Positions 1 through 64,000 of a stretch of DNA of 64,000 nucleotides are shown here, in pieces. Both the position numbers and the translations under genes were made by a program. The notes beneath the pieces were generated by a model. That model was not told the origin of the DNA. It was given only the letters and a program-made list of their open reading frames with translations, and ran no database searches. How positions within the stretch are numbered: position 1 is the stretch's first letter; the number at the start of each line of letters is the position of its first letter. The stretch covers positions 93,594,765 through 93,658,764 of the forward strand of contig CM037588.1 of NCBI GenBank assembly GCA_021018995.1, read 5' to 3'. The stretch is from Chloranthus sessilifolius. Its lineage: Eukaryota > Streptophyta > Magnoliopsida > Chloranthales > Chloranthaceae.

Positions 1-612
1 AGCTTTGAACCAGCTGCCATCTGGGAATTTGATGATGAGGACATTGCCTTAAAAGTTCCTTAAATCTTTCCCATGCTTTATGGAAAGTTTCAGTTGAGTT
101 TTGTGAAAAGGAAATGATACTTTGTCTCAATTGGCTTGTTTTAGACATTGGGAAGTATTTGGCTAAAAATTGACACTGCAAATCATTCCAAGAAGTGATA
201 CTATTTGGTGCTAACAGAGACAACCATGCTCTAGCTTTGTCCTTTAATGAAAAAGGAAAGAGCCTAAGCTTGGTTGCCTCTGGACCAAGTCTAGCTATGT
301 TGAATGTGGTTTAAAGAGACAAGAATTCATCCACATGTTTGTATGAATCTTCCTTACTCAACCCATGGAAGGAAGGAAGCATTTGGATAGTCGATGATTT
401 GATCTCATAATTTCCTTCAACAGTAGGAAATTGAATGCAAAAGGGAGAATTATAAGCACCAGGTGCAAAGTAATCCCTCAAAAGTCGAGGTTCTTCACCC
501 ACGATGGCTTTTTTATTGAGAATTACGTGTTGTTAAATGCAGTTCGTAATAGCCTTTCAACTTCTAAATTCAGAGGGACAATCTCAGGGCTGAGAGTTCT
601 CCTACCAAACAT
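1..612 (-). pseudogene. Element A gag, N-terminal part (Athila-like), broken and cut by the window edge
   Basis: On the minus strand an ATG at 612 opens a peptide starting MFGRRTLSPE, matching the starts of the gag genes of elements B (42828) and C (61010), which begin MLGRRSL. The clearest stretch is 311-502, with FHGLSKEDSYKHVDEFLSL, the conserved block that also occurs in B and C. Homology continues to base 1 with stops. Gag would form the particle that packages the element RNA. It lies directly inside the primer site and LTR of element A. In-frame stops follow soon after the start and again near 310, so it cannot make full-length gag. The rest of the gene and all of pol lie outside the window. 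Assignment to the Athila branch rests on gag similarity from memory and on the tRNA-Asp primer site. Confidence 0.8.
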
Positions 613-786
613 ACAACACAGAATAGATAATCAGATTATTCACAGCAAACCTTCAGAATTCCTTTTTAAATAGTTTCCCTTCTTCAAAATGGATATGAAT
701 AACTGCACAGATATAAACAATAGAATAGTTTAGTACTGATGTAAAAATAAAAATGAAAACTTAGGTCTACCTATTTTAAAACAAAT

Positions 787-804
787 TCCCCGGCAACGGC
801 GCCA
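787..804 (-). other. Primer binding site of element A (tRNA-Asp)
   Basis: Read on the minus strand this is TGGCGCCGTTGCCGGGGA, the classic plant primer binding site complementary to the 3' end of tRNA-Asp. It sits six bases inside the LTR edge at 811, the usual place for priming minus-strand DNA synthesis, and shows that the element runs right to left. Confidence 0.92.
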
Positions 805-1329
805 AAAACTTCTTATTGTTCTAAGTGTGCATGATTTATTTGTGTTTTGAAAACAAATTTGCAATTTCTAAGTTATACTGAATCTGGAATATAAAAAAGG
901 GTAAAGAAATATCAGCACAGAGAGAAGTGAATTAGCCTGCAAGATCAGGGCCAATTGTAGCAAGTTTTAAATGTAAATGAGTAAAAGATCGTCCACAGAG
1001 AATTTGTTTAAACTGCAAGATAAACCTCTAGATCTGAGCTACCAGATTTGGCCTCTTATCCTTTCTACAAAGCACATAAGATGGGAGGTTGAATTTGTCA
1101 CATTAACTAAATGATAAAAGTAAAAGTTAAACTAAATGATCCAGATCTGAGTTGGGGGAATTTTGATGTAAACTTATAAAAATGGAGAAATAATATCTAA
1201 CTTTGATTTGGTCCTTGAAACACAATGAGAATGACTACAGATTAAATGAGAAATGATCTAATCTTCATCTGGCTACAAGCACAGATGTAAGAGAAATAAA
1301 TCTAACTCAAGGATTAGATTTAGGCTTAT

Positions 1330-1372
1330 GGCTATGGTCTGTCCACTTCAATGGCCACAAACCATCCAATAG
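1330..1372 (-). other. Conserved leader hairpin in LTR A
   Basis: On the minus strand this can fold with arms resembling ATGGTYTGT and ACAGACCAT around GGCCATTGAAGTGG. The same block, CTGTGACCATT-AAGTGGACAG in various spellings, recurs in LTRs B, C, G and the two plus-strand solo LTRs. It lies downstream of the TATA box and so within the transcribed leader. Confidence 0.6.
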
Positions 1373-2164
1373 TCTTTAATCTAAACCCTTAATTTAGAAT
1401 AAGAAATATCACTACAAATGCTGTGAGAGATTAGGTTACAAACACTAATTCCCACAGGGTTAATGAATCAAGGGAAATTGCATGAAAAACAGTAAATCTA
1501 AAGGAGTCTAATGGATTAAGGAGATCAGAGGGAACCCTTAACATGAATCCAATTGAGAATGTACGATTTACAACAACCTTTTCAAATTCACCATTACAAT
1601 TACAGAGCACAGCTTAAACAACTCTCAGATTTGTAGTCTTGAATACAACTCTCTTTTGAATTACAGAAGTATCTCACAGCTCTCAATTGCAAGTAAAAGT
1701 TAGGCTATTACAGGGATTTCAGACAAACTAGCTGATTTGGAAATGGGGGAATAGGAATGAAACTCAAAATCTGGATGCCCAAATTGGGCAAATGGTTCAT
1801 CTATTTATAGTTTTCCCTAGGTCCAGCTCAGATGCGTTTCGACCAATCAGAAGTGCTCAGATCTGTATCAACCAATGATAGTCGAGCACAAGGATCCAGA
1901 TCTGTTCTGGCCAATCAGAATTGCTCGATCTGGTTCAGCCAATCAGGCGACATAAGCATCAATTCTGTTATGCAATTTGAAAATCTGTCAGAGCTTCTAG
2001 AAGTTCCCGCCAAGTTATTTCATCTCTGGGTGCTCACATGGGGTGGACTATGCCTTCGCTTCATGCTTAGAATCTTCTGGAATGTCCCTAGGTTTTTAAA
2101 TGCATTGGGACGCATGAAAAAGATTACTGAATTACCCTTGCAAAAGTTGGGAATCTCTAGAATA

Positions 2165-2415
2165 CCATTTCGCATAGTTTAGGGGACTTTTCGCAAGGTA
2201 CTGTGACTCCTGAAGCTCTTTTCGCAACGTTCAAATTCTGTTCGAAAGGAGTTCTCTTCTTTTCAAATAGGTCAATCATCCTTTCAAAGAGTTCAGGTGC
2301 TCTTCGAAAACTAAGCCTGGAGCTTTTAGTTCTTTTCGCAGAGTTCAAGTTCTTTTCGAAATGTTCAGATTCTTTTCGAAAAGCACTCTGTAGTGCATTT
2401 TTCTGTTCGAATTGC
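2165..2415. repeat. Palindromic motif array in LTR A (TTTCGCAAAG type)
   Basis: A dispersed array of CTTTTCGCAAAG-like and TTTTCGAAA-like words, spaced irregularly by about 10-30 bases. Each unit is close to a palindrome around a CpG. The array lies upstream of the TATA box of this LTR. The solo LTR of the same family has the same word at 28150-28375. Confidence 0.75.
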
Positions 2416-2678
2416 TCCAAATTTCTTTTCTGGGTTGAGACCAGGTCTTTGCCTCTTCAGTTCAGGCATTTTAACAGCTAGTGAGGTTGTCCCTTCTCTT
2501 TCTTCCTTTGGATCGACATGGATTATCGTCTTTTTGGCACTTTTAGGCTGCTTTCATGGTTAAGCCTGTCTTTATTGTTAGCTGTAACACAAGCACTTAA
2601 AACACTTATTTAGTTCTCTAAAGGGTCTATCAAGGCCTAGGTTAAAGGGTGGAGAATGGTATTTTTTGGTTCTCAACA

Positions 2679-3943
2679 AACTGGTGGTCCATCCGGTTGT
2701 TGCTCTCCTCCATACGCCTTTGGTGCATTAGCATCTAGCAGTTGTTCTCCGCCATGAGGGCGAGAACATCATCGATAGTACCCGGCAGTGAGGCCTGAGA
2801 TGCCCATCTCCTATGAGACCACATAGGTGTAGTAGGAGCGGACTGTGTAGGAGTAGGAGGTGGTGCTAGAGGATGCTCCTTCAGCTACACAGGGTCAATA
2901 GGCTGCTCCCTCGCTGCTGGTTGGTCTTGCTGTGGTGGGGCATCACCAGCTTGGGCAAGTGCTAGTCCCTCCGGTGGTAGCACCTTCTTTAGAAGGTTGT
3001 AGCTTCGGCTCCACGAAGCGATGAAATAGGTTTTGACGTGATTTGTAGCCCTCAGCTCGGTGGGAGGAATTACATACTCTGCAGCGGCAGAGTAGCACTC
3101 AAGCATGCTCGAAATAATCCGAGCATAAGGCATACGCTCCTTCGGTCTTAAGGGTCCCTTCATCATCTTTCCCTTAATATAAATCATGCCCTCCATCACC
3201 AATTTAGTGGCGTCGAACCAACGGCCAAGTTATGCCGCGTACAACGCCTGTTGGACCAACTCCACTCTCTTGGTGTCATGGCACATGAGATAGAGGTTGC
3301 ATTTGATAATCGAGTCAAGCATCCATAAATGAGGGGATAAGTCAACCCTCCTAATGGATTTTTCGGATCCCTTGTTTCCCTTGGTCATCTCGATTCTAAT
3401 TTCTTCAAAATTTATGGGCTGTGCGAAAGGGGGTAAAAGGTTGGTCTCAGGCATGTAGACCAGAAAACACTCCAAAGACTCATGAATGTGGTGTAGGGTA
3501 AAAAGATATTTACGACCATCAATTTTGGTCGTAATGGTGCCAGTCTCCCTACCCGCATTTAGATGTTGGTAAAAGAACCTAACGAGCCTAGGGTCATAAT
3601 AATCATGTAGGGGTTTCAAAAGATTACCGAGGCCCACATTCATGAGGTATTTTTGGGCCCATTTGGTTTCGCCCTCGACCGCCGGGTCTTCAAAGAGTGC
3701 TTGGTCTATGACGTATTCAAACTCAAATTCTTTTGCAGCCCACCATTCATTTAGTTGGGGAAATTGGCTGGGCTGAGGTGCTGGTGGTGACAAGTCGCGT
3801 GACGACGCGTCCGTCGAATAAGATGATGATGATGATGATGATGATGAAAGTGAAGGTGATGGTGGTGGTGGCGTGGCGTTCTTACGCCGTACGGGTAGTT
3901 TAGAAGCCACTTGCTTCGAAGCTAGCTGAGTTTTAGGCGGCAT
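2679..3943 (-). pseudogene. ORF2 of element D: plant-retroelement extra protein (PF20167-like), interrupted by element A
   Basis: ATG at 3943. The N-terminal 50 residues are basic, then rich in proline and serine, with a serine run coded by a (GAT)n microsatellite near 3823-3847. From about residue 60 comes a folded-looking domain with NEWWAAKEFEFEYVIDQALF, YDPRLVRFFY and LPHLW-like blocks. After one in-frame TAA near 3233 the same frame continues with GRWFDATKLVMEG and MPYARIISSML to about 2885, then a proline-rich tail. Homologous blocks occur in ORF2 of B and C. From memory this resembles the putative plant transposon protein domain (PF20167). The gene lies 3' of integrase, in the position of the env-like ORF of Athila elements. 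Its tail runs into the LTR of element A at 2678, so A inserted here. The function of the family is not known to me. Confidence 0.7.
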
Positions 3944-4190
3944 TCTAGGTTTTTAAAGGGATTTTTTTTTTTTAAACCTAGGGCTGGAATTATGCACAAT
4001 GAAATGAAATCGAAAGATTTAGGGTTTACCGTTCGTATTCGATCCAATGGCTAGGATTTTTTATTTGTTTTCGATTTCGAAGCCCCCAAATCCTCGCAAG
4101 TCTCACTAGCCAAAGGAAGAAGAAAAGGCGCTCAAAAGAAAAAAATTCAGTTTCAAATTCGAAATGGGAAATTTTTTCCCAAAACTGTTA

Positions 4191-4470
4191 CTTATAGGCA
4201 AAAATCAATTAATCGATTTCAAAATCGATTAATCGGTTTTTACCATTGAAACTCAGCTGCTCGAAATCGATTAATCGGTTTCAAAATTTGATTAATCGAA
4301 TTTAAATAGATTAGTCAAAATTGACTGTTATTATTTTTCCAGGTTTCTCAACTCATTAACATGAGCCAGTCGTTCAATCGAATGATTTCAATTAATCAAA
4401 AATTAAAATCGCTTAATCAATTTCTACAAATTTTGTCAAGTTTTGTACAAATCGATTAATCAGTTTTGAC
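4191..4470 (-). promoter_or_regulatory. Candidate ORF2 promoter of D: TATA-like site with ATCGATTAATCGAT array
   Basis: Between pol and ORF2 of element D, 4203-4470 holds about seven copies of full or decayed ATCGATTAATCGAT, a perfect 14-base palindrome. On the ORF2 side, at 4191-4197 on the minus strand, is CTATAAG, about 250 bases before the ORF2 start. The same palindrome fills 13368-13665 in the LTR of D. This looks like an internal promoter that copies the upstream elements of the LTR. That it drives ORF2 is inference. Confidence 0.55.
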
Positions 4471-4734
4471 AGAAGTGCAAAAATTTTTTACTTCTTATTT
4501 TTTTTTCTTCACTAGCTTCTGTCTTTTTGTTAGGTTTTCTACGGCTTTTAAGTTAACTCCTTACTAACATTTCTTTTGCCTCTTACTACGTATTGCTACC
4601 CAAGAGACTAACTTACAAACAATATCTTCCTCTTCATTCCCTTGGGAAGGTTAAGGTACACATGCAGATTTTCACTTACATCGATATTTAAGTTCACAAA
4701 AATACATGCAATGCTAATCATATGCTCTCAGCTC
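4471..4734. other. Noncoding stretch between pol and the ORF2 array of D
   Basis: AT-rich sequence after the pol stop. I find no LTR, polypurine tract or ORF in it, which is why ORF2 to the left is assigned to the same element. Confidence 0.5.
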
Positions 4735-6538
4735 TCCTCAAATAAGTTCGGATATTGTTCCCTCACATCCACCTAGCGTTTCCAAGTAGCTTCTTCGACC
4801 GGATGATTCTTCAATCTGACAAGCACTAAAGGAATCACCTTCGAGAGTAAAACTTGCAATTTTCTATCCAATATCTGAGCCGCTTCTTCTATCATGGTCA
4901 TATCTTCGTGCATTTTGATCGGTTGACCTCCCAAGATATGGGTAGGGTCATTTACATACTTTCAGAGCATGGATACATGAAACACATTATGTACCCGGTC
5001 AAAAAACAAAGGTAATCCAATGTGATAAGCGACCTCGCCAACTCGACCCAAAACCTCAAAGGGTCGAAGGTAATGGGGACTCAGTTTTCCCCTCTTCCCA
5101 AATCTCATGACACCTTTCATGGGCGATACCTTCACAAACACACGCTCGCCAATGGCATAGTCCACACTCATTCTTTTGATATCGGCATAGCTCTTTTGTC
5201 TGCTCTGAGCTGGCTTAAGCCTCTCTCTTATCATACAAACAACAATGGCATTATCTTCAAGCAATTCCGGTCCCAATACAAACTTTTCACCGGTCTCTTC
5301 CCAATTGATAGGCGATCTACATTGCTTTCCATAGAGAGCTTCATAAGGTGTCATTCCAATGCTCGCTTGGAAACTATTGTTGTATGCAAATTCGATCAAC
5401 GGTAAGTGTTGATCCCATGATCCTTATAATTCAAGCATACACGCTCTGAGCATGTCTTCTGTCACCTAATTTACTCGCTCTGTTTGCCCATCGGTCTGCG
5501 GATGGAACACTGAACTAAAGTCGAATCGCGTACACATGCCTTCTTGAAAATTCTTCCAAAATTTTGAAGTGTATAACGGGCCACGATCAGAGACAATGCT
5601 ACTAGGAATCCCATGTAACCGTACTCTCTCCTTCATATATAACTCCGCGAGTCTCCCTGCCGTATACATTATGTTGTAGGGTAAGAAGTGAGCTGACTTG
5701 GTCAGTCGATCCACGATTACCCAAATGGCGTTGTATCTCTTTACTGTATGTGGTAACCCTACAATAAAATTCATGGAGATTAATTCCCATTTCCACTCTG
5801 GTATGGGTAGAGGCTACAACAATCCAGTAGGATGTTTGTGGTCCACTTTCACCTGTTGACATGTCAAACACCTTGACACATACTTAGCTACGTCTTGCTT
5901 CAAACCTCTCCACCAGTAACTCTTTCTCAAGTCTTGATACATTTTCGTGCTACAGGGGTGGATTGCATATTTCGATTTGTGAGCCTTATTAAGAATAGTT
6001 TGCTGCAGATCGACATCAACTAGAATACAAAGGCATCCCTTGAATAGTAAGGAACCATCTTCTTTCACTAAAAATTCTAGTTTGGTGCCCTCAATCACAT
6101 CTTGTCGGATTTTAGTTAACTCTGGGTCTTTCATCTGTAGCTCGTGAATATGCTCAAAGATCATCGGTCTCACTATGATGTTGGATAAGAAAGCCCCTAT
6201 AGCTTGCACCTCGATATTTGCATCATACAGTGAAAGATCTTCAAACAACTTCCATCTGTGCATCCCCATGATAAGATTAGGTAACTGAGCAGAACCCTTA
6301 CGACTCAAGGCATCTGCCATGACATTAGGCTTGCCTGGGTGATATTGTATGGAGCAATCATAGTCCTTGAGAAAATCCATCTATATGCGCTGCCTCATAT
6401 TTAATTTCTTATGTGTAAATAGGTACCTGAGGCTCTTATGGTCGGTGAAGATCTCAAAGGTCTCACCGTACAAATAATGTCTCCAAATTTTCAAAGCGAA
6501 TATAACCGCTGCTAATTCCAGGTCCTGTGTTGGGTAGT
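4735..6538 (-). pseudogene. Element D pol, 3' half: RNase H end, integrase, chromodomain
   Basis: Reading right to left: the end of RNase H ([18 protein letters not shown] near 6400-6480); a linker and HHCC zinc finger with CLTCQQVKVDHKHPTGLL (5814-6380); the integrase core with IVDRLTKSAHFLPY, IVSDRGPLYTSKFW and HPQTDGQTERVN (5466-5774); the integrase tail with GERVFVKVSPMKGVMRFGKRGKLSP (4962-5399); and a chromodomain-like end with NHPVEEATWK near 4790. This order and ending are those of Tekay/Del chromoviruses, whose chromodomain guides integration into heterochromatin. Stops at about 5813, 5465, 5427 and 4961 each fit a single C-to-T change in a CAG, CAA or CGA codon. The left edge of 6539 is the junction with solo LTR G, which splits RNase H. 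Confidence 0.88.
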
Positions 6539-7019
6539 TGTTGCGACCCCAGTGTGCTTACTTTATTTGTTGGTGGTAAGAGCAATTTAAAATCAAAGTA
6601 AAATAGGGGATGGAATCAGCACAACTGAGAAATCCTAGACCTGCAAGATACAGGGTCCATTTGTAGCAAGTTTTGATAAGTAAGAGTTTGTCCCACAAGG
6701 AAAGGTGATCTACAGCTCCAAGGGAGCCATCTCTAGTAGTCCCTCTAGATCTGACTACAGATCTGGCAGTCCTAAAAGGAAGGGAGTTTAGGGTCACTTA
6801 TTCTAAATATCCTAAGGTAGCCTAATGAATTAACTACAGAAAGGGTTGAGAAGACGGATGGAGTGTGGGAAAATAAATATAAAAGGGTGAGAAGTATGCT
6901 ATTGAGTTCAGATCTGCTGAAATTTATGACTCAGATCCAGGTCTACTGTTATAGAAATCCTGTCCAATGGCTACATTATCACCAAAGAGGAGAAAGAATC
7001 CAACTCATCCCTGTGCCAT

Positions 7020-7060
7020 TAACCTGTCCACTTAAATGGTCACAGACTATCCCATAGGGG
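7020..7060 (-). other. Conserved leader hairpin in solo LTR G, two copies
   Basis: CCTGTCCACTTAAATGGTCACAGACTATCC occurs here in part and again near 7448-7485. These are two copies of the leader block found across the LTR families; both lie downstream of the TATA box. Confidence 0.55.
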
Positions 7061-8194
7061 AACCACAATCCAGAGATGGGTCAAAACAAGTTAATCATTG
7101 TAGGCACTACTTCATCCATGCTATAAGCTCAGGAATTCATAGGGAACCTCAACCTCTAAAGCTCTATGTGTGGGGCTAAGGCTGTATAGGACCATGATAG
7201 CCCAGACACATAGAACCAGCAAGAGATTGAGTACCACCTTAGATCTAGCTGTCCATTGCTTTAGTGGGACTACAATGGTCCAGTCATAAGCCTACAATCT
7301 CCATACCCAGATCAGATCTGCCATCTGATGGTGGGTCTATGCTAATATAGGGGAGTCTGCCTTTGTATAATCTCCTACCAGGCTACAAGCTCAGGATCGG
7401 AGAAGAAGGATCCATTTTGGATCGGCGGATTGGATTCACCCTAAGGCTATAACCTGTCCACTTAAATGGTCACAGACTATCCCAGAGGCTATCCTCCTCA
7501 CGGAGCCCAAAATAAAACAAGAATATTGCTGCCACCACCATGGTCACAAGGCTACCAGCTCAGGCTTCAATGGGGATTTCAGATCTCGTGGGTCCTGTGG
7601 TGGGGCTAAGGCTGTATCAGACCATGATAGCCCAGACACACAGGTCACTTGGATCTGAATGGGTCCTTAGAGTCAGTCCTCCATTGCTTTGAATCACAGC
7701 CAAAGCAATGGCGGATCACAAGGCAGCTGCCTTGCACAAAATAGCTCACAAACACACGAATCCCATAAAAGTACAACACCTAATCACAAATTCCATTAAT
7801 CTAATCTCAATAGACATACATAGGCATGGCCAGCAAGTACTGGGCCATGGAGAGAAAGAAAAAGAAAAAGGAAAACTACTTACAACTATAAAAGAACATA
7901 AAAGAAAACGATCTCAGAACTCTTATCAGTGATAAAGTCTGAGCTCTTCCGTCGGGGTCTAAGTCTAAAAGCTCCTCCAGTCCCCTAAACTTAAACCAAG
8001 CTTAGGTTTATATAGCAGTGGGTGTGGCGGCGCATTACGGTTAGGAAACCCTAATTTTAGCGATGCCACGTGGCCTATTAATGATCCTTGGATGCCTCAG
8101 GGCGCATGCACGAAGATTTGAGAGTGGGAGTGCGTGCCCTAATCCTTGGAAATTCCCAGAAAGTCCTCTACAGAATGATGGAAGTTGGAGTTCG

Positions 8195-8740
8195 GAGCTT
8201 CGCCAGGTTGCAGTCGATTCCCAAACTTGTCGCGTGGTAGCACTGACTTCGCGAGGATGAGTTAGCATTAAAACTTCAGATGTGGCGGGGTTGCAACTTC
8301 TTGATGCTTTGAGCAGTCGCGAGGTAGATAGTTAAGCTCTCGCTGGATTGAGCTTCACGAGGTTGGATTGCTACTTGTGAATAGCACGGGAACTGCGTGA
8401 GCATTCCATTTCACAATAGATCTTCGCGAGGCTAACTTTGGCTTTGCGAGGCTGCTTTCTTCCTGAACAGCGCGAGAACTGTGCGGGAAGTTCACTTCTT
8501 AATGAAACTTCGTGAGGATCCTCACGATAGCTTTGAGGCTTTTCTGAACTGTGTGATAGCTCCTCTTGACATTTGCATCCCACGACTACTGCGTGACAGC
8601 TGCGCGAGGCAGGATTCTGAAGCTAGTCTGTCACTCAACTGTAAGAGAAGTTGTTGTGAAGTCTTGGGACTTCGTGAGGACTGCGCGAAGTATATTTTTC
8701 TGAATCCTCTGGAGCTTTATCAGCTGCGCGAGGCTTGCCT
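8195..8740. repeat. Palindromic motif array in LTR G (CCTCGCGAGG type)
   Basis: Many copies of TTCGCGAGG, GCGCGAGG and decayed forms such as TTCGTGAGG and CTGTGTGA, irregularly spaced, upstream of the TATA box. The perfect form CCTCGCGAGG is palindromic. Many units differ from it by CpG-to-TpG or CpA changes, as expected for methylated cytosines. Confidence 0.78.
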
Positions 8741-8938
8741 CAGGTCTGGATTCATGGCTTATTCTTCTGAGGGACTTCTGGTGCCAACACAGGCTCCTTA
8801 ACATGATTTATGGCCTTACTGCACTGCTATTTATTATCTATAGAAAACACTTAACAAACCTTTATTAGATGGCTAAGGGTCTAATCAAAGGCTATGTTAA
8901 GGGGTGAAAAGTGGTACTTTTCAGGTCTTAACAGTAGT

Positions 8939-10380
8939 TCTTCTCGTGATGTTTCAGCTGCCTTGACCTGTAAGCAATCACTTTCTTGTGTTGGTTAAGC
9001 ACGCAGCCCAAACCATTATATGAAGCATCACTATATAGCGCAAACCCTCCACTGCCTGAAGGAATTGCTAGCACTGGGGCTGAAGTGAGTCTCTTCTTGA
9101 GTTCTTGAAAACTCTTTTCTCACGCTTCACTCCACTCAAATCTTGCATCCTTCCTTGTGAGTCTCGTAAGTGGTACTGATATTTTCAAAAATCCCTCCAC
9201 TAAACGTCGATAGTAGCCAGCTAAACCAAAGAAACTATGAATGTCTGTCATCGTCTTTGGTTGTTCTCATTTTACCACTGCTTCGATCTTAACCGGATCT
9301 ACTGTGACACCCTCCTTTAAGACGACATGTCCCAAAAAGCTAACTTTCTCCAACCAGAACTCGCACTTACCAAGTTTGGCGTACAGTTGGTGTTCATGTA
9401 GAGTTTGTAGAATAACTCTCAAATGTTCTTCTAGTTCCTTCTTTGACTTGGAATATATCAGGATGTCGTCGACGAATACTACGACGCAAGTGTCTAGGTG
9501 TGGTTTAAACACCTGATTCATCAAGTCCATAATGACGCCGGTGCATTCATCAAACCAAACAGCATCACTAAGAATTCGTATTGTTTGTATTGTGTCCTGA
9601 ATGCTATCTTCTAGATGTCCTCTACCTTGACTCTCAGCTAATGGTATCCAGATCTCAGATTGATCTTGGAAAAATACCACACTCCTTGTAGCTGATCAAA
9701 TAAATCATCAATCCTAGGCAATGGATATCGATTCTTGATGGTTAGTTTGCTTATCTGTCGATAGTCGATGCACAGTCGCATCGACCCATCTTTCTTCTTT
9801 TCAAACAAGACCGGTGCTCCCCAAGGAGACATGCTAGGTCTTACAAACCCCTTATCCATGAGCTCTTACAACTGCTCTTTCAACTCCTTCAACTCAGTAG
9901 GAGCCATGCTATATGGCGCTTTGGAAATAGGCTCTGTTCCAGGTAACCCCGATAATTCCTCCGAAAAGACATCCTCAAATTCACGTGCAACTGCAATCTC
10001 TGAAATGATGTTCTTTCCTCCCTTGTCTTCCTTCAAGAATGCTAAGTAACCACTGCACCCCTTTCTGATTAAGCGCTCGGCCCTGACTGCGAACACAAGT
10101 GGCATAAATGTCGATCTCATTCCTTGAAATCGGAACAATCTCCTCATATTAGGTCTGAAGATGATGACTTTATTCTTACAATCTACCGTTGCATAATGAG
10201 CTGACATATAACATACGTATACATCAAAATTTATGGAGAGGAATGAGTCTACTCTACTTCCTAAATGGATGCACCTTCTCTATCTAAAAACTTTAAGTAA
10301 TTGAAATTCTTGATTTTAAAAGAACATCTCACCTTGGATAACGTCGTTGGTATTCTATGCTTCTTGGGCAGTAATAGCAT
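8939..10380 (-). pseudogene. Element D pol, 5' half: remnant protease, reverse transcriptase, start of RNase H
   Basis: Read right to left: the end of protease with LSAHYATVDCKNK-like sequence (10150-10207); linker with FEDVFSEELSGLPG (9866-10100); RT with [20 protein letters not shown] and NLRSGYH (9638-9859), then the catalytic [10 protein letters not shown] block and [14 protein letters not shown] (9267-9520); then RNase H to the G insertion at 8938. RT copies element RNA into DNA. There is a frameshift between the RT halves near 9640-9680. The protease core with its DSG-type active site is missing: the sequence passes from a typical TNDVIQG just before the protease (about 10340) to its end within some 150 bases. 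Tekay-like by motif. Confidence 0.88.
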
Positions 10381-10384
10381 AAGC

Positions 10385-11728
10385 TCATCCTTGTACGACC
10401 GGCTTCCTTGCATGTATCGGTCTTGGCATGGAAGCAGAAGCAGTTCTCTCTTTACTCATCTCAGGGCAATCTCGGATCATGTGGCCCATCTTTTCACACT
10501 TGTAGCAACCCCGAGTACCCCTTCTACAATCTGGTATTTTATGAGACTTGCCACACTTGCCACAAGTCTCAACTATAGTAGTAGATGCTGCCCGTGAGAA
10601 ACCCTGGGTAACTGATACTCCAGTGGTGGTACCAGGGTTCTCATATCTGATCGACCTCCCAGATGTAAGCACAGATAATCTCTAATAATTTGTTTGTTGT
10701 GTCGGTCTATTATAATCAGTTTGAAACTACTGTCTCTGCATGGGTGCGACAAATCGTGGCTTTTTGTTCACTAGCTCATAGTTTCCCAATTTACTTTGAT
10801 CTGTCCTTCCTTTCCCTTATTGATATCTCCTTGTGTATCGATCTTCATTGTCTTCTATTATCACCAAGGCCTTTCTCATAACCGCTCCATAAGTTTTCAA
10901 TTCAAATGTTGCTACCTTTCCCCTGGTGTCCGGCCTCAAGTCGCGTTATAGTCTCTTCGCTTTCATCAAGTCCGTAACTACGAAGCCAGGAGCAAAGCGA
11001 GCAAGCCTTATAAACTCTACTCCATATTCCCTCACTGACATCCTTCCTTGCTCGAGCTGAAGAAATTTAACTTCCATTTGATTGCGTACTACTTCAGGGA
11101 AGTATTGTTTGATAAATTCACCCACAAATTCCTCCCATGTCCACAGCAATCCTAGGGTTTCCTGAGCCCTAGTCCTAGACACGAACTTCCACCATAGGCT
11201 TGCCTCCCCATCTAACATATATGCTACCCAACGGACACTTTCATCTTCAGTGCACGTAAGCACACTGAACACTTTCTCTATCTCACTCAACCAATTCTCT
11301 ACATCCATTGGCTCTGCTTGCCTTGAAAAACTCAGAGGACGCATCCTCCTAAACTGTGTGAATGCAGAGGGCAAAGTCTGTGTAGTACCCATTGGAGGTG
11401 TAGGTGGCTGATGCTAGTCATTGGCATTATGAACTGCCAAGGACGTCGCTTGCTGAGCCATGACGTTTGCCATGGTTTCCATGGTGTGCATCATCCTCTG
11501 ATGCTCTTCTCTCTCTTCATTTCTTTCTCTAACCCTTTCTTATTCTCGTTGATCTCTATCTTGATTCTCTTCTTTGTCTTGATTTCGTTGACTACTGCCT
11601 CCTAGGGCTTCTCTATTCCCCAACGACACTCTATTTGAAGCTAAGACAACACCGTCTCTACTCTGCAAGTTTCTTTCATGGCAGCCCCTGGGCTGACCTC
11701 TTCCTCTAGAAGACATCACGCTCTGCAC
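10385..11728 (-). pseudogene. Element D gag with zinc knuckle
   Basis: The N-terminal, arginine- and glutamine-rich part is at 11540-11728. The Retrotrans_gag domain is at 10946-11392, with PMDVENWLSEIEKVFSVL, GEASLWWKF and FIKQYFPEVVRNQ. A C-terminal zinc knuckle at about 10480-10560 reads CYKCEKMGHMIRDCPE (C-X2-C-X4-H-X4-C), preceded by a half-knuckle CGKCGKSHKIPDC. Gag forms the particle and the knuckle binds the RNA. Frame breaks occur near 11400-11530 and 10680-10940, so the gene is dead. The family is Tekay/Del by similarity. Confidence 0.87.
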
Positions 11729-11805
11729 ATGAAATCACAGTTTCATTAGCAGAAGGTCCTATGCTCTAACAAAATCAATACTTGTCAAAAATTTTAAAAG
11801 AAATT

Positions 11806-11817
11806 GCTTTGATACCA
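11806..11817 (-). other. Primer binding site of element D (initiator tRNA-Met)
   Basis: On the minus strand TGGTATCAAAGC, one base from the usual TGGTATCAGAGC complement of initiator tRNA-Met. It is two bases inside the LTR edge at 11820. It differs from the tRNA-Asp sites of A, B and C and confirms that D is a separate lineage. Confidence 0.88.
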
Positions 11818-11819
11818 AC

Positions 11820-14259
11820 TGTGACAGCCAGAATTTTGGTGCCCCAAAATCCGTACCATCGACACTACCCTCGAGGTCGTGCCCTACAAGCCTACATGAA
11901 ACATTCGGTATATCCAAGCAATAGTAAAGTAAACCAAATTACATAAGAACTAATACTGAACTTAATCTCCAGTTCTACAATATAAGTCAAAACACGTAAC
12001 TCAAAAAGATGATTCTGATCTCATGCCACTGCATGAGCAAGAGAACCAACCCGAACCATCAGTGATGACTTAGCAATCACCTTGGATGGTTCGCCAAAGA
12101 ATGTCTCATTTTATATTACATTTTCTCAAAAAAAAGGGTTGGACATGCCAATCCGTACAGTTTCTCTAAAAAAAAAACTATCAAAGTACGCAGGGGTCCT
12201 CTAGAAGAAATCGTCAGGAGGGGACTCTGACTCCTCCCTAGGCATGTAATCTGAATCCTCCTGATTAATGTCTCTCGAAGCAGCAACAGTAGCTAACACT
12301 AGACCTGCGACGTATAGTCTAAAGAGAGAGCTACATCATAGCTCAATAGGGAAACAACAGAGTGAACATATAAATCTATTTTACTCACATATATTCCATG
12401 ACATTAGAAACATGATTTATCAATAAAAATAGTTGGAAAAATAGTTTGAGTTATTGTAAGCATGAACTGAATGCATCTGTTACTCTACATGTGTTTACTT
12501 GTTTTCAACTTGTTGACAAAAGATGAAGATCGGCCTCAAAAACTTAAATCAATAACTTAAATAATCCTCGATGCACTATACTCTCGAGCCCTGATGGAAT
12601 ACCCACCATCGTCATCCAATCAGACTATTTTTCATTCATTTTTTATTCATGTAATACTACCCGGGTCTCTTCCTCATAGGCGACGGGGCATAAAGCTCAC
12701 ATACATCCCCGGGATGTCATACTGGTGTACGGATTGGCCGTCGTACCGATCACGAATATCATGTCGAGTCAGTCATGGGTATACCACCATGTCGGTGGGG
12801 TATTCCCCAAACCTTATATCAAATATGCAATTACATATAATTATTCACCGTGTGATTTGCTAAACATAGTATTTTAGGTTTATTCGATTCTCATTTAATT
12901 AACTTCACATCACTAAGATGTTCACGATTTTCCATACATCCTTGGGATGTAACCAGCTCATATGCATCACTTAGATGCCCTTATAACATTTACACCCCCT
13001 TAGGATGTCACATACTTATAGCATACATATTTCCTTACTTAATGTTCACACACACACTTTAATTTCACATGTTCAGCTACTTTTCAACAAAAACATGCGC
13101 ATCTCTATGCTCTCAACGCATAACTATTCATTTCTATATCACTACATATATGCCATTGTAATTAAAGTACATGTTCAAGGTATTCCCTACTTCACGTATT
13201 TGAATTCCCAAGCGTCAAGGTCCATAGTGGGTTCCCATGCTCGTATTCAAGTGTTCAACCTAAATTACATCATATCACATGCAAAGCATCAAGAACGATG
13301 TATAAAAGAAGGTACAAGGCACTCCCAATACTCTAAGGTCCAAAACAAAACTCACTCAGATACTATCAAAATCGATTAATCGATCACCATATCGATTAAT
13401 CAAATTTCCAAATCGATTAATCGATCCCAAATCGATTAATCAAAATTTCAAAATCAATTAATCGATCTAAAAATTGATTAATCGGTTTTCCCAGACTCCT
13501 CCTTTTCCAGTCACTGGGAGTACCCAGATGATTAATCGATTTCAAATCAATTAATCGGAATAAAAAATCGATTAATCAAAATTTAATTCGATTAATCAGT
13601 TTCGTGCTTCTGTGTTTGTATTTTATCAAAAATCGATTAATCGGTTTAAATTTGATTAATCGATTTTGACAGAAACCCAGCCCTCTTCAGGCATTTCCTC
13701 CAGCTTTTCTCTCTCCATTTTCTCTTTTTTCTATTTCCTTAAATTCTTCAATAGTTCAATAACAGAATCACTAAATCATCCACATCATAATTTACAAAGA
13801 TCTTACCCCAATTCCAAGTATGGGTGGTTCAAGGGTTTGCTTTTAAAAGCTAGGGCTCTTAGCTTGATTCCTTGAATTCATACACATTGCCTCCGGAATT
13901 AATGCTCAAGCATGTCTTCAATTCAAAATCCACACGAAATCCTTTAGCATTTACTCTCTCTTTCCCTCTAAACTCTCTCTCTTCATAAATCCCTAACCAC
14001 CAAAATTTAAGAGAATTAACTTCTCTTTTTCCTTTAAGCTATTTAAATCATTTAATATTTTTTGGTGCAAAACACATACACCCATAGCAGGTGTATGTGA
14101 CCTTATCAAAAGATCCACCTCACAGACCCAAGTATACTTTTCACCTCAAGTCTAGTCTAGCTAAATTATTAAGTTGACTTTCTCTTGGTCCAACTTATGA
14201 CCAGATGAGCATGCATCCCGAGGACACTAATCAAAACTCAAATTTTTAGGGATGTTACA
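11820..14259 (-). mobile_element. 5' LTR of element D
   Basis: On the minus strand the LTR starts TGTAACATCCCTAAAAATTT at 14259 and ends GGCTGTCACA at 11820; TGTAACATCCC is a common start for chromovirus LTRs. It holds an ATCGATTAATCGAT array at 13368-13665. The ORFs inside are short and without recognisable content. The partner LTR is not in the window: it should lie left of element A. Bases 14260-14264 (aaatc) should be one target-site duplication copy. Confidence 0.88.
13368..13665. repeat. Palindromic motif array in LTR D (ATCGATTAATCGAT)
   Basis: About eleven copies of the palindrome ATCGATTAATCGAT or single-base decay forms, about 20-30 bases apart, in the U3 part of the LTR. The same word forms the array before ORF2 of this element (4203-4470). 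Outside these two places I do not see it repeated in the window. Confidence 0.88.
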
Positions 14260-15461
14260 AAATCATAACATAAAAACTATTGCAACCACTATGTTTATAA
14301 GCTACACGCTCATGCATCCATAGGTGCAAAAAGCCTATAAACTATATGCAAGCACAAGAGATTATAGATTCAATGGATTAAGAAAAACAACTTTCATTGC
14401 ATAAAAAGTATTTACAATGCTCAACCCTTAAGACTGCAGTCCTGCATAACTCCTAGACCCTTTACAAGCTTACACAGTCCTTTTGACAGCATGAAATCAG
14501 TCCTATATATTACCAAAGGACTTTGCCAGCAAATGTTGAGCTAAGGAAGAATAAAGGAAAAAGGTGACCTAACCCTAGAAATGACCTGAGCATAGACTAT
14601 CCTCCTGGCTCAGATTAGATTAGGTTATGTTAGATGCCTAGTTTTGGCTATTTTTACAGCTTATATACAATCCACACAATATCTCTGTGCCTTGGCCAAT
14701 CAGAAAATGAAAGAAATAACATCTTTGGAGTTATCGTCATGGTTCATTTATGGCCCAGTATTGCCTCGAGATGTGTGTGACAACTCAGCACATTGGGATG
14801 TGTGCCCTAGATGCTGTGGAACACAAAAAATGTCCTTGAAGTTTGAATATAGTAGCTGGATCTCGAGCTTCGAGTGGTTGCAGTTTTAAAATTTAAATCT
14901 CAAGTAGGTCTCGAGAGGCTGCTCGAGTGGATGATTTAAAGCTATAAACTACCCTGCTGCTTGCTGGCTTCAGATTTGCAACTCAACAGGATCTCGAGAG
15001 GCTACTCGACAAGATAAAAAAGCAGCATTGTAAGTGCTTGAGTGGTTCAACTACAGCTCTACAACTGCTCGAGTGGATAAAGGCTTCAGCTACACAACTC
15101 GAGAGACTTAGATCTACTACTCGATAGGCTATTGTGGCAGCTCGACATGTTTAGTTCTCAATTGCTCGACAACATTTCCTGCTTCAGCAATGTGGTGCTC
15201 GAGTGATTGTTGGCTTTAACAATGAAACTCGACCAGTTGGTGCATCTGCTTGTATGGTTTAAACTTGAGTGATCTGTCAGCTGCTCGAGTGCATGAATAT
15301 TTCAGCCATATCTTCAGCTGCTCAAGTGTGGAATTTTTAGTGTGCATACTACTGTAATGTGCCACTTGAGCAGCTGGTTGGCTACATATATAAAATGTTG
15401 CATTGCTCCATAGCACCTCTTGCTGTAGCATTGATGTGCTCGAGATTCAGGTAAGTGCAGT
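14260..15461 (-). mobile_element. LTR of element E, left fragment
   Basis: Cut at the left by element D and at the right by element B; it continues at 47362. A TATA box (TATATAAG) lies on the minus strand at 14660-14667, and a CTCGAG-type motif array at about 14860-15450 lies upstream of it. The part from 14280 (tacaagct...catccataggt) resembles the same place in LTR B. The U5 end must lie left of element D, outside the window. No coding content. Confidence 0.75.
14860..15450. repeat. Palindromic motif array in LTR E (GCTCGAG type)
   Basis: More than a dozen copies of GCTCGAGTG, CTCGAGAGG, CTCGACAAG and similar, all around a TCGA core, upstream of the TATA box of LTR E. The word resembles that of B but has a different flank (GCTGCTCGAGTGG rather than AACCTCTCGAGAGGTT). 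Confidence 0.75.
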
Positions 15462-17596
15462 TGCTGGTTACAATTGATGTGCTATTATTTTGTTAGAAAA
15501 TTTGGTAAACACAGATGAAAAGTAGAAGTGGAATGGAATGAAATCAGCAGAAAAACAACAATTCTAAACTAAGTGCTACAAGGTCCCGGGCTGTTGTAGC
15601 AAGTTTTTTAATAAGTAAGGATTAGTCCACAGGATAATGTGATCTAATTTTTTGGTAAATCTCCAGATCTGCTACAGATCTGGCTGTTCCTATTTATCCT
15701 AAAAGCAAAACAAGAGAAGAGAGATAAAGTTTTATTGTTTACTTTAAACTAAAAAAGCAAGAACTTAAATCTAATTATGAACAAATTTAAAACCAAACCA
15801 GAGATACAAAGAGAGAATTGTGAGAAATAAAAAATATTTTGGTAAAATTATAATTCAAATATGGGGAATGAACAACTTAGAGAATAGTTTTCACTGTAAA
15901 TCTGATTTGCAGCACAGAGTAGAAGATAGATTTGCAGCATTCCTTTATTTGGCTACAAGCACAAATGCAGGGTAGAAGGATCCAGATCTGCCTTGAGATA
16001 TGGATTAGTCCTAAGGTTATACTTTGTCCACTTGAATGGTCCCAAAGTATCCCATGGATATGATCCAGTCACGGGAGAAAGAAAAAGAACAATAAAACCA
16101 CAACAGATGCTATGAATGCAAGGCTACAAGCTTAGGCATCTGTAGGTCTATAAATCTATGAGGATCAGGTGAAGATAACCAGATCTTATAAATTTAAAAA
16201 ACAAGAAAACCAGTAATTCATTAAATTAAATAATCTCACAACAAATTACTCTTAGATCTGTTGCCTCTACAGCATTCACTCTTCATACAATGCCTTACAA
16301 ATTGAATTACAGATCAGCTATCTCCAGCTATTACAAAGCTTTAGCCAAGCATGTCTAGGCTAAGAAGAGAATAGGGGAAAAGAAGAAGAATAGAAAGAAG
16401 CGGGAAAGCAATTCAAACTTTATAAAAACTCTCGATTTCTCCTCCCCCTTTTAAAACTAAACTCCCTCCTATTTATACACTTCCCCCAACTGTCTCAGAT
16501 CTGTTTTAGCCAATCAAAGGAAAAGGAATCAATTCTGTTAGAAGACCTCTTGATGTGGCTGCATTTCCTCCACTAATTTCTCGCAAACTTGTTAGAATTA
16601 GTTATGCACACGTGAGGGAGTTAGGACAGTTCTCCTTTGTGCCCATGAAGTTCCAAAAATACCCTCTAAGGCTATCAGCACACCTCTGGTCATGTGCATC
16701 AACTCATCGAACCCCAAATCTCTCAGTTCGACAGGTTAAAGCCTCTAATTTTGCACTTCGAGAGGTTCAGAGTTCCATTCGAGAGGTTCCAACTGCTAAA
16801 TTTATCAAATTTGATAGGTTGCTTTGAAGTACTCAACTTCTTCATTGGCTTCAACAGTCCTCTCGACGGGTTAGCTCAACTACTCGAGACTCAGAGTAGC
16901 TTCAGGCATGTAGTCGACAGGTTAACTTGTACTGCTTGAACTCATCAATGCATCTTTAGGCAATCTCTCGACAGGTCCATTTCCAGCATTAGATCCTCTC
17001 GACAAGTCCTTGACAACTTCGCTTTTGCTTGCTCAATAGCACGTAAACCTCTCTAGAGGTTCTAGGAACCTCTCGACAAGTTACTTTTTCAATTGCTTTG
17101 CACTGCAGTACCATTCAAGGTTCATTCTTCATCAAATGTAGTTACTGCTATTTAATCTGCTCAAGCACATATTGCTGCTGCAACCTGGTTTGCTCTAGTG
17201 TGCAACTACACTTTGATCTGCTACTAGTTCCATCAATTGGACTGCTTAAGATTTGTACAGATGCTATGCATGTTGACCTCCCAGCTGCAAGTTGACATGT
17301 TGTTCTATTTAATGCACTGCAGCAGCTCTCCCAAGAATTAGGCACGATCTTTCATCCTCAACAGGCCTTCTAGGACACCAATGCATGGTTCACCATGGTG
17401 TATTCAATGTAGACTCATCAGCTCCTCAGTTTAACAAATGATTCCTTCTCCTTGACTTGAAATTGAGAAATTTCATCACTAAATCATTATTTTCCTACTA
17501 TCTACAAAACATACTTACAAATCATTATTAATTGGCTCAAGAGGTCCAGCAAAGGTCAGGTTAGGAGGTGAAAAATGGTATTTTCATTGATTAACA
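15462..17596 (-). mobile_element. 3' LTR of element B
   Basis: Starts TGCTGGTTACAATTG on the plus strand and ends GATTAACA at 17596, next to the polypurine tract. A TATA box (TATAAATA) is on the minus strand at 16470-16477. The AACCTCTCGAGAGGTT-type array is at 16690-17080. The leader hairpin block is at about 16014-16056. Its partner is 43158-47356. The ORFs inside are shadows. Confidence 0.93.
16690..17080. repeat. Palindromic motif array in LTR B (AACCTCTCGAGAGGTT type)
   Basis: Repeated words such as CCTCTCGACAGGTT, TTCGAGAGGTT and ACTCGAGACTC around TCGA; the most complete palindrome, AACCTCTCGAGAGGTT, is preserved in the other LTR copy near 44740. The array lies upstream of the TATA box. 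The same word recurs in front of ORF2 of this element (22270-22660). Confidence 0.82.
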
Positions 17597-17634
17597 TACC
17601 CCTAAACCTAAGCTTTGCTTATCCTTGAGCAAAG
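17597..17634 (-). other. Polypurine tract of element B with adjoining hairpin
   Basis: On the minus strand TAGGTTTAGGGGTA abuts the 3' LTR, the place where plus-strand DNA synthesis starts. Just before it, CTTTGCT and AGCAAAG (17613-17634) can pair. The same tract-plus-hairpin module occurs at the LTR of C (53041-53078) and, in a variant form, 1.6 kb inside both elements (19207-19238, 54692-54723). Confidence 0.75.
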
Positions 17635-19800
17635 GAAAAATTAAAAATAAATATTCAAAGAAGTAAATGCCACTTTTGTAGGGAGCACATATGCATTTAG
17701 CATATGCATCAACCCTTTTAAACCTCTAGGTGATCCCTAGTGGAGGAGTGAAGTCTCCTGAGGGTTTTCAGTAAAGTTACCCACAAACTTCCTTATAGAA
17801 ATGGTTAATTCAAGTGCAACAATGATAAGTTAAATTTCAACACATTCAGCTTCATTCCACACCATGCTTTCTCAAATTCAGAAGTTTCAAAATAGTAAAC
17901 GTAAACAATTGAATACCTAAATCCTTATGCAAACTCATCACAACCAATCTATAATCATCAAGAATATAGTATGTGCAAATCAATATAGAATTTACCATTA
18001 ATTTGAGAGTCAGGTTCAAACAGTGCCCAAATAAATCCAATTTCAGACCTAATTCTCTCAAAGCCCTACTCTCACAAATGAATTTGAAAGGGTTCAATTT
18101 CACTCCAGCTCAAGAGCAGTTACAGCCCTCAAATAGGACTGCAAGCATGAGCATGGGCATGGCTACTAAATCTTGAAATCTTCTATCTCTTTTCACCATA
18201 GATCACACAGCTCCTCATCCCCACATGACAGCTCAATAAACTTCATATCAGTAAGGTCTTTTTATTGGGTTGTAATGTGGCTTATGATTGATGTTTAAAA
18301 GAATAAAGGGGAATAAAGGGATTCAAAAGTGAGAAATCAGCAAGGAGAGGAGGTGGTTATGACATCACCTTCTTCATTTTAACACAATTCCATCTTCTTT
18401 TTGGATTTTAAGAGCCAAAGTGGCTAGCTTCTTCTCTTCTTTTTTAAAATTTCCAATGAAATGCTTCTTTGACTTCTCTTGCTCCTTTGCTTTTTTTTTT
18501 TTTTTTATGGGCTGGAATTTCACAGCTACACAACTGACACACATCTGTCATCAAATATCCTTTCTTTTTCTTCCACCAAATGTTGAACCAGCTCAACCTT
18601 CTTCAGCTTCTTCTCCTTTACCTTCTGAGATCTCAAAATGGGGTAAAGTTGAATCAGGTCTTTGAGGTTTGGGCTCAAGTTTTCTGGTTTTTTGTCAATG
18701 AAAGATGGATTTTTAAAGCTCAAATGTTGTGTATCAAGGGCAGTTCAAAGGTAAGAAATTTTAAGCTCAAACTATCCAAAGATGGCCTTACAACATCTCT
18801 TCCGTGTCATGAGTTTTGTCAAGCTGTTTTAACTTGGAGTGCACAACTTTTAGTGAAAAAGAGTAGGTTCAATCAATCATTTAGAGCAAAAAAAATTGGC
18901 AAAACACTCTTCAAAGAATTATTTTATAGGCCCCAACCTTATTGGGTATGGTCCTCTTTTGAACTCATAAGCATATTCTTACCTCTTTTCTCTTCTTATT
19001 GATTCACTATATACTGATTATGACAAACATTTCTTTATGACCTCTTTCATGGAAGTGTTGAATTTTAAAAGATCCTAGCATTAAACAGTCTACTATCCAT
19101 TTTAAATCTTCCTTTTTCAAAATTGCTTAATTGAAAATTTTCAAAATTTATTTTAATCCTACTAACATTACTGCACTTAGCTTAATCATCTCATAACACC
19201 CTTCCATACCCCCAAACCTATGAGGAACATTGTCCTCACTGTTTCAAAGAGTAAGCTTTTAGGGACAACAAGGTATAATCATTAAATCAGCATATACAAA
19301 ACAGCAAAGAAGACAAGTAAAACTACAGCAAAGAAAAGGAGACAAAAAAAAAGAAATTTGCATTAATAAAAATAGTATACAAGACACTACAAAAGACATT
19401 TGTACATGTATAAAAACAAAAACTAAAATCTAAGGACAACTGACACACTAAAACCTAATCTGAATCTGAGCTAGATAGAGTAACTAGTGCCCATCCATAA
19501 TCTTCTGCCATTTTCTGATACTTCTCTTTAATACTCTCCTTCACATTCTCAGCCTTGGCGGCACCAGCCTTGGTCCTCTTGGCAGCTGGCTTTTGTGGCT
19601 TGGTGCTGCCCTACTGCGTGGTAGGCTCATTGATGGACATCCCAACTGATGAGGTTGGGTGCACTACTGAGAAGGAATTTTGGAGTGTCTTGACTTGTCT
19701 TCCCAACATTTTTGATTTCTGAATTTGCTCTTCATATAACTTGAGTGTGGTCAACAACAATTTCTCCCACCGTCTCTTCTCTACTCTGTGATCCAGTTGC
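17635..19800 (-). other. Noncoding 3' region of element B
   Basis: About 2.1 kb between ORF2 and the polypurine tract without a credible gene. Blocks are clearly shared with 53079-54918 of element C, for example ggtgatccctagtggaggag (near 17731 and 53168) and the agagcagttaca and gcaagcatgagcat neighbourhoods (18112 and 53565), although the LTRs of B and C differ much. The internal polypurine-like module at 19207-19238 is close to the ORF2 end. Confidence 0.7.
19207..19238 (-). other. Internal polypurine-like module with hairpin, element B
   Basis: On the minus strand TAGGTTTGGGGGTA follows a hairpin with arms TGAGGA and TCCTCA. It closely matches the tract at the LTR border and lies about 560 bases 3' of the ORF2 C-terminal block. 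It could be a second plus-strand primer site (a central polypurine tract), or a leftover of a duplicated 3' end. Confidence 0.55.
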
Positions 19801-19802
19801 AG

Positions 19803-21928
19803 CTAGGCAATCTCAGCTAGGAAAGGCTGCTTGATTGTAGTATGGATCTCAGCCATCCCTCGAATTACATCCCTCCTGATGTAGGGGTTTTCATCCATAG
19901 CTCTCTTGAGGGTGGAGAATAGGGGAATGGGGTTTGAAGAGGTAGAAATCAATGTCCTCTCAGTGGGGTCATCAAAAATATGATATGGAGTGGATGAAGA
20001 TGATAGGATAGAAGGGGAAAGTGGAAGTATAGGTGCCAGCTCCTCCTCGATGGGGTCAGTCTGGGTATTGGAAGAGGATAGGGTGAATTCTATTTGGGTT
20101 GAAATGGTTGTGGAGGTTGATGGAATAGGAAGCAACTCAACAGACTCAAAGTGTGTCTAAGTTGCAGCAATGGTAGTGGCTACTAAAGGGGAGGTCTGAG
20201 GAGGAAAATGTGATGGTGATACAAGAATGAGTGGTGTAGGGGTATGAGGTTGTGTGGTTGAGGTAGATGGGAGTAAAGTGGACCGGATGGACTAGAGGCA
20301 AGTGGCCATGACAGACTAGTTTTCTATATTATTATGAAGTTGAGATTGGATAGATGCAAGAAGGGAAAAAATTTGAGCCAAGGAATCTGGTAAGACGGGG
20401 GTAACAAGTGGACTAGATGAAATGTGTTGGAATGGTGAGGTAGAAGCATGTTGGAATGGAGAAGGTTGTGGAAAATCTGGGCGAGGTGTGTATTCATGCC
20501 CAATGTCTTCCATAATGGAATCAATTAAGGATGAATACCCCTCAGAAGTGTAATGCTCTAAATCTTGGGTATGGATAGGGGAAATAGTAGTACATGGGGT
20601 AGACTCAAAGGGTATATTAGTGAATGGTGAAAATGGGTCAGTGAGTAAAGGGTCCAAGCTTGGAATGGATGGGCTAGATGTACTGGTTGCTGGCTGAAGT
20701 AGTTTGGATTTTCTCTGGTAAGTGGTCTTAATGGTAGATGTGAGCAAGGGCAATGGGTCAATGGTAGGAGGAGCTGACACAAGTGAGGTTGTGGTGGTTG
20801 TAGAAGGTGTGGCTATGAAACTGAGAGGCATAGGTGCAGGTATGAAGGGCAAGGCAATGGATGAAGTGATGATGGCTGGTACAACAACTGTAGGTATAGA
20901 GATTATGGATACATGTGCTGAAATGGTCAAAGGAGAAGTAATTGTAGTGTTGACCACAGTGGCTTCTTGCAAAGGGCTCTCAACCTGCTTCTTCCTCCTC
21001 CCAATCAAGGTCATACTAGTTGACCATGCTTTCTTTCCAAATGATTTAGGAGGCAATGCCTCAGTTGGCTCTCCTACTTTGAATGCATACTTCCCTTGCT
21101 TCAACAGAGTAGTGATAATTCTGTTGTATGGTAAACCTGGCACAATGGGCCATTGAAAAATTAGCCCTTGGAGTAAAAATAAAGGGCATCCACAATGGGG
21201 TGCCTTCTTTCTTATTGATGCCCAGTCATAAAAATAGTCTTCCGCAAAATGGTATCAATGAAAACTAAACTGGGATTCAAATCTCTCCTCATCAAAGACT
21301 CTCCAAATCCAACAATTCCCTAAGTCAAGTGTTCGGCCATGACCCTAAATGATACACTGTCAGGAACTCCTAAACTGCTAGCTGGATCATACTGAAATAG
21401 AACCCCCAACACTAAACCAATGTCCTTGTAATCTACTAGAATCTCCCAATCATCAATCAGAACGACAAGCATAGGGTTAGTTGCCCCTGTTGTCTTCTTC
21501 AGCCTTAAATTCTGATACCACAATTTTACTAATCTGGGGTATACCTTCTCATTCAATGGGGTCAACAGAGGATTCAAAGAAGCCTGTTCCAAATAGGTTA
21601 AAGTGTCACTACACTCCTCTAACTTGGTGAAATAAGGTAAATCAAAGACTGTCTCAGCTATCAGACCCAAAGTATCCACAAATTCATTAGGAGTTGTTAG
21701 AGTCATAGGTAAAATAGGTAACTCCTCTGCAATGTCCTCACTGGTTTTGGCTTTCTTAGATTTCTGAGTGTTCTTGGGTTTGTCCATACTCAACTTCCTC
21801 TTAGCAGGTGGATCCACTTGAGACTGTGAAGCAGCTATCCTACTAGATTTCCTAGTGGATTTGGTAGGAGATTGAATTAAGTCGGACAAAGGGCCCTCAA
21901 ATTGCTCAGGATCGGCCATTAAAAACAT
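19803..21928 (-). pseudogene. ORF2 of element B (PF20167-like extra protein)
   Basis: ATG codons at 21928 (MFLMADPEQ) and 21919. The first 70 residues are rich in Ser, Lys and Arg with KRKLSMDKPKNTQKSKKAK, a possible nuclear localisation signal. Then comes the homology domain with NEKVYPRLVKLWYQNLRL and DYKDIGLVLGV (21320-21750). After a stop and damage at 21143-21320 it continues with LPYNRIITTLLKQGKYAF-like sequence and a long Ser/Thr/Pro-rich disordered tail (20316-21143), then a C-terminal block (19803-20135). ORF2 of C aligns over the first domain and has the same order. The length would be roughly 700 residues if intact. It lies after integrase, as env-like ORFs do, but I see no membrane segment or signal peptide, so an envelope role is unlikely. 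Function unknown. Confidence 0.7.
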
Positions 21929-22166
21929 AGAACCTAACAAATTTCACACAGAGCCTATTCACTTACCATAATTTTACTCCACTTAAATCACACTCACACA
22001 CGACAGAGAATCCAACAATGCAAACCACAGAAATGATAGATTCAAGAGGCAGAGTCGGTGAAGAACTTACCCAAAACCTAGGGTTTCTCGGCAAATGCAG
22101 CACAAAGAACCAAATCGGCAACAACTAGGTGCAAAATGACAACTTCTCAAGGGCGATCCAACAGGA

Positions 22167-22660
22167 AAAAATATAGACCAATTTAAAATGTAACCTGTGA
22201 GCTAGATAGGAAAGAAACAAAGGAGTTTTTGTGAAGAAGAAAGAGAAGGTTTTGAGCAGAAGCAGAAAATGCTCAAAAGAAACCTTTCGAATGGTTTTAA
22301 AATCCAAAAATACGACTTCAACAGGTTGAAAATTCCAAGAACCAACCTATCGAGTAGTTCATAACAACCAGTCGAATAGATGAAACTACTTGACAGTGCA
22401 AATAACTCCAAAAGATGGGTTCGAGAGGTTTTTCAAACCTCTCGACAAGTTTAATTCCTTCAGAAAATTAGATTCAAGAGGTTACCCCAAACCTCTTGAC
22501 AGGTTCTCTAAACTTGTTGAATCTTCATTAAATCTCTTCAGAGCCTATCAAATTCTCTTTTCTACCTATTGACATGTCTTAGTACCTGTCAAATTCATAT
22601 GAAACACCATTAGATCCTATCGAATAAGATTTCCAACCTCTCGACAGGTCTCAGTTCTTC
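22167..22660 (-). promoter_or_regulatory. Candidate ORF2 promoter of B: TATA-like site with the LTR-B motif array
   Basis: TCTATATTTT on the minus strand at 22167-22177 lies about 240 bases before the ORF2 start. Upstream, 22270-22660 holds repeated words such as GGTTCGAGAGGTT, CCTCTCGACAAG, AACCTATCGAGTAG, CCTCTTGACAGGTT and CCTCTCGACAGGT. They match the array of this element's own LTR (16690-17080), not those of D or C. Promoter activity is inference. Confidence 0.6.
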
Positions 22661-22896
22661 ATTCATGTTTACCCCTCACATGTATACTGTCCATTTTTAA
22701 TAAAATCACAAATCCACCTCAGTATCAACTCGTTTCTTAGTTAAACAAACATCACAGAACCCACCGTAGACCAGACATTGTACAAAGTGAACAATCAAAC
22801 AAAAATTACAAACTTTATGTAAATTAGAAGACAGAATTAAAAACAACAAAAACATGCTAACTGACAGTTATGTTACATAATTTACAATCATGAAAA

Positions 22897-24273
22897 TCAC
22901 ACAAAATTAGGAGGTTCCTGAAGGTTAATGGTCTTAGCAGGCTCCATTGTATTTTCAACACAAATTTTCAGCCTTTGACCATTCAGTTTCATAACCCTTC
23001 CATCCTTGGGGTTCATAATCTCAACAGCTCTAGATTGGGATACATGCAACATAGTGTAAGGTCCATCCCATCTGGATTTTAATTTCCCTAGGAAAAATTT
23101 CAGTTTTGAATTAAAAAGCCATACCTTAATACCTTCAACAAACTCCTTCCTAAGAAGATGTTTGTCATAGAAAGCTTTGGCCTTTTCCTTATAAATTATG
23201 GCATTGGCATAGGCATCCAATCTCAATTCCTCCAATTCTGACAGTTGCAATTTCCTGTGAAGACTAGTAGCAGTTAGATCAAAAGTTAATGCTTTAATGG
23301 CTCAGTAGGCCCTATGTTATAACTCCACCGGAAAATGGCATGCTTTGCCATATACCAATCTAAAAGGAGACATCCCTATTAGGGTCTTATAGACAATCCT
23401 ATAAGCCCAAAGAGCATCCTGCAACTTCAGGAACCAGTCCTTCCTATCAGTCCTCACTGTTTTCTCTAGGATGTGCTTAATCTCCCTCTTAGAAATTTTA
23501 ACTTGCCCACTGGGTTGTGGGTAGTAGAGAGTGGCTATCCTGTGTGTAACAGAGTACTTCTTAAGCAAGTTTGTAAAGTGTCTATTGTAGAAATGACTCC
23601 CCTCATTACTAATGATAGCTCTGGGGGTGTCAAATCTAGAGAAAATGTTATCCTTCAAAATTTTGAGCACAGCTGTGTCGTCATTTGTTCTTATGGCAAT
23701 GGCTTCTACCCATTTAGACACATAATCCGCAGCCACCAAAATAAAATTAAACCATAGGAAGGAGGAAATGGAACCGTGAAGTCTATTCCCCAAATATCAA
23801 ACAATTCTACCACAAGTATAGGGTGCAATGGCATTGAGTCTCTCTTAGATATGCTCCCCATCTTTTTACTTCTCTCACAGGCCTTGCAATGCTCCATTTC
23901 ATCCTTGAACAAGGATGACCAATAAAATACACTTTGGAGTACCTTTACAGCAGTTTTCTTGCCACTGAAATGACCTCCACAGGCCTGCTCATGACACATT
24001 ATAAGAATGCTATAGAACTCATTTTCAGGAACACATTTCCTCACCATCTAATCTGCACAACTCTTGTAAAGGTAAGGATCCTCCCACGGAAAATATTTAA
24101 TTTGAAAGAAAAATAAGTCTTTGTCTATCTTAGACCAGTGTGGGGGAATCCTACCAACTGTAAGATAGTTCACAATGATAGCAAACCAGGGTACACTCAT
24201 ATTGATGACAAAACGTTACTCATTAGGGAAAGAATCATTCACAGGCATTTCAGCATAGTCAGCACGCAAGATT
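22897..24273 (-). pseudogene. Element B integrase
   Basis: The HHCC zinc finger with CHEQACGGHFSGKKTA and CKACERSKKMGSISKR is at 23706-24047. The DDE core at 23317-23793 has [14 protein letters not shown] (first Asp), [15 protein letters not shown], where the expected second catalytic Asp is Asn, and [18 protein letters not shown] (Glu). The C-terminal part at 22897-23250 has KVWLFNSKLKFFLGKLKSRWDGPY. Integrase joins element DNA to the host chromosome. The core and the finger are in different frames around 23750, and the D-to-N change would by itself abolish catalysis. The sequence style (SDGGSHF, NREIK, WTDYR in relatives) is Athila/Tat. Confidence 0.87.
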
Positions 24274-24636
24274 CTAGACAAATGATCTGCCACCACATTC
24301 TCTACACCCTTTTGGCTCAAGATCAAACTCCTGCAATAGGAGGATCCATCTGATTAATCTTGATTTTGTTTCTTTCTTGGACAAAAGGTACTTCAAAGCT
24401 GAATGGTCAGTAAACACAACAATTTTAGATCCTAGCACATAAGATCTAAATTTCTCCAAAGCAAAGACAGCTGCTAACAGCTCTTTCTTAGTGGTGGTAT
24501 AGTTCAATTGAGCATTAGTCAGTGTCTTACTTGCATAAGAAACTACACTAGGTAGTTTGTCCCTTTCTTTGTCCCAAAACTGCACCAATTACAAAGTCTG
24601 ATGCATCACACATCAACTCAAATGGCAGAGTAATCA
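24274..24636 (-). pseudogene. Element B RNase H, cut by the CACTA insertion
   Basis: On the minus strand the domain reads [20 protein letters not shown] (24590-24635), then [40 protein letters not shown] and [19 protein letters not shown]. The [13 protein letters not shown] and [10 protein letters not shown] motifs belong to the gypsy RNase H (RT_RNaseH) domain, which removes RNA from the RNA-DNA hybrid. Its N-terminal end is across the CACTA element at 39177. The TSD TCA marks the break. Confidence 0.9.
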
Positions 24637-24664
24637 CACTACGTGAAAATGGCACATAAACTAC
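24637..24664 (+). repeat. CACTA left terminal inverted repeat
   Basis: Pairs with 39146-39173: 13 bases exact, then five mismatches in the next 15. CCACT words follow at about 24670-24750. Confidence 0.93.
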
Positions 24665-24946
24665 ACCTGCAAATACAAAAAGAACCACTACTCTAGCAGT
24701 AGTATAATAATCCACTGCAAAAATGGATGGTTTATTATATTAAAACAGTGGTTTAATTCATAAACCCTCATCATGTGATACTCCATCTTCTCGTCACGTG
24801 CAAAACCATCGGGGTCCCTACTCCAAACTTTTTATCTTGCTAATGAAACCGCTGTCTCACTTAGGAATCTGTTTTCTTTCTTTCTCTCCTCTTCCTCTCT
24901 ATCTCTCCTCTTCCTCTCTCTCGAGAACCCTAGATTTTGCATGAGT

Positions 24947-25165
24947 CTTGGAGGATTTGAGATGGATCATGAGATCGAGAGCCAGTGAATGCTGATTTAG
25001 GTGTGTTTTATGGTTTTGGTCTTGTGGATCGGAGGATTTAAGATGGATTGGAAGCTGGTGAATACAGATCTAGGTATGTTCGATGGTTTTTGGTTACATT
25101 TTGGTTGATTTTGAGTAGGATTTGAGATAGATTGGAAGCTGGTGAATGCTGAAGTGATCTCCGCA
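24947..25165 (+). repeat. Three imperfect direct repeats upstream of the gamma-COP exon
   Basis: The phrase GGATTTGAGATGGAT followed by a GGTGAATGCTGA-like phrase occurs at about 24953, 25033 and 25118, with units near 80 bases. It lies in what would be the 5' untranslated part of the captured gene. Confidence 0.7.
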
Positions 25166-25177
25166 TCCTCTCTCTCG

Positions 25178-25223
25178 ATGGCTCAACCTCTCGTGAAGAA
25201 AGACGACGATCGAGACGACGAAG
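25178..25223 (+). pseudogene. Captured first coding exon of a coatomer gamma subunit gene
   Basis: ATG at 25178 codes MAQPLVKKDDDRDDE, which I recognise as the N-terminus of plant gamma-COP, a subunit of the COPI coat that buds Golgi vesicles. The match ends at GACGAAG followed by a GT splice-donor-like base pair, where the plant gene has its first intron. The next exon (EYSPFMGIEK in the real protein) does not follow, so only the first exon and some flank were captured. The preceding CT-rich stretch (24880-24940) fits a 5' untranslated region and could include the gene's promoter. No function is expected from this copy. Confidence 0.75.
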
Positions 25224-25791
25224 GTTGGTTTCCAAACCCTAATTTTACATATTCATCATCTCAATCCCTTTCAACTATTATTTCAGTTTCATCATTTGGA
25301 TCTATGCTAGCTGGCATTGATTCATGTGACACTTGTGATCGTTATGTTTCAATTTTGTTTTAGTTTTCATTTTAGAGGTCAAGTTTTTTAGATCTATGGA
25401 TTGAAGGCTTTTGACATTTTGATATTACAGGGTCTTTACGCAGGTCGACATATTTCAAAAACCGGAAAGCAAAGTAACACTTTGTTTTGCTATAAGAGGA
25501 CGTGAAGAGCACCCATCGCCTATTTTCCTCCACTGTAACCTACCAGGTATGCAGATTAATCTCATCTTCATCGATTCAAAACCCTAATTTTTCTCTTATC
25601 TTTCTGAGATCTAATTGAAAACACCTTATATAGATAAATATTTTTTTTGTTCTCGTGATCATCGATCTAGGGCATATATCATGAGAATTTTTAGGATTTC
25701 GACTCTGGAGATGGTTCTAGATTTTCTAAGAATTCGATTAATTAGGTTAATGGAGGAATAGAGAGAGACAAGAAAGAGAGAGACGCAGAAG

Positions 25792-25919
25792 ATGGTGTCT
25801 GCGAAGTTGGAAGGTCCTTCAGTTCCCGTCCTCCGTAGAGATCCCTATGAGGTGTTGAGCATTTCGAAAGATTCGTTCGATCAGGAGATTAAATCGACGT
25901 ACAGAAAGCTAGCTCTCAA
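25792..25919 (+). pseudogene. Captured first exon of an ARG1-like DnaJ (J-domain) gene
   Basis: ATG at 25792 codes MVSAKLEGPSVPVLRRDPYE, then VLSISKDSFDQEIKSTYRKL and ALK. This is the start of ARG1-type DnaJ proteins (Arabidopsis DnaJ 15 and its ARL relatives), involved in root gravity signalling, with J-domain helix I and most of helix II. The exon stops before the HPD motif that activates Hsp70, at a consensus donor GTAAGT (25920-25925), where the plant genes have an intron. An upstream part at 25435-25790, including aaccctaattttt, fits a 5' untranslated region. The next exon is not found in the following 2 kb. It is in the same orientation as the gamma-COP exon 570 bases to the left. Confidence 0.82.
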
Positions 25920-25925
25920 GTAAGT

Positions 25926-27891
25926 TCTCTACTTTGATTTCTAGATTTTGTAGTAATTGAAGTTGGGATGTTGTAGATTAGCAATTCTTAACTTAGTTAA
26001 ATTTTCCGTATAAAAAAAAGAGGAATTGTTGACTTAAACTTGGTAGAATCATGGCTCGGCTTCTGGTTGGGTTCAATTTCAGTTTCGAGTTCTTAAACGT
26101 TGGTTCAACTAATTCTTTCTATATTTACACTTTGAATGGGTTTACAACTTTTGTGATGTCTATTACTTCAACGGTGTCGATACTTTTAGCGTCTCCTATA
26201 TTTCTTTGCAACAATAATGCATGAAGACTATTATAAATTTGATTATTCTGAAAATTTGACGAAGAGCTATTTGGTGTGGCTATGTTGAAATTAGTAATTC
26301 TTTTTTTTCCCTCGATAGAAAAGCTGAGACAGTACCCATTCATTAATCAAACTTGCACTTTCCAATCGTGGATTGGATGGTGTTAGATTCATTTATACTT
26401 TATTTTAGCTTGGATGTGAATATTTCATAGCAAATATATTGCTTAATTATTTCCCAATCTTTTATTTTTATCTTAGAATAAAATAAACTGCCCTATTTTT
26501 TAAGAAGGGTGAAGAGAGGCAAGTCCTTGCACAACCATTGTGTTATGTGTCCTCAAGAAAGTGAATCGATTTCCCAGTTATCCATTCATCGTAGGTTCAC
26601 GGTGATTTGGGGAACGATGCTCAAAATTTTTAGCGTGAGTTGAGTGGTCCCTAGTTCATGTGGCGACCTCATTCCCGCTTGAGAGTTTGGTGCCTTCAAT
26701 TGTTCAAAAAGGGCTTTCTAGAGGGTTTCCTTGCCTGTGGTCTCTTATGGGCGGTTATGTATAATATCTGTGATTGGGTTTTGAGTTGGGTCCACTTAGA
26801 CAAAGAGTTGTTATATTTTGGTTTCCTGCTTAACACTAGATGTCAAAGATAACAACAATTCTAGCAAATGCAAACAATTATTTGCGGTGTTACTAGATTT
26901 TCCATTATAAAATTAAGTTGCTAATATTTCAAATGACAATGTCTGTTTCTCTAACGTTCAAGCCATAATTCATATGGTTAGGATTTAAATTGAAGCTTCC
27001 CGCCAAGCGAACTTGTGCATAAGATCTCATGAATTGATTAATATAAAAACTTTGACCATGACAACTTTCTATTTTATGGAAAAAAATGCATTGAAAACTA
27101 GTTTTTTTTTTCCTCCATTAAAAGTGTGGATTATGGTAACTATGACCTAGAGGAGATTTTTATTTAGAGCTGGTCTTAGTTACCCGACCCGAGTGCAAGA
27201 GCCGGCATTCGGGTTTATCTCAAACTGACAACCCTTGTAATTGCACTGATAATTATGAGTGCCAAATCAGTGAACTTTCACTAGTTTGCATCCTCATAAG
27301 TACCAGTGCCTGTCAGAAGGAGATTGACCCGAGTGCGACGGTTGGCTCTTGGATTGGCTCCCTTTTACTAAGTCTTTTATTTATTGGCATAAAGAAGAAG
27401 GAATTAGGTATTTGATGCAGAAAATACACACGAGGGAGAGAAGGGTATGAGAGTTTTTACTTAGAATAAATAGTCATTATTTTGTATCAAAATGGACTTT
27501 TAAATTAAACTAAGTCACTAGCAGTTAGTCATTTCTCATTGAACTTATAATATCTCATAGCCATGCAGCATGTCTCTATTCTCAATACTGGTCCTAATTG
27601 TGTGATCATGTTTTGTTGAAAAGATAACTTGATAAGCTTTCCATTCATAGCAGTTTTATTATGTTTAGGGTCTTTAAATGTTGTTTTCCACTAGAAAAGA
27701 GGCAAAAATAATGAGTGACAAATATTATATTACTTCTAGGGCCTGTTTGGATTCATGGAATCGACAGGAAATGGAAGCGAAATATGCCTTCGTTGAAAAA
27801 TGACTTAGCGTTTTTCTTGTGATCACTGATTTCAAAATCAGTCCAAAAGGCAAGGATTTCACAAATCCACGATCACATAATTTACCACCGC
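25926..27891. other. CACTA interior with no recognised gene
   Basis: AT-rich sequence, probably intron of the DnaJ gene at first, with no convincing exon. Near 27180-27350 a CCCGAGTGCRA word occurs twice. At 27739 GGGCCTGTTTGGATTC resembles the end of many plant MITEs, but I see no matching right end. Confidence 0.4.
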
Positions 27892-27896
27892 CCCAA

Positions 27897-29015
27897 TGTT
27901 AAGTAGTGAAAAACACCATTTTTCACCCCTAAACATGAGCCTTGAAAGACCCTTGAGAAGACTAAATAAGTGCTTTAGTGTGCATTTTGCAGCTAACCAA
28001 AAAGACAGGTCCAAATCCGAAAACCATCCTAAAATGATCAAAAAGCTGACAACGCATGTCAAGCTCAAAGAGGGAGTGAAGAAATAGCCTCAGCAATGGC
28101 TAAAAAGGTCCTAAAAGAGCAAGAAAAGACCTGAAGAAGAAGAATGGAAGCTAGAGTTCAATTCGCAAAGAACTTCTACTATTCGCAAAGAACCTTGAAC
28201 TTTGCGAAAAGAAGAAAACACTCCTCGAATAGAAGAATGACCTTTGCGAAAAGAAGAAAACACTCTGCGAAAAGAAGAGAAGTCCTTTGCGAAAAGATCT
28301 CCTGAAGCCAAAATGCTTTGCGAAAAGATCTCCTGAAGCCAAAATGCTTTGCGAAAAGGCCTTTAAACTATGCGAAATGGCATTCTGGGGATTTGTAACC
28401 TAATTCAAGCAGCATTTACAGTGATGTTCATGTTCTGAACTAAAGAATAGGCCACAACTATTGGATGATCTGTGACCATTGGACAGATCATAGCCATAAG
28501 TCTAAACCTATTCCTTAATTCGGATTTATTTCTCTTACATCTGTGCTGGTAGCCAGATGAAGATTGAATCTGCTCTGTGGAAATACAGATTCTCCATTAA
28601 AATTCAGAGGCTAAAGTACATGAAGCTATTATTTCTGCATTTGTCTTATTTTAAACACCTCCCCAACTCGGATCTGGATCATGTAATTAGTTCTTTTCTT
28701 TATTTGCTTATAGTTAAATGTGACACAATCCAACACTCTCTTTTATCTATTCTTTATTTTAGATAATTATAGAGCCAGATCTGGTAGCACAGATCTGGAG
28801 GTTTATCTCTCATTTTAGACAAACTTCTCTGTGGACGATCTTGAAATACTTACTTTTAAAACTTGCTACAATTGGCCCTGATCTTGCAGGCCAGTGTTAG
28901 CCCCAATGTGCTGATATCCCTTTCATAAGTTAACATCCATATAACCTAGCATTCTTTAATTCTTTAATTTTTGATTCATAATGCACATAATTATGGCACA
29001 CTTGGAGCGACAACA
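27897..29015 (+). mobile_element. Solo LTR of the element A family inside the CACTA element
   Basis: Begins TGTTAAGTAGTG and ends GCGACAACA, flanked by the 5-base duplication CCCAA (27892-27896 and 29016-29020). Its U5 end aligns with that of LTR A (TCTTATTGTTCTAAG against TGTTGTCGCTCCAAG, read on the minus strand of each). The CTTTGCGAAAAG array is at 28150-28375, and a perfect leader hairpin at 28465-28491 has arms ATGATCTGT and ACAGATCAT. At 1119 bases it is much shorter than LTR A (1868). Peptides readable across the array are by-products of the repeat. Confidence 0.92.
28150..28375. repeat. Palindromic motif array in the solo LTR (CTTTGCGAAAAG)
   Basis: About nine copies of CTTTGCGAAAAG or ATTCGCAAAGAA, including a 40-base stretch repeated twice near 28290-28350. 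It is the same word as in LTR A. Confidence 0.82.
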
Positions 29016-29020
29016 CCCAA

Positions 29021-29175
29021 TCTCTTCCACCACCTCTTGTTCCATCTCCCCCACCGCCATCACCTCCTCTTTCTCCCCATCATCACCACCACCTCCTCCT
29101 CCCCACTACCACTACCACCAACTATACCACCACCTCTACCACTGCCACGACCTCCGCCACCACCACAATTTATTA
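29021..29175. repeat. CCA/ACC-rich low-complexity tract
   Basis: Trinucleotide-like (CCACCT, CCACTA) tract right after the solo LTR. The His/Pro-rich reading frames across it follow from the repeat and are not gene-like. Confidence 0.8.
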
Positions 29176-29929
29176 GCATGCATTAGTTTCTGATAATATT
29201 TTTATGGGAATTTTGCAAGTAATGTTTGCGTTCATGTTCTAAGGTGCTATGACTTACTTGTGTAGGGCACACTTCCCTTGATGTACGTGGATGTGTAGAG
29301 AAGTATGATAAAATAAATGAAACCCAACTAAAAAACTTAAGGTCTTTGTTGTGCTTATTACAAATGATCTTATCTGCAGCCTAGATTTGAATTGAAACTC
29401 AATTAGGAAATCAGAACACAGTTATGAGATCGATTGATGCAGGATATATGCCTGGCTGCAACATAAGAAAAACACCTATCACAATCTAGAGCTAAATTCA
29501 ACAAGATCAGTAAGACATTTTTAAACAATGGGTCACTCTCCCTCTTGAATCTTGTTCCTGCTTTGTAACCTCCTCTTGTTCCTGCCGCCAACTTAAATCC
29601 AAGAATACCATTTTGATGAGGAGCACCATAATCACAACCACCGTCATCTTTTTTGTGCATGCATAATGTTTTGTACACCCAAATTTAATATTAGACTAGA
29701 TCAATCAGCATGTGCATGACCATAGTTCAAATGTCATTTCAAGTTCATGTAATTTTGATGAATTCCTGAACAACCTGAACTTGCGTCAACACAGACAACT
29801 TATCAATAGAGGCCAGAATAATATGAAGGGTTTGGTTCGTTTGGCACAAACAAATGTAATGATCCTTTGTACAAGGCCCTATTTCATTGAGGACCCAAAA
29901 AGTTCACATCGTCTACAGTAGGGTGCTCT
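29176..29929. other. CACTA interior with no recognised gene
   Basis: No ORF or motif that I can assign. The region may be an older insertion or intergenic host sequence. Confidence 0.35.
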
Positions 29930-31100
29930 AACAATGTGAGTAATACAAAAGTAGTTTGTGATGCAGTAAGTGCCGAGATTGCGACTCTAAATTGTTTGGC
30001 TTCTTGTGTGATGGATCTTTCAAGGGACAAATTCTAGAACTAGTAAGGCCCATTGCATGATATAGAATGCTCATATATGTTGTTATAGGAGTCGGAATAG
30101 ATGAGGGAGGGATTAATCCAAAGGATGGCATCACACATTGGCTATTAGACCAAAAACATCCCCTCTATGTACCTTAGACCGCTCCTTTGTGTTGGTATAC
30201 TAGGTAAAACACTATGAAATCCCGTGATCGAGAGATATGAAATGAATCTAGTAGTTTGGAAAGGAAATTTTCTCACACTTGCAAGAAGAGTCACACTAAT
30301 CAAGTCCACAGTATCAGCTTTGCCTCTGTACTGTATGTCACTCTTCAGTTGCTTTGTTTGGGTTTGGACATAGAAAAAAATTGGACTGGCACTAGGAGAC
30401 TAAAAAAATGTTATCTATTTCAATGCAACATGGTATGTCACACCTAGGAAATGGGAGGACTAGGCATCAAAACCTTTAAAGAGGTCAATGTATGTCTCTT
30501 ATGCAGGTGGTTATGAGAGCAAAAGATGTTGGTTTCTTGAAAACTCTATCCAAGTATGCTGGGAAATACTGCCAAAACTTAAGATTCCACCTGGGAAATG
30601 GTTACAGACTGAAATATGGTATGATATTTGGATAAATGGTAGCTCTCTATGTAACAGAGATGGAAGAAAATTATACAGGCTTGTCAAAAATAGAGATCAA
30701 TTGATAATGGATATAGCTGAAAGGAGAAGACACATGGAGGCTATATAGAATATATAGCTGATAAGAAATCGAAAAGAAAATGAAATTGCAAATCTTATTT
30801 AGCTTTTAGAAGAACTACTCAAACAAAGGTATGCCCATTCCTAGTAGGTGCTCGATGCTCTAGAAAGCTTTTGAAGATATTAGCCACCTCTTCATAGTTC
30901 ATACACTGTCCTTATGCAAATGTTATCTGGTCACATGTTCTACAACTATATGAAATCAGCTGGATATTATCTTTAACAGTGGGAGATCCGATTGGAGATG
31001 GGGCAACAATTCATTTGCAAAAGAAGCTGTTTCATGTGGTCCATCACTTGACACTCAGTGACTTGAACTTTGTGGAAAGAACAAACAACACAATTTTTAA
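29930..31100 (+). pseudogene. LINE (non-LTR retrotransposon) relic: end of reverse transcriptase
   Basis: Decayed, with several frameshifts. Recognisable blocks are VCDAVSAEIATLNCLAS (about 29950), NPVIERYEMNLVVWKGNFL with RRVTLIKSTVSALPLYCMSL (about 30215-30345) and GGLGIKTFKEVNVCLLCRWL (about 30450). These are the thumb and the zf-RVT linker typical of plant L1-like LINEs, in the order expected. An RNase H relic follows at 31318-31990. The relic is clearly older than the solo LTRs nearby, judging by decay. Confidence 0.8.
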
Positions 31101-31317
31101 TGCTAAGTGCACCAACCCAGAGAAATTATTTCTCAAAATAAAAAATTGAATGATATTCCGAACCAAGGGGAACAAAGCATTTTACAGCGTTTCATTTGAT
31201 GACTTCCACTGAAACTGGTTGAAAGTATCATACAGTGGATCCATGAAGCAGAATCTAAATACAATATGGGACCTCCCCCATCCCATCGCGACACACACCC
31301 ACGCTTAGAAAAATAAA

Positions 31318-31990
31318 TACAAACTGAACTTCGACGCCTGCTCGCTAGGAAATCTAGGACCAACTGGTGGTGGGGACACCATCCAAGATTCTTTGAGTTC
31401 CATCATTGAATCATACTCCATCCGGCTCAGAATCTGCTCTCACGACGAATCAAAAATAAGAGCTACTTCAATTGGCATTTGTAAGTATTTTGACAGAAAC
31501 CTTGATAACTTAAAAATAGGAGCTTTAAAATTGTCATCGGTTGGCTGGCAAACAAATCAATGTGTTGTGGAGATAACTTGGCCATAGAGACAACATTGAT
31601 GATGCTCTCAACTCCAAATTGTACAATTTCAGACTCCTCCCTCGCTCCAGCAATATGTGCTGGGGGCAGCATCAAAGATTCTTCAAGTTCCATCATTGAA
31701 TCATACCTTGTCCCACTCAGAATCTGTTCTAACTTCTAAGAATGAATTGGAAGTAAGAGCTACTTCAATCGGCATCCTTAAGAGTTGTGATAGAAACCAC
31801 GAAAACATAAAAATAGAAGAAGATTTGTAAATTGTCGTTGGTTGGTTGAAAACAAATCAAATATGTTGTGGAGATTACATGGCCATAAATACAATATTGA
31901 TGAAGCCCTCAACTCCAAATTGTAAAATTTTAGACTCATCCCTCCCTCCGACAACAGTGAGGCAGATGGGCTGGCTAAAGAAGGATGGAC
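31318..31990 (+). pseudogene. LINE RNase H relic, partly duplicated in tandem
   Basis: Starts KLNFDACSLGNLGPTGGG, the usual RNase H opening of plant LINEs, and ends with SEADGLAKEG at about 31957-31990. In between, about 300 bases occur twice: 31385-31660 and 31685-31950, both with ttccatcattgaatcatac, gagctacttcaat and ctcaactccaaattgta. The duplication makes the domain too long, and both copies have stops. Confidence 0.72.
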
Positions 31991-32000
31991 ATCCAACTTC

Positions 32001-32002
<2 letters not shown>

Positions 32003-32050
<48 letters not shown>
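32003..32050. repeat. (TA)n microsatellite
   Basis: Pure TA run of about 48 bases followed by a GCACAC run. It sits directly after the LINE relic end. Confidence 0.95.
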
Positions 32051-32054
<4 letters not shown>

Positions 32055-32703
32055 ACACACACATACACTTACATATATACCAGTCACTAAAGCTGCGTTT
32101 ACGTTTTCTTATGGACAATAGTACCAAACTATTGGTTGGATTACTCCATTTAAATATGCATGTGACTTAAGTTTTAGACTTTCCCATCACATTTAAACAT
32201 GGGAAATTATAATGAGCGTACCTCAAACAGCAGACCAACAACGGATTTGGTGGCTCAACAATAGGTTCTCCTCCACAACACTTTGAATGGGTACACATTT
32301 TGGATGGATATGTTATTTATTGATGAAGTCATTGATTTTGATAATCCATTAATCAATGATGGTTAATCTGGAATCTGAACTGTTGTGCTTGATGTCTATT
32401 TTGGGTGCCCTAAGTCTAGTATGAAAATGATACATTAAATTGATTTAGCAGTTTTCTGTCAGTTGTATTTGTGAATACTCTTGTCCCAATGTTAGTGTTT
32501 ATATATGCTATTGCTCTTTTAACTTTAAACTTTCTTGGGAGTTTGCTATTGGAATATTGTTCTTTAATATGCTTTGTTACTCTTTTTTATTACATCGTAG
32601 TCCAAAATGCATCTTCCTCATGCTTGAATTTAGCAATTTTAAGTACCTTGATAATCTGCTTACCTGGTGTCTAAATGAGGCTTTATATCTTCGTTTCCAC
32701 CAG
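32051..32703. other. CACTA interior, probably intron sequence of the captured BRM gene
   Basis: T-rich sequence ending in TTTCCACCAG at the 3' splice site before 32704. No ORF of note. It may be intron taken along with the BRM exons. Confidence 0.4.
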
Positions 32704-33355
32704 GTATTATAATCTGGCGCATGCTGTAAATGAAAACAACCCTCAATGTTACGGGCGGGAACTTTACGAGACTATCAGCTTGTATGGTTCAGCTTAGATT
32801 TTTTCTCTTTTTCCTTTCTATTAGTTTTTTTTTCTCTGTTAGTGAGTTAAATGTTTTGTTTCCTTCAATTTTACAGGTTGGGCTACAATGGATGCTTTCT
32901 TTGTATAACAACAAGCTAAATGGTATTTTGGCCGATGAAATGGGTCTTGAGTCTTGACAAGACTGTACAGGTCAGTTTGTGTATAGTAGTGGTTTTGACT
33001 AAGCAATTTTACATTTTTTTTTTGTTTTTTGCCTCCTGCTCTATTAATTTTTAGTATGGTGAGTAGAAAATAGAGCCTCAATTGGTATTACGTATTAGTT
33101 TTGGTATAGGATATCCAAAATTAAGGATCCTTCATTGTTGTGTTAAATTAAGGCACTATTTGAGATACCCATTTCCTTTAAGAGCTCTGATGTCTAAGCA
33201 TTTAGAACATCACCATATAACAATGCTAGTAAATGTTTGCAACTCTTAATTGTGCCAAACAGGTCATGGCTTTGATTGCATATTTGATGGAGTTTAAAGG
33301 GAACTATGGGCCACATCTTATAATTGTTCCAAATGCTGTATTGGTCAATTGGAAG
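32704..33355 (+). pseudogene. BRM: Captured three-exon fragment of a BRAHMA-type SWI/SNF ATPase gene
   Basis: Exon 1 (32704-32780) codes [10 protein letters not shown] and, after a frameshift from a small deletion, [15 protein letters not shown]. Exon 2 (32877-32970) codes [24 protein letters not shown]. Exon 3 (33263-33355) codes VMALIAYLMEFKGNYGPHLI and IVPNAVLVNWK. This is the Q motif to motif Ia region of the BRM helicase core, with both introns and their GT-AG borders kept. BRM is the nucleosome-remodelling ATPase of plant SWI/SNF complexes. In exon 2 the GKT of Walker A is destroyed: after GGTCTTG a short filler brings a TGA before AAGACTGTACAG. The intron-containing form shows capture from genomic DNA, not from mRNA. 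It could not encode an ATPase. Confidence 0.92.
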
Positions 33356-33475
33356 GTCCTGTCCTTCTTATTATTTAAAAGCTTCACGTCTATTGATTTT
33401 CAGATTCTTGGAAGGTCATTTCCTTCTTATTATTTAAAAGCTTCACATCTATTGATTTTCAGATTCTTCTCGCTG
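33350..33475. repeat. Tandem duplication of 63 bases at the end of BRM exon 3
   Basis: The segment with ccttcttattatttaaaagcttcac and tctattgattttcagattctt occurs twice in succession, differing at few positions. The first copy starts in the last codons of exon 3. Confidence 0.85.
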
Positions 33476-33599
33476 ACATAAAGGAGAAGGTGTTGGTGAG
33501 AGTTGGACATGCAGTTAAACATTTGATTGTAAAAGGAGAGAAAAGCAAAGAAAGAAGTGTGAGCTGCTGGCTGTTGTTTATATATATATATATATATAA

Positions 33600-33775
33600 T
33601 AATGCTCAAGTTACTGTGAGAATACCAAATAAAGAAGAGTCTCTATGGAGCTAGCAATGTTGAGTTACTATCAGAACACCAAATAAAGAAGAGAGTCTCT
33701 ATGGAGCTAGCAATGTCAAGTTACTATGAGAACACTTAAAGCAAATAAAGAAGAGACTGTGTGGAGCTAGCAGCT
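33600..33775. repeat. Three tandem repeats of about 60 bases
   Basis: The unit contains GTTACTRTGAGAA, CAAATAAAGAAGAG and TATGGAGCTAGCA, seen at about 33608, 33665 and 33720; preceded by a short TA run (33580-33598). Confidence 0.8.
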
Positions 33776-35006
33776 TATAGGAAGTACTCTCTGCTAAAGC
33801 AAAACTTAGAATAAGCAAGTTCATAATATGACCATTGGAGAAGGCATTAATCCTTTGTGTGTCCAAGTGGAAGTATACTACCATCCCACTCAAATTCTAA
33901 GCATTTCCGGCCCATTTGCTCCAACTACTTGCTGTCGCTGTCCCTCAAAAATGCAACGAAAGTGGGCAGGTCTCACGTTAACTCTCGAATAGAAAATTGC
34001 AGCGGAAAAGCTCAGAATTTCCTCTAATTCTGAGATATAACTCAGAATCTAAGCTTACTTTGGCTCTCGAACAAGGCCTTAGTGTTTGTCTTAACTCTTT
34101 TTTATTTTTTACTTTGGTAATAAAAAAATCACAAAAAGATTGATGGGCAATTTTCATAGTTAATGCATGCTAAGGATTCTATAGTTAGAAAAGGAGTTTT
34201 AAAACTTTATATAATCTATGATTCTATATAGTTAGAAAGGAGTAGTGAAATGATCTTTCATTTGCCAAAACTCCAATTTTGACAAATACAAAACTTGCTT
34301 GAACAACTTCCTATTGTATGACATATCTCCAGTTGGAGGGACCTTGCACCACATATTACTTCCTTGCTAACAGAGTTGTATTGTTTGCGAAGGCACATAG
34401 TGCATGACCCAACCCTGCTCCATTTTGTAAAAAAGGGAGTTAATCTTTGGTGATGAGATTACGATCACATGCTTCATATCTTATGCAAGCACAAAACTCA
34501 AAAAGCAAGTCATAAATCTCTTACACAAAGAACCAGTGTATTGCTACTTTGCATGTTTGAATCTAGTTTAACACCTTTAAGGTTGCATCTGTATGCAAGA
34601 AATTGGATTCTGCTCCCCTGTTCTTTAGTCCATGATTTAATGCTGCTAAAAAATGTGCACACTTTACTTAATATGATTTACTGCTAGAGTACCAATATCA
34701 GAAGTATTCACTCTTTCAAGTTCTGATATCTCTATTTGGAAGACATTTTAAGTTGTAGGTTTGTCTGCATTGTTATGGTTTCACCATGCCAAGGTGAGTT
34801 CCGTGTTCAGGAACAAATTGAGTTGCTGAGTGAAACCTTACAAAAATTTCTAAGCTGATCGTGTCAATTGAAAATAAAAAGACATAAATTACTACTAGTT
34901 CTTGCACTAATATAAATTGCATGGTTGACTGTTAGTAATGGAGTAGTAATTTGACTGTTGTTAGTCCTTTGTACTAAAGAACCAATTATTGTCCTATATT
35001 TCACAG
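33776..35006. other. CACTA interior with no recognised gene
   Basis: No assignable exon. The end (34980-35006) reads like a T-rich 3' splice site leading into the next exon. Confidence 0.35.
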
Positions 35007-35220
35007 TTCCGGTACTACTGGCTACGATCTTATCGTAGCCTTTGGAAGCTCTAATTTAGAAGATATTATATCCAATAAGGATGATGCTCTTGCACGCCTT
35101 CACATCTGTTCCCTTCCTTTGCAAGATGATGAGTGCATCCATATTAGAGAAGGAGAACATATTCTTGCTATGCACAAAAGAAAAATTGGTAGTCTATTCT
35201 TTGATGCAGAGCTGGAGAAG
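35007..35220 (+). pseudogene. Captured exon, probably of a SAWADEE-domain protein
   Basis: Bounded by CACAG and GAAG|GTA like a true exon, with a 71-codon open frame: GYDLIVAFGSSNLEDIISNK, then LARLHICSLPLQDDECIHIR, EGEHILAMHKRK and GSLFFDAELEK. The pattern S-[LV]-P-[LV]-x3-EC-x2-[IV]-x2-G-x2-[IL]-L followed by L-[FY]-x-D-[AG] matches the second half of SAWADEE domains as I remember them (SHH1 and relatives). SHH1 reads histone H3 methylation and recruits RNA polymerase IV in RNA-directed DNA methylation; other SAWADEE proteins are uncharacterised. The first half does not fit well, so the domain call is tentative. The exon is open and may come from a gene with the exons at 37268 and 37503. 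Confidence 0.45.
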
Positions 35221-36803
35221 GTACACTGCATTTCAATTGAGAGCATGGCTGAATAAACTCCAGTAGAAGCATTATGTTGTACTGCTCATAACCCTAAAAG
35301 TTAAATGACCATTCTAGTCTCTGTATGTATCTGCATGCATGCGCTTTTTCTGATCTTTTTATGTTGGAAAGAGAAATAAAAAACTTAATTATAATATTTA
35401 GAGTAATCTTTTTTAGATAGATTTTAAGTGTCCTTTTGGAGTTTAAATATTGTTTATTGTTGAGTGCTCTATATTGTTTTATTCAATTATGCTCACGAGT
35501 CCATAAGGATATTTGGATCTGTGGAATAGGGCTGGATTGATGATCCTTTGTCTTTGACAACTGCAGAGGGATGGTACATGAACTTGTACAATTTAAGGTT
35601 TAGAAGAGTACTTTAAAAAATATTCCTACTGTTTTATAGATTAGTTTTGCCAAACTGAAGTATTTTTTATATTATATATTGAAATTTTAGTCAGGTGTAT
35701 GATTTTAGTGGTTTTGGTTGGTATAATTGCAGATTATTTTTATTTGTATGTGTATTGCCCGATGTAAACTTTTATGATATATCATCTTGTATCTGATCAT
35801 ACATATGGTTTTGAATGAGAGTTGTCAAATAATAGCAGCAATATAAATCAATAGTTTACTCTTTGCTTATCTTAAAAGCTTGATTCAAGATGTTACACAG
35901 GTAGTGATATTGACTTGAGTGCCCTTGCCCAATAATTCAACATCAAGTTTTTATTTTACTAAATTTCAATTGACCGTACAAGATGTATCAATGCCATATA
36001 TGTGCCAGATCTATGACCTAGTAACATAGGGTATGCAATCATGTTTTATTTCGGCTGCATTGTCATATTAACATGAATGCTAGTGAGCAGACCTCAACAG
36101 AAGATTTTTTTTCCTGATGAGTTGTTCTATCTAGGCATACTCCTGTGTATACTTATTGCCAATGTGACCATAACATTGTAGAGCTTTATTCTTTTGGTTA
36201 TAATTATTCCATAAATTAGGTGATACCGACGGTATTGTAAGATTGACAAACTTATGAAGATCCTTTTACTCCATCAATCCTGTCAAAATCTGATTGTTAC
36301 ATATGTCAAATCCCCTGATTCAATGGCTAAAAGGCTATTCATAAGATTGATAATCTAGAGAAGAGTCGAATCTCCTATTTGTTTGGCATGATTCTCAGAA
36401 GATTGTGTAGTCAAATATGTGTGGTATTGCCTTCCCATTGTAGTCCAAAATTTCTGCTGTTTTTTCTTCTTATGTAGTCACTAGTCAGTACTGATATAAA
36501 TGGCTTAGGTGACTGTAGGAGGAGGATGATGACGATGATTGAAATTGACATCATGTGTGACTCGGGTATAGTCAATTAACGCTGTCAGTTATGGATTGTG
36601 TATGATCATACGTTACAATGTAAGTGGTTGCCTTTTGACATGGAAAATAGATGCAACTCTTTCAGTTGCTAGATTTCTATTTATGTATATTTTACTATAT
36701 GTACTTTCCTTTTTGAGTTGATATCATGATCACTTCTTATCTTCCTTAATTGAGGAGTTTGTGCATTACTTTTTCTTCTATAGAATCAATATAAATCTTT
36801 AAG
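35221..36803. other. CACTA interior, probably intron; no recognised gene
   Basis: AT-rich sequence with no convincing exon. Candidate acidic stretch (gaggaggatgatgacgatgat) at 36519-36540 ends in a stop at once. Confidence 0.35.
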
Positions 36804-36839
36804 AAAGTATATAACGCCTTCGCTACCGTTATATACTTT
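36804..36839. repeat. Short perfect inverted repeat
   Basis: Arms AAAGTATATAACG and CGTTATATACTTT (13 bases) around a 10-base loop CCTTCGCTAC. It stands out from the surrounding AT-rich sequence. It is too short for a microRNA precursor. Confidence 0.85.
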
Positions 36840-37267
36840 GAGAATCAAATTTGAACCTCTTGAACTAATTCCTTGTTACTATGAATCAGGAGGTTCAAAA
36901 CTTCTTGCCTGAAAACAAATTTTTAACAATAAAAATAATGCTGAATGCCTGGATCACTAAATACTGCTAGTTTAGTGATGCCTAGAAATCCCATCAGTAA
37001 TCCCTAGAGGCATCCTCTTTGAAAGACGCTTTTTTGGTTGTAGCTTGCTACCTTTCTTCAGCTATTTCTTATTTGGACTGTGGTGAATATTTAAGAGTTA
37101 TATTATAATTATATCCTTGTCTTGTCCCTTCTATCTGGGATCATCTTTGTTCCAGAGACTTACATGATGATAGTTCCCAATTACAAGTTTTTCCTGAATC
37201 AAAAAAATCTGTAGTTATTTCATATGAAGTCAGAATCGGGACTTGATTCACTCGGTTCTTATTGCAG

Positions 37268-37647
37268 CGCCGTCGTCGTCCAGTTAATGAGTATGGAGCA
37301 CTCATCTACGCTGGGCGATGGGGAATTCATGGGATTTCTCTTCCTGGGAGGGTTACGTTTGCACCAGGTAATGTGGGATTTTCGACATTTGGTGCACCAC
37401 GGCCTATGGAGCTAAACAGAAAATATAATTTGATCTTTTATTATTCCTAGATCATCTGATATTTTTTTCTCAATCTATGCCATTGCTTTTATCTGCATCT
37501 GCAGACCCAAATTATTAGTGACCGGACTTGGAAGTTGATAGATGGCATATGGGATAAAAGAATACAAGAAATCAAAGATGAAGTATCTGTGGAAATCAAA
37601 GAAGATACAGAGAAATCACGGCTCTTGATGGCAGATCACTTTCTTTG
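37268..37647 (+). pseudogene. Two further exon-like pieces of an unrecognised host gene
   Basis: First piece 37268-37368, between TTGCAG and CAG|GTAATG, open in two frames; one reads RRRRPVNEYGALIYAGRWGI and then HGISLPGRVTFAPG. Second piece 37503-37647, after TGCAG, reads TQIISDRTWKLIDGIWDKRI, then QEIKDEVSVEIKEDTEKSRL and LMADHFL with a stop, a charged, helix-forming C-terminus. Splice-site borders and a lack of stops suggest true exons, in the same orientation as the other captured pieces. I do not recognise the protein. They could be the end of the gene that gave the exon at 35007. Confidence 0.4.
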
Positions 37648-37817
37648 AGAATTCATCGTAATTTTTTTGGGTATGTGGATTCAATTTCTCCCTTTCTATA
37701 TGTTCTCCCTTTCAATTTTTTTGGGTATGCCGCTTTTCCCCACCACTATGGAGCTGCCATGTCCCTAGCACAAACTCCATCCATCCAAGCAGGTTGGTTC
37801 TTCATAATCAACATTTT

Positions 37818-37846
37818 AAATATTATTATTATTATTATTATTATTA
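37818..37846. repeat. (ATT)n microsatellite
   Basis: About nine ATT units. Confidence 0.9.
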
Positions 37847-37899
37847 CCACTATATTATGATTTGTCGAATTATTCTAAATTGTAACTTTTACTCGAGAT

Positions 37900-38780
37900 G
37901 GTGGTGTGTTTGGTTAGAATATTGTAGGGTTATTTTCGGTAACCTAGTTTGATAAATGCTTTATAATAATCACAACTAGTATTAACAAAAAATCATATTA
38001 CCTATTCATTTGTTCTTTCTACCTCAATGCTAACCATTTTATTCTATTTAAAACCTAGCATAATTTCACAAATGAATAAGTAAATCATATTACTTGTTCA
38101 TTTGTTCTAGGGGGTGCAAGTCCAACATACCCATAAAAGGAAATTGTTTGGCTGTATCTAATATCTAACCTATTGTTTTACTCCAATTGCATAAAATGCC
38201 TTCATATAATTTAGTTATATTAGACAATTTAATTGCAATAATAACCATGTGAGTAGGCTCGAGTGCTTCTGGATCGAGCTCACACTATTATTGTTTGTGG
38301 GGATTTCAATTGTATCGCAAAAGTAAGATTAATTCTATGGCTCTTCTGTCCTTATGTGAAGTATGTGTTTGAAATTTATTATGTGCTTGGAGTATTATCA
38401 GTTTAATTGCTTAATATCATAAATATTTAATTATGTTCTCCTTTTGATTTCAGCGAAGCTTTTCGATTTGAAGCTCACCTCAAACGGATCACTAGGGGAC
38501 GGGGATACTTGGCAGGAGAGGCGAAGATCATTTTTTTTTTTTGTAATTATGAAAATAGGTCATGGGGTCCTTAGATTATTAACTCTCTTTCTTTTCTTCT
38601 TTTTTTTTGTTTGAATAAAAGGATTGAGCATGTAAAGTTTAAAATATTTGGTTGATTTGAAAGGTTGGATCATAGGTTGAGATGTAATATTTTGTTTGAA
38701 TAAAAGAATTGGGCATTTGCATTTGAGTTGAATGGATGTGTTTAGATATGAGATTAATAACTTTTTTTCTTTATATAATT
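37900..38780. other. CACTA interior, right part, no recognised gene
   Basis: AT-rich. An exon-like piece at about 38454-38530 starts after a CAG acceptor with CGAAGCTTTTCGATTTG, but I cannot name it. Confidence 0.35.
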
Positions 38781-38972
38781 TTTTTTAAAGCATTAAAAAA
38801 AGGCATTAAAAAATTACATTAAAAAAAAGTATTAAAAAAAGCATAAAAAAAATTGCATTAAAAAAAGCATAAAAAAAATATTATTTTAAAAAAATTTGCA
38901 TAAAAAATTGTCGACGTAATATTTTTTTTTTTAAATATATATATATATTTAAAAAAAAATTTGCATAAAAAA
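38780..38972. repeat. Degenerate GCATTAAAAAA tandem tract
   Basis: Repeated GCATTAAAAAA and GCATAAAAAAA units of about 11-15 bases, ending in a short TA run. Lies next to the terminal fold-back. Confidence 0.75.
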
Positions 38973-39115
38973 ATCACTGCTCTAAACAGTTGTAAAAAAA
39001 GGAGTGGTTTTTTTTACCACTATACAAGACAATGGTTTATGAATTTCATAAACCACCGTCTTGTATAGTAGTAAAAAAAAGCCACTCCTTTTTTTACAAC
39101 TGTTTAGGGTAGTGA
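38973..39115. repeat. Large fold-back near the right end of the CACTA element
   Basis: Two arms of about 70 bases with hardly any loop; the centre is TTTATGAATTTCATAAA at 39036-39052. The left arm has CACTGCTCTAAACAGTTGT and AGGAGTGG; the right arm has the reverse complement with few differences. Its words (CCACT, CAGTT) are the subterminal repeats of the element. A transcript would form a long hairpin. Confidence 0.88.
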
Positions 39116-39145
39116 TTTTTTGAAAAAAAACCACTGTTAATGATA

Positions 39146-39173
39146 GTGGTTTTTTTGGCCTTTTCACGTAGTG
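39146..39173 (-). repeat. CACTA right terminal inverted repeat
   Basis: Reverse complement begins CACTACGTGAAAAGGCC, matching 24637-24664. Followed by TSD TCA. Confidence 0.93.
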
Positions 39174-39176
39174 TCA

Positions 39177-40647
39177 GGAGCTTGTATGACAAGTGCAAGG
39201 GTCAAATAATTTTTTAATACCTCAAAAGCAGTGAGACATTTATCAGTGAACACAAATGGTACCTCTTGACATAGCAGGTGGCACAGAGGTTTGGAAATTT
39301 TACTAAAACCCTTGATGAATCTCCTATAAAACCAGCATGTCCTAAAAAAGATTTGACTTATTTTACAGTTTTTGGAGGAGGCAAATGTGAAATTAGATCA
39401 ATTTTTGCTTTATCCACCTCAATCCCCTTTTGGGAAACCACATGACCATGAACAATTTCTTGGGTTACCATGAAATTGCTCTTTCCCCAGCTCAATACTA
39501 TGTTTATTTCCTCACATCTCTGAAGTACAAGGAAGAGATGTTGCAAACAATGATCAAAATGATCACCATACACAGAAAAATCATCCATAAAAATTTCTAA
39601 AAACTTATCCAACATGTCAGAAAATATGGCATACATGCAACTCTGAAAAGTAGCAGGAGCATTACACAGTCCAAATGGCATCCTTCTGTAAGCAAAGGTG
39701 CCAAATGGATAAGTAAAAGTAGTTTTCTCTTGATCTTGTGGATACACAGGGATCTGGTTATAACTAGAGTATCCATCAAGAATGCAATAAAAAGCCTTGT
39801 CTGCTAGTTTATCCAGAATTTGGTCAATAAAAGGCAGTGGGAAGTGGTCCTTCCTAGTCTTGGAGTTTAATTTTCTATAGTCTATGTAGACCCTCCAACC
39901 AGTGACCTCCCTGGTTGGCATTAATTCTTCAGACTCGTAGAGTACAATAGTGATGCCAGACTTCTTAGGGACCACCTGAGTAGGTGACACCCATTCAGAA
40001 TCTGAAATTGGGTAGATGACTCCAACATCTAGTAATTTGACCACCTCCTTCATCACTACTTCCTGCATGTGAGGATTTAACTTCCTCTGCATCTCCCCAG
40101 AGGGTTTGGAACCCTCTTTCAAGTGAATCTTATGCATACACACAGCTGGACTAATTCCTCCAAGATTAGCAATAGACCATCCTATTGCTTTTCTATGCAT
40201 CTTGAGCACATAAATTAATTTTTCTTCTTGTTCCTTAGTGAGGGAAGAAGAAATGATCATAGGTAATTTCTGATCTTGTCCCAAGAATGCATATTTGAGA
40301 GACTTTGGGAGCTGTTTCAACTCCAAATTAGGTGGACTGATGGGTGAAGGTAGCAAACGTGCCTTAGAAGGTGAGGGAAGAGGCAGCACAGCAGGTTTCC
40401 ATTGAGACTGCCTTGTTGGCCCCACTGCAGAATTCAATGTTTTCACCTTTTCAGTAAAATATGTGGGGGCCTCCCCTTCAACAGTTTCAATCCAAACCTC
40501 CTCAAAAACATCAACAACATCATCCCAGCTCAACAGCTTGGGCATGGTCTCCTCAACAATCTCATCAAGCAAATCAATCATGAAACAGTCCTCACTCTCA
40601 AAGTGAGGTTGATTTGCTACATTATAGGCATTAAGCTTTACCGTCAT
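39177..40647 (-). pseudogene. Element B reverse transcriptase
   Basis: A 429-codon open frame (39358-40647) on the minus strand, then a broken end up to the CACTA insertion. Motifs in order: KVVKLLDVGVIYPISDSEWV, SPTQVVPKKSGITIV, WRVYIDYRKLNSKTRKDHFP, LDGYSSYNQIPVYPQDQEKT (catalytic Asp), FAYRRMPFGLCNAPATFQ and FMDDFSVYGDHFDHCLQHL (MDD catalytic pair). All three catalytic aspartates remain. The VPKKSGITVV and FMDDFSVYG style is Athila. Upstream an in-frame TAG near 40664 separates it from protease; downstream a stop at 39357 truncates it before the connection region. It is the best preserved gene of element B. Confidence 0.92.
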
Positions 40648-40662
40648 GTTTTCAAAAGATAC

Positions 40663-41208
40663 CTACATCACCCTAGACTTGCACTGGATGCAGGCATTAG
40701 CAGTGGCAAAGAATGGCCTGTCCAAAATCACAGGGATAGAGGTAGTGCACTTACTAGGTTCCATATCCAAAACCAAGAAATCAGCTAGATAAAAAAAATT
40801 GTCAACCCCAACCAGCACATCTTCAATAATGCCCATAGATCTCCTCTCGGATCTGTCAGCCAGTTGCAAAACAATAAGTGTGGGTTTTAACTCCCCTAAA
40901 CCTAACTTCTCATATATAGAATATGGAAGTAAGTTAACACTGGCTCCCAGATCTAATAGTGCTTTCTCAATGGTGTGATCTTCAATAATGCAGGAAATTG
41001 TGGGAACTCCAGGATCTTGGAGTTTAGCTGGGGTTGTAATGGACAAAACCTGGTTTGCTTTTTCAGCCGAAAAGACTTTCTTGGATAGATGAATCCTAGA
41101 CTGCCTTTTATAAGTGCACAAATCCTTTAAAAAATTTACATAAGCTGGAACTTGCTTAATGGCATCAAGCAAAGGTAAATTAATTTTTACCTGCTTAAAG
41201 GTCTTCAT
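40663..41208 (-). pseudogene. Element B aspartic protease
   Basis: A 181-codon open frame with LPLLDAIKQVPAYVNFLKDL at the start, then VPTISCIIEDHTIEKALLDL and GASVNLLPYSIYEKLGLGEL. LDLGASVNLLP is the active-site region; Athila and Tat proteases have D-L-G-A where most retroelements have D-S/T-G-A. Further on, LQLADRSERRSMGIIEDVLV and DFLVLDMEP are typical of these proteases. The enzyme would cut the gag-pol precursor. It is separated from gag by a stop near 41212 and from RT by a TAG. Confidence 0.87.
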
Positions 41209-41214
41209 TATTTC

Positions 41215-42828
41215 CTACACCTTAACATTCCCCTTATCAAAAGGAGAAGGTGCTTGAAGGGCATGAGGAAATGGCAGATGAGATACTGGTCTCTCATCTG
41301 CAGCCTTTGCATTTTTTTCAATTTTTTCTTTATTTTTATTTTCATTTTTCTGTTGGGACTCAACAGCAGCCCCTTTATTTTTCAGATGTTGCTCGTGCTG
41401 CATACTGTCATGGATTGGTTTCTCTTGTCCTGCACTCTTTGGGATCTGACCATCAATTTTGTTATCCACCAACCTGTCACTTCTTAAAGTAGTTATGGCC
41501 TTAGCTTCCACATGAGTTGAAGAAGACTCACCCACCATATACTGCCCCTTAGGATTGTTCATTGGCTGACTTGACAGTCTGTCCTTTTCTCTCCTAGTCA
41601 ATGTATTAGATAGTTGAGCCATTGGTTGTACCACAGGCTATTGGAACTAATGCCTTGGGAAGTAATTTTGTTGATATGGTTGGGAAGGTCTGTAGGGCAT
41701 AGCCTGCTGCTCCTGGGATTAAAAATTTTCTTGCCTCCACCTCAGATTAGGGTGGTTCCTCCAAGCATAACCAGTAGGCTGCTGCTGCCCAAAAGACTAA
41801 GCAACATTTGCATCTCCATGACAAGCTCTGAGTACTGACCAACAGAAGGACAGTCTTGAATAGAGTGTGTGGGGGATTGACATATTAGACATGCCTCCTC
41901 AATTTGTGCAACCATTTTAGGCTGCTTCACACTCATCAACTTATCAAATTTCATGCTCAAACTGTCCACCTTCTTTTCCAGGTCATTGGACATATTGACC
42001 TCATACATTCTTCATCTAGAGGTGGCTTCCCTTACCATTTTAGCTGGAGTCTCAATATCATTGCGAGATAGAGACTCTTGTTGTATGGAATTCTCACTTA
42101 TTACATAAAAAAGCTCCAAAGCCTCATCAGCAATCTTGTGGAGATAAGTATCCCCACATGAGGCATCCACCATATCCCTCCTCTTGGGATCAATTCCTTG
42201 GTAGAAGCTTTGAACAAGCTGCCCCTCAGGAATTTGGTGGTGGGGACATTATTTTAATAGTTCCTTAAACCTCTCCCATGTTTGACGGAAATCCTTAGTT
42301 GGGGATTGAGTAAATAAAATTATGCTCTTCCTTAATTGACTGGTTCTAAACATAGGAAAACATTTGGCCAAAATTTGGCATTGGAGATCATTCCAAGAAT
42401 GGATGCTGTTGGTTGAGAGCATGGAGAGCCAAGTTCTAGCTCTGTCCTTTAATGAAAAAGGAAAGAGCCTCAGTTTGGTGGCTTCTTCTCCCAAGCCAGC
42501 AATATTAAATGTTGTGCATAAGGTAAGAAGCTCATCAATATGTTTATAGGGATCCTCTTTGCTCAGCCCATGAAATAAAGGCAACGTTTGGATAATTGAT
42601 GATTTGATCTCATAATTCCCTTGAACAGCAGGGAATTGCATATAGAAAGGAAGGGGATATATATGCCCCTGGTGCATTAAATTCCTTCAAGGTCCTTTGC
42701 TGCTCTCCCATCACAAATGGCTCACAATTAACAACAGGTGTTTGTGGGGGGTGCTTAGGTCTAAGAAACCTTTCAACATCAAGGTCTAAAGGGACAAGCT
42801 CTGGGTTGAGGGATCTTCTACCAAGCAT
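41215..42828 (-). pseudogene. Element B gag
   Basis: ATG at 42828 gives MLGRRSLNPELVPLDLDVER. After a frameshift near 42640 it continues with FPAVQGNYEIKSSIIQTLPL, FHGLSKEDPYKHIDELLTLC and LRKSIILFTQSPTKDFRQTW (42249-42677). A zinc knuckle at about 41860-41900 reads CLICQSPTHSIQDC, intact C-X2-C-X4-H-X4-C. The tail (41215-41634) is Lys/Glu-rich, with AKAITTLRSDRLVDNKI leading to the protease. Several frame breaks. Athila-type gag, collinear with that of element C. Confidence 0.87.
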
Positions 42829-43133
42829 GCAACACACACATACACAACAAAGGCAACAACAATAATTTACAGCAGACAAACACCACAGACACAAAATACT
42901 GCTAAAATAAAGAAATGATAAAATGACAAAACTGAAACTATAATAAAAGGAATAGGAAATGCAAACTCAAGCAAGATGTGCTCCAGCTGCAAGCTATGAA
43001 CTACTCACCTGACTACAGCTTCAAATCTGAAATCAAATTCAACAGACTAGAAAACTACAGCAGCATTAATTCAAACACTTTGACTAAAATTTTTTTAACT
43101 AAAATGCAGATTTACCAAACTTAGATCTACAAT

Positions 43134-43151
43134 TCCCCGACAGCGGCGTGA
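43134..43151 (-). other. Primer binding site of element B (decayed tRNA-Asp site)
   Basis: On the minus strand TCACGCCGCTGTCGGGGA, three changes from TGGCGCCGCTGCCGGGGA. Located six bases from the LTR edge at 43158. The changes would weaken tRNA pairing. Confidence 0.85.
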
Positions 43152-45095
43152 AAAACTTGTTGTTTACAATTGATGTGCTATTATTTTGTTAGAAAATGTG
43201 GTAAACACAGATGAAAAGTAGGAGTGAATGGAATGAAATCAGCACAAAAACAGCAATTCTAAACTAAGTCCTGCAAGATTTAGGGTTGTTGTCGCAAGTT
43301 TTTCAGTAAGGATTAGTCCACAGGAAAATGTGATCTAAATTTTTGGTAAATCTCCATATCTGCTACAGATCTGGCTGTTCCTATTTATCCTAAAAGCAAA
43401 ACAAGAGAAGTGAGATAGAGTTTTGTTGTTTACTTTAAACTAAAATAGCAAGAACTTAAATCTAATTATGAACAAATTTAAAACCAAACCAGAGATACAG
43501 AAAGAGAATTGTGAGAAATGGCAAATGTTTTGATAAAATTAAAATTAAAATATGGAGAACGAATAGCTTAGAGAATAGTTTTCACTGTAAATCTGATTTG
43601 CAACACAGAGTAGAAGATAGATCTGCAGCATTTCTTCATTTGGCTACAAGCACAAATGCAAGGTAGAAGGATCCAGATCTTCCCTGAGATATGGATTAAA
43701 CCTAGGGTTATATTTTGTCCACTTGAATGGTCACAAAGTATCCTATGGATATGATCCAGTCATGGGGGAAAGAAAAAGAACAATAAAACCACAACAGATG
43801 CTATGAATGCAACGCTACAAGCTAAGGCATCCATAGGTCTATAAATCTATGAGGATTAGGTGAAGATAACCAGATCTTATAGATTTAATGAACAAGAAAA
43901 CTAGTAATTCATTGAATTAAACAATAATCACAACAAATTACTCTCAAATCTATTGTCTTTGCAACATTCACTTTTCATACAATGCCTTATGAATTAAATT
44001 ACAGATCAGCTATCTCCAGCTGTTACAAAGCTTTAGCAAAGCATGGCTAGGCTAAGGAGAGAATAGGAGAAAAGAAGAAGAGTATAAAAAAGTGGGAAAG
44101 CAATTCAAACTTCCTAAAAACTCTTGATTTCTCCTCCCCCTTTTAAAACTAAACTCCCTCCTATTTATACACTTCCCCCAACTTTCTCAAATTTTTTTTA
44201 GCCAATTAGAGAAAAAGGAATCATTTCTGTTAGAAGACCTTTTGATGTGGCTGCATTTCCTCCACTAATTTCCCACAAACTTGTTAGAATTAGTTATGCA
44301 CATGTGAGGGAGTTAGGGTAGTTCTCCTTTATGCCCATGAAGTTCAAAAAATACCCTCCAAGGCTGTCAGCACGTCTCTGGTCATGTACATCAATTCATC
44401 GAACCCCAAATCTCTCAGTTCGATAAGTTAAAGCCTCTGAATTTGCACTTCGAGGGGTTTAGAGTTCCATTCGAGAGGTTTCAGCTGCTAATTTTATAAA
44501 ATTTGATAGGTTGCTTTGAACTACTCAGCTTCTTCATTGGCTTCAGCAATCCTTTCGACAGGTTGGCTCAACTACTCGAGATTCAGAATAGCTTCAGGCA
44601 TGTAGTCGACAGGTTAACTTGTACTGCTTGAACTCATCAATGCAGCTTTAGGCAATCTCTGGACAGGTCCATTTCTAGCATTGGATCCTCTCGACAAGTC
44701 CTCGACAGCTTCTCTTTTGCTTGCTCAATAGCACGTAAACCTCTCGAGAGGTTCTAGAAACCTCTCGACAAGTTACGTTTTCAATTGCCTTGTACTGTAG
44801 TACCATTCAAGGTTAATTCTTCATCAAATACAGTTGCTACTGTTTAATCTACTCAAGCACATATTGCTGCTGCAACCTGGTTTGCTCTAGTGTGTAGCTA
44901 CTCTTTGATCTGTTGCTAGTTCCATCAATTGGACTGCTCAAGATTTGCACAGATGCTATGCATGTTGACCTCTCAGCTACAACTTGACATGTTGTTCTAT
45001 TTAATGCACTGAAGCAGCTCTCCTAAGAATTTGACACCATCTTTCATCCTCAACAGGCCTTCTAGGATACCAATGCATGGTTCACCATGGTGTAT

Positions 45096-47158
45096 TGTTA
45101 AGTAGTGAAAAATGCCAGTTTTCACCCCTTAACCTGATGGACCTGTGAGCACATTAATAAACCTCTGTTAAGTCTATTTTATAAATAGCAATAAAAGTTA
45201 GGAAAAATGCAGAAAACCACTCAAGAATGCAACACAAAGAAGTCCATCTCTCAGCACAGTGCGGACCCAACAATGGCACACAAGAGAGCTGCACACCATT
45301 GGGCCCTTAGAGCGCGTGGGTACAGTAGGGTAAGGCGAAGGAAGTGAAAACAAGCTTAAAACATCCTATCAAGAGGTCATCTGAAGACTTTGATAGGAGC
45401 TGAAAGCAAAGAAATGAGGGATTCGTGCAGTTGGAAAGGTTTCGATAGGATCTGAAGGCAAAAGAAAAATGGATTCGTGTGGATTGAGGAGTTCGATAAG
45501 ATCCAAGAACCTATCGAGTAGCTGAAAGAAAGGAAGAAACCATCTTATCAAAAGTCTGCCTGAGGTGCAAGAGGAACCTATCGAATGGTTTCTTGAACCT
45601 ATCGAGATGGAGACGCGGGAGCGAAACCTATCAAAATGGTCCTCCAACCTATCGAAAAGCTTCCCCAACCTGTCGAATGTTCCAGGCAGAGAGCGAGAAT
45701 GCTAAAGCTTTAAGAGAAGGCTCATCCTATCAGAACCTATCAAAGAGATCTGAGAACCTAGCAAAAGGACCAAAATGCTCCATTTGAACCTTTCAAAAGC
45801 TTCCTCAACCTGTCAAAATCGTGTGGAGAACTTCTCAGAAAATTGATGATTCACACGCTGTAACTTGGTGACCTACTACACGCAAACCGAGGCACATTGG
45901 TGACCGACACGATGATCCAAAAAGTGCCCTAGGAAACCCTAACCAACCCATGCACTCTAACAGAACTCTAACAAACTCTGAGGACCTTCTAGAAGGGAAT
46001 ATTGGCAGAAAAAATAAGAGAGAAAGCTATATATGGAGATCCCCAATTGCAATTAGGGGAGATCGAGATTTGGATCAATTTCTGGAGATTAGAGCTAGCA
46101 GCAAAAGTCCATTTTCCCTCTTTTAGCTCAACCATGGTTGGCTAATTCCCTTGGAGCAGCGAAGAGAGAGGTTAGATATGTAATTGGGTAAGGTTGAGAG
46201 TGTTATTGTGGGTTAATTGCTACACACACTACAGATATGAGAGCATTTCATTGTAGAGCAAGTTTTATTGCAATGTAAATGTTGTTTCTATTGATTTAAT
46301 TAGATTTATAGTTCCTTTGGTTTCATTTGGTGCTCGATCAGATTTGTGTAGAGGAGTCTGTTGATCAGCTCACCCACTTAACTGGTAGACCTCTTGGATA
46401 CCATCTAAGCTCCCTTGATCTGATATCCCTATAGTTTCTTGTGTTTGTGACTTGGAAATTATAGCATCTATAGTGGTTTTAATGCTCTGGTTGAAACCTT
46501 TGGTTTGGAGGAATTCCATAGGATGATCTGTGACCATTAAAGTAGACAGATCATAGCCTTAAGAGCAGTCCAATCTCTGGTTTCAATTGGATTCTTCTAC
46601 CATAGACCTTTGGATCGGATGAAGTCTATAGGATGGGCTTTGACCATTAAAATGGACAGACCGTAGCCTTAAGATCAATTAAATCCTTTGGTTTAGAGTG
46701 GAACCTTGTACCCTGCAGCTGTGCTTGTAGCTAGCTGAGGGATTTGTGTGCTTTGAAACCCCTGTAACATGATCAGCTCAACCTGATCGCAGTGAGACCA
46801 ATCTCCAAGCTGCTCTTCTCCATTTTCTATTTTTAAACCCTTCCATTTGCAAGATCTAGATCTCTAGATTCGATCTCATTAGTTTCCATTTCAAGTATAG
46901 TTTAGTTCAAGTGACAACCCTGTTTAACCTCCCCCCTTTTTCTTAGCTTCCTTAGCATTAGTTAGGGTGCCAAATCTCTTACAAATCTAGAGATTTACCA
47001 TATTTTAAACTCACCTCCCTGTGGACATTCCCTTACTTATTAAAACTTGCTACCAAGGACCCTGTATCTTGTAGGCCTAGGATATTCTAGATGTTCTGAA
47101 TTCATCCCCTGTTTTACTATCATTACACAATAAATCAGCACATTGAAATTCCCCAAAA
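45096..47158 (+). mobile_element. Solo LTR H inside LTR B
   Basis: Starts TGTTAAGTAGTGAAAAATGCC and runs to CCCCAAAA; flanking copies of GTAT(T) mark the insertion into the sequence found uninterrupted at 17390-17400. It carries an AACCTATCGAAAAG/AACCTATCGAATGG array at 45360-45830, a TATA box TATATATGG near 46030, two leader hairpins (46523-46554, perfect arms ATGATCTGT and ACAGATCAT, and about 46631-46670), and a U5 end with ctgtatcttgtaggcctagg like LTRs C and G. No internal region remains. Confidence 0.82.
45360..45830. repeat. Palindromic motif array in solo LTR H (AACCTATCGA type)
   Basis: About fifteen copies of AACCTATCGAAAAG-like words on a TCGA core, some decayed to ATCAAA. Upstream of the TATA box of this LTR, on the plus strand. 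Confidence 0.8.
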
Positions 47159-47361
47159 GTATTCAATGTAGACTCATCAACTCCTCGGTTTAACAAATGA
47201 TTCCTTCCCCTTGACTTAAAATTGAGAGATTTCATCACTAAATCATTATTTTCCTGCTATCTACAAAACATACTTACAAATCATTATTAACTGGCTCAAG
47301 AGGTCCATCAAAGGTCAGGTTAGGAGGTGAAAAATAGTATTTTTCACTGATTAAAAGCAGT

Positions 47362-47800
47362 GTTGTAGCTAATGGTCCATTCGAGCTGCTTCATTGCTGC
47401 ACACATAAAGTGCTCGGGTTGCTTGTAATGGAAGTGTTGTAGCTGTCATGTGCTCAACTTTAACTGCTGAAGCTGGTGGTTTGTCAGCTATTCTATATAA
47501 TCAGCTGTAGCAGCACTCCACTAAGCTTGGGCTCCACTTCTCTATCTATACAAGCTTTCTAGGACCCCCAGGCATGACAAATGGCCCCTACGGTGTGGAC
47601 CACCATGGTACACTCTCTGTTCTTCCATCAACTTCAAGACTTGACTTTGAAATTCTCTCTTCTTGACATCCATTATGTGGACTGTTGCACTAAGCTGTGA
47701 TTTATTTCTTACTACAAAAACATACTCAAATGACAATTATTAGATGGCTCAGTAAAGGCTAGGTTAGGAGGTGAAAAGTGGCATATTTTAGTGATTAAGA
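47362..47800 (-). mobile_element. LTR of element E, right fragment (U3 end)
   Basis: Continues 14260-15461 beyond element B. It ends with ggaggtgaaaagtggcatattttagtgattaaga, the counterpart of the U3 starts of B, C and G. Next to it on the minus strand is GGTCCGGGGGGAGGTAG, which resembles a polypurine tract. If that is real, E is a 3' LTR with its internal part to the right; otherwise it is a solo LTR within F. Confidence 0.65.
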
Positions 47801-49133
47801 CTACCTCCCCCCGGACCACATAAAAGTGAGGCATGGATCCCAAAATGGCCAAACGCTCCCCAAGCCTGACCTGAAGAAGAGCAGGGCATCCCCTGAAGCA
47901 CTCCACCTTGCCCAAGGCAAAGGCATTAAGACTGCGATAAAGCTCGGCCAACACAAAATGCATCACAGAGCGACCCCCTCCAACCTCTGCCAGTACGTTG
48001 CAAAATGCAAGGGAGAAACTCTCTCCCCCAGTGTAAAAGAGGACCTCCGAGAGAAGGCAAAGAGCAAAAGCGTTCAAATTATGAACATTTCTAATCGGCA
48101 ATAGCAAACACCGGTGCGGTATCAAGGTTGAATTAAATCAAAAGAACACAAGGAGGAGCTCCCATTTCGGTTTGGAGGGAGGGAGAGAGGAAGATTTTGA
48201 AAAATACCTAATTTTTGGGTCTATGCTCGTACTCGACTGGTTTAAACCAATAAATGGCCTAGTGTGTATAATATACACGCTAGGCTCATTTTGTTATCCT
48301 TCTCACCCCTATATATAATAATATGTATACATGTAATAAAAAAAACAACAAAAATATATATATATATATATATATACATATATGTATAAAATAATAATAA
48401 TAAAATAATAAAAATAAGTGGTTTAAAAAGGGTGGCACAGGTCCAAAGAAGTGCATCAACCTCCATTCTATCCACTTGGAAAGTTGTGCTAAAATAAAAT
48501 GTTTGAGGTCAATGAGCATGCTCAAAAACCTCGAACAAACATCAAAAACAAAAAAAATACATAAAACATAAAATAACAAAAATATGTGGCTTAAAAAGTG
48601 GCACACACTCCCAAAAAGCATTGTGACATCGACATTCACTCTGCTTGGGTAGTTGTGATAAATTATCTTCGAGATCGATGAGTTCTCTCAAAAATCTTGA
48701 ACCCTACTTCGCATAGGGGCACCCATGACCGATCAAAAGGGGCAATCAATGCCTCATGAGATTGGCGATAAACTGTGAATCTTCGTGTCTTTGCTTTACG
48801 CTATTCTCTAAATATAGGTTGATCAACCTCCCAGTTGGTGGGCTGTTTTATTCAAAATGAAAGTCAAACATCACACCTCATCAATCATATCGAGGAAACG
48901 AACATTTTTTTCCAACACGTTAGGATTTTACTATTCACACCATCACGATCATGCCCAGTAATGTCGCTAAGCGCTTGGGGATCGATAGCCTTGAGGAACG
49001 AACATTTTTTCCCTGACGTGCAGGGCTTCCGTAAACTTACCATATTACTTTCCAGATGTTTAATTTTTGCTTTGAATATGGCAAACACGTTAGCATTGTC
49101 TTGGGCCTCTTCGGACGTCTCTTTCTTGGGCAT
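47801..49133 (-). pseudogene. Antisense ORF relic, DUF7745-like, of element F
   Basis: On the minus strand 47820-48125 reads ALCLLSEVLFYTGGESFSLA, FCNVLAEVGGGRSVMHFVLA and GCPALLQVRLGERLAIL. This resembles the plant-retroelement domain of unknown function found in Tat/Ogre-type antisense ORFs (DUF7745-like, from memory). A possible start is MPKKETSEEAQDNANVFAIF at 49133, with decayed sequence between, including a (AT)n tract at 48353-48378. It is antisense to the LTR at 49170. Known Tat elements such as Grande carry such an antisense ORF just before the 3' LTR. It is truncated on the left by LTR E. Confidence 0.5.
48353..48378. repeat. (AT)n and AATA-rich microsatellite
   Basis: TA run followed by ATAATAATA repeats to about 48415. 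Confidence 0.9.
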
Positions 49134-49156
49134 ACGATCACTAGTTATCGGATACT

Positions 49157-49167
49157 AAAGAGGGGCA
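49157..49167 (+). other. Polypurine tract before LTR F
   Basis: AAAGAGGGGCA two bases before TGTAGACACC. This is the common arrangement at the 3' LTR of Tat/Ogre/Retand elements. Confidence 0.6.
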
Positions 49168-49169
49168 TC

Positions 49170-50543
49170 TGTAGACACCCAAATTTGGCCCAAGGCTTGA
49201 TCGACACTTAGTTCGAGAAGGGCGTACCCCCGAGTTTCCTATAGCATCTCCCCAAACCCTTAGGATCCTTTCCTAGACCCTTAGGAATCAACCCTAACCC
49301 ATCGAACCCTCCCCGGGCCCACTTTGAACGCTCCGAGGTAGTGGGTATAAAGAGGAGTGACAATGCTTACATAGACCAGTACTACAACTGATCCCTATAC
49401 CCTTGTAAAGAGAATGTTACCAACATTCCAACAAGCTAAGAATCGCCTCAATCCGAGTTGTATATCAAAAGTTATGCAGTTCAAAATTTGTGCAGAAACA
49501 AAGGACATTACACTAACGTGTCATACTAGGCAAAAATTGCCTTCTTCCTCTAGAATTGAGCTCCATAATGGGCTCCAAACTTCTCAGGGACACTGTTCCT
49601 AAGCCTAGCATATATAATATACACCCTAGGCTTCGCTACAATATTTTTTGGGAAAAGGTATGAATTTCACTTTTGGGGTTTAACTTGTTGACCATCCCAA
49701 AGTCTGGGTGGGTTTCTTAAGGATTGTTGTGCCCCCATTAAGCATATTTGCAACCCTTTAGCCATTTGAAGCCCCACCCTATCATCTACAATTAAACCTA
49801 TTTCCCACCTATCTAAGCCTCCAAAACCCTAGAAAACCTTAGTTCTAAGATTACCTGATTGCTAACCCAATTAGCCTTTTAACTATTCACTAATCCTCTC
49901 CTTTTCTATAAATAGAGAGTCACCCCCCATTGCTTAAGGGTGTGAAAATTTTCCAAGAGATAAAAATCCTAGAGAGTTCCCTCTTCCCTTTTGAGCATTA
50001 AACCCCCAAAATTCTAGAACTGAGTTCACCCCTTTAGATCCCATTTTCCATCATCAAACCCTTAGATTTGGCTAGGACTAGGCCATAGCCTTCTTCTCCT
50101 ACCTTCAAGCTCCCAAGCCTTTGAGGTTCTAACCCCATACTCATCCCATTCATTATCGGAAGCTCATTGGAAGCATACCAACACAAGGTCCGCAGTGGTG
50201 CAACAAGGGCCCAAGAGTTCTGGCTCTCACCTCTATTCCTCTACCTTCTTTGCTCTCCTTCCATCCTAGAATTTGAGCCGTTACACCACTGAAATTCTAG
50301 TGATTGTGGGGGCTCAAATAGGATTGTAGTGACTTCAAGCAAGGAGTGTCATTCATTTTTTTTATTTTTATCATTTGGCCATAAGTAGAGACCGCTTAAG
50401 AGCGGTTTGATAGCACCTTCCAGATCGATAACTGAGGCCCCTACCCAAGATCCTTTGGCAAAGACTAGTAAATGGAAGTCATATTTTGGCACTTCGGTGT
50501 TTATATATTGATTTTGAGGTATCTCGGGTCACCAAAAGCTTCA
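49170..50543 (+). mobile_element. LTR of element F (Tat/Retand-like)
   Basis: Begins TGTAGACACCCAAATTTGGC on the plus strand. A strong TATA box CTATAAATAGAGAG is at 49906-49919. Ends before AAGTGGCGACCCC (50543-50555), which resembles the primer site start of Ogre/Retand elements (tRNA-Arg type). So a polypurine tract is on its left and a primer site on its right. No protein-like ORF. The LTR has no palindrome array that I can see, unlike the other LTRs of the window. Confidence 0.6.
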
Positions 50544-50599
50544 AGTGGCGACCCCATCTTTTTTTTTTAAACGAGTGTGCATTGTCATGACGGACCCGT
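50544..50599 (+). mobile_element. Start of an internal region of F, cut by element C
   Basis: TGGCGACCCC followed by a T-run and the C target site CCCGT (50595-50599). It resumes at 63835. Confidence 0.5.
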
Positions 50600-53040
50600 T
50601 GTTGACTGCTTCTGGTGTGCTTTGATTATTGGTTGGTGGTGAAAGTTATTTAAAAATCAAAGACAGAGTAAAACAAGGGGTGAATCCAGCACAACTCAGA
50701 AGTCCTAGGCCTGCAAGATACAGGGTCCTTTGTAGCAAGTTTTGATAAGTAAGAGTTTATCCCACAGGGAAAGGTGATCTAAAGCTCCAAGGGAGCCATC
50801 TCTAGTAGTCCCTCCAGATCTGTCTACAGATCTGGCAGTCCTAGAAGGAGGGGAGTTTAAGGTCACTTATTCTAAGTATTCTAATAACTAAACAACAAAA
50901 AGTGTTGAGAGGATGGATGGAGTGTGGAAAATGAGTATAAAAAAGGGTGAGAAGTATGTTATTGAGCCTAGGTCAGAGAAGTTTTGTAACTCAGATTTAG
51001 ATCTGATGTTATAGAAATCCTATCCATAGGCTACATTATCACCTCTGAGGAGAAAGGATCCAACCCATCACTCTGCCATGATTCCACCCTTAAGGCTATA
51101 ACCTGTCCACTTGAATGGTCACAAATTATCCCATAGGGGAGCCACTATCCAGGGATGGGTCAGAACATAACAAGTAAATCATTGCAGGCACTATTTCATC
51201 CAGGCTACCAGCTCAAGAATCCATAGGGAACCTCAACCTCTAAAGTTCTATATGTGGGGCTAAGGCTGTAGGACCATGATAGCCCAGATACATAGAACCA
51301 GCAAGAGATTGAGTACAACCTTCGATCTAGCTATCCATTGCTTGAGCGAGGCTACAATGGTCCAGTCACCAGCCTACAATCTCTAAAACCAGATCAGATC
51401 TAACATCTGATGGTGGATCTATACAAATATGGGTGAGTCTGCCTCTGTACAATCTCTCACCAGGCTTCTACAAGCTCAGATGTAAACAAGAAGGATCCAT
51501 CTTGGATCGATAGATCAGAATCACCCTAAGGCTATAATCTGTCCACTTAAATGGTCACAGACTATCCCAGAGGTTATCCTCCTCACGGAATCCAAAACAA
51601 AACAAGATTATCGCTGCTACCACCATGCTCACAAGGCTACTAGCTCAAGCTCCCATGGGGATTTCAGATCTAGTGGGTCCTGTGGTGGGGCTAAGGCTGT
51701 AGGACCATGATAGCCTAGACACACAGGTCACTTGGATCTGAGTGGCCCTTAGAATCAGTCCTCCATTGCTTTGAAAAACAGCCAAAGCGATGGCGAATCA
51801 CAAGGCAGCAGCCTTGCACAGAGCATCTCACACACAAACAACATTCCCACAAAGTACAGATCCTATTACAGAACTTCCACTGATCTAATTTAAAAACACA
51901 TACAAAGGCATAGCCAGCAAGTGCTGGACTATGGAGAGAAGGAAAGAAAAAGAAAACTACTTACTGCTAAAAAGAAAGAGAAAAGAAAAATAATCTGAGA
52001 TGGGCTCCCAGATGCCTAAACCTAAGCTCAGGTATGGGTTTATATAGCAGTGGGGTGGCGGCACATTAGGGTTAGGAAACCCTAATTTTAATGATGCCAC
52101 GTGGCTTGATAATGATCCTTGGATGCCTCGGGGCATGTGCATGAAGATTTGAGCATGGGAGTGTGTGCCCTAATTGCTGGAAATACCCAGAAGATCCTCT
52201 GCTGAAGAGATGGAAGTTTAGGGTCAGAGCTTCGCTAGGTAGATGTAGTTTCCCAGACTTGTCGCGTGGTAGCTCTTTGTTCTTCGCTAGGAAGATTTGA
52301 CACTGAAGCTTCAGCCGTCTCGAGGTTGCCTTGGTTTGCTCTTCAGGTAGTCGCGCGGTCGATCGGTCTTCGCTGGGCAGCAGTGCGAGAACTTCGCGAG
52401 CACTTCTCTTTACTTGGACTTCATGAGTTACCTCGCAAGGCTCTTCTGAGTTCTGAACTATGCAAGGTTCTATGTCTCAATTGATATTCGCGAGATTGGC
52501 TTTGCCTTCGCCAGGATGTTTTCTTTCTTGAATGGCGCGATAACTGCGCGAGGTGTTCTTCTGAAAACTGCATCCCGCGGTATGCTGACGGTTGTCGAGG
52601 AATCTTGACTCTCTCTCCTCGTGATTCGAGCAACTATGCGAGATTGAGAGAGTGCACTTTGAACTATGCGACATCTTTGGCGATGTGTTCTACTCTTGAG
52701 CTTCATGAGGGCTACACGAGTTTGAGTTTACGAAGCTCTTTAGTCATTCATCGCATGAGAGGTTCTTTGTAAAGCCTTGGGAAGCTCGGTTGAACTCGAG
52801 GCATATTTCTCTGAATCCTCTAAAGCTTGGGTCATTTGCGAGGCTCATTTCAGTCCGGATTGAGTTCATTCTTCTGAGGGATATCTGGTGCCAAAGCAGG
52901 CTCCTTAACAGGATTCTTGGCCTTATTTCACTACGGATTATTACCTACACAAAACACTTAACAAGAACTTATTAGGTGGCTAAGGGTCTAATCAAAGGTT
53001 AAGTTGAGGGGTGAAAAGTGGTACTTTTCAGGTCTTAACA
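50600..53040 (-). mobile_element. 3' LTR of element C
   Basis: Starts TGTTGACTGCTTCTGG on the plus strand and ends GGTCTTAACA. TATA box TATATAAACC on the minus strand at 52037-52046. GCGCGAGG-type array at about 52220-52870. Two leader hairpins near 51095-51140 and 51530-51570. The ORFs in it are shadows of noncoding sequence. Confidence 0.93.
52220..52870. repeat. Palindromic motif array in the 3' LTR of C (CCTCGCGAGG type)
   Basis: More than twenty words such as TTCGCGAG, GCGCGAGG and CTCGCAAGG. Compared with the other LTR (62990-63640) many differences are CG against TG or CA, for example CTTCATGAGGGCTACACGAG here against CTTCGCGAGGGCTACGCGAG there. Confidence 0.82.
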
Positions 53041-53078
53041 CACCCCCAAACCTAATCTTTGCTAGTCCCTTAGCAAAG
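53041..53078 (-). other. Polypurine tract of element C with adjoining hairpin
   Basis: On the minus strand TAGGTTTGGGGGTG abuts the LTR. Immediately before it is a perfect 8-base stem, CTTTGCTA and TAGCAAAG, with a 6-base loop (53057-53078). Same design as in B. Confidence 0.8.
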
Positions 53079-54918
53079 CTACATTAAATCTACTCTAAAA
53101 ATTAAATGCCACTTTCATAGGGAGCACGGATACATTTAGCATATGTACCAAGCCTTTTAAACCCCTAGGTGATCCCTAGTGGAGGAGTGAAGTCTCCTGA
53201 AGGTTTTCAGTGAAGACACCCACAAACTTCTCAAATGAAATAGTTAACAAAAGTGTAATGTCATCCAATGAGCAGTTAAGGAATCAGATTTAGTCTACTC
53301 TTGAATCAGTACACATAAAAGAAATTTAATTCATTGGTTGCACAGTAACTTAAACAGCATAAACTCTCATGATTGCACAGCATTTCCAGATAATTTGTAA
53401 TCACAGAAAACTGTACAAGTGTGTGTCAGCACTGAGCTTATCCTTATGTCAGAAAATTACGTTAAGGTCATACATAATGCATTCAAGTTCAGACCCAAAA
53501 GAAAGCTCTGCAGGGTATACTCTCATAAAGGTTTGTTGAGGGGTTCAGTTTCTCACAGGCTTAAGAGCAGTTACATCCCCCAACTAGGTTTGTAAGCATG
53601 AGCATAGGCAGAGTTCTTAAGTGCTGACATCATTGTCAGTTCCTCACCATAGATTGGATAATTCCTTATCTTCACATGACAGCTCACTTAACTTTGGATC
53701 ACAAGGGCTTTTAACTGGGCTGTAATGTGGCTTATGGAGTAGGGTTAAAAAGAATGGAAGGTTGAAAAGGGGTTCCAATTTGATAAATCAGTAGGTCACA
53801 GAGGTGGTTCATGACTTCACCTTCCATGATTCAGCTCCCTTCATCTTCTTTGAGATTTTCCGATTTGAAGTGATCAGTTTCTCTTCTTGATTTTGATTTT
53901 CCAATGAAAGTTCCTCTTGACTTCTCTCTTATTCCTCTTCATTATTATTTTTGTTTCTTTTTACTGGAGTTTTCTTCTTTTTATTTTGCTTTTTGCTTTT
54001 CAGAAATGCCACCATGTTCTCAGTTACCATACTGCCAGATTTGTTTAAGATCCTTCTTCTCCATTCACCTAATGTTGACCATGGCTAGTCCATCTTCAAC
54101 TTTGTCTCCTTTACCTTCTGAATTCTCAGAGTGAGGGTAGGTTGAATCAGGTTCATAGGTTCAGGTTCAAGTACTCAGGTGTATTTTGAAGAAATTTAGG
54201 ATTTAAAGCTCAAAGGGGGTATGGACAAGAGCAGTTGCTTTAGGATTGGTCTTTTTAGGCTCAAACTGTCCAAGAGAAGGCCTTGATCCTTTCCTAGGTC
54301 TCATGAGTACTGTCAGTTGTTTCAACTTGGAATTACCTAACTTCTAGTGACCTTATTCTTAGAACTTAAAAGAAATGCCTTAGTTACTCCTCAAAGAATA
54401 GAAAAATTTTGTAGGCCCAATTCTCACTGGTTATGGTCATCCTTTGAACTTTCAAGTATGTCCTCACCTTTTTCTCTCTCTAATGATTCACTAAGTGCAG
54501 ATACAAGTAGGTTTCCTTGGTGATATTATCATGGAAATGTGGAATATTAGAAGTTTATAATGTCTAAGGTTTGCATAAATTTAAACTTCTTAATTTCTTG
54601 ATTCTTAAGTGAACAGAGGTCCATTTCCATATTGCTCAGATGAGTCTGCTGCACTTATGTTAACTATTCCATTGCCAGGGTCTGCCTGCCATACCCCCAA
54701 ACCTATGAGGAGCAGTGTCCTCACTGGTTCAAGGTGAATGTGCAGCAAAACTAATGATGCTAAAAGAAAAGGAAAGAACAGGGAACAGAACACACACAGG
54801 CAAAGCAAGATAGTAAAGACAGGGGAAAAGTCTGAAATATTAGAAATATACAACATACAAGAGAACAGTTGTAAAAGAAACTGAGAAATTCCTAGGAACA
54901 ATCTAGTTAGAATCTGTC
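53079..54918 (-). other. Noncoding 3' region of element C
   Basis: No credible gene in 1.8 kb. Shares many blocks with 17635-19800 of B. An internal polypurine-like module, TACCCCCAAACCTA plus a hairpin TGAGGA/TCCTCA, is at 54692-54723, 230 bases beyond the ORF2 stop. Confidence 0.7.
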
Positions 54919-57900
54919 TTAAAATTTATCCCATCCCATCTTCCTTGCATGCTCTTGTAGGAGAGCCTCTTCTTCTTTCTTCTTTCGTTCCCTCTCTGCC
55001 TTTCTTTGCTCGAGAGTTTTGGGTATGGTAGGAGCCCGAACCCTCATTTTTCTCTTCTTGGGTTCAGGAGGGATCTCCGAAGATTTAGCAGTGGTTGGCT
55101 CAGGGGGTTTGGTGGGAGATTTTCCTTTGGGGCCCTTACCTTTGGAGGCTTGCCCTTGCTGAGGCAGAGGGGGAATAAGAGATGATTGGGTTTGTGCTGG
55201 CTCAGGAGGGGCAACGGGAGATTTGTCTTGGGCTGGCACCTGAGACAGGAGAGGACTTTTCCCTTTTTCTGGTTTAGGGGGAGCCACAGGAGATGGATCT
55301 GGTAATTTCACTATAGGAATGGCAGGGCTCTTCCCTTTCACGGGCTTGCTTAGTGGTGGTGCCTCCTCAGACTGGGCAGATGTTTCTTTTCGAATTTTCA
55401 AAGAGCGACTTGGGGGAGTAGTCCTCTTTGCAAAGAAACTTTTGGCCGAGGATAGGATTGTGCGAGCGGATGAAGGAGCAGCAACAGTAGGTTGGGCACT
55501 GGGATCCGTAGGTGTTGCAGAATCAGAGCCAGAATTAGAAGGAAAGAGCTCAGTAGGGTCTAATCTAAGGGCAGCAGCAGCTTGTCTGCGTTCTTCTTTG
55601 AAAAGTAGGCACCCATGGGGATCATCTTGAGCAGAAGCTCTAGTGACCTTTGGAGGTGGGGATGGAGGGGTCGGCCTTTTGCCTTTTTGGGCTGTAGTGG
55701 CTCTCTTAGAAGTGGGCTTTTTCTTGGAAGGGGTGCGTTTTCTTTTGAGAGCAGGAGAGGGAATAGGGGGGCACTGAGGGAGGAGCAGGAGCTGCAGTAG
55801 GGATTGCAGCAGGAGCAACAGGCTGTGTAGGTACTGCAGAAGGAACCGCAGTAGGCATTTGAGGAGGAACAGGAGGAGCTACCAGAGTGGGGGCTGTGGG
55901 AGTTGTGGGAACAAATTGTGTAGGGCTTGGGGTAGGGGCAGTGGAAGAAGATGGGGCCTCAGGGGGAGCGGTGGCGATGGGGGTGGCCTTTATAGGTTGG
56001 GACAGCAGGAAAGCAACTCTCTGTTCTAAGATTTCAATTTTCTTGTTAGCCCACAGGAGATTGGTATCTGCAAACTCCTTACTGAGTCGGGTGATCTCCT
56101 GAGCATTGTTCAATTTTTTCTCTAATAGCCTGTTGTGCTTTTTCACCCTCTCTGCATTGGCCTTTTCCATCTCAGTAGCCATTCTGTAGTATGTTGCTGC
56201 AGCCTTGTTCGCATTTGATGTCTCTAAAATTGCCTCCCACCCTTTAGAAATATCTCGCAGCTGCTCGTTGTGAGCAAGCTTCAAGTCACTAAGTTTCTAC
56301 AACAAGGGGTATTCGATGGCTTGGCGGAGTTGGGCCATGCCATTGAGAACATCTCTCTTAATATAGGGATTGTCCCTCATGGCATGGAGGAGGGTGAAGT
56401 AGGGAGGGGTGTAGTAGGAGTGTCTGGGCAAGATTGGTAGAAATGGAGTGGAAGGAGGAGATGGTGATGGATCCTGGGGGAGAGAAGTGGGGTTTGTAGA
56501 AATGGTTGGGGTGGTCTGGGTTGAATGGTCAGTGAATTGAGGGGGTGAGAGAAGAGGGGGAATGGAAGGTATGGGTGGAAAATGAAATGAAGGAAGGGCA
56601 GCGGATGTGGATGGTTCAGGGTAAGGGAGGAAGGGGATGGTGAAGGGTTGAACTGGAAGAGTTGGGGTGCAAATAGGGGTGTAATGGGAAAGGTGGATGG
56701 GAATGGAATGGGGTCCGTTGGGTAGAAGTGTTGGTAAATTAAGGGGAGGTAGTATTAGAGGTGGAAGGATAGGGAGAGAGGGAAAGGAGTGGTCGGGTAT
56801 GGTATCATGGAGGAGGAAGGATGGTGGTAAGTCATTGGGGTGGGGTCTGTTGGAACTGGGGAGTCAGAGGTGGAAGGGGGTTGGGTCAATGGGGTGGTGG
56901 GAGGTTGTGTTGGGATTGGTGGGTTTGTCAATGTGTGAAGGATGGATTGTATGGTGGTTATGTCAGTTTGAATTTGGGCTTGGGTCTGTGTGGTGTTGGA
57001 TAGTTGGGTTTGGAGGTCATGTATGAGGGAAAGGATATGAGTAAGGGTATCTGAGGTTGGTTGAGGTGGAGTAGGAGGATAAGAAGGAATAGGTTGGAAC
57101 GGGGAAGTGGGGGCATGATGGAAAGTGGTAGGGGGGGAGGGGGAAGGGTCTGGCGAATGATGTGGTGAAGGGAGAGGAGACTCAGGGAGAGGGATGTCTT
57201 GGGTGGGCAAGGTATCAAGCAAGGTGGTCATGAAGGCTTGGTACCCTGAAGTGGCGGCTAGGTTAAAGTCCAGGGCATGGAGAGGTGGGACTAAGGGTTG
57301 GTCAATAAGGGGTGAGTTTGTGGGAAGGACAGGGGAGGAGGAAGTGGGTAAAGATGAGGCAGGGGTAGTGTGAGAGGTTTTCTTTTTAAGGTAGGTTATC
57401 AAGGGAGGGCTGTCAGGGTGTGGGTCAGATGCTATGGGGAAGACTGGGGTTGTGGATTGAGGTATGGTGGGTGAAGGTGGAGTGTTGTCCTGGGGTTCAA
57501 CACTTTCTTCCCAGGTACGGATAATAGTGGGAGGTGGAATGGAAAAAGGAGATAAAAGAGGGAAAGGGAGAGATGGAATGGGTGAAGAAGGTAGTGGAGA
57601 GGCAAGAGTGGTGGATGGAGGAATTGCTGCAGAAGCAGAGGTGACAGAAGCTCGCGCCATCTTCTTTGGGGCAAGGGTTTTAGCCTTCTTTCTGGGGGCG
57701 GGGGTGGCCTTTGCCACAACAGCTCCCTCTCCCTGCTCTGAGACATTCTAAGCTTCAACCTTCTTCTTCTTCTTCTCGGGATCCATTAGACTTCTGCTGA
57801 TCCCCCATTGTCTTTTAGTAAAAGTGGTGGGAGTGAGGTCAGCAGATAACTCCCCCACTGGTATCTTGTACCCTCCCCTCAGAAGTAGTCTGGTGATGAG

Positions 57901-58654
57901 TCTTCCATAGGGGAGAGTGTGGATTTTTTTTTGCAGCCCCAGCTTCACCATTGTATCCTTCATAGCCTTGAAGATCAACCATGCAGCATTAAATCCATGG
58001 CCCAGAGAGAAGGAATAAAGAGCATCAGCAATTGGTGTCCTCCTTTCTTGCTGATGGCCGGAGCAATAGATATTCTTCCTCAGCACTTGATCAATGAATA
58101 GCAGTTTGAGCTCCAAATCTCTTCTTCTGATGGAGTCCCCTGTGGCTTTCAAGCCTTTGGTAATGGCCTGGGCAATTGTGTCAATGGGGGCACTCACAGG
58201 GGCACCATAACATGCTTGGGATCAGAATCGGTAGGATGCTCATGACTTGACAATTAACTGGGCTAAGCAAAGATCTCAAAATTGTCAACTAATGCAAGGA
58301 GGCTGTTGGGTCATCGACCCTAAGGTGCTAGTAAAAGAGTTGCACTAACCTAGGGTAGGCTAGTGCAGGAATCATTTGCATCAAGGGGAACAACCTAGCC
58401 TTGCGCAAGAACTCGATGGCAGGTGCTGACAACGGCTCAGATTCAAAGAAAGAGATATCGAAAATGGCTTCAGGCCCTAAGGGAATGGAAATGAGGAGCT
58501 CAGAGGGTGTAGAATAATCCGGTGTTGGTGCAGCCATCTCAGGAACCACCTCCTTCCCTTTGTGCTGAGCCGTAGAGGACTTGGCTTTCTTAGGGGTAGG
58601 CTCCACAGCGGCCTTGTCCCTGGCTCTCTTCACAGGTGCGCTTTTAGGAGCCAT
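54919..58654 (-). pseudogene. ORF2 of element C (PF20167-like N-domain, long disordered middle, coiled-coil and basic C-part)
   Basis: ATG at 58654 (MAPKSAPVKRARDKAAVEPT). Lys/Arg-rich N-terminus, then the domain with AIFDISFFESEPLSAPAIEF and YPRLVQLFY; after a damaged stretch (58200-58330) it goes on with FIDQVLRKNIYCSGHQQERR and LPYGRLITRLLLRGGYKIPV (57748-58197), aligned with B and D. Next a Pro/Ser/Thr-rich segment (56755-57717); then EMEKANAERVKKHNRLLEKK and a predicted coiled coil (about 56050-56284); then, in another frame from about 55780, a Lys/Pro/Ser-rich part with KRKRTPSKKKPTSKR and a charged end KAERERKKKEEEALLQEHAR (54919). At least three frame breaks. The basic clusters suggest a nuclear, nucleic-acid-associated protein. 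No signal peptide or membrane segment, so not an envelope protein. Function unknown. Confidence 0.65.
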
Positions 58655-59240
58655 CACAACTCTCCTTGGTGAGTGTGCAGTTGAAATTTTAAAAGGAAAT
58701 ATCAGGAGCTAAGTCTAACCCTAGAAGTTAGGGTTCTATTTAATTGGACGCACGGTGGATCTCAAGAGCTCTTAACAGGGGGTAACTATTGATGGAAGCT
58801 TTAAGAATAAAAATCCAGAATTTCAAAGTGAACAATGATCTGTAGACAAGATGCAGAAGGAGAGAGGTTGAGAGGAGTGGAAGCTAGGGTTTCACTGGTA
58901 GGAGAGGAAAGAGAAAGCAGTAAGGAAAAGCAGCGCGGGGTGGGATTTAATTATCGCGAGGCTCGACGCGCTTTGAAAATGTCTGCTCGCTGGCTAGGAA
59001 TGAATGGGTCACGAGATTAGATGTTCCTTTAAACTGCGCAAGGTAGCCCACCCAGTTATATCTGAAACTCGGGACAGCAAAACAAAGTAGCTCTTTATAA
59101 ACTGCGCGAGATGGGACCAAACCCATTATTTAGAACCCCGCGATGGCTTAACTGAGGCAGATTTCACTCACCCACTAGTCAGCTTTTTGACCCTGACTTT
59201 ATGGGTGGATTCTCTCACAGACTCTCTTCCAGGGACACCC
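58655..59240 (-). promoter_or_regulatory. Candidate ORF2 promoter of C with the LTR-C motif array
   Basis: Between gag and ORF2. At about 58930-59150 occur GCAGCGCGGGG, TCGCGAGGCTCGACGCGC, CTGCGCAAGG, CTGCGCGAGATGG and CCGCGATGG, the GCGCGAG word of this element's LTRs. Closer to ORF2, TTAAATAG (minus strand, near 58735-58743) is a weak TATA candidate. This is the third case of a matched LTR and ORF2-upstream array. The short plus-strand frame at 58835 is not gene-like. Confidence 0.5.
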
Positions 59241-59469
59241 ATAAGCATTATAAAGCATTCACAAATTCTCATACTCTCAAGGCATTAAAGTCACACATCA
59301 TGCAAAGCATTCAAATACTACATCATCATTTAATCACTTGAAATTATCACACAGGGGGAGCTGGTATAAAAGTAGGCATTAAAGCACTAAACTCAAATTC
59401 CAACAAGATTGCTAACTATTCCTATAAACTGTAAAGTACATATTATACAAAGGTGCACAATTCTTATCA
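59241..59469. other. Junction where pol is missing in element C
   Basis: Between the gag end (SSDPEGDLSLN and stop at 59470) and the ORF2 promoter. In B the corresponding gag stretch continues to protease. I see no protease, RT or integrase fragment here. Confidence 0.6.
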
Positions 59470-61010
59470 TCAATTCAATGAAAGATCTCCTTCAGGGTCT
59501 GAGGATCCTTCACCAATCAAAAATTGGCCCTTGGGATTAACCACTGGTTGACTGGGCAACCTTCCCTCTTCTCTTTTGGCTAAGGTGTTTGCTAGTTGTC
59601 CAATCTGTTCTTCCATCTTCTTGATGCTCTGACCATGAGAGTTCACAGTCTGAGTCAAGGAACCCAGGTTTTGCAGTGATGTGAAGACTTGGTCCTCGAA
59701 AGAAGTATTTCTAGGTTGAGAAGGGGGTAAGACCAACTGATTTTGCTACTGATGGGGCTGTTGATGGTGCTGGAAGGTAGACCTAGGGGCATTCCCTTGA
59801 TTGAACTGCTGTTGTGGCCTTTGTGGTAAGGCCAACATCTGCTGGGGCTGCATGTAGTTGTCTTGCTTCCACCTCAGATTTGGGTGGTCTCTCCATTGGT
59901 AACCAGCATTTTGGTGCTGGTATCTAATGGCTGCCTATTGTAGCCCCCAGATTGTTGCTGGCCATAAGATTGAGCAGCAGCAGCATGTTCCAACATCAAT
60001 TCAGGAAATTGTCCTGCAGATGGATATTCCTCCACTGTGTGCTGTGGGGACTGGCATATCAGACATGCCTCCGCCACATGAGCAGCCCTTCTGGGTTGCA
60101 TCACAGTCAATAATTTATCGAACTTCATAGAGAGGTTTGCCATCTGCAGCTGCAGGTCATTGTTCCCAGACACCTCATAAATTTTTCCTTTTGATCCAAA
60201 GAAGAAGTTCACCTTTGACTCAGATTCCTGAGTAGTTCTTGCCAGGGATGACTTTTGAAAAGCATTCTCACTAATCACCTCAAACAATTTCCATGCCTCC
60301 TCAGCAGTCTTGTGCATGTTGGATCCACCACAAGAGGCATCGACCATATCTCTATTTTTCTCATCAATCCCATTGTAGAAGCTTTGTATAAGCTGCCACT
60401 CAGGGATCTTACGGTGGGGGCATTGTTTGAGCATCTCTTTAAACCTATCCCAGGACTGGTTAAAATCCTCAGTTGGGGATTGAGCAAACGCGAGAATCTC
60501 TTTCCTCAATTGGCTAGTTTTGGTCTCAGGGAAGAACTTGGTTAGGAATCTGGTCTGCAGTTCTTTCCATGAAGCAATGCTATTGTTGGGAAGAGTGGTC
60601 AGCTAGGTACTGGCCCTATCTTTCAGAGAGAAGGGAAAGAGTTTAAGCCTGGTAGCCTCAGGTCCCAAACCAGTGATATTAAAAGTGGTGCACAAGGCCA
60701 AGAACTGGTCAATATGCTTGTAAGGGTCTTCTTTGCTAAGCCCATGGAAAGCTGGCAACATCTGGATGATTGAAGTTTTTATCTCATAGTTCCCCTGAAC
60801 ATCAGGGAATTGAATGCTAAAAGGGGAGTTATAGTCATCTGGAGCATTCAACTCCTTGAGGGTTCTGGGTTGTTCTTCACCCATAATTGCTGTCACAGAT
60901 TCACTTGGGGGCTCTCCTGTGGTGTGCCTATCTCTTCTAAGTCTCCTTCCCCTTTCTAACTCAGGGTTAGGAGGCTCTAAAGCAGGGCTAAGGGATCTCC
61001 TCCCTAGCAT
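59470..61010 (-). pseudogene. Element C gag
   Basis: ATG at 61010 gives MLGRRSLSPALEPPNPELER, then SPFSIQFPDVQGNYEIKTSI and FHGLSKEDPYKHIDQFLALC. A TAG at about 60603 replaces a Trp codon (TGG to TAG) in RASTWLT-like sequence. The frame continues at 60509 with LAFAQSPTEDFNQSWDRFKE. The zinc knuckle at about 60040-60070 reads CLICQSPQHTVEEY, with the last Cys changed to Tyr (TGT to TAT). The C-terminal part is Gln-rich (59740-59870), then EEQIGQLANTLAKREEGRLP (59470-59736). Both lesions are G-to-A on the coding strand. Otherwise it is a well-preserved Athila-type gag. Confidence 0.88.
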
Positions 61011-61347
61011 ACAAGCACACCAACAGCAAGGAAAGCTTCTTGCAGGCACATTGTAAAAGAATAATTGTACACTAACAAATTTATCTAACTAGTTTACAGC
61101 TATTCAAAGAATACATTTATCCTAGATACTGCTAAAAAAAAATTGTTTAAGAAAGATAGACAGAGCTTTAAAAGTTAGAGAGTTTGCAAACAGAGGTAGC
61201 TAAGCTCCAATTGCAGTCCAACTATCCTTCACTGCTGTTGTCTAGATCTGCAAGAAAGGTTCAAAATTATGTCAGCAGTATCAATTATTTGCATGTGCAA
61301 AGAATACTAAGAATACAAAAACTAAGGGTCTACTAATAGATCATCTT

Positions 61348-61365
61348 TCCCTGGCAGCGGCGCCA
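61348..61365 (-). other. Primer binding site of element C (tRNA-Asp)
   Basis: On the minus strand TGGCGCCGCTGCCAGGGA, one or two changes from the tRNA-Asp complement. Six bases inside the LTR edge at 61372. Confidence 0.92.
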
Positions 61366-61371
61366 AAAACT

Positions 61372-63834
61372 TGTTGACTACTTCTGGTGTGCTTTGATTA
61401 TTGGTTGGTGGTGAAAGTTATTTAAAAATCAAAGACAGAGTAAAAAAGGGGGTGAATCCAGCACAACTCAGAAGTCCTAGGCCTGCAAGATACAGGGTCC
61501 TTTGTAGCAAGTTTTGATAAGTAAGAGTTTGTCCCACAGGGAAAGGTGATCCAAAGCTCCAAGGGAGCCATCTCTAGTAGTCCCTTCAGATCTGTCTACA
61601 GATCTGGTAGTCCTAGAAGGAGGGGAGTTTAAGGTCACTTATTCTAAGTATTCTAATAACTAAACTATAGAAAGTGTTGAGAGGATGGATGGAGTGTGGA
61701 AAATGAGTATACAAAAGGGTGAGAAGTATGTTATTGAGCCTAGGTCAGAGAAGTTTTGTAACTCAGATTTAGATCTGATGTTATAGAAATCCTGTCCAGA
61801 GGCTACATTATCACCTCTGAGGAGAAAGGATCCAACCCATCACTCTGCCATGATTCCACCCTTAAGGCTATAACCTGTCCACTTGAATGGTCACAAATTA
61901 TCCCATAGGGGAGCCACTATCCAGGGATGGGTCAGAACATAATAAGTAAATCATTCCAGGAACTATTTCATCCAGGCTACCAACTCAAGAATCCATAGGG
62001 AACCTCAACCTCTAAAGTTCTATATGTGGGGCTAAGGCTGTAGGACCATGATAGCCCAGACACATAGAACCAGCAAGAGATTGAGTACAACCTTCGATCT
62101 AGTTGTCCATTGCTTGAGCGAGGCTACAATGGTCTAGTCACCAGCCTACAATCTCTATAACCAGATCAGATCCAACATCTGATGGTGGATCTATACAAAT
62201 ATGGGTGAGTCTGCCTCTGTACAATCTCTCACCAAGCTTCTACAAGCTCAGGTGTAAACAAGAAGGATCCATCTTGGATCGGTGGATCAGAATCACCCTA
62301 AGGCTATAATCTATCCACTTAAATGGTCACAGACTATCCCAGAGGTTATCCTCCTCACGGAGTCCAAAACAAAACAAGATTATCGCTGCTACCACCATGC
62401 TCACAAGGCTACCAGCTCAAGCTCCCATGAGGATTTCAGATCTAGTGGGTCCTGTGGTGGGGCTAAGGCTATAGGACCATGATAGCCCAGACACACAGGT
62501 CACTTGGATCTGAGTGGCCCTTAGAATCAGTCCTCCATTGCTTTGAAATACAACCAAAGCGATGGCGGATCACAAGGCAGCAGCCTTGCACAGAGCATCT
62601 CACACACAAACAACATTCCCACAAAGTACAGATCCTATTACAGAACTTCCATTGATCTAATTCAAAAACACATACAAAGGCATAGCCAGCAAGTGCTGGA
62701 CTATGGAGAGAAGGAAAGAAAAAGAAAACTACTTACTGCTAAAAAGAAAGAGAAAAGAAAAACGATCTGAGATGGGTTCCCAGATGCCTAAACCTAAGCT
62801 CAGGTATGGGTTTATATAGCAGTGGGGTGGCCGCGCATTAGGGTTAGGAAACCCTAATTTTAATGATGCCACGTGGCCTGATAATGATCCTTGGATGCCT
62901 TAAGGCGCGTGCACGGAGATTTGAGCATGGGAGTGCGTGCCCTAATCGCTAGAAATACCCAGAAGGTCCTCTGCTGAAGAGATGGAAGTTTAGGGTCAGA
63001 GCTTCGCTAGGTAGCTATAGTTTCCCAGACTTGTCGCATGGTAGCTCTTTGCTCTTCGCTAGGATGATTTGACACTAAAGCTTCAGCCGTCGTGAGGTTG
63101 CCTTGGTTTTCTCTTCAGGCAGTCGCGCGATCGATCAGTCCTCGCTGGGCAGCAGCGCGAGAACTTCGGGAGCACTTCTCTTTGCTTGGACTTCGCGAGT
63201 TACCTCGCGAGGCTCTTCTGAGTTCTGAACTGTGTGAGGTCCATTGTCTCACTTGATCTTCGCAAGATTGGCTTTGCCTTCGCCAGGATATTTTCTTTCT
63301 TGAATTGCGTGAGAACTGCGCGAGGCGTTCTTCTTCTGATAACTGCATCCCGCGACGACTGCGCGATAGCTGTGTGAGGAATCTTCTGAAGCTCTCTCTC
63401 CTCAGCCGTTCTGAGCGAACTGCGTGAGATTGAGAGAGGTTTGCTTTGAACTACGCAACACTGAGCGATGTGTTCTACTCTTGAGCTTCGCGAGGGCTAC
63501 GCGAGTTTGAGTTTTTGAAGCTCTTCAGTCATTCATCTGCGCGAGAGGTTGCTGTAAAGCCTTGGGAAGCTCAGTTGAACTGTGCGAGGCATATTTCTCC
63601 TGAATCCTCTAAAGCTTGGGTCAACTGCGCGAGGCTCATTTCAGGTCTGAATTTAGAGTTCATTCTTCTGAGGGATATCTGGTGCCAAAGCAGGCTCCTT
63701 AACAGGATTCTTGGCCTTATTTCACTTCAGATTATTACCTACACAAAACACTTGACAAGAACTTATTAGGTGGCTAAGGGTCTAATCAAAGGTTAAGTTA
63801 AGGGGTGAAAAGTGGTACTTTTCAGGTCTTAACA
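61372..63834 (-). mobile_element. 5' LTR of element C
   Basis: Starts TGTTGACTACTTCTGG and ends GGTCTTAACA. TATA box TATATAAACC on the minus strand at 62809-62818; motif array at 62990-63640 upstream of it; leader hairpins near 61865-61910 and 62305-62345. It is the least decayed copy of the CCTCGCGAGG array in the window, for instance CCTCGCGAGG intact near 63203. Confidence 0.93.
62990..63640. repeat. Palindromic motif array in the 5' LTR of C (CCTCGCGAGG type)
   Basis: More than twenty words such as CTTCGCGAG, CCTCGCGAGG, CTGCGCGAGG and GGCTACGCGAG. High CpG content against a CpG-poor background. Confidence 0.85.
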
Positions 63835-64000
63835 CCCGTAAGTTCCACGGTTGCACACTAACAACTATGATTGAGAAATTTAAAAGATCAACCTTAGAGT
63901 ATTTTTTATTGCTTTCTAGTTTAGAGTATCCAAGGTTTCTCGAAATCAATCGACAACTTAGATTGGGAACTGGAAGAAGAACCTAGGATAGATTTTATTT
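63835..64000 (+). mobile_element. Continuation of element F beyond C
   Basis: Starts with the TSD copy CCCGT. AT-rich leader-like sequence, no gene to the window edge. Confidence 0.4.

Follow-up and report, generated by a model that had tools for sequence, protein, structure and literature searches.

Several LTR retrotransposons of Chloranthus sessilifolius carry arrays of short palindromes in two places, the LTR and the region upstream of an extra gene, ORF2, and within an element the palindromic word is the same in both. Across the genome, the class of the word corresponds to the class of ORF2. We think it somewhat probable that the arrays are bound by a dimeric protein, most likely the ORF2 product, in an autoregulatory and possibly anti-silencing loop.

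Palindrome arrays in the window

The window is a 64-kb stretch of DNA. Its LTR arrays on the minus strand lie at 13368..13666 in element D (AATCGATTAATCGATT type; CpG o/e 2.76), at 16690..17085 and 44390..44790 in the left and right LTRs of B (AACCTCTCGAGAGGTT type), at 52220..52880 and 62990..63640 in those of C (CCTCGCGAGG type), at 8195..8740 in G (C-type word), at 2165..2415 in A (CTnTTCGAAnAG) and at 14860..15450 in E (CTCGAG), where B interrupts the right side. On the plus strand are the array of the solo LTR A2 (28150..28379; CTTTKCGMAAAG, partly tandem) and that of H (45363..45833; AACCTATCGATAGGTT type), an element with located boundaries that sits within the right LTR of B. The arrays were located by palindrome models and called sites. 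Arrays upstream of ORF2, all on the minus strand, occupy 4203..4470 in D (the D LTR word; CpG o/e 2.19), 22270..22660 in B (the B LTR word class, detected with the B LTR model) and 58930..59150 in C, where the array is thin, with five called sites (C LTR model). Reading of the sequence and site calling confirm the array positions that an earlier, sequence-only reading had assigned to D, B, C, G, A, A2, E and H.

The words printed in that reading are consensus words, and exact copies are scarce: two of ATCGATTAATCGAT, one each of AACCTCTCGAGAGGTT and CCTCGCGAGG, and six of CTTTKCGMAAAG. There are five of AACCTATCGA (four in H and one in the B ORF2-upstream array) and eight of GCTCGAG, five of them in E. 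An initial non-palindromic motif search on the arrays returned broad motifs only. Palindromic models, fitted without supplying any word, recovered rATyrATyrATy for D, AACyTsTCGAsArGTT for B, CyTCGCGArG for C, CyTCryGArG for G, CTnTTCGAAnAG for A, CTTTkCGmAAAG for A2, CTCGAG for E and AwCnTwTCGAwAnGwT for H.

In each of D, B and C, the LTR model ranks the element's own ORF2-upstream array first among 1742 overlapping 250-bp non-LTR windows in 45,130 unmasked bases, with a score that no dinucleotide shuffle of the region reached in 500 trials. Reciprocally, models trained on the ORF2-upstream arrays find their best windows elsewhere in the 64 kb in their own LTRs (D at 13351, B at 44526 and 16826, C at 63101 and 52326). 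These reciprocal matches and the shuffles uphold the claim that the LTR word recurs upstream of ORF2 in the three elements. The related claim, that words differ between families and match within elements, holds for the match within D, B and C; the words follow class, not strictly family. C and G have one word in common, as do A and A2, and the words of B and H are related. The H model too ranks the B ORF2-upstream array first among the non-LTR windows, and the G and A models beat 500 of 500 shuffles there, more weakly (z 4.5 and 4.8, versus 28.5 for the B model).

Words and ORF2 classes in the genome

Elements elsewhere in the genome that carry PF20167-type ORF2 genes have the two-place arrangement as well: Sirevirus-like ones, Athila-type ones and one other. 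Their words fall into four or five classes, which correspond to ORF2 class. One word is carried at both places by 27 of 30 Sirevirus-like PF20167 loci, at 10.9 and 5.0 sites per kb in the two places versus 0.05-0.07 in the rest of the loci. De novo models of eight Sirevirus-like loci show a clear ACG..CGT palindrome in five; the best model for L009, L014 and L034 was AT-rich at the widths tried, and LTR arrays were found at L018 and L022. The sequence-only reading had proposed comparing motifs within and between elements. In the elements compared here, word class tracked ORF2 class: a 15-element matrix has a block structure following ORF2 class, and the upstream models of all ten B-type relatives score 24-41 on the B LTR but no higher than 10 on the LTRs of C, D, L044, the Sirevirus-like elements and L048. 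The B-type word is also present in the 3' LTR of all six testable relatives among these ten. Common descent alone could account for the linkage between word and ORF2.

Host transcription factors might bind the arrays instead, each element class having recruited a different factor and used it at both the LTR and an internal ORF2 promoter. We regard this as unlikely, though a serious alternative. The CGCG core of the C-type word and the TTCGAA core of the A-type word are similar to sites known for factors of plants or animals. Four Sireviruses without an env-like gene (ENV) still carry LTR arrays, so that an element's own ORF2 is dispensable for its LTR array, and Sirevirus motifs compared with a plant database resembled mainly stress-related factor sites (Bousios et al. 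2010, PMC2829016). However, the word tracks ORF2 class across unrelated LTRs, and linker copies of the Sirevirus motif are reported in nine of nine elements with ENV and in none of four without it (PMC2829016). All classes also retain a CG-containing palindrome, which would be easier to reconcile with a single protein family than with a set of unrelated host factors.

Spacing, TATA boxes and folding

The arrays are CpG islands, and some of them are helically spaced. Several have sites at multiples of ~10.5 bp, a pattern expected for protein sites along one face of the DNA, and others do not. Phasing near 10.5 bp is seen in the A, A2 (mean cosine 0.92 and 0.95), B, H and B-upstream arrays and, out of sample, in five of six ORF2-upstream arrays. 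It is missing from the C, G, C-upstream and E arrays and from L045, and is not significant in the D LTR array; five of 30 Sirevirus-like loci gave weak phasing values. A TATA box follows downstream of the LTR arrays of B, C, G, E and H at a distance of 172-221 bp, and of the A array at 356 bp; stretches of this kind would contain a TATAWAW by chance with a probability of 0.12-0.47. None was found downstream of the A2 and D LTR arrays, and no robust one downstream of the ORF2-upstream arrays. From the phasing of part of the arrays and the similar TATA distance in five LTR families we infer, we think fairly, a common binding partner of both arrays.

RNA folding over ten arrays gave a mixed outcome, which bears on whether the palindromes act as nucleic-acid structure, with transcript hairpins that feed small-RNA silencing or have some other role as RNA, without the need for a specific protein. 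The arrays of D (z -9.5), E (-5.6), D-upstream (-5.5) and B-upstream (-4.2) fold more stably than dinucleotide shuffles, and small RNAs are reported to be in excess at the palindrome clusters of maize Sireviruses (Bousios 2016, as told in PMC10760457). Yet the A (-1.0), C-upstream (-1.0) and H (-1.3) arrays fold much like their shuffles, and hairpins would need neither helical spacing nor one word at two places, so this explanation seems very unlikely to us.

CpG differences within LTR pairs gave no consistent sign that CpGs in the arrays are protected: 6 of 32 in arrays versus 11 of 22 outside for B, and 36 of 113 versus 12 of 37 for C.

Origin and turnover of the arrays

To judge from alignments, the ORF2-upstream arrays of B and C are not LTR pieces. 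Among the best 12 matches listed per pair, LTR/upstream matches inside the B arrays reach at most 33 bp, and C has none with E < 0.36. The two D arrays may have been copied from one another, since they can be aligned at several different offsets along ~100 bp (76% over 106 columns, E 2e-15), and one match among those listed extends ~15 bp beyond the LTR array. That the upstream arrays are mere LTR fragments, an objection raised in advance by the sequence-only reading, thus fails for B and C and keeps some force for D. The same reading held that a shared source or binding partner keeps the words in step; they are in step in D, B and C, and the B and C alignments and the match by class favour the statement, with copying between the two arrays possible in D.

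The D alignment, with the flagging of A2 and parts of A, D and H as tandem repeats, is what could be expected if upstream arrays were copied LTR pieces, or if both arrays were functionless products of tandem repetition or mutation. This is the least likely of the explanations considered here, given the B and C alignments, the little information shared among spacers in the B, B-upstream, C, G and E arrays, the near absence of sites elsewhere in Sirevirus-like loci and the recurrence of the arrangement across several lineages.

Sequence comparisons indicate that the word persists although the array that holds it changes. The G array is 65.5% identical to that of the C right LTR, versus 85.3% for the flanks, and four relatives that can be aligned with B in their LTR flanks cannot be aligned with it in the array part of the LTR. 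Among eight D copies, words and spacers were conserved to the same degree (87.4% vs 87.1%).

ORF2 genes and element classification

All three ORF2 genes are on the minus strand. D ORF2 (2888..3943) consists of open pieces at 3233-3943 and 2888-3229 with a stop between, and element A cuts its left side; the first open piece of B ORF2 is at 21323..21928, with more pieces to ~19806; and C ORF2 (57751..58654) has open pieces at 58331-58654 and 57751-58221. Matches of D and C ORF2 to PF20167 (Transposase_32) score 17.6 and 22 bits, below the cut-off of 45 bits, and the B pieces have none; the relatives L009-L048 exceed the curated cut-off. Both D ORF2 (E 8e-8) and C ORF2 are homologous to B ORF2, although the RTs of D and B differ (30% over 82 aa). 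For B ORF2, 150 relatives were scored among 37990 genome candidates.

Pfam recognised no known DNA-binding domain in the window ORF2 pieces, and neither DUF1985 nor DUF287 matched six of these pieces up to E 10, with filters that discard most weak matches. In protein database searches, pieces of D and B ORF2 drew 305 and 473 candidates, of which none reached E <= 0.001. Scans of viral contigs with pieces of D ORF2, B RT and D integrase turned up no relatives, and the ORF2 alignment had no match among PDB sequences. For the piece of D ORF2 modelled with AlphaFold from a three-row alignment, the mean pLDDT was 41.6, too low to interpret.

D, B and C are of Ty3/gypsy type by Retrotrans_gag, RVT_1 and SH3_Tf2-1 matches and primer sites; membership in the Sireviruses (Ty1/copia) was rejected because their pol is of Ty3/gypsy type. 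The motif TGGCGCCGTTGCC, which we take to be an Asp-type primer site beside the LTR and a marker of the Athila lineage, occurs in A at 792 (no mismatch) and in C at 61353 (one mismatch), and is absent from B at up to two mismatches. A and C are accordingly assigned to Athila by primer site, and B by homology. With respect to a possible Tekay/Del-type chromovirus identity, D has at 11806 a site with one mismatch to the Met-type primer motif, and Pfam found no chromodomain after the D integrase in piece 4776-4961.

A possible regulatory mechanism

In the mechanism we favour, the arrays would act as cis-regulatory modules, occupied by a dimer of a DNA-binding protein whose site is a CG-centred palindrome. 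The LTR array, upstream of the TATA box in most Athila-type LTRs, would drive or protect the main transcript, and the second array would do so for transcription from a putative internal ORF2 promoter. The product of the extra gene may recognise the element that encodes it; as the likeliest binder, it would let each element class recognise its own two promoters, with a possible relief from silencing. This mechanism is favoured by the reciprocal word match in D, B and C, whose ORF2s are homologous despite differing RTs, by the Sirevirus-like loci, block matrix and B-type relatives, and by array turnover with retention of the word, phasing and the restriction of Sirevirus linker copies to elements with ENV. 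It is weakened by the failure to recognise a DNA-binding domain in ORF2, the sub-cut-off PF20167 matches, the low-pLDDT model, the unphased arrays, the missing robust TATA box after upstream arrays and the equal conservation of words and spacers in D.

The arrays provide a concrete predicted binding site for each ORF2 class. If ORF2 binds them, this would account for the retention of ORF2 by unrelated LTR elements and would offer a series of natural CG-centred, possibly methylation-sensitive DNA-binding specificities.

Comparison with known systems

The two-place anatomy was published for Sireviruses in 2010. Their palindromes are element-specific, CG-rich and clustered in LTRs upstream of the promoter region, and in Sireviruses with an env-like gene the motif also occurs upstream of that gene; the motif regions form CpG islands (PMC2829016). 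The sequence-only reading offered VANC as its comparison and left this direct precedent uncited. The window arrays are likewise CG-rich, palindromic, element-specific and multi-copy LTR motifs, with extra copies upstream of the env-like ORF in D, B, C and other elements of the genome, and with LTR copies upstream of a TATA box in B, C, G, E, H and A. Sirevirus-like PF20167-ORF2 loci of Chloranthus sessilifolius resemble published Sireviruses in having motifs at both places. However, PMC2829016 calls the motif Sirevirus-specific within Ty1/copia, whereas we find it in elements of Ty3/gypsy, Athila-type ones and D, with ORF2s that group with PF20167. The words CTCGCGAG, TCTCGAGA and TCGATTAATCGA, the partial helical spacing and the correspondence of word with ORF2 class also differ from published Sireviruses. 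In open papers we found no report of the arrangement in Ty3/gypsy elements, of the common ORF2 family, of the helical spacing or of words that correspond to ORF2 class.

Additional ORFs between pol and the 3' LTR are described in plant LTR retrotransposons. The sunflower Athila aORF has a partial PF20167 match and a predicted nuclear signal, and gene23 of Grande is transcribed from its own promoter and has a nuclear product, although it is antisense and the ORF2s described here are sense (PMC7264820, PMC11728184). The passages covered in these two papers do not mention matching DNA arrays.

Arabidopsis VANDAL elements also encode an accessory protein, VANC, and their non-coding regions hold clusters of short motifs, which vary from one related family to another (PMC5735166, PMC10398659). 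VANDALs, however, are DNA transposons, and YAGTATTAY, the motif of VANC21, is no CG palindrome and accumulates through tandem repetition (PMC5735166, PMC10398659). The DUF1985/DUF287 domains of VANC proteins were matched by none of the ORF2 pieces here, and the likeness to VANC lies in the accessory protein and the clustered motifs. We nevertheless suggest, tentatively and with slightly more doubt than confidence, that the plant env-like 3' ORF family consists of diversifying self-recognition DNA-binding regulators in Sireviruses, Athila-type and chromovirus-like elements, each clade co-evolving with a CG-centred palindrome at both promoters in a circuit of activation or anti-silencing specific to the element, as an LTR-retrotransposon counterpart of VANC.

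Matching arrays at LTRs and ORF2

The window is made up of nested plant LTR retrotransposons, and models given no word recovered a palindrome from every LTR array, CG-containing in most; the D LTR array was also fitted by ATTAAT. In elements D, B and C, a second array lies directly ahead of ORF2, the env-like extra gene 3' of pol. The sequence-only reading held that the two arrays of an element share one word, and this is borne out: outside the LTRs, models fitted to the LTRs of D, B and C peak at their own ORF2-upstream array, and the ORF2-upstream models peak at their own LTR across the rest of the 64 kb. Because the non-LTR scan covered 45,130 unmasked bases, room for about 180 separate 250-bp windows, we estimate the chance of three such top placements at about one in a million. 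LTR models of A, A2 and E, which are without ORF2 in the window, found nothing outside the LTRs to rival these peaks (highest scores 8.8, 6.6 and 4.7), and the top window for E, at 47351, is its own LTR continuing.

The ORF2-upstream arrays might alternatively be inserted LTR fragments. Among the best 12 alignments per pair, short matches alone link the arrays of B and C to their LTRs, which argues against fragments there. For D the explanation retains some ground, as the best 12 include ~100-bp alignments to the LTR array at various offsets and in both orientations, confined almost entirely to the arrays.

The arrays are CpG islands (o/e 0.54-2.76); o/e in the remaining LTR is 0.15-0.21 for A, B, C and H and 0.73 for D. 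TATAWAW lies 172-221 bp downstream of the array in B, C, G, E and H and 356 bp downstream in A; it was not found downstream of the array in the A2 and D LTRs, or between ORF2-upstream arrays and ORF2. In three further Athila-type loci (L044, L045 and L047), CpG o/e is at most 0.4 per 200 bp over 7.3 kb except in two islands, one upstream of ORF2 and the other at ~6.4-7.2 kb, which then proved to contain the LTR array.

Elements of the window

Element D is Ty3/gypsy, with an SH3_Tf2-1 match after integrase, and its RT is 30% identical to that of B across 82 residues. We take D to be Tekay/Del-like, with a Met-type primer site at 11806 (one mismatch to the motif); Pfam found no chromodomain in the one piece of D searched. 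A and C have an Asp-type primer site, and homology places B with them. LTR pairs are 91.6% identical in B (1939 aligned bases, the part beyond H left out) and 93.9% in C (2441). We read G, A2 and H as LTRs without visible ORF2, E as split by the B insertion, and ORF2 of D as cut by the 5' LTR of A. The H LTR (~2.06 kb, 45096-47158, forward strand) is inserted in the right LTR of B, with GTATT on either side.

C has gag and ORF2, with no pol visible between them (58930-61088), and looks like a pol-less derivative retaining both arrays. Its LTR arrays (52220-52880 and 62990-63640) differ at 10.1% of non-CpG sites, versus 2.7% in the remaining LTR; the repeats may be misaligned, or reverse transcription may have used different templates.

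Word classes across the genome

The assembly (2.17 Gb, 32 contigs) contains at least 68 matches to the D-upstream array, from 40 scored of 896 candidates. From the 150 hits scored among 37,990 candidates we picked ten elements (T1-T10) whose ORF2 shares 64-72% identity with that of B, mostly in open frames. Their upstream CpG segments have o/e 0.50-0.91 in all ten, versus 0.00-0.33 alongside. For the proposed comparison of words within and between elements, each of the ten upstream models was scored on the B LTR, with values of 24-41, the penalised likelihood of several of these models giving them weak support. The word matches the element's own LTR in 6/6 testable copies of the ten chosen (T1, T5, T6, T8, T9 and T10; the own model scores 22-55 on the downstream stretch). 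The other four score -3 to 0, on unsuitable downstream stretches: the T3 LTR starts only ~280 bp ahead of the end of the examined stretch, those of T4 and T7 contain inverted C-type sequence, and no LTR was recognised in that of T2. The classes are not wholly separate, since C-class models score 15-21 on T6. As the LTRs of T1, T6, T8 and T9 align to that of B on both sides of the array and not through it, the word persists through array turnover.

A genome search for PF20167, the Pfam family tied to ORF2, gave 13,856 candidates, and 150/150 scored exceed the cut-off. The best 30 loci (L009-L038) are mutually related and Sirevirus-like, judging by copia RT text in L009 and the PPT/LTR junction in L018. 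The best PF20167 matches of the genome are 3' ORFs of Sirevirus-like Ty1/copia elements, and therefore one ORF family occurs in both LTR retrotransposon superfamilies. A model trained on L018 places at least three sites upstream of ORF2 in 29/30, at least two downstream in 28/30 and both in 27/30, these being related copies and not 30 independent cases. Site density is 10.9/kb upstream and 5.0/kb downstream, versus 0.05 and 0.07 in other parts.

ORF2-upstream models of 15 elements (B, C, D, four of these 30, and eight further loci that we picked from the 150 for varied profile coverage) were scored on all 15 downstream parts. The matrix forms blocks: Sirevirus-like, CGCG (C, L044, L045, L047), B, D, and L048 (GTCGATTAATCGAC). 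Thirteen of the 15 models score at least 8 on their own part; the misses are L043 (-0.05) and L046 (6), whose own upstream model is poor, while scores of up to 80 were obtained there with class models. Five models (L045, L048, B, C and D) score higher on their own part than on any of the other 14; for the others, L046 excepted, the best score falls on another member of the same class. Cross-block maxima are 31 for the L048 model on the D LTR (similar words), 22 for D on L043, 13 for L046 on L048 and 12 for L044 on B. Two different ORF2-like frames seem to be present in L048 (1678-2722, with VVRLFYQNM in one; 5453-6070, with YPRLVRLLYANM in the other, further downstream), perhaps two nested elements.

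Helical spacing

Neighbouring palindromes are centred at multiples of ~10.5 bp in A (2165-2415; mean cosine 0.92), A2 (28150-28379; 0.95), B (16690-17085; 0.82, right copy 0.91), H (45363-45833; 0.71) and B-upstream (22270-22660; 0.72), a regularity that the sequence-only reading does not mention. Jittered sets reached the observed cosine in 0/5000 cases for the four LTR arrays and 6/5000 for B-upstream (0.028 under a stricter site threshold). The A and A2 arrays are partly tandem; spacers in B, B-upstream, C, G and E have little information in common. Eleven arrays taken together (148 spacings) give a cosine of 0.365 versus 0.050 +- 0.058 expected, peaking at 10.25-10.5 bp among periods of 6 to 25 bp. 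When A, A2 and D are removed, the cosine becomes 0.305 versus 0.062 +- 0.067 (1/5000), owed to B, H and B-upstream; C, G, C-upstream and E combined have no phasing (0.078 versus 0.079). D, with its word picked when spacings were already known, gave 1866/20000 for the LTR and 704/20000 upstream.

Out of sample, phasing was seen in five ORF2-upstream arrays, with jittered counts of 33 (L041), 177 (L042), 81 (L043), 20 (L044) and 173 (L047) of 4000; it was absent in L045, a near-copy of L044 (2481/4000). L044 and L047 pooled, L045 left out, gave 1/4000. Among the 30 best Sirevirus-like loci, five gave raw values of -0.06 to 0.41.

Candidate binding factor and related systems

Palindromes on one helical face with a promoter downstream, and a second set immediately before a single gene, suggest that the arrays are bound by a predicted dimeric DNA-binding factor. 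Basic stretches lie near ORF2 N-termini, and in our reading would fit a nuclear protein. Among the titles and abstracts listed in searches of the open PMC set, outside which most subscription-journal papers lie, none describes matched arrays in Ty3/gypsy elements. Related literature, in excerpt, includes PMC5735166, PMC11728184, PMC11963269, PMC10760457, PMC7264820 and PMC10398659; the text available from PMC12844716 leaves open whether LTR-element methylation is shaped by element-encoded factors, with VANC as example.

Since ENV-less Sireviruses still carry LTR arrays (PMC2829016), action in trans or host factors may operate at the arrays. We regard the ORF2 product as the first candidate, because word class follows ORF2 class and linker copies occur in 9/9 published Sireviruses with an env-like gene versus 0/4 without (PMC2829016).
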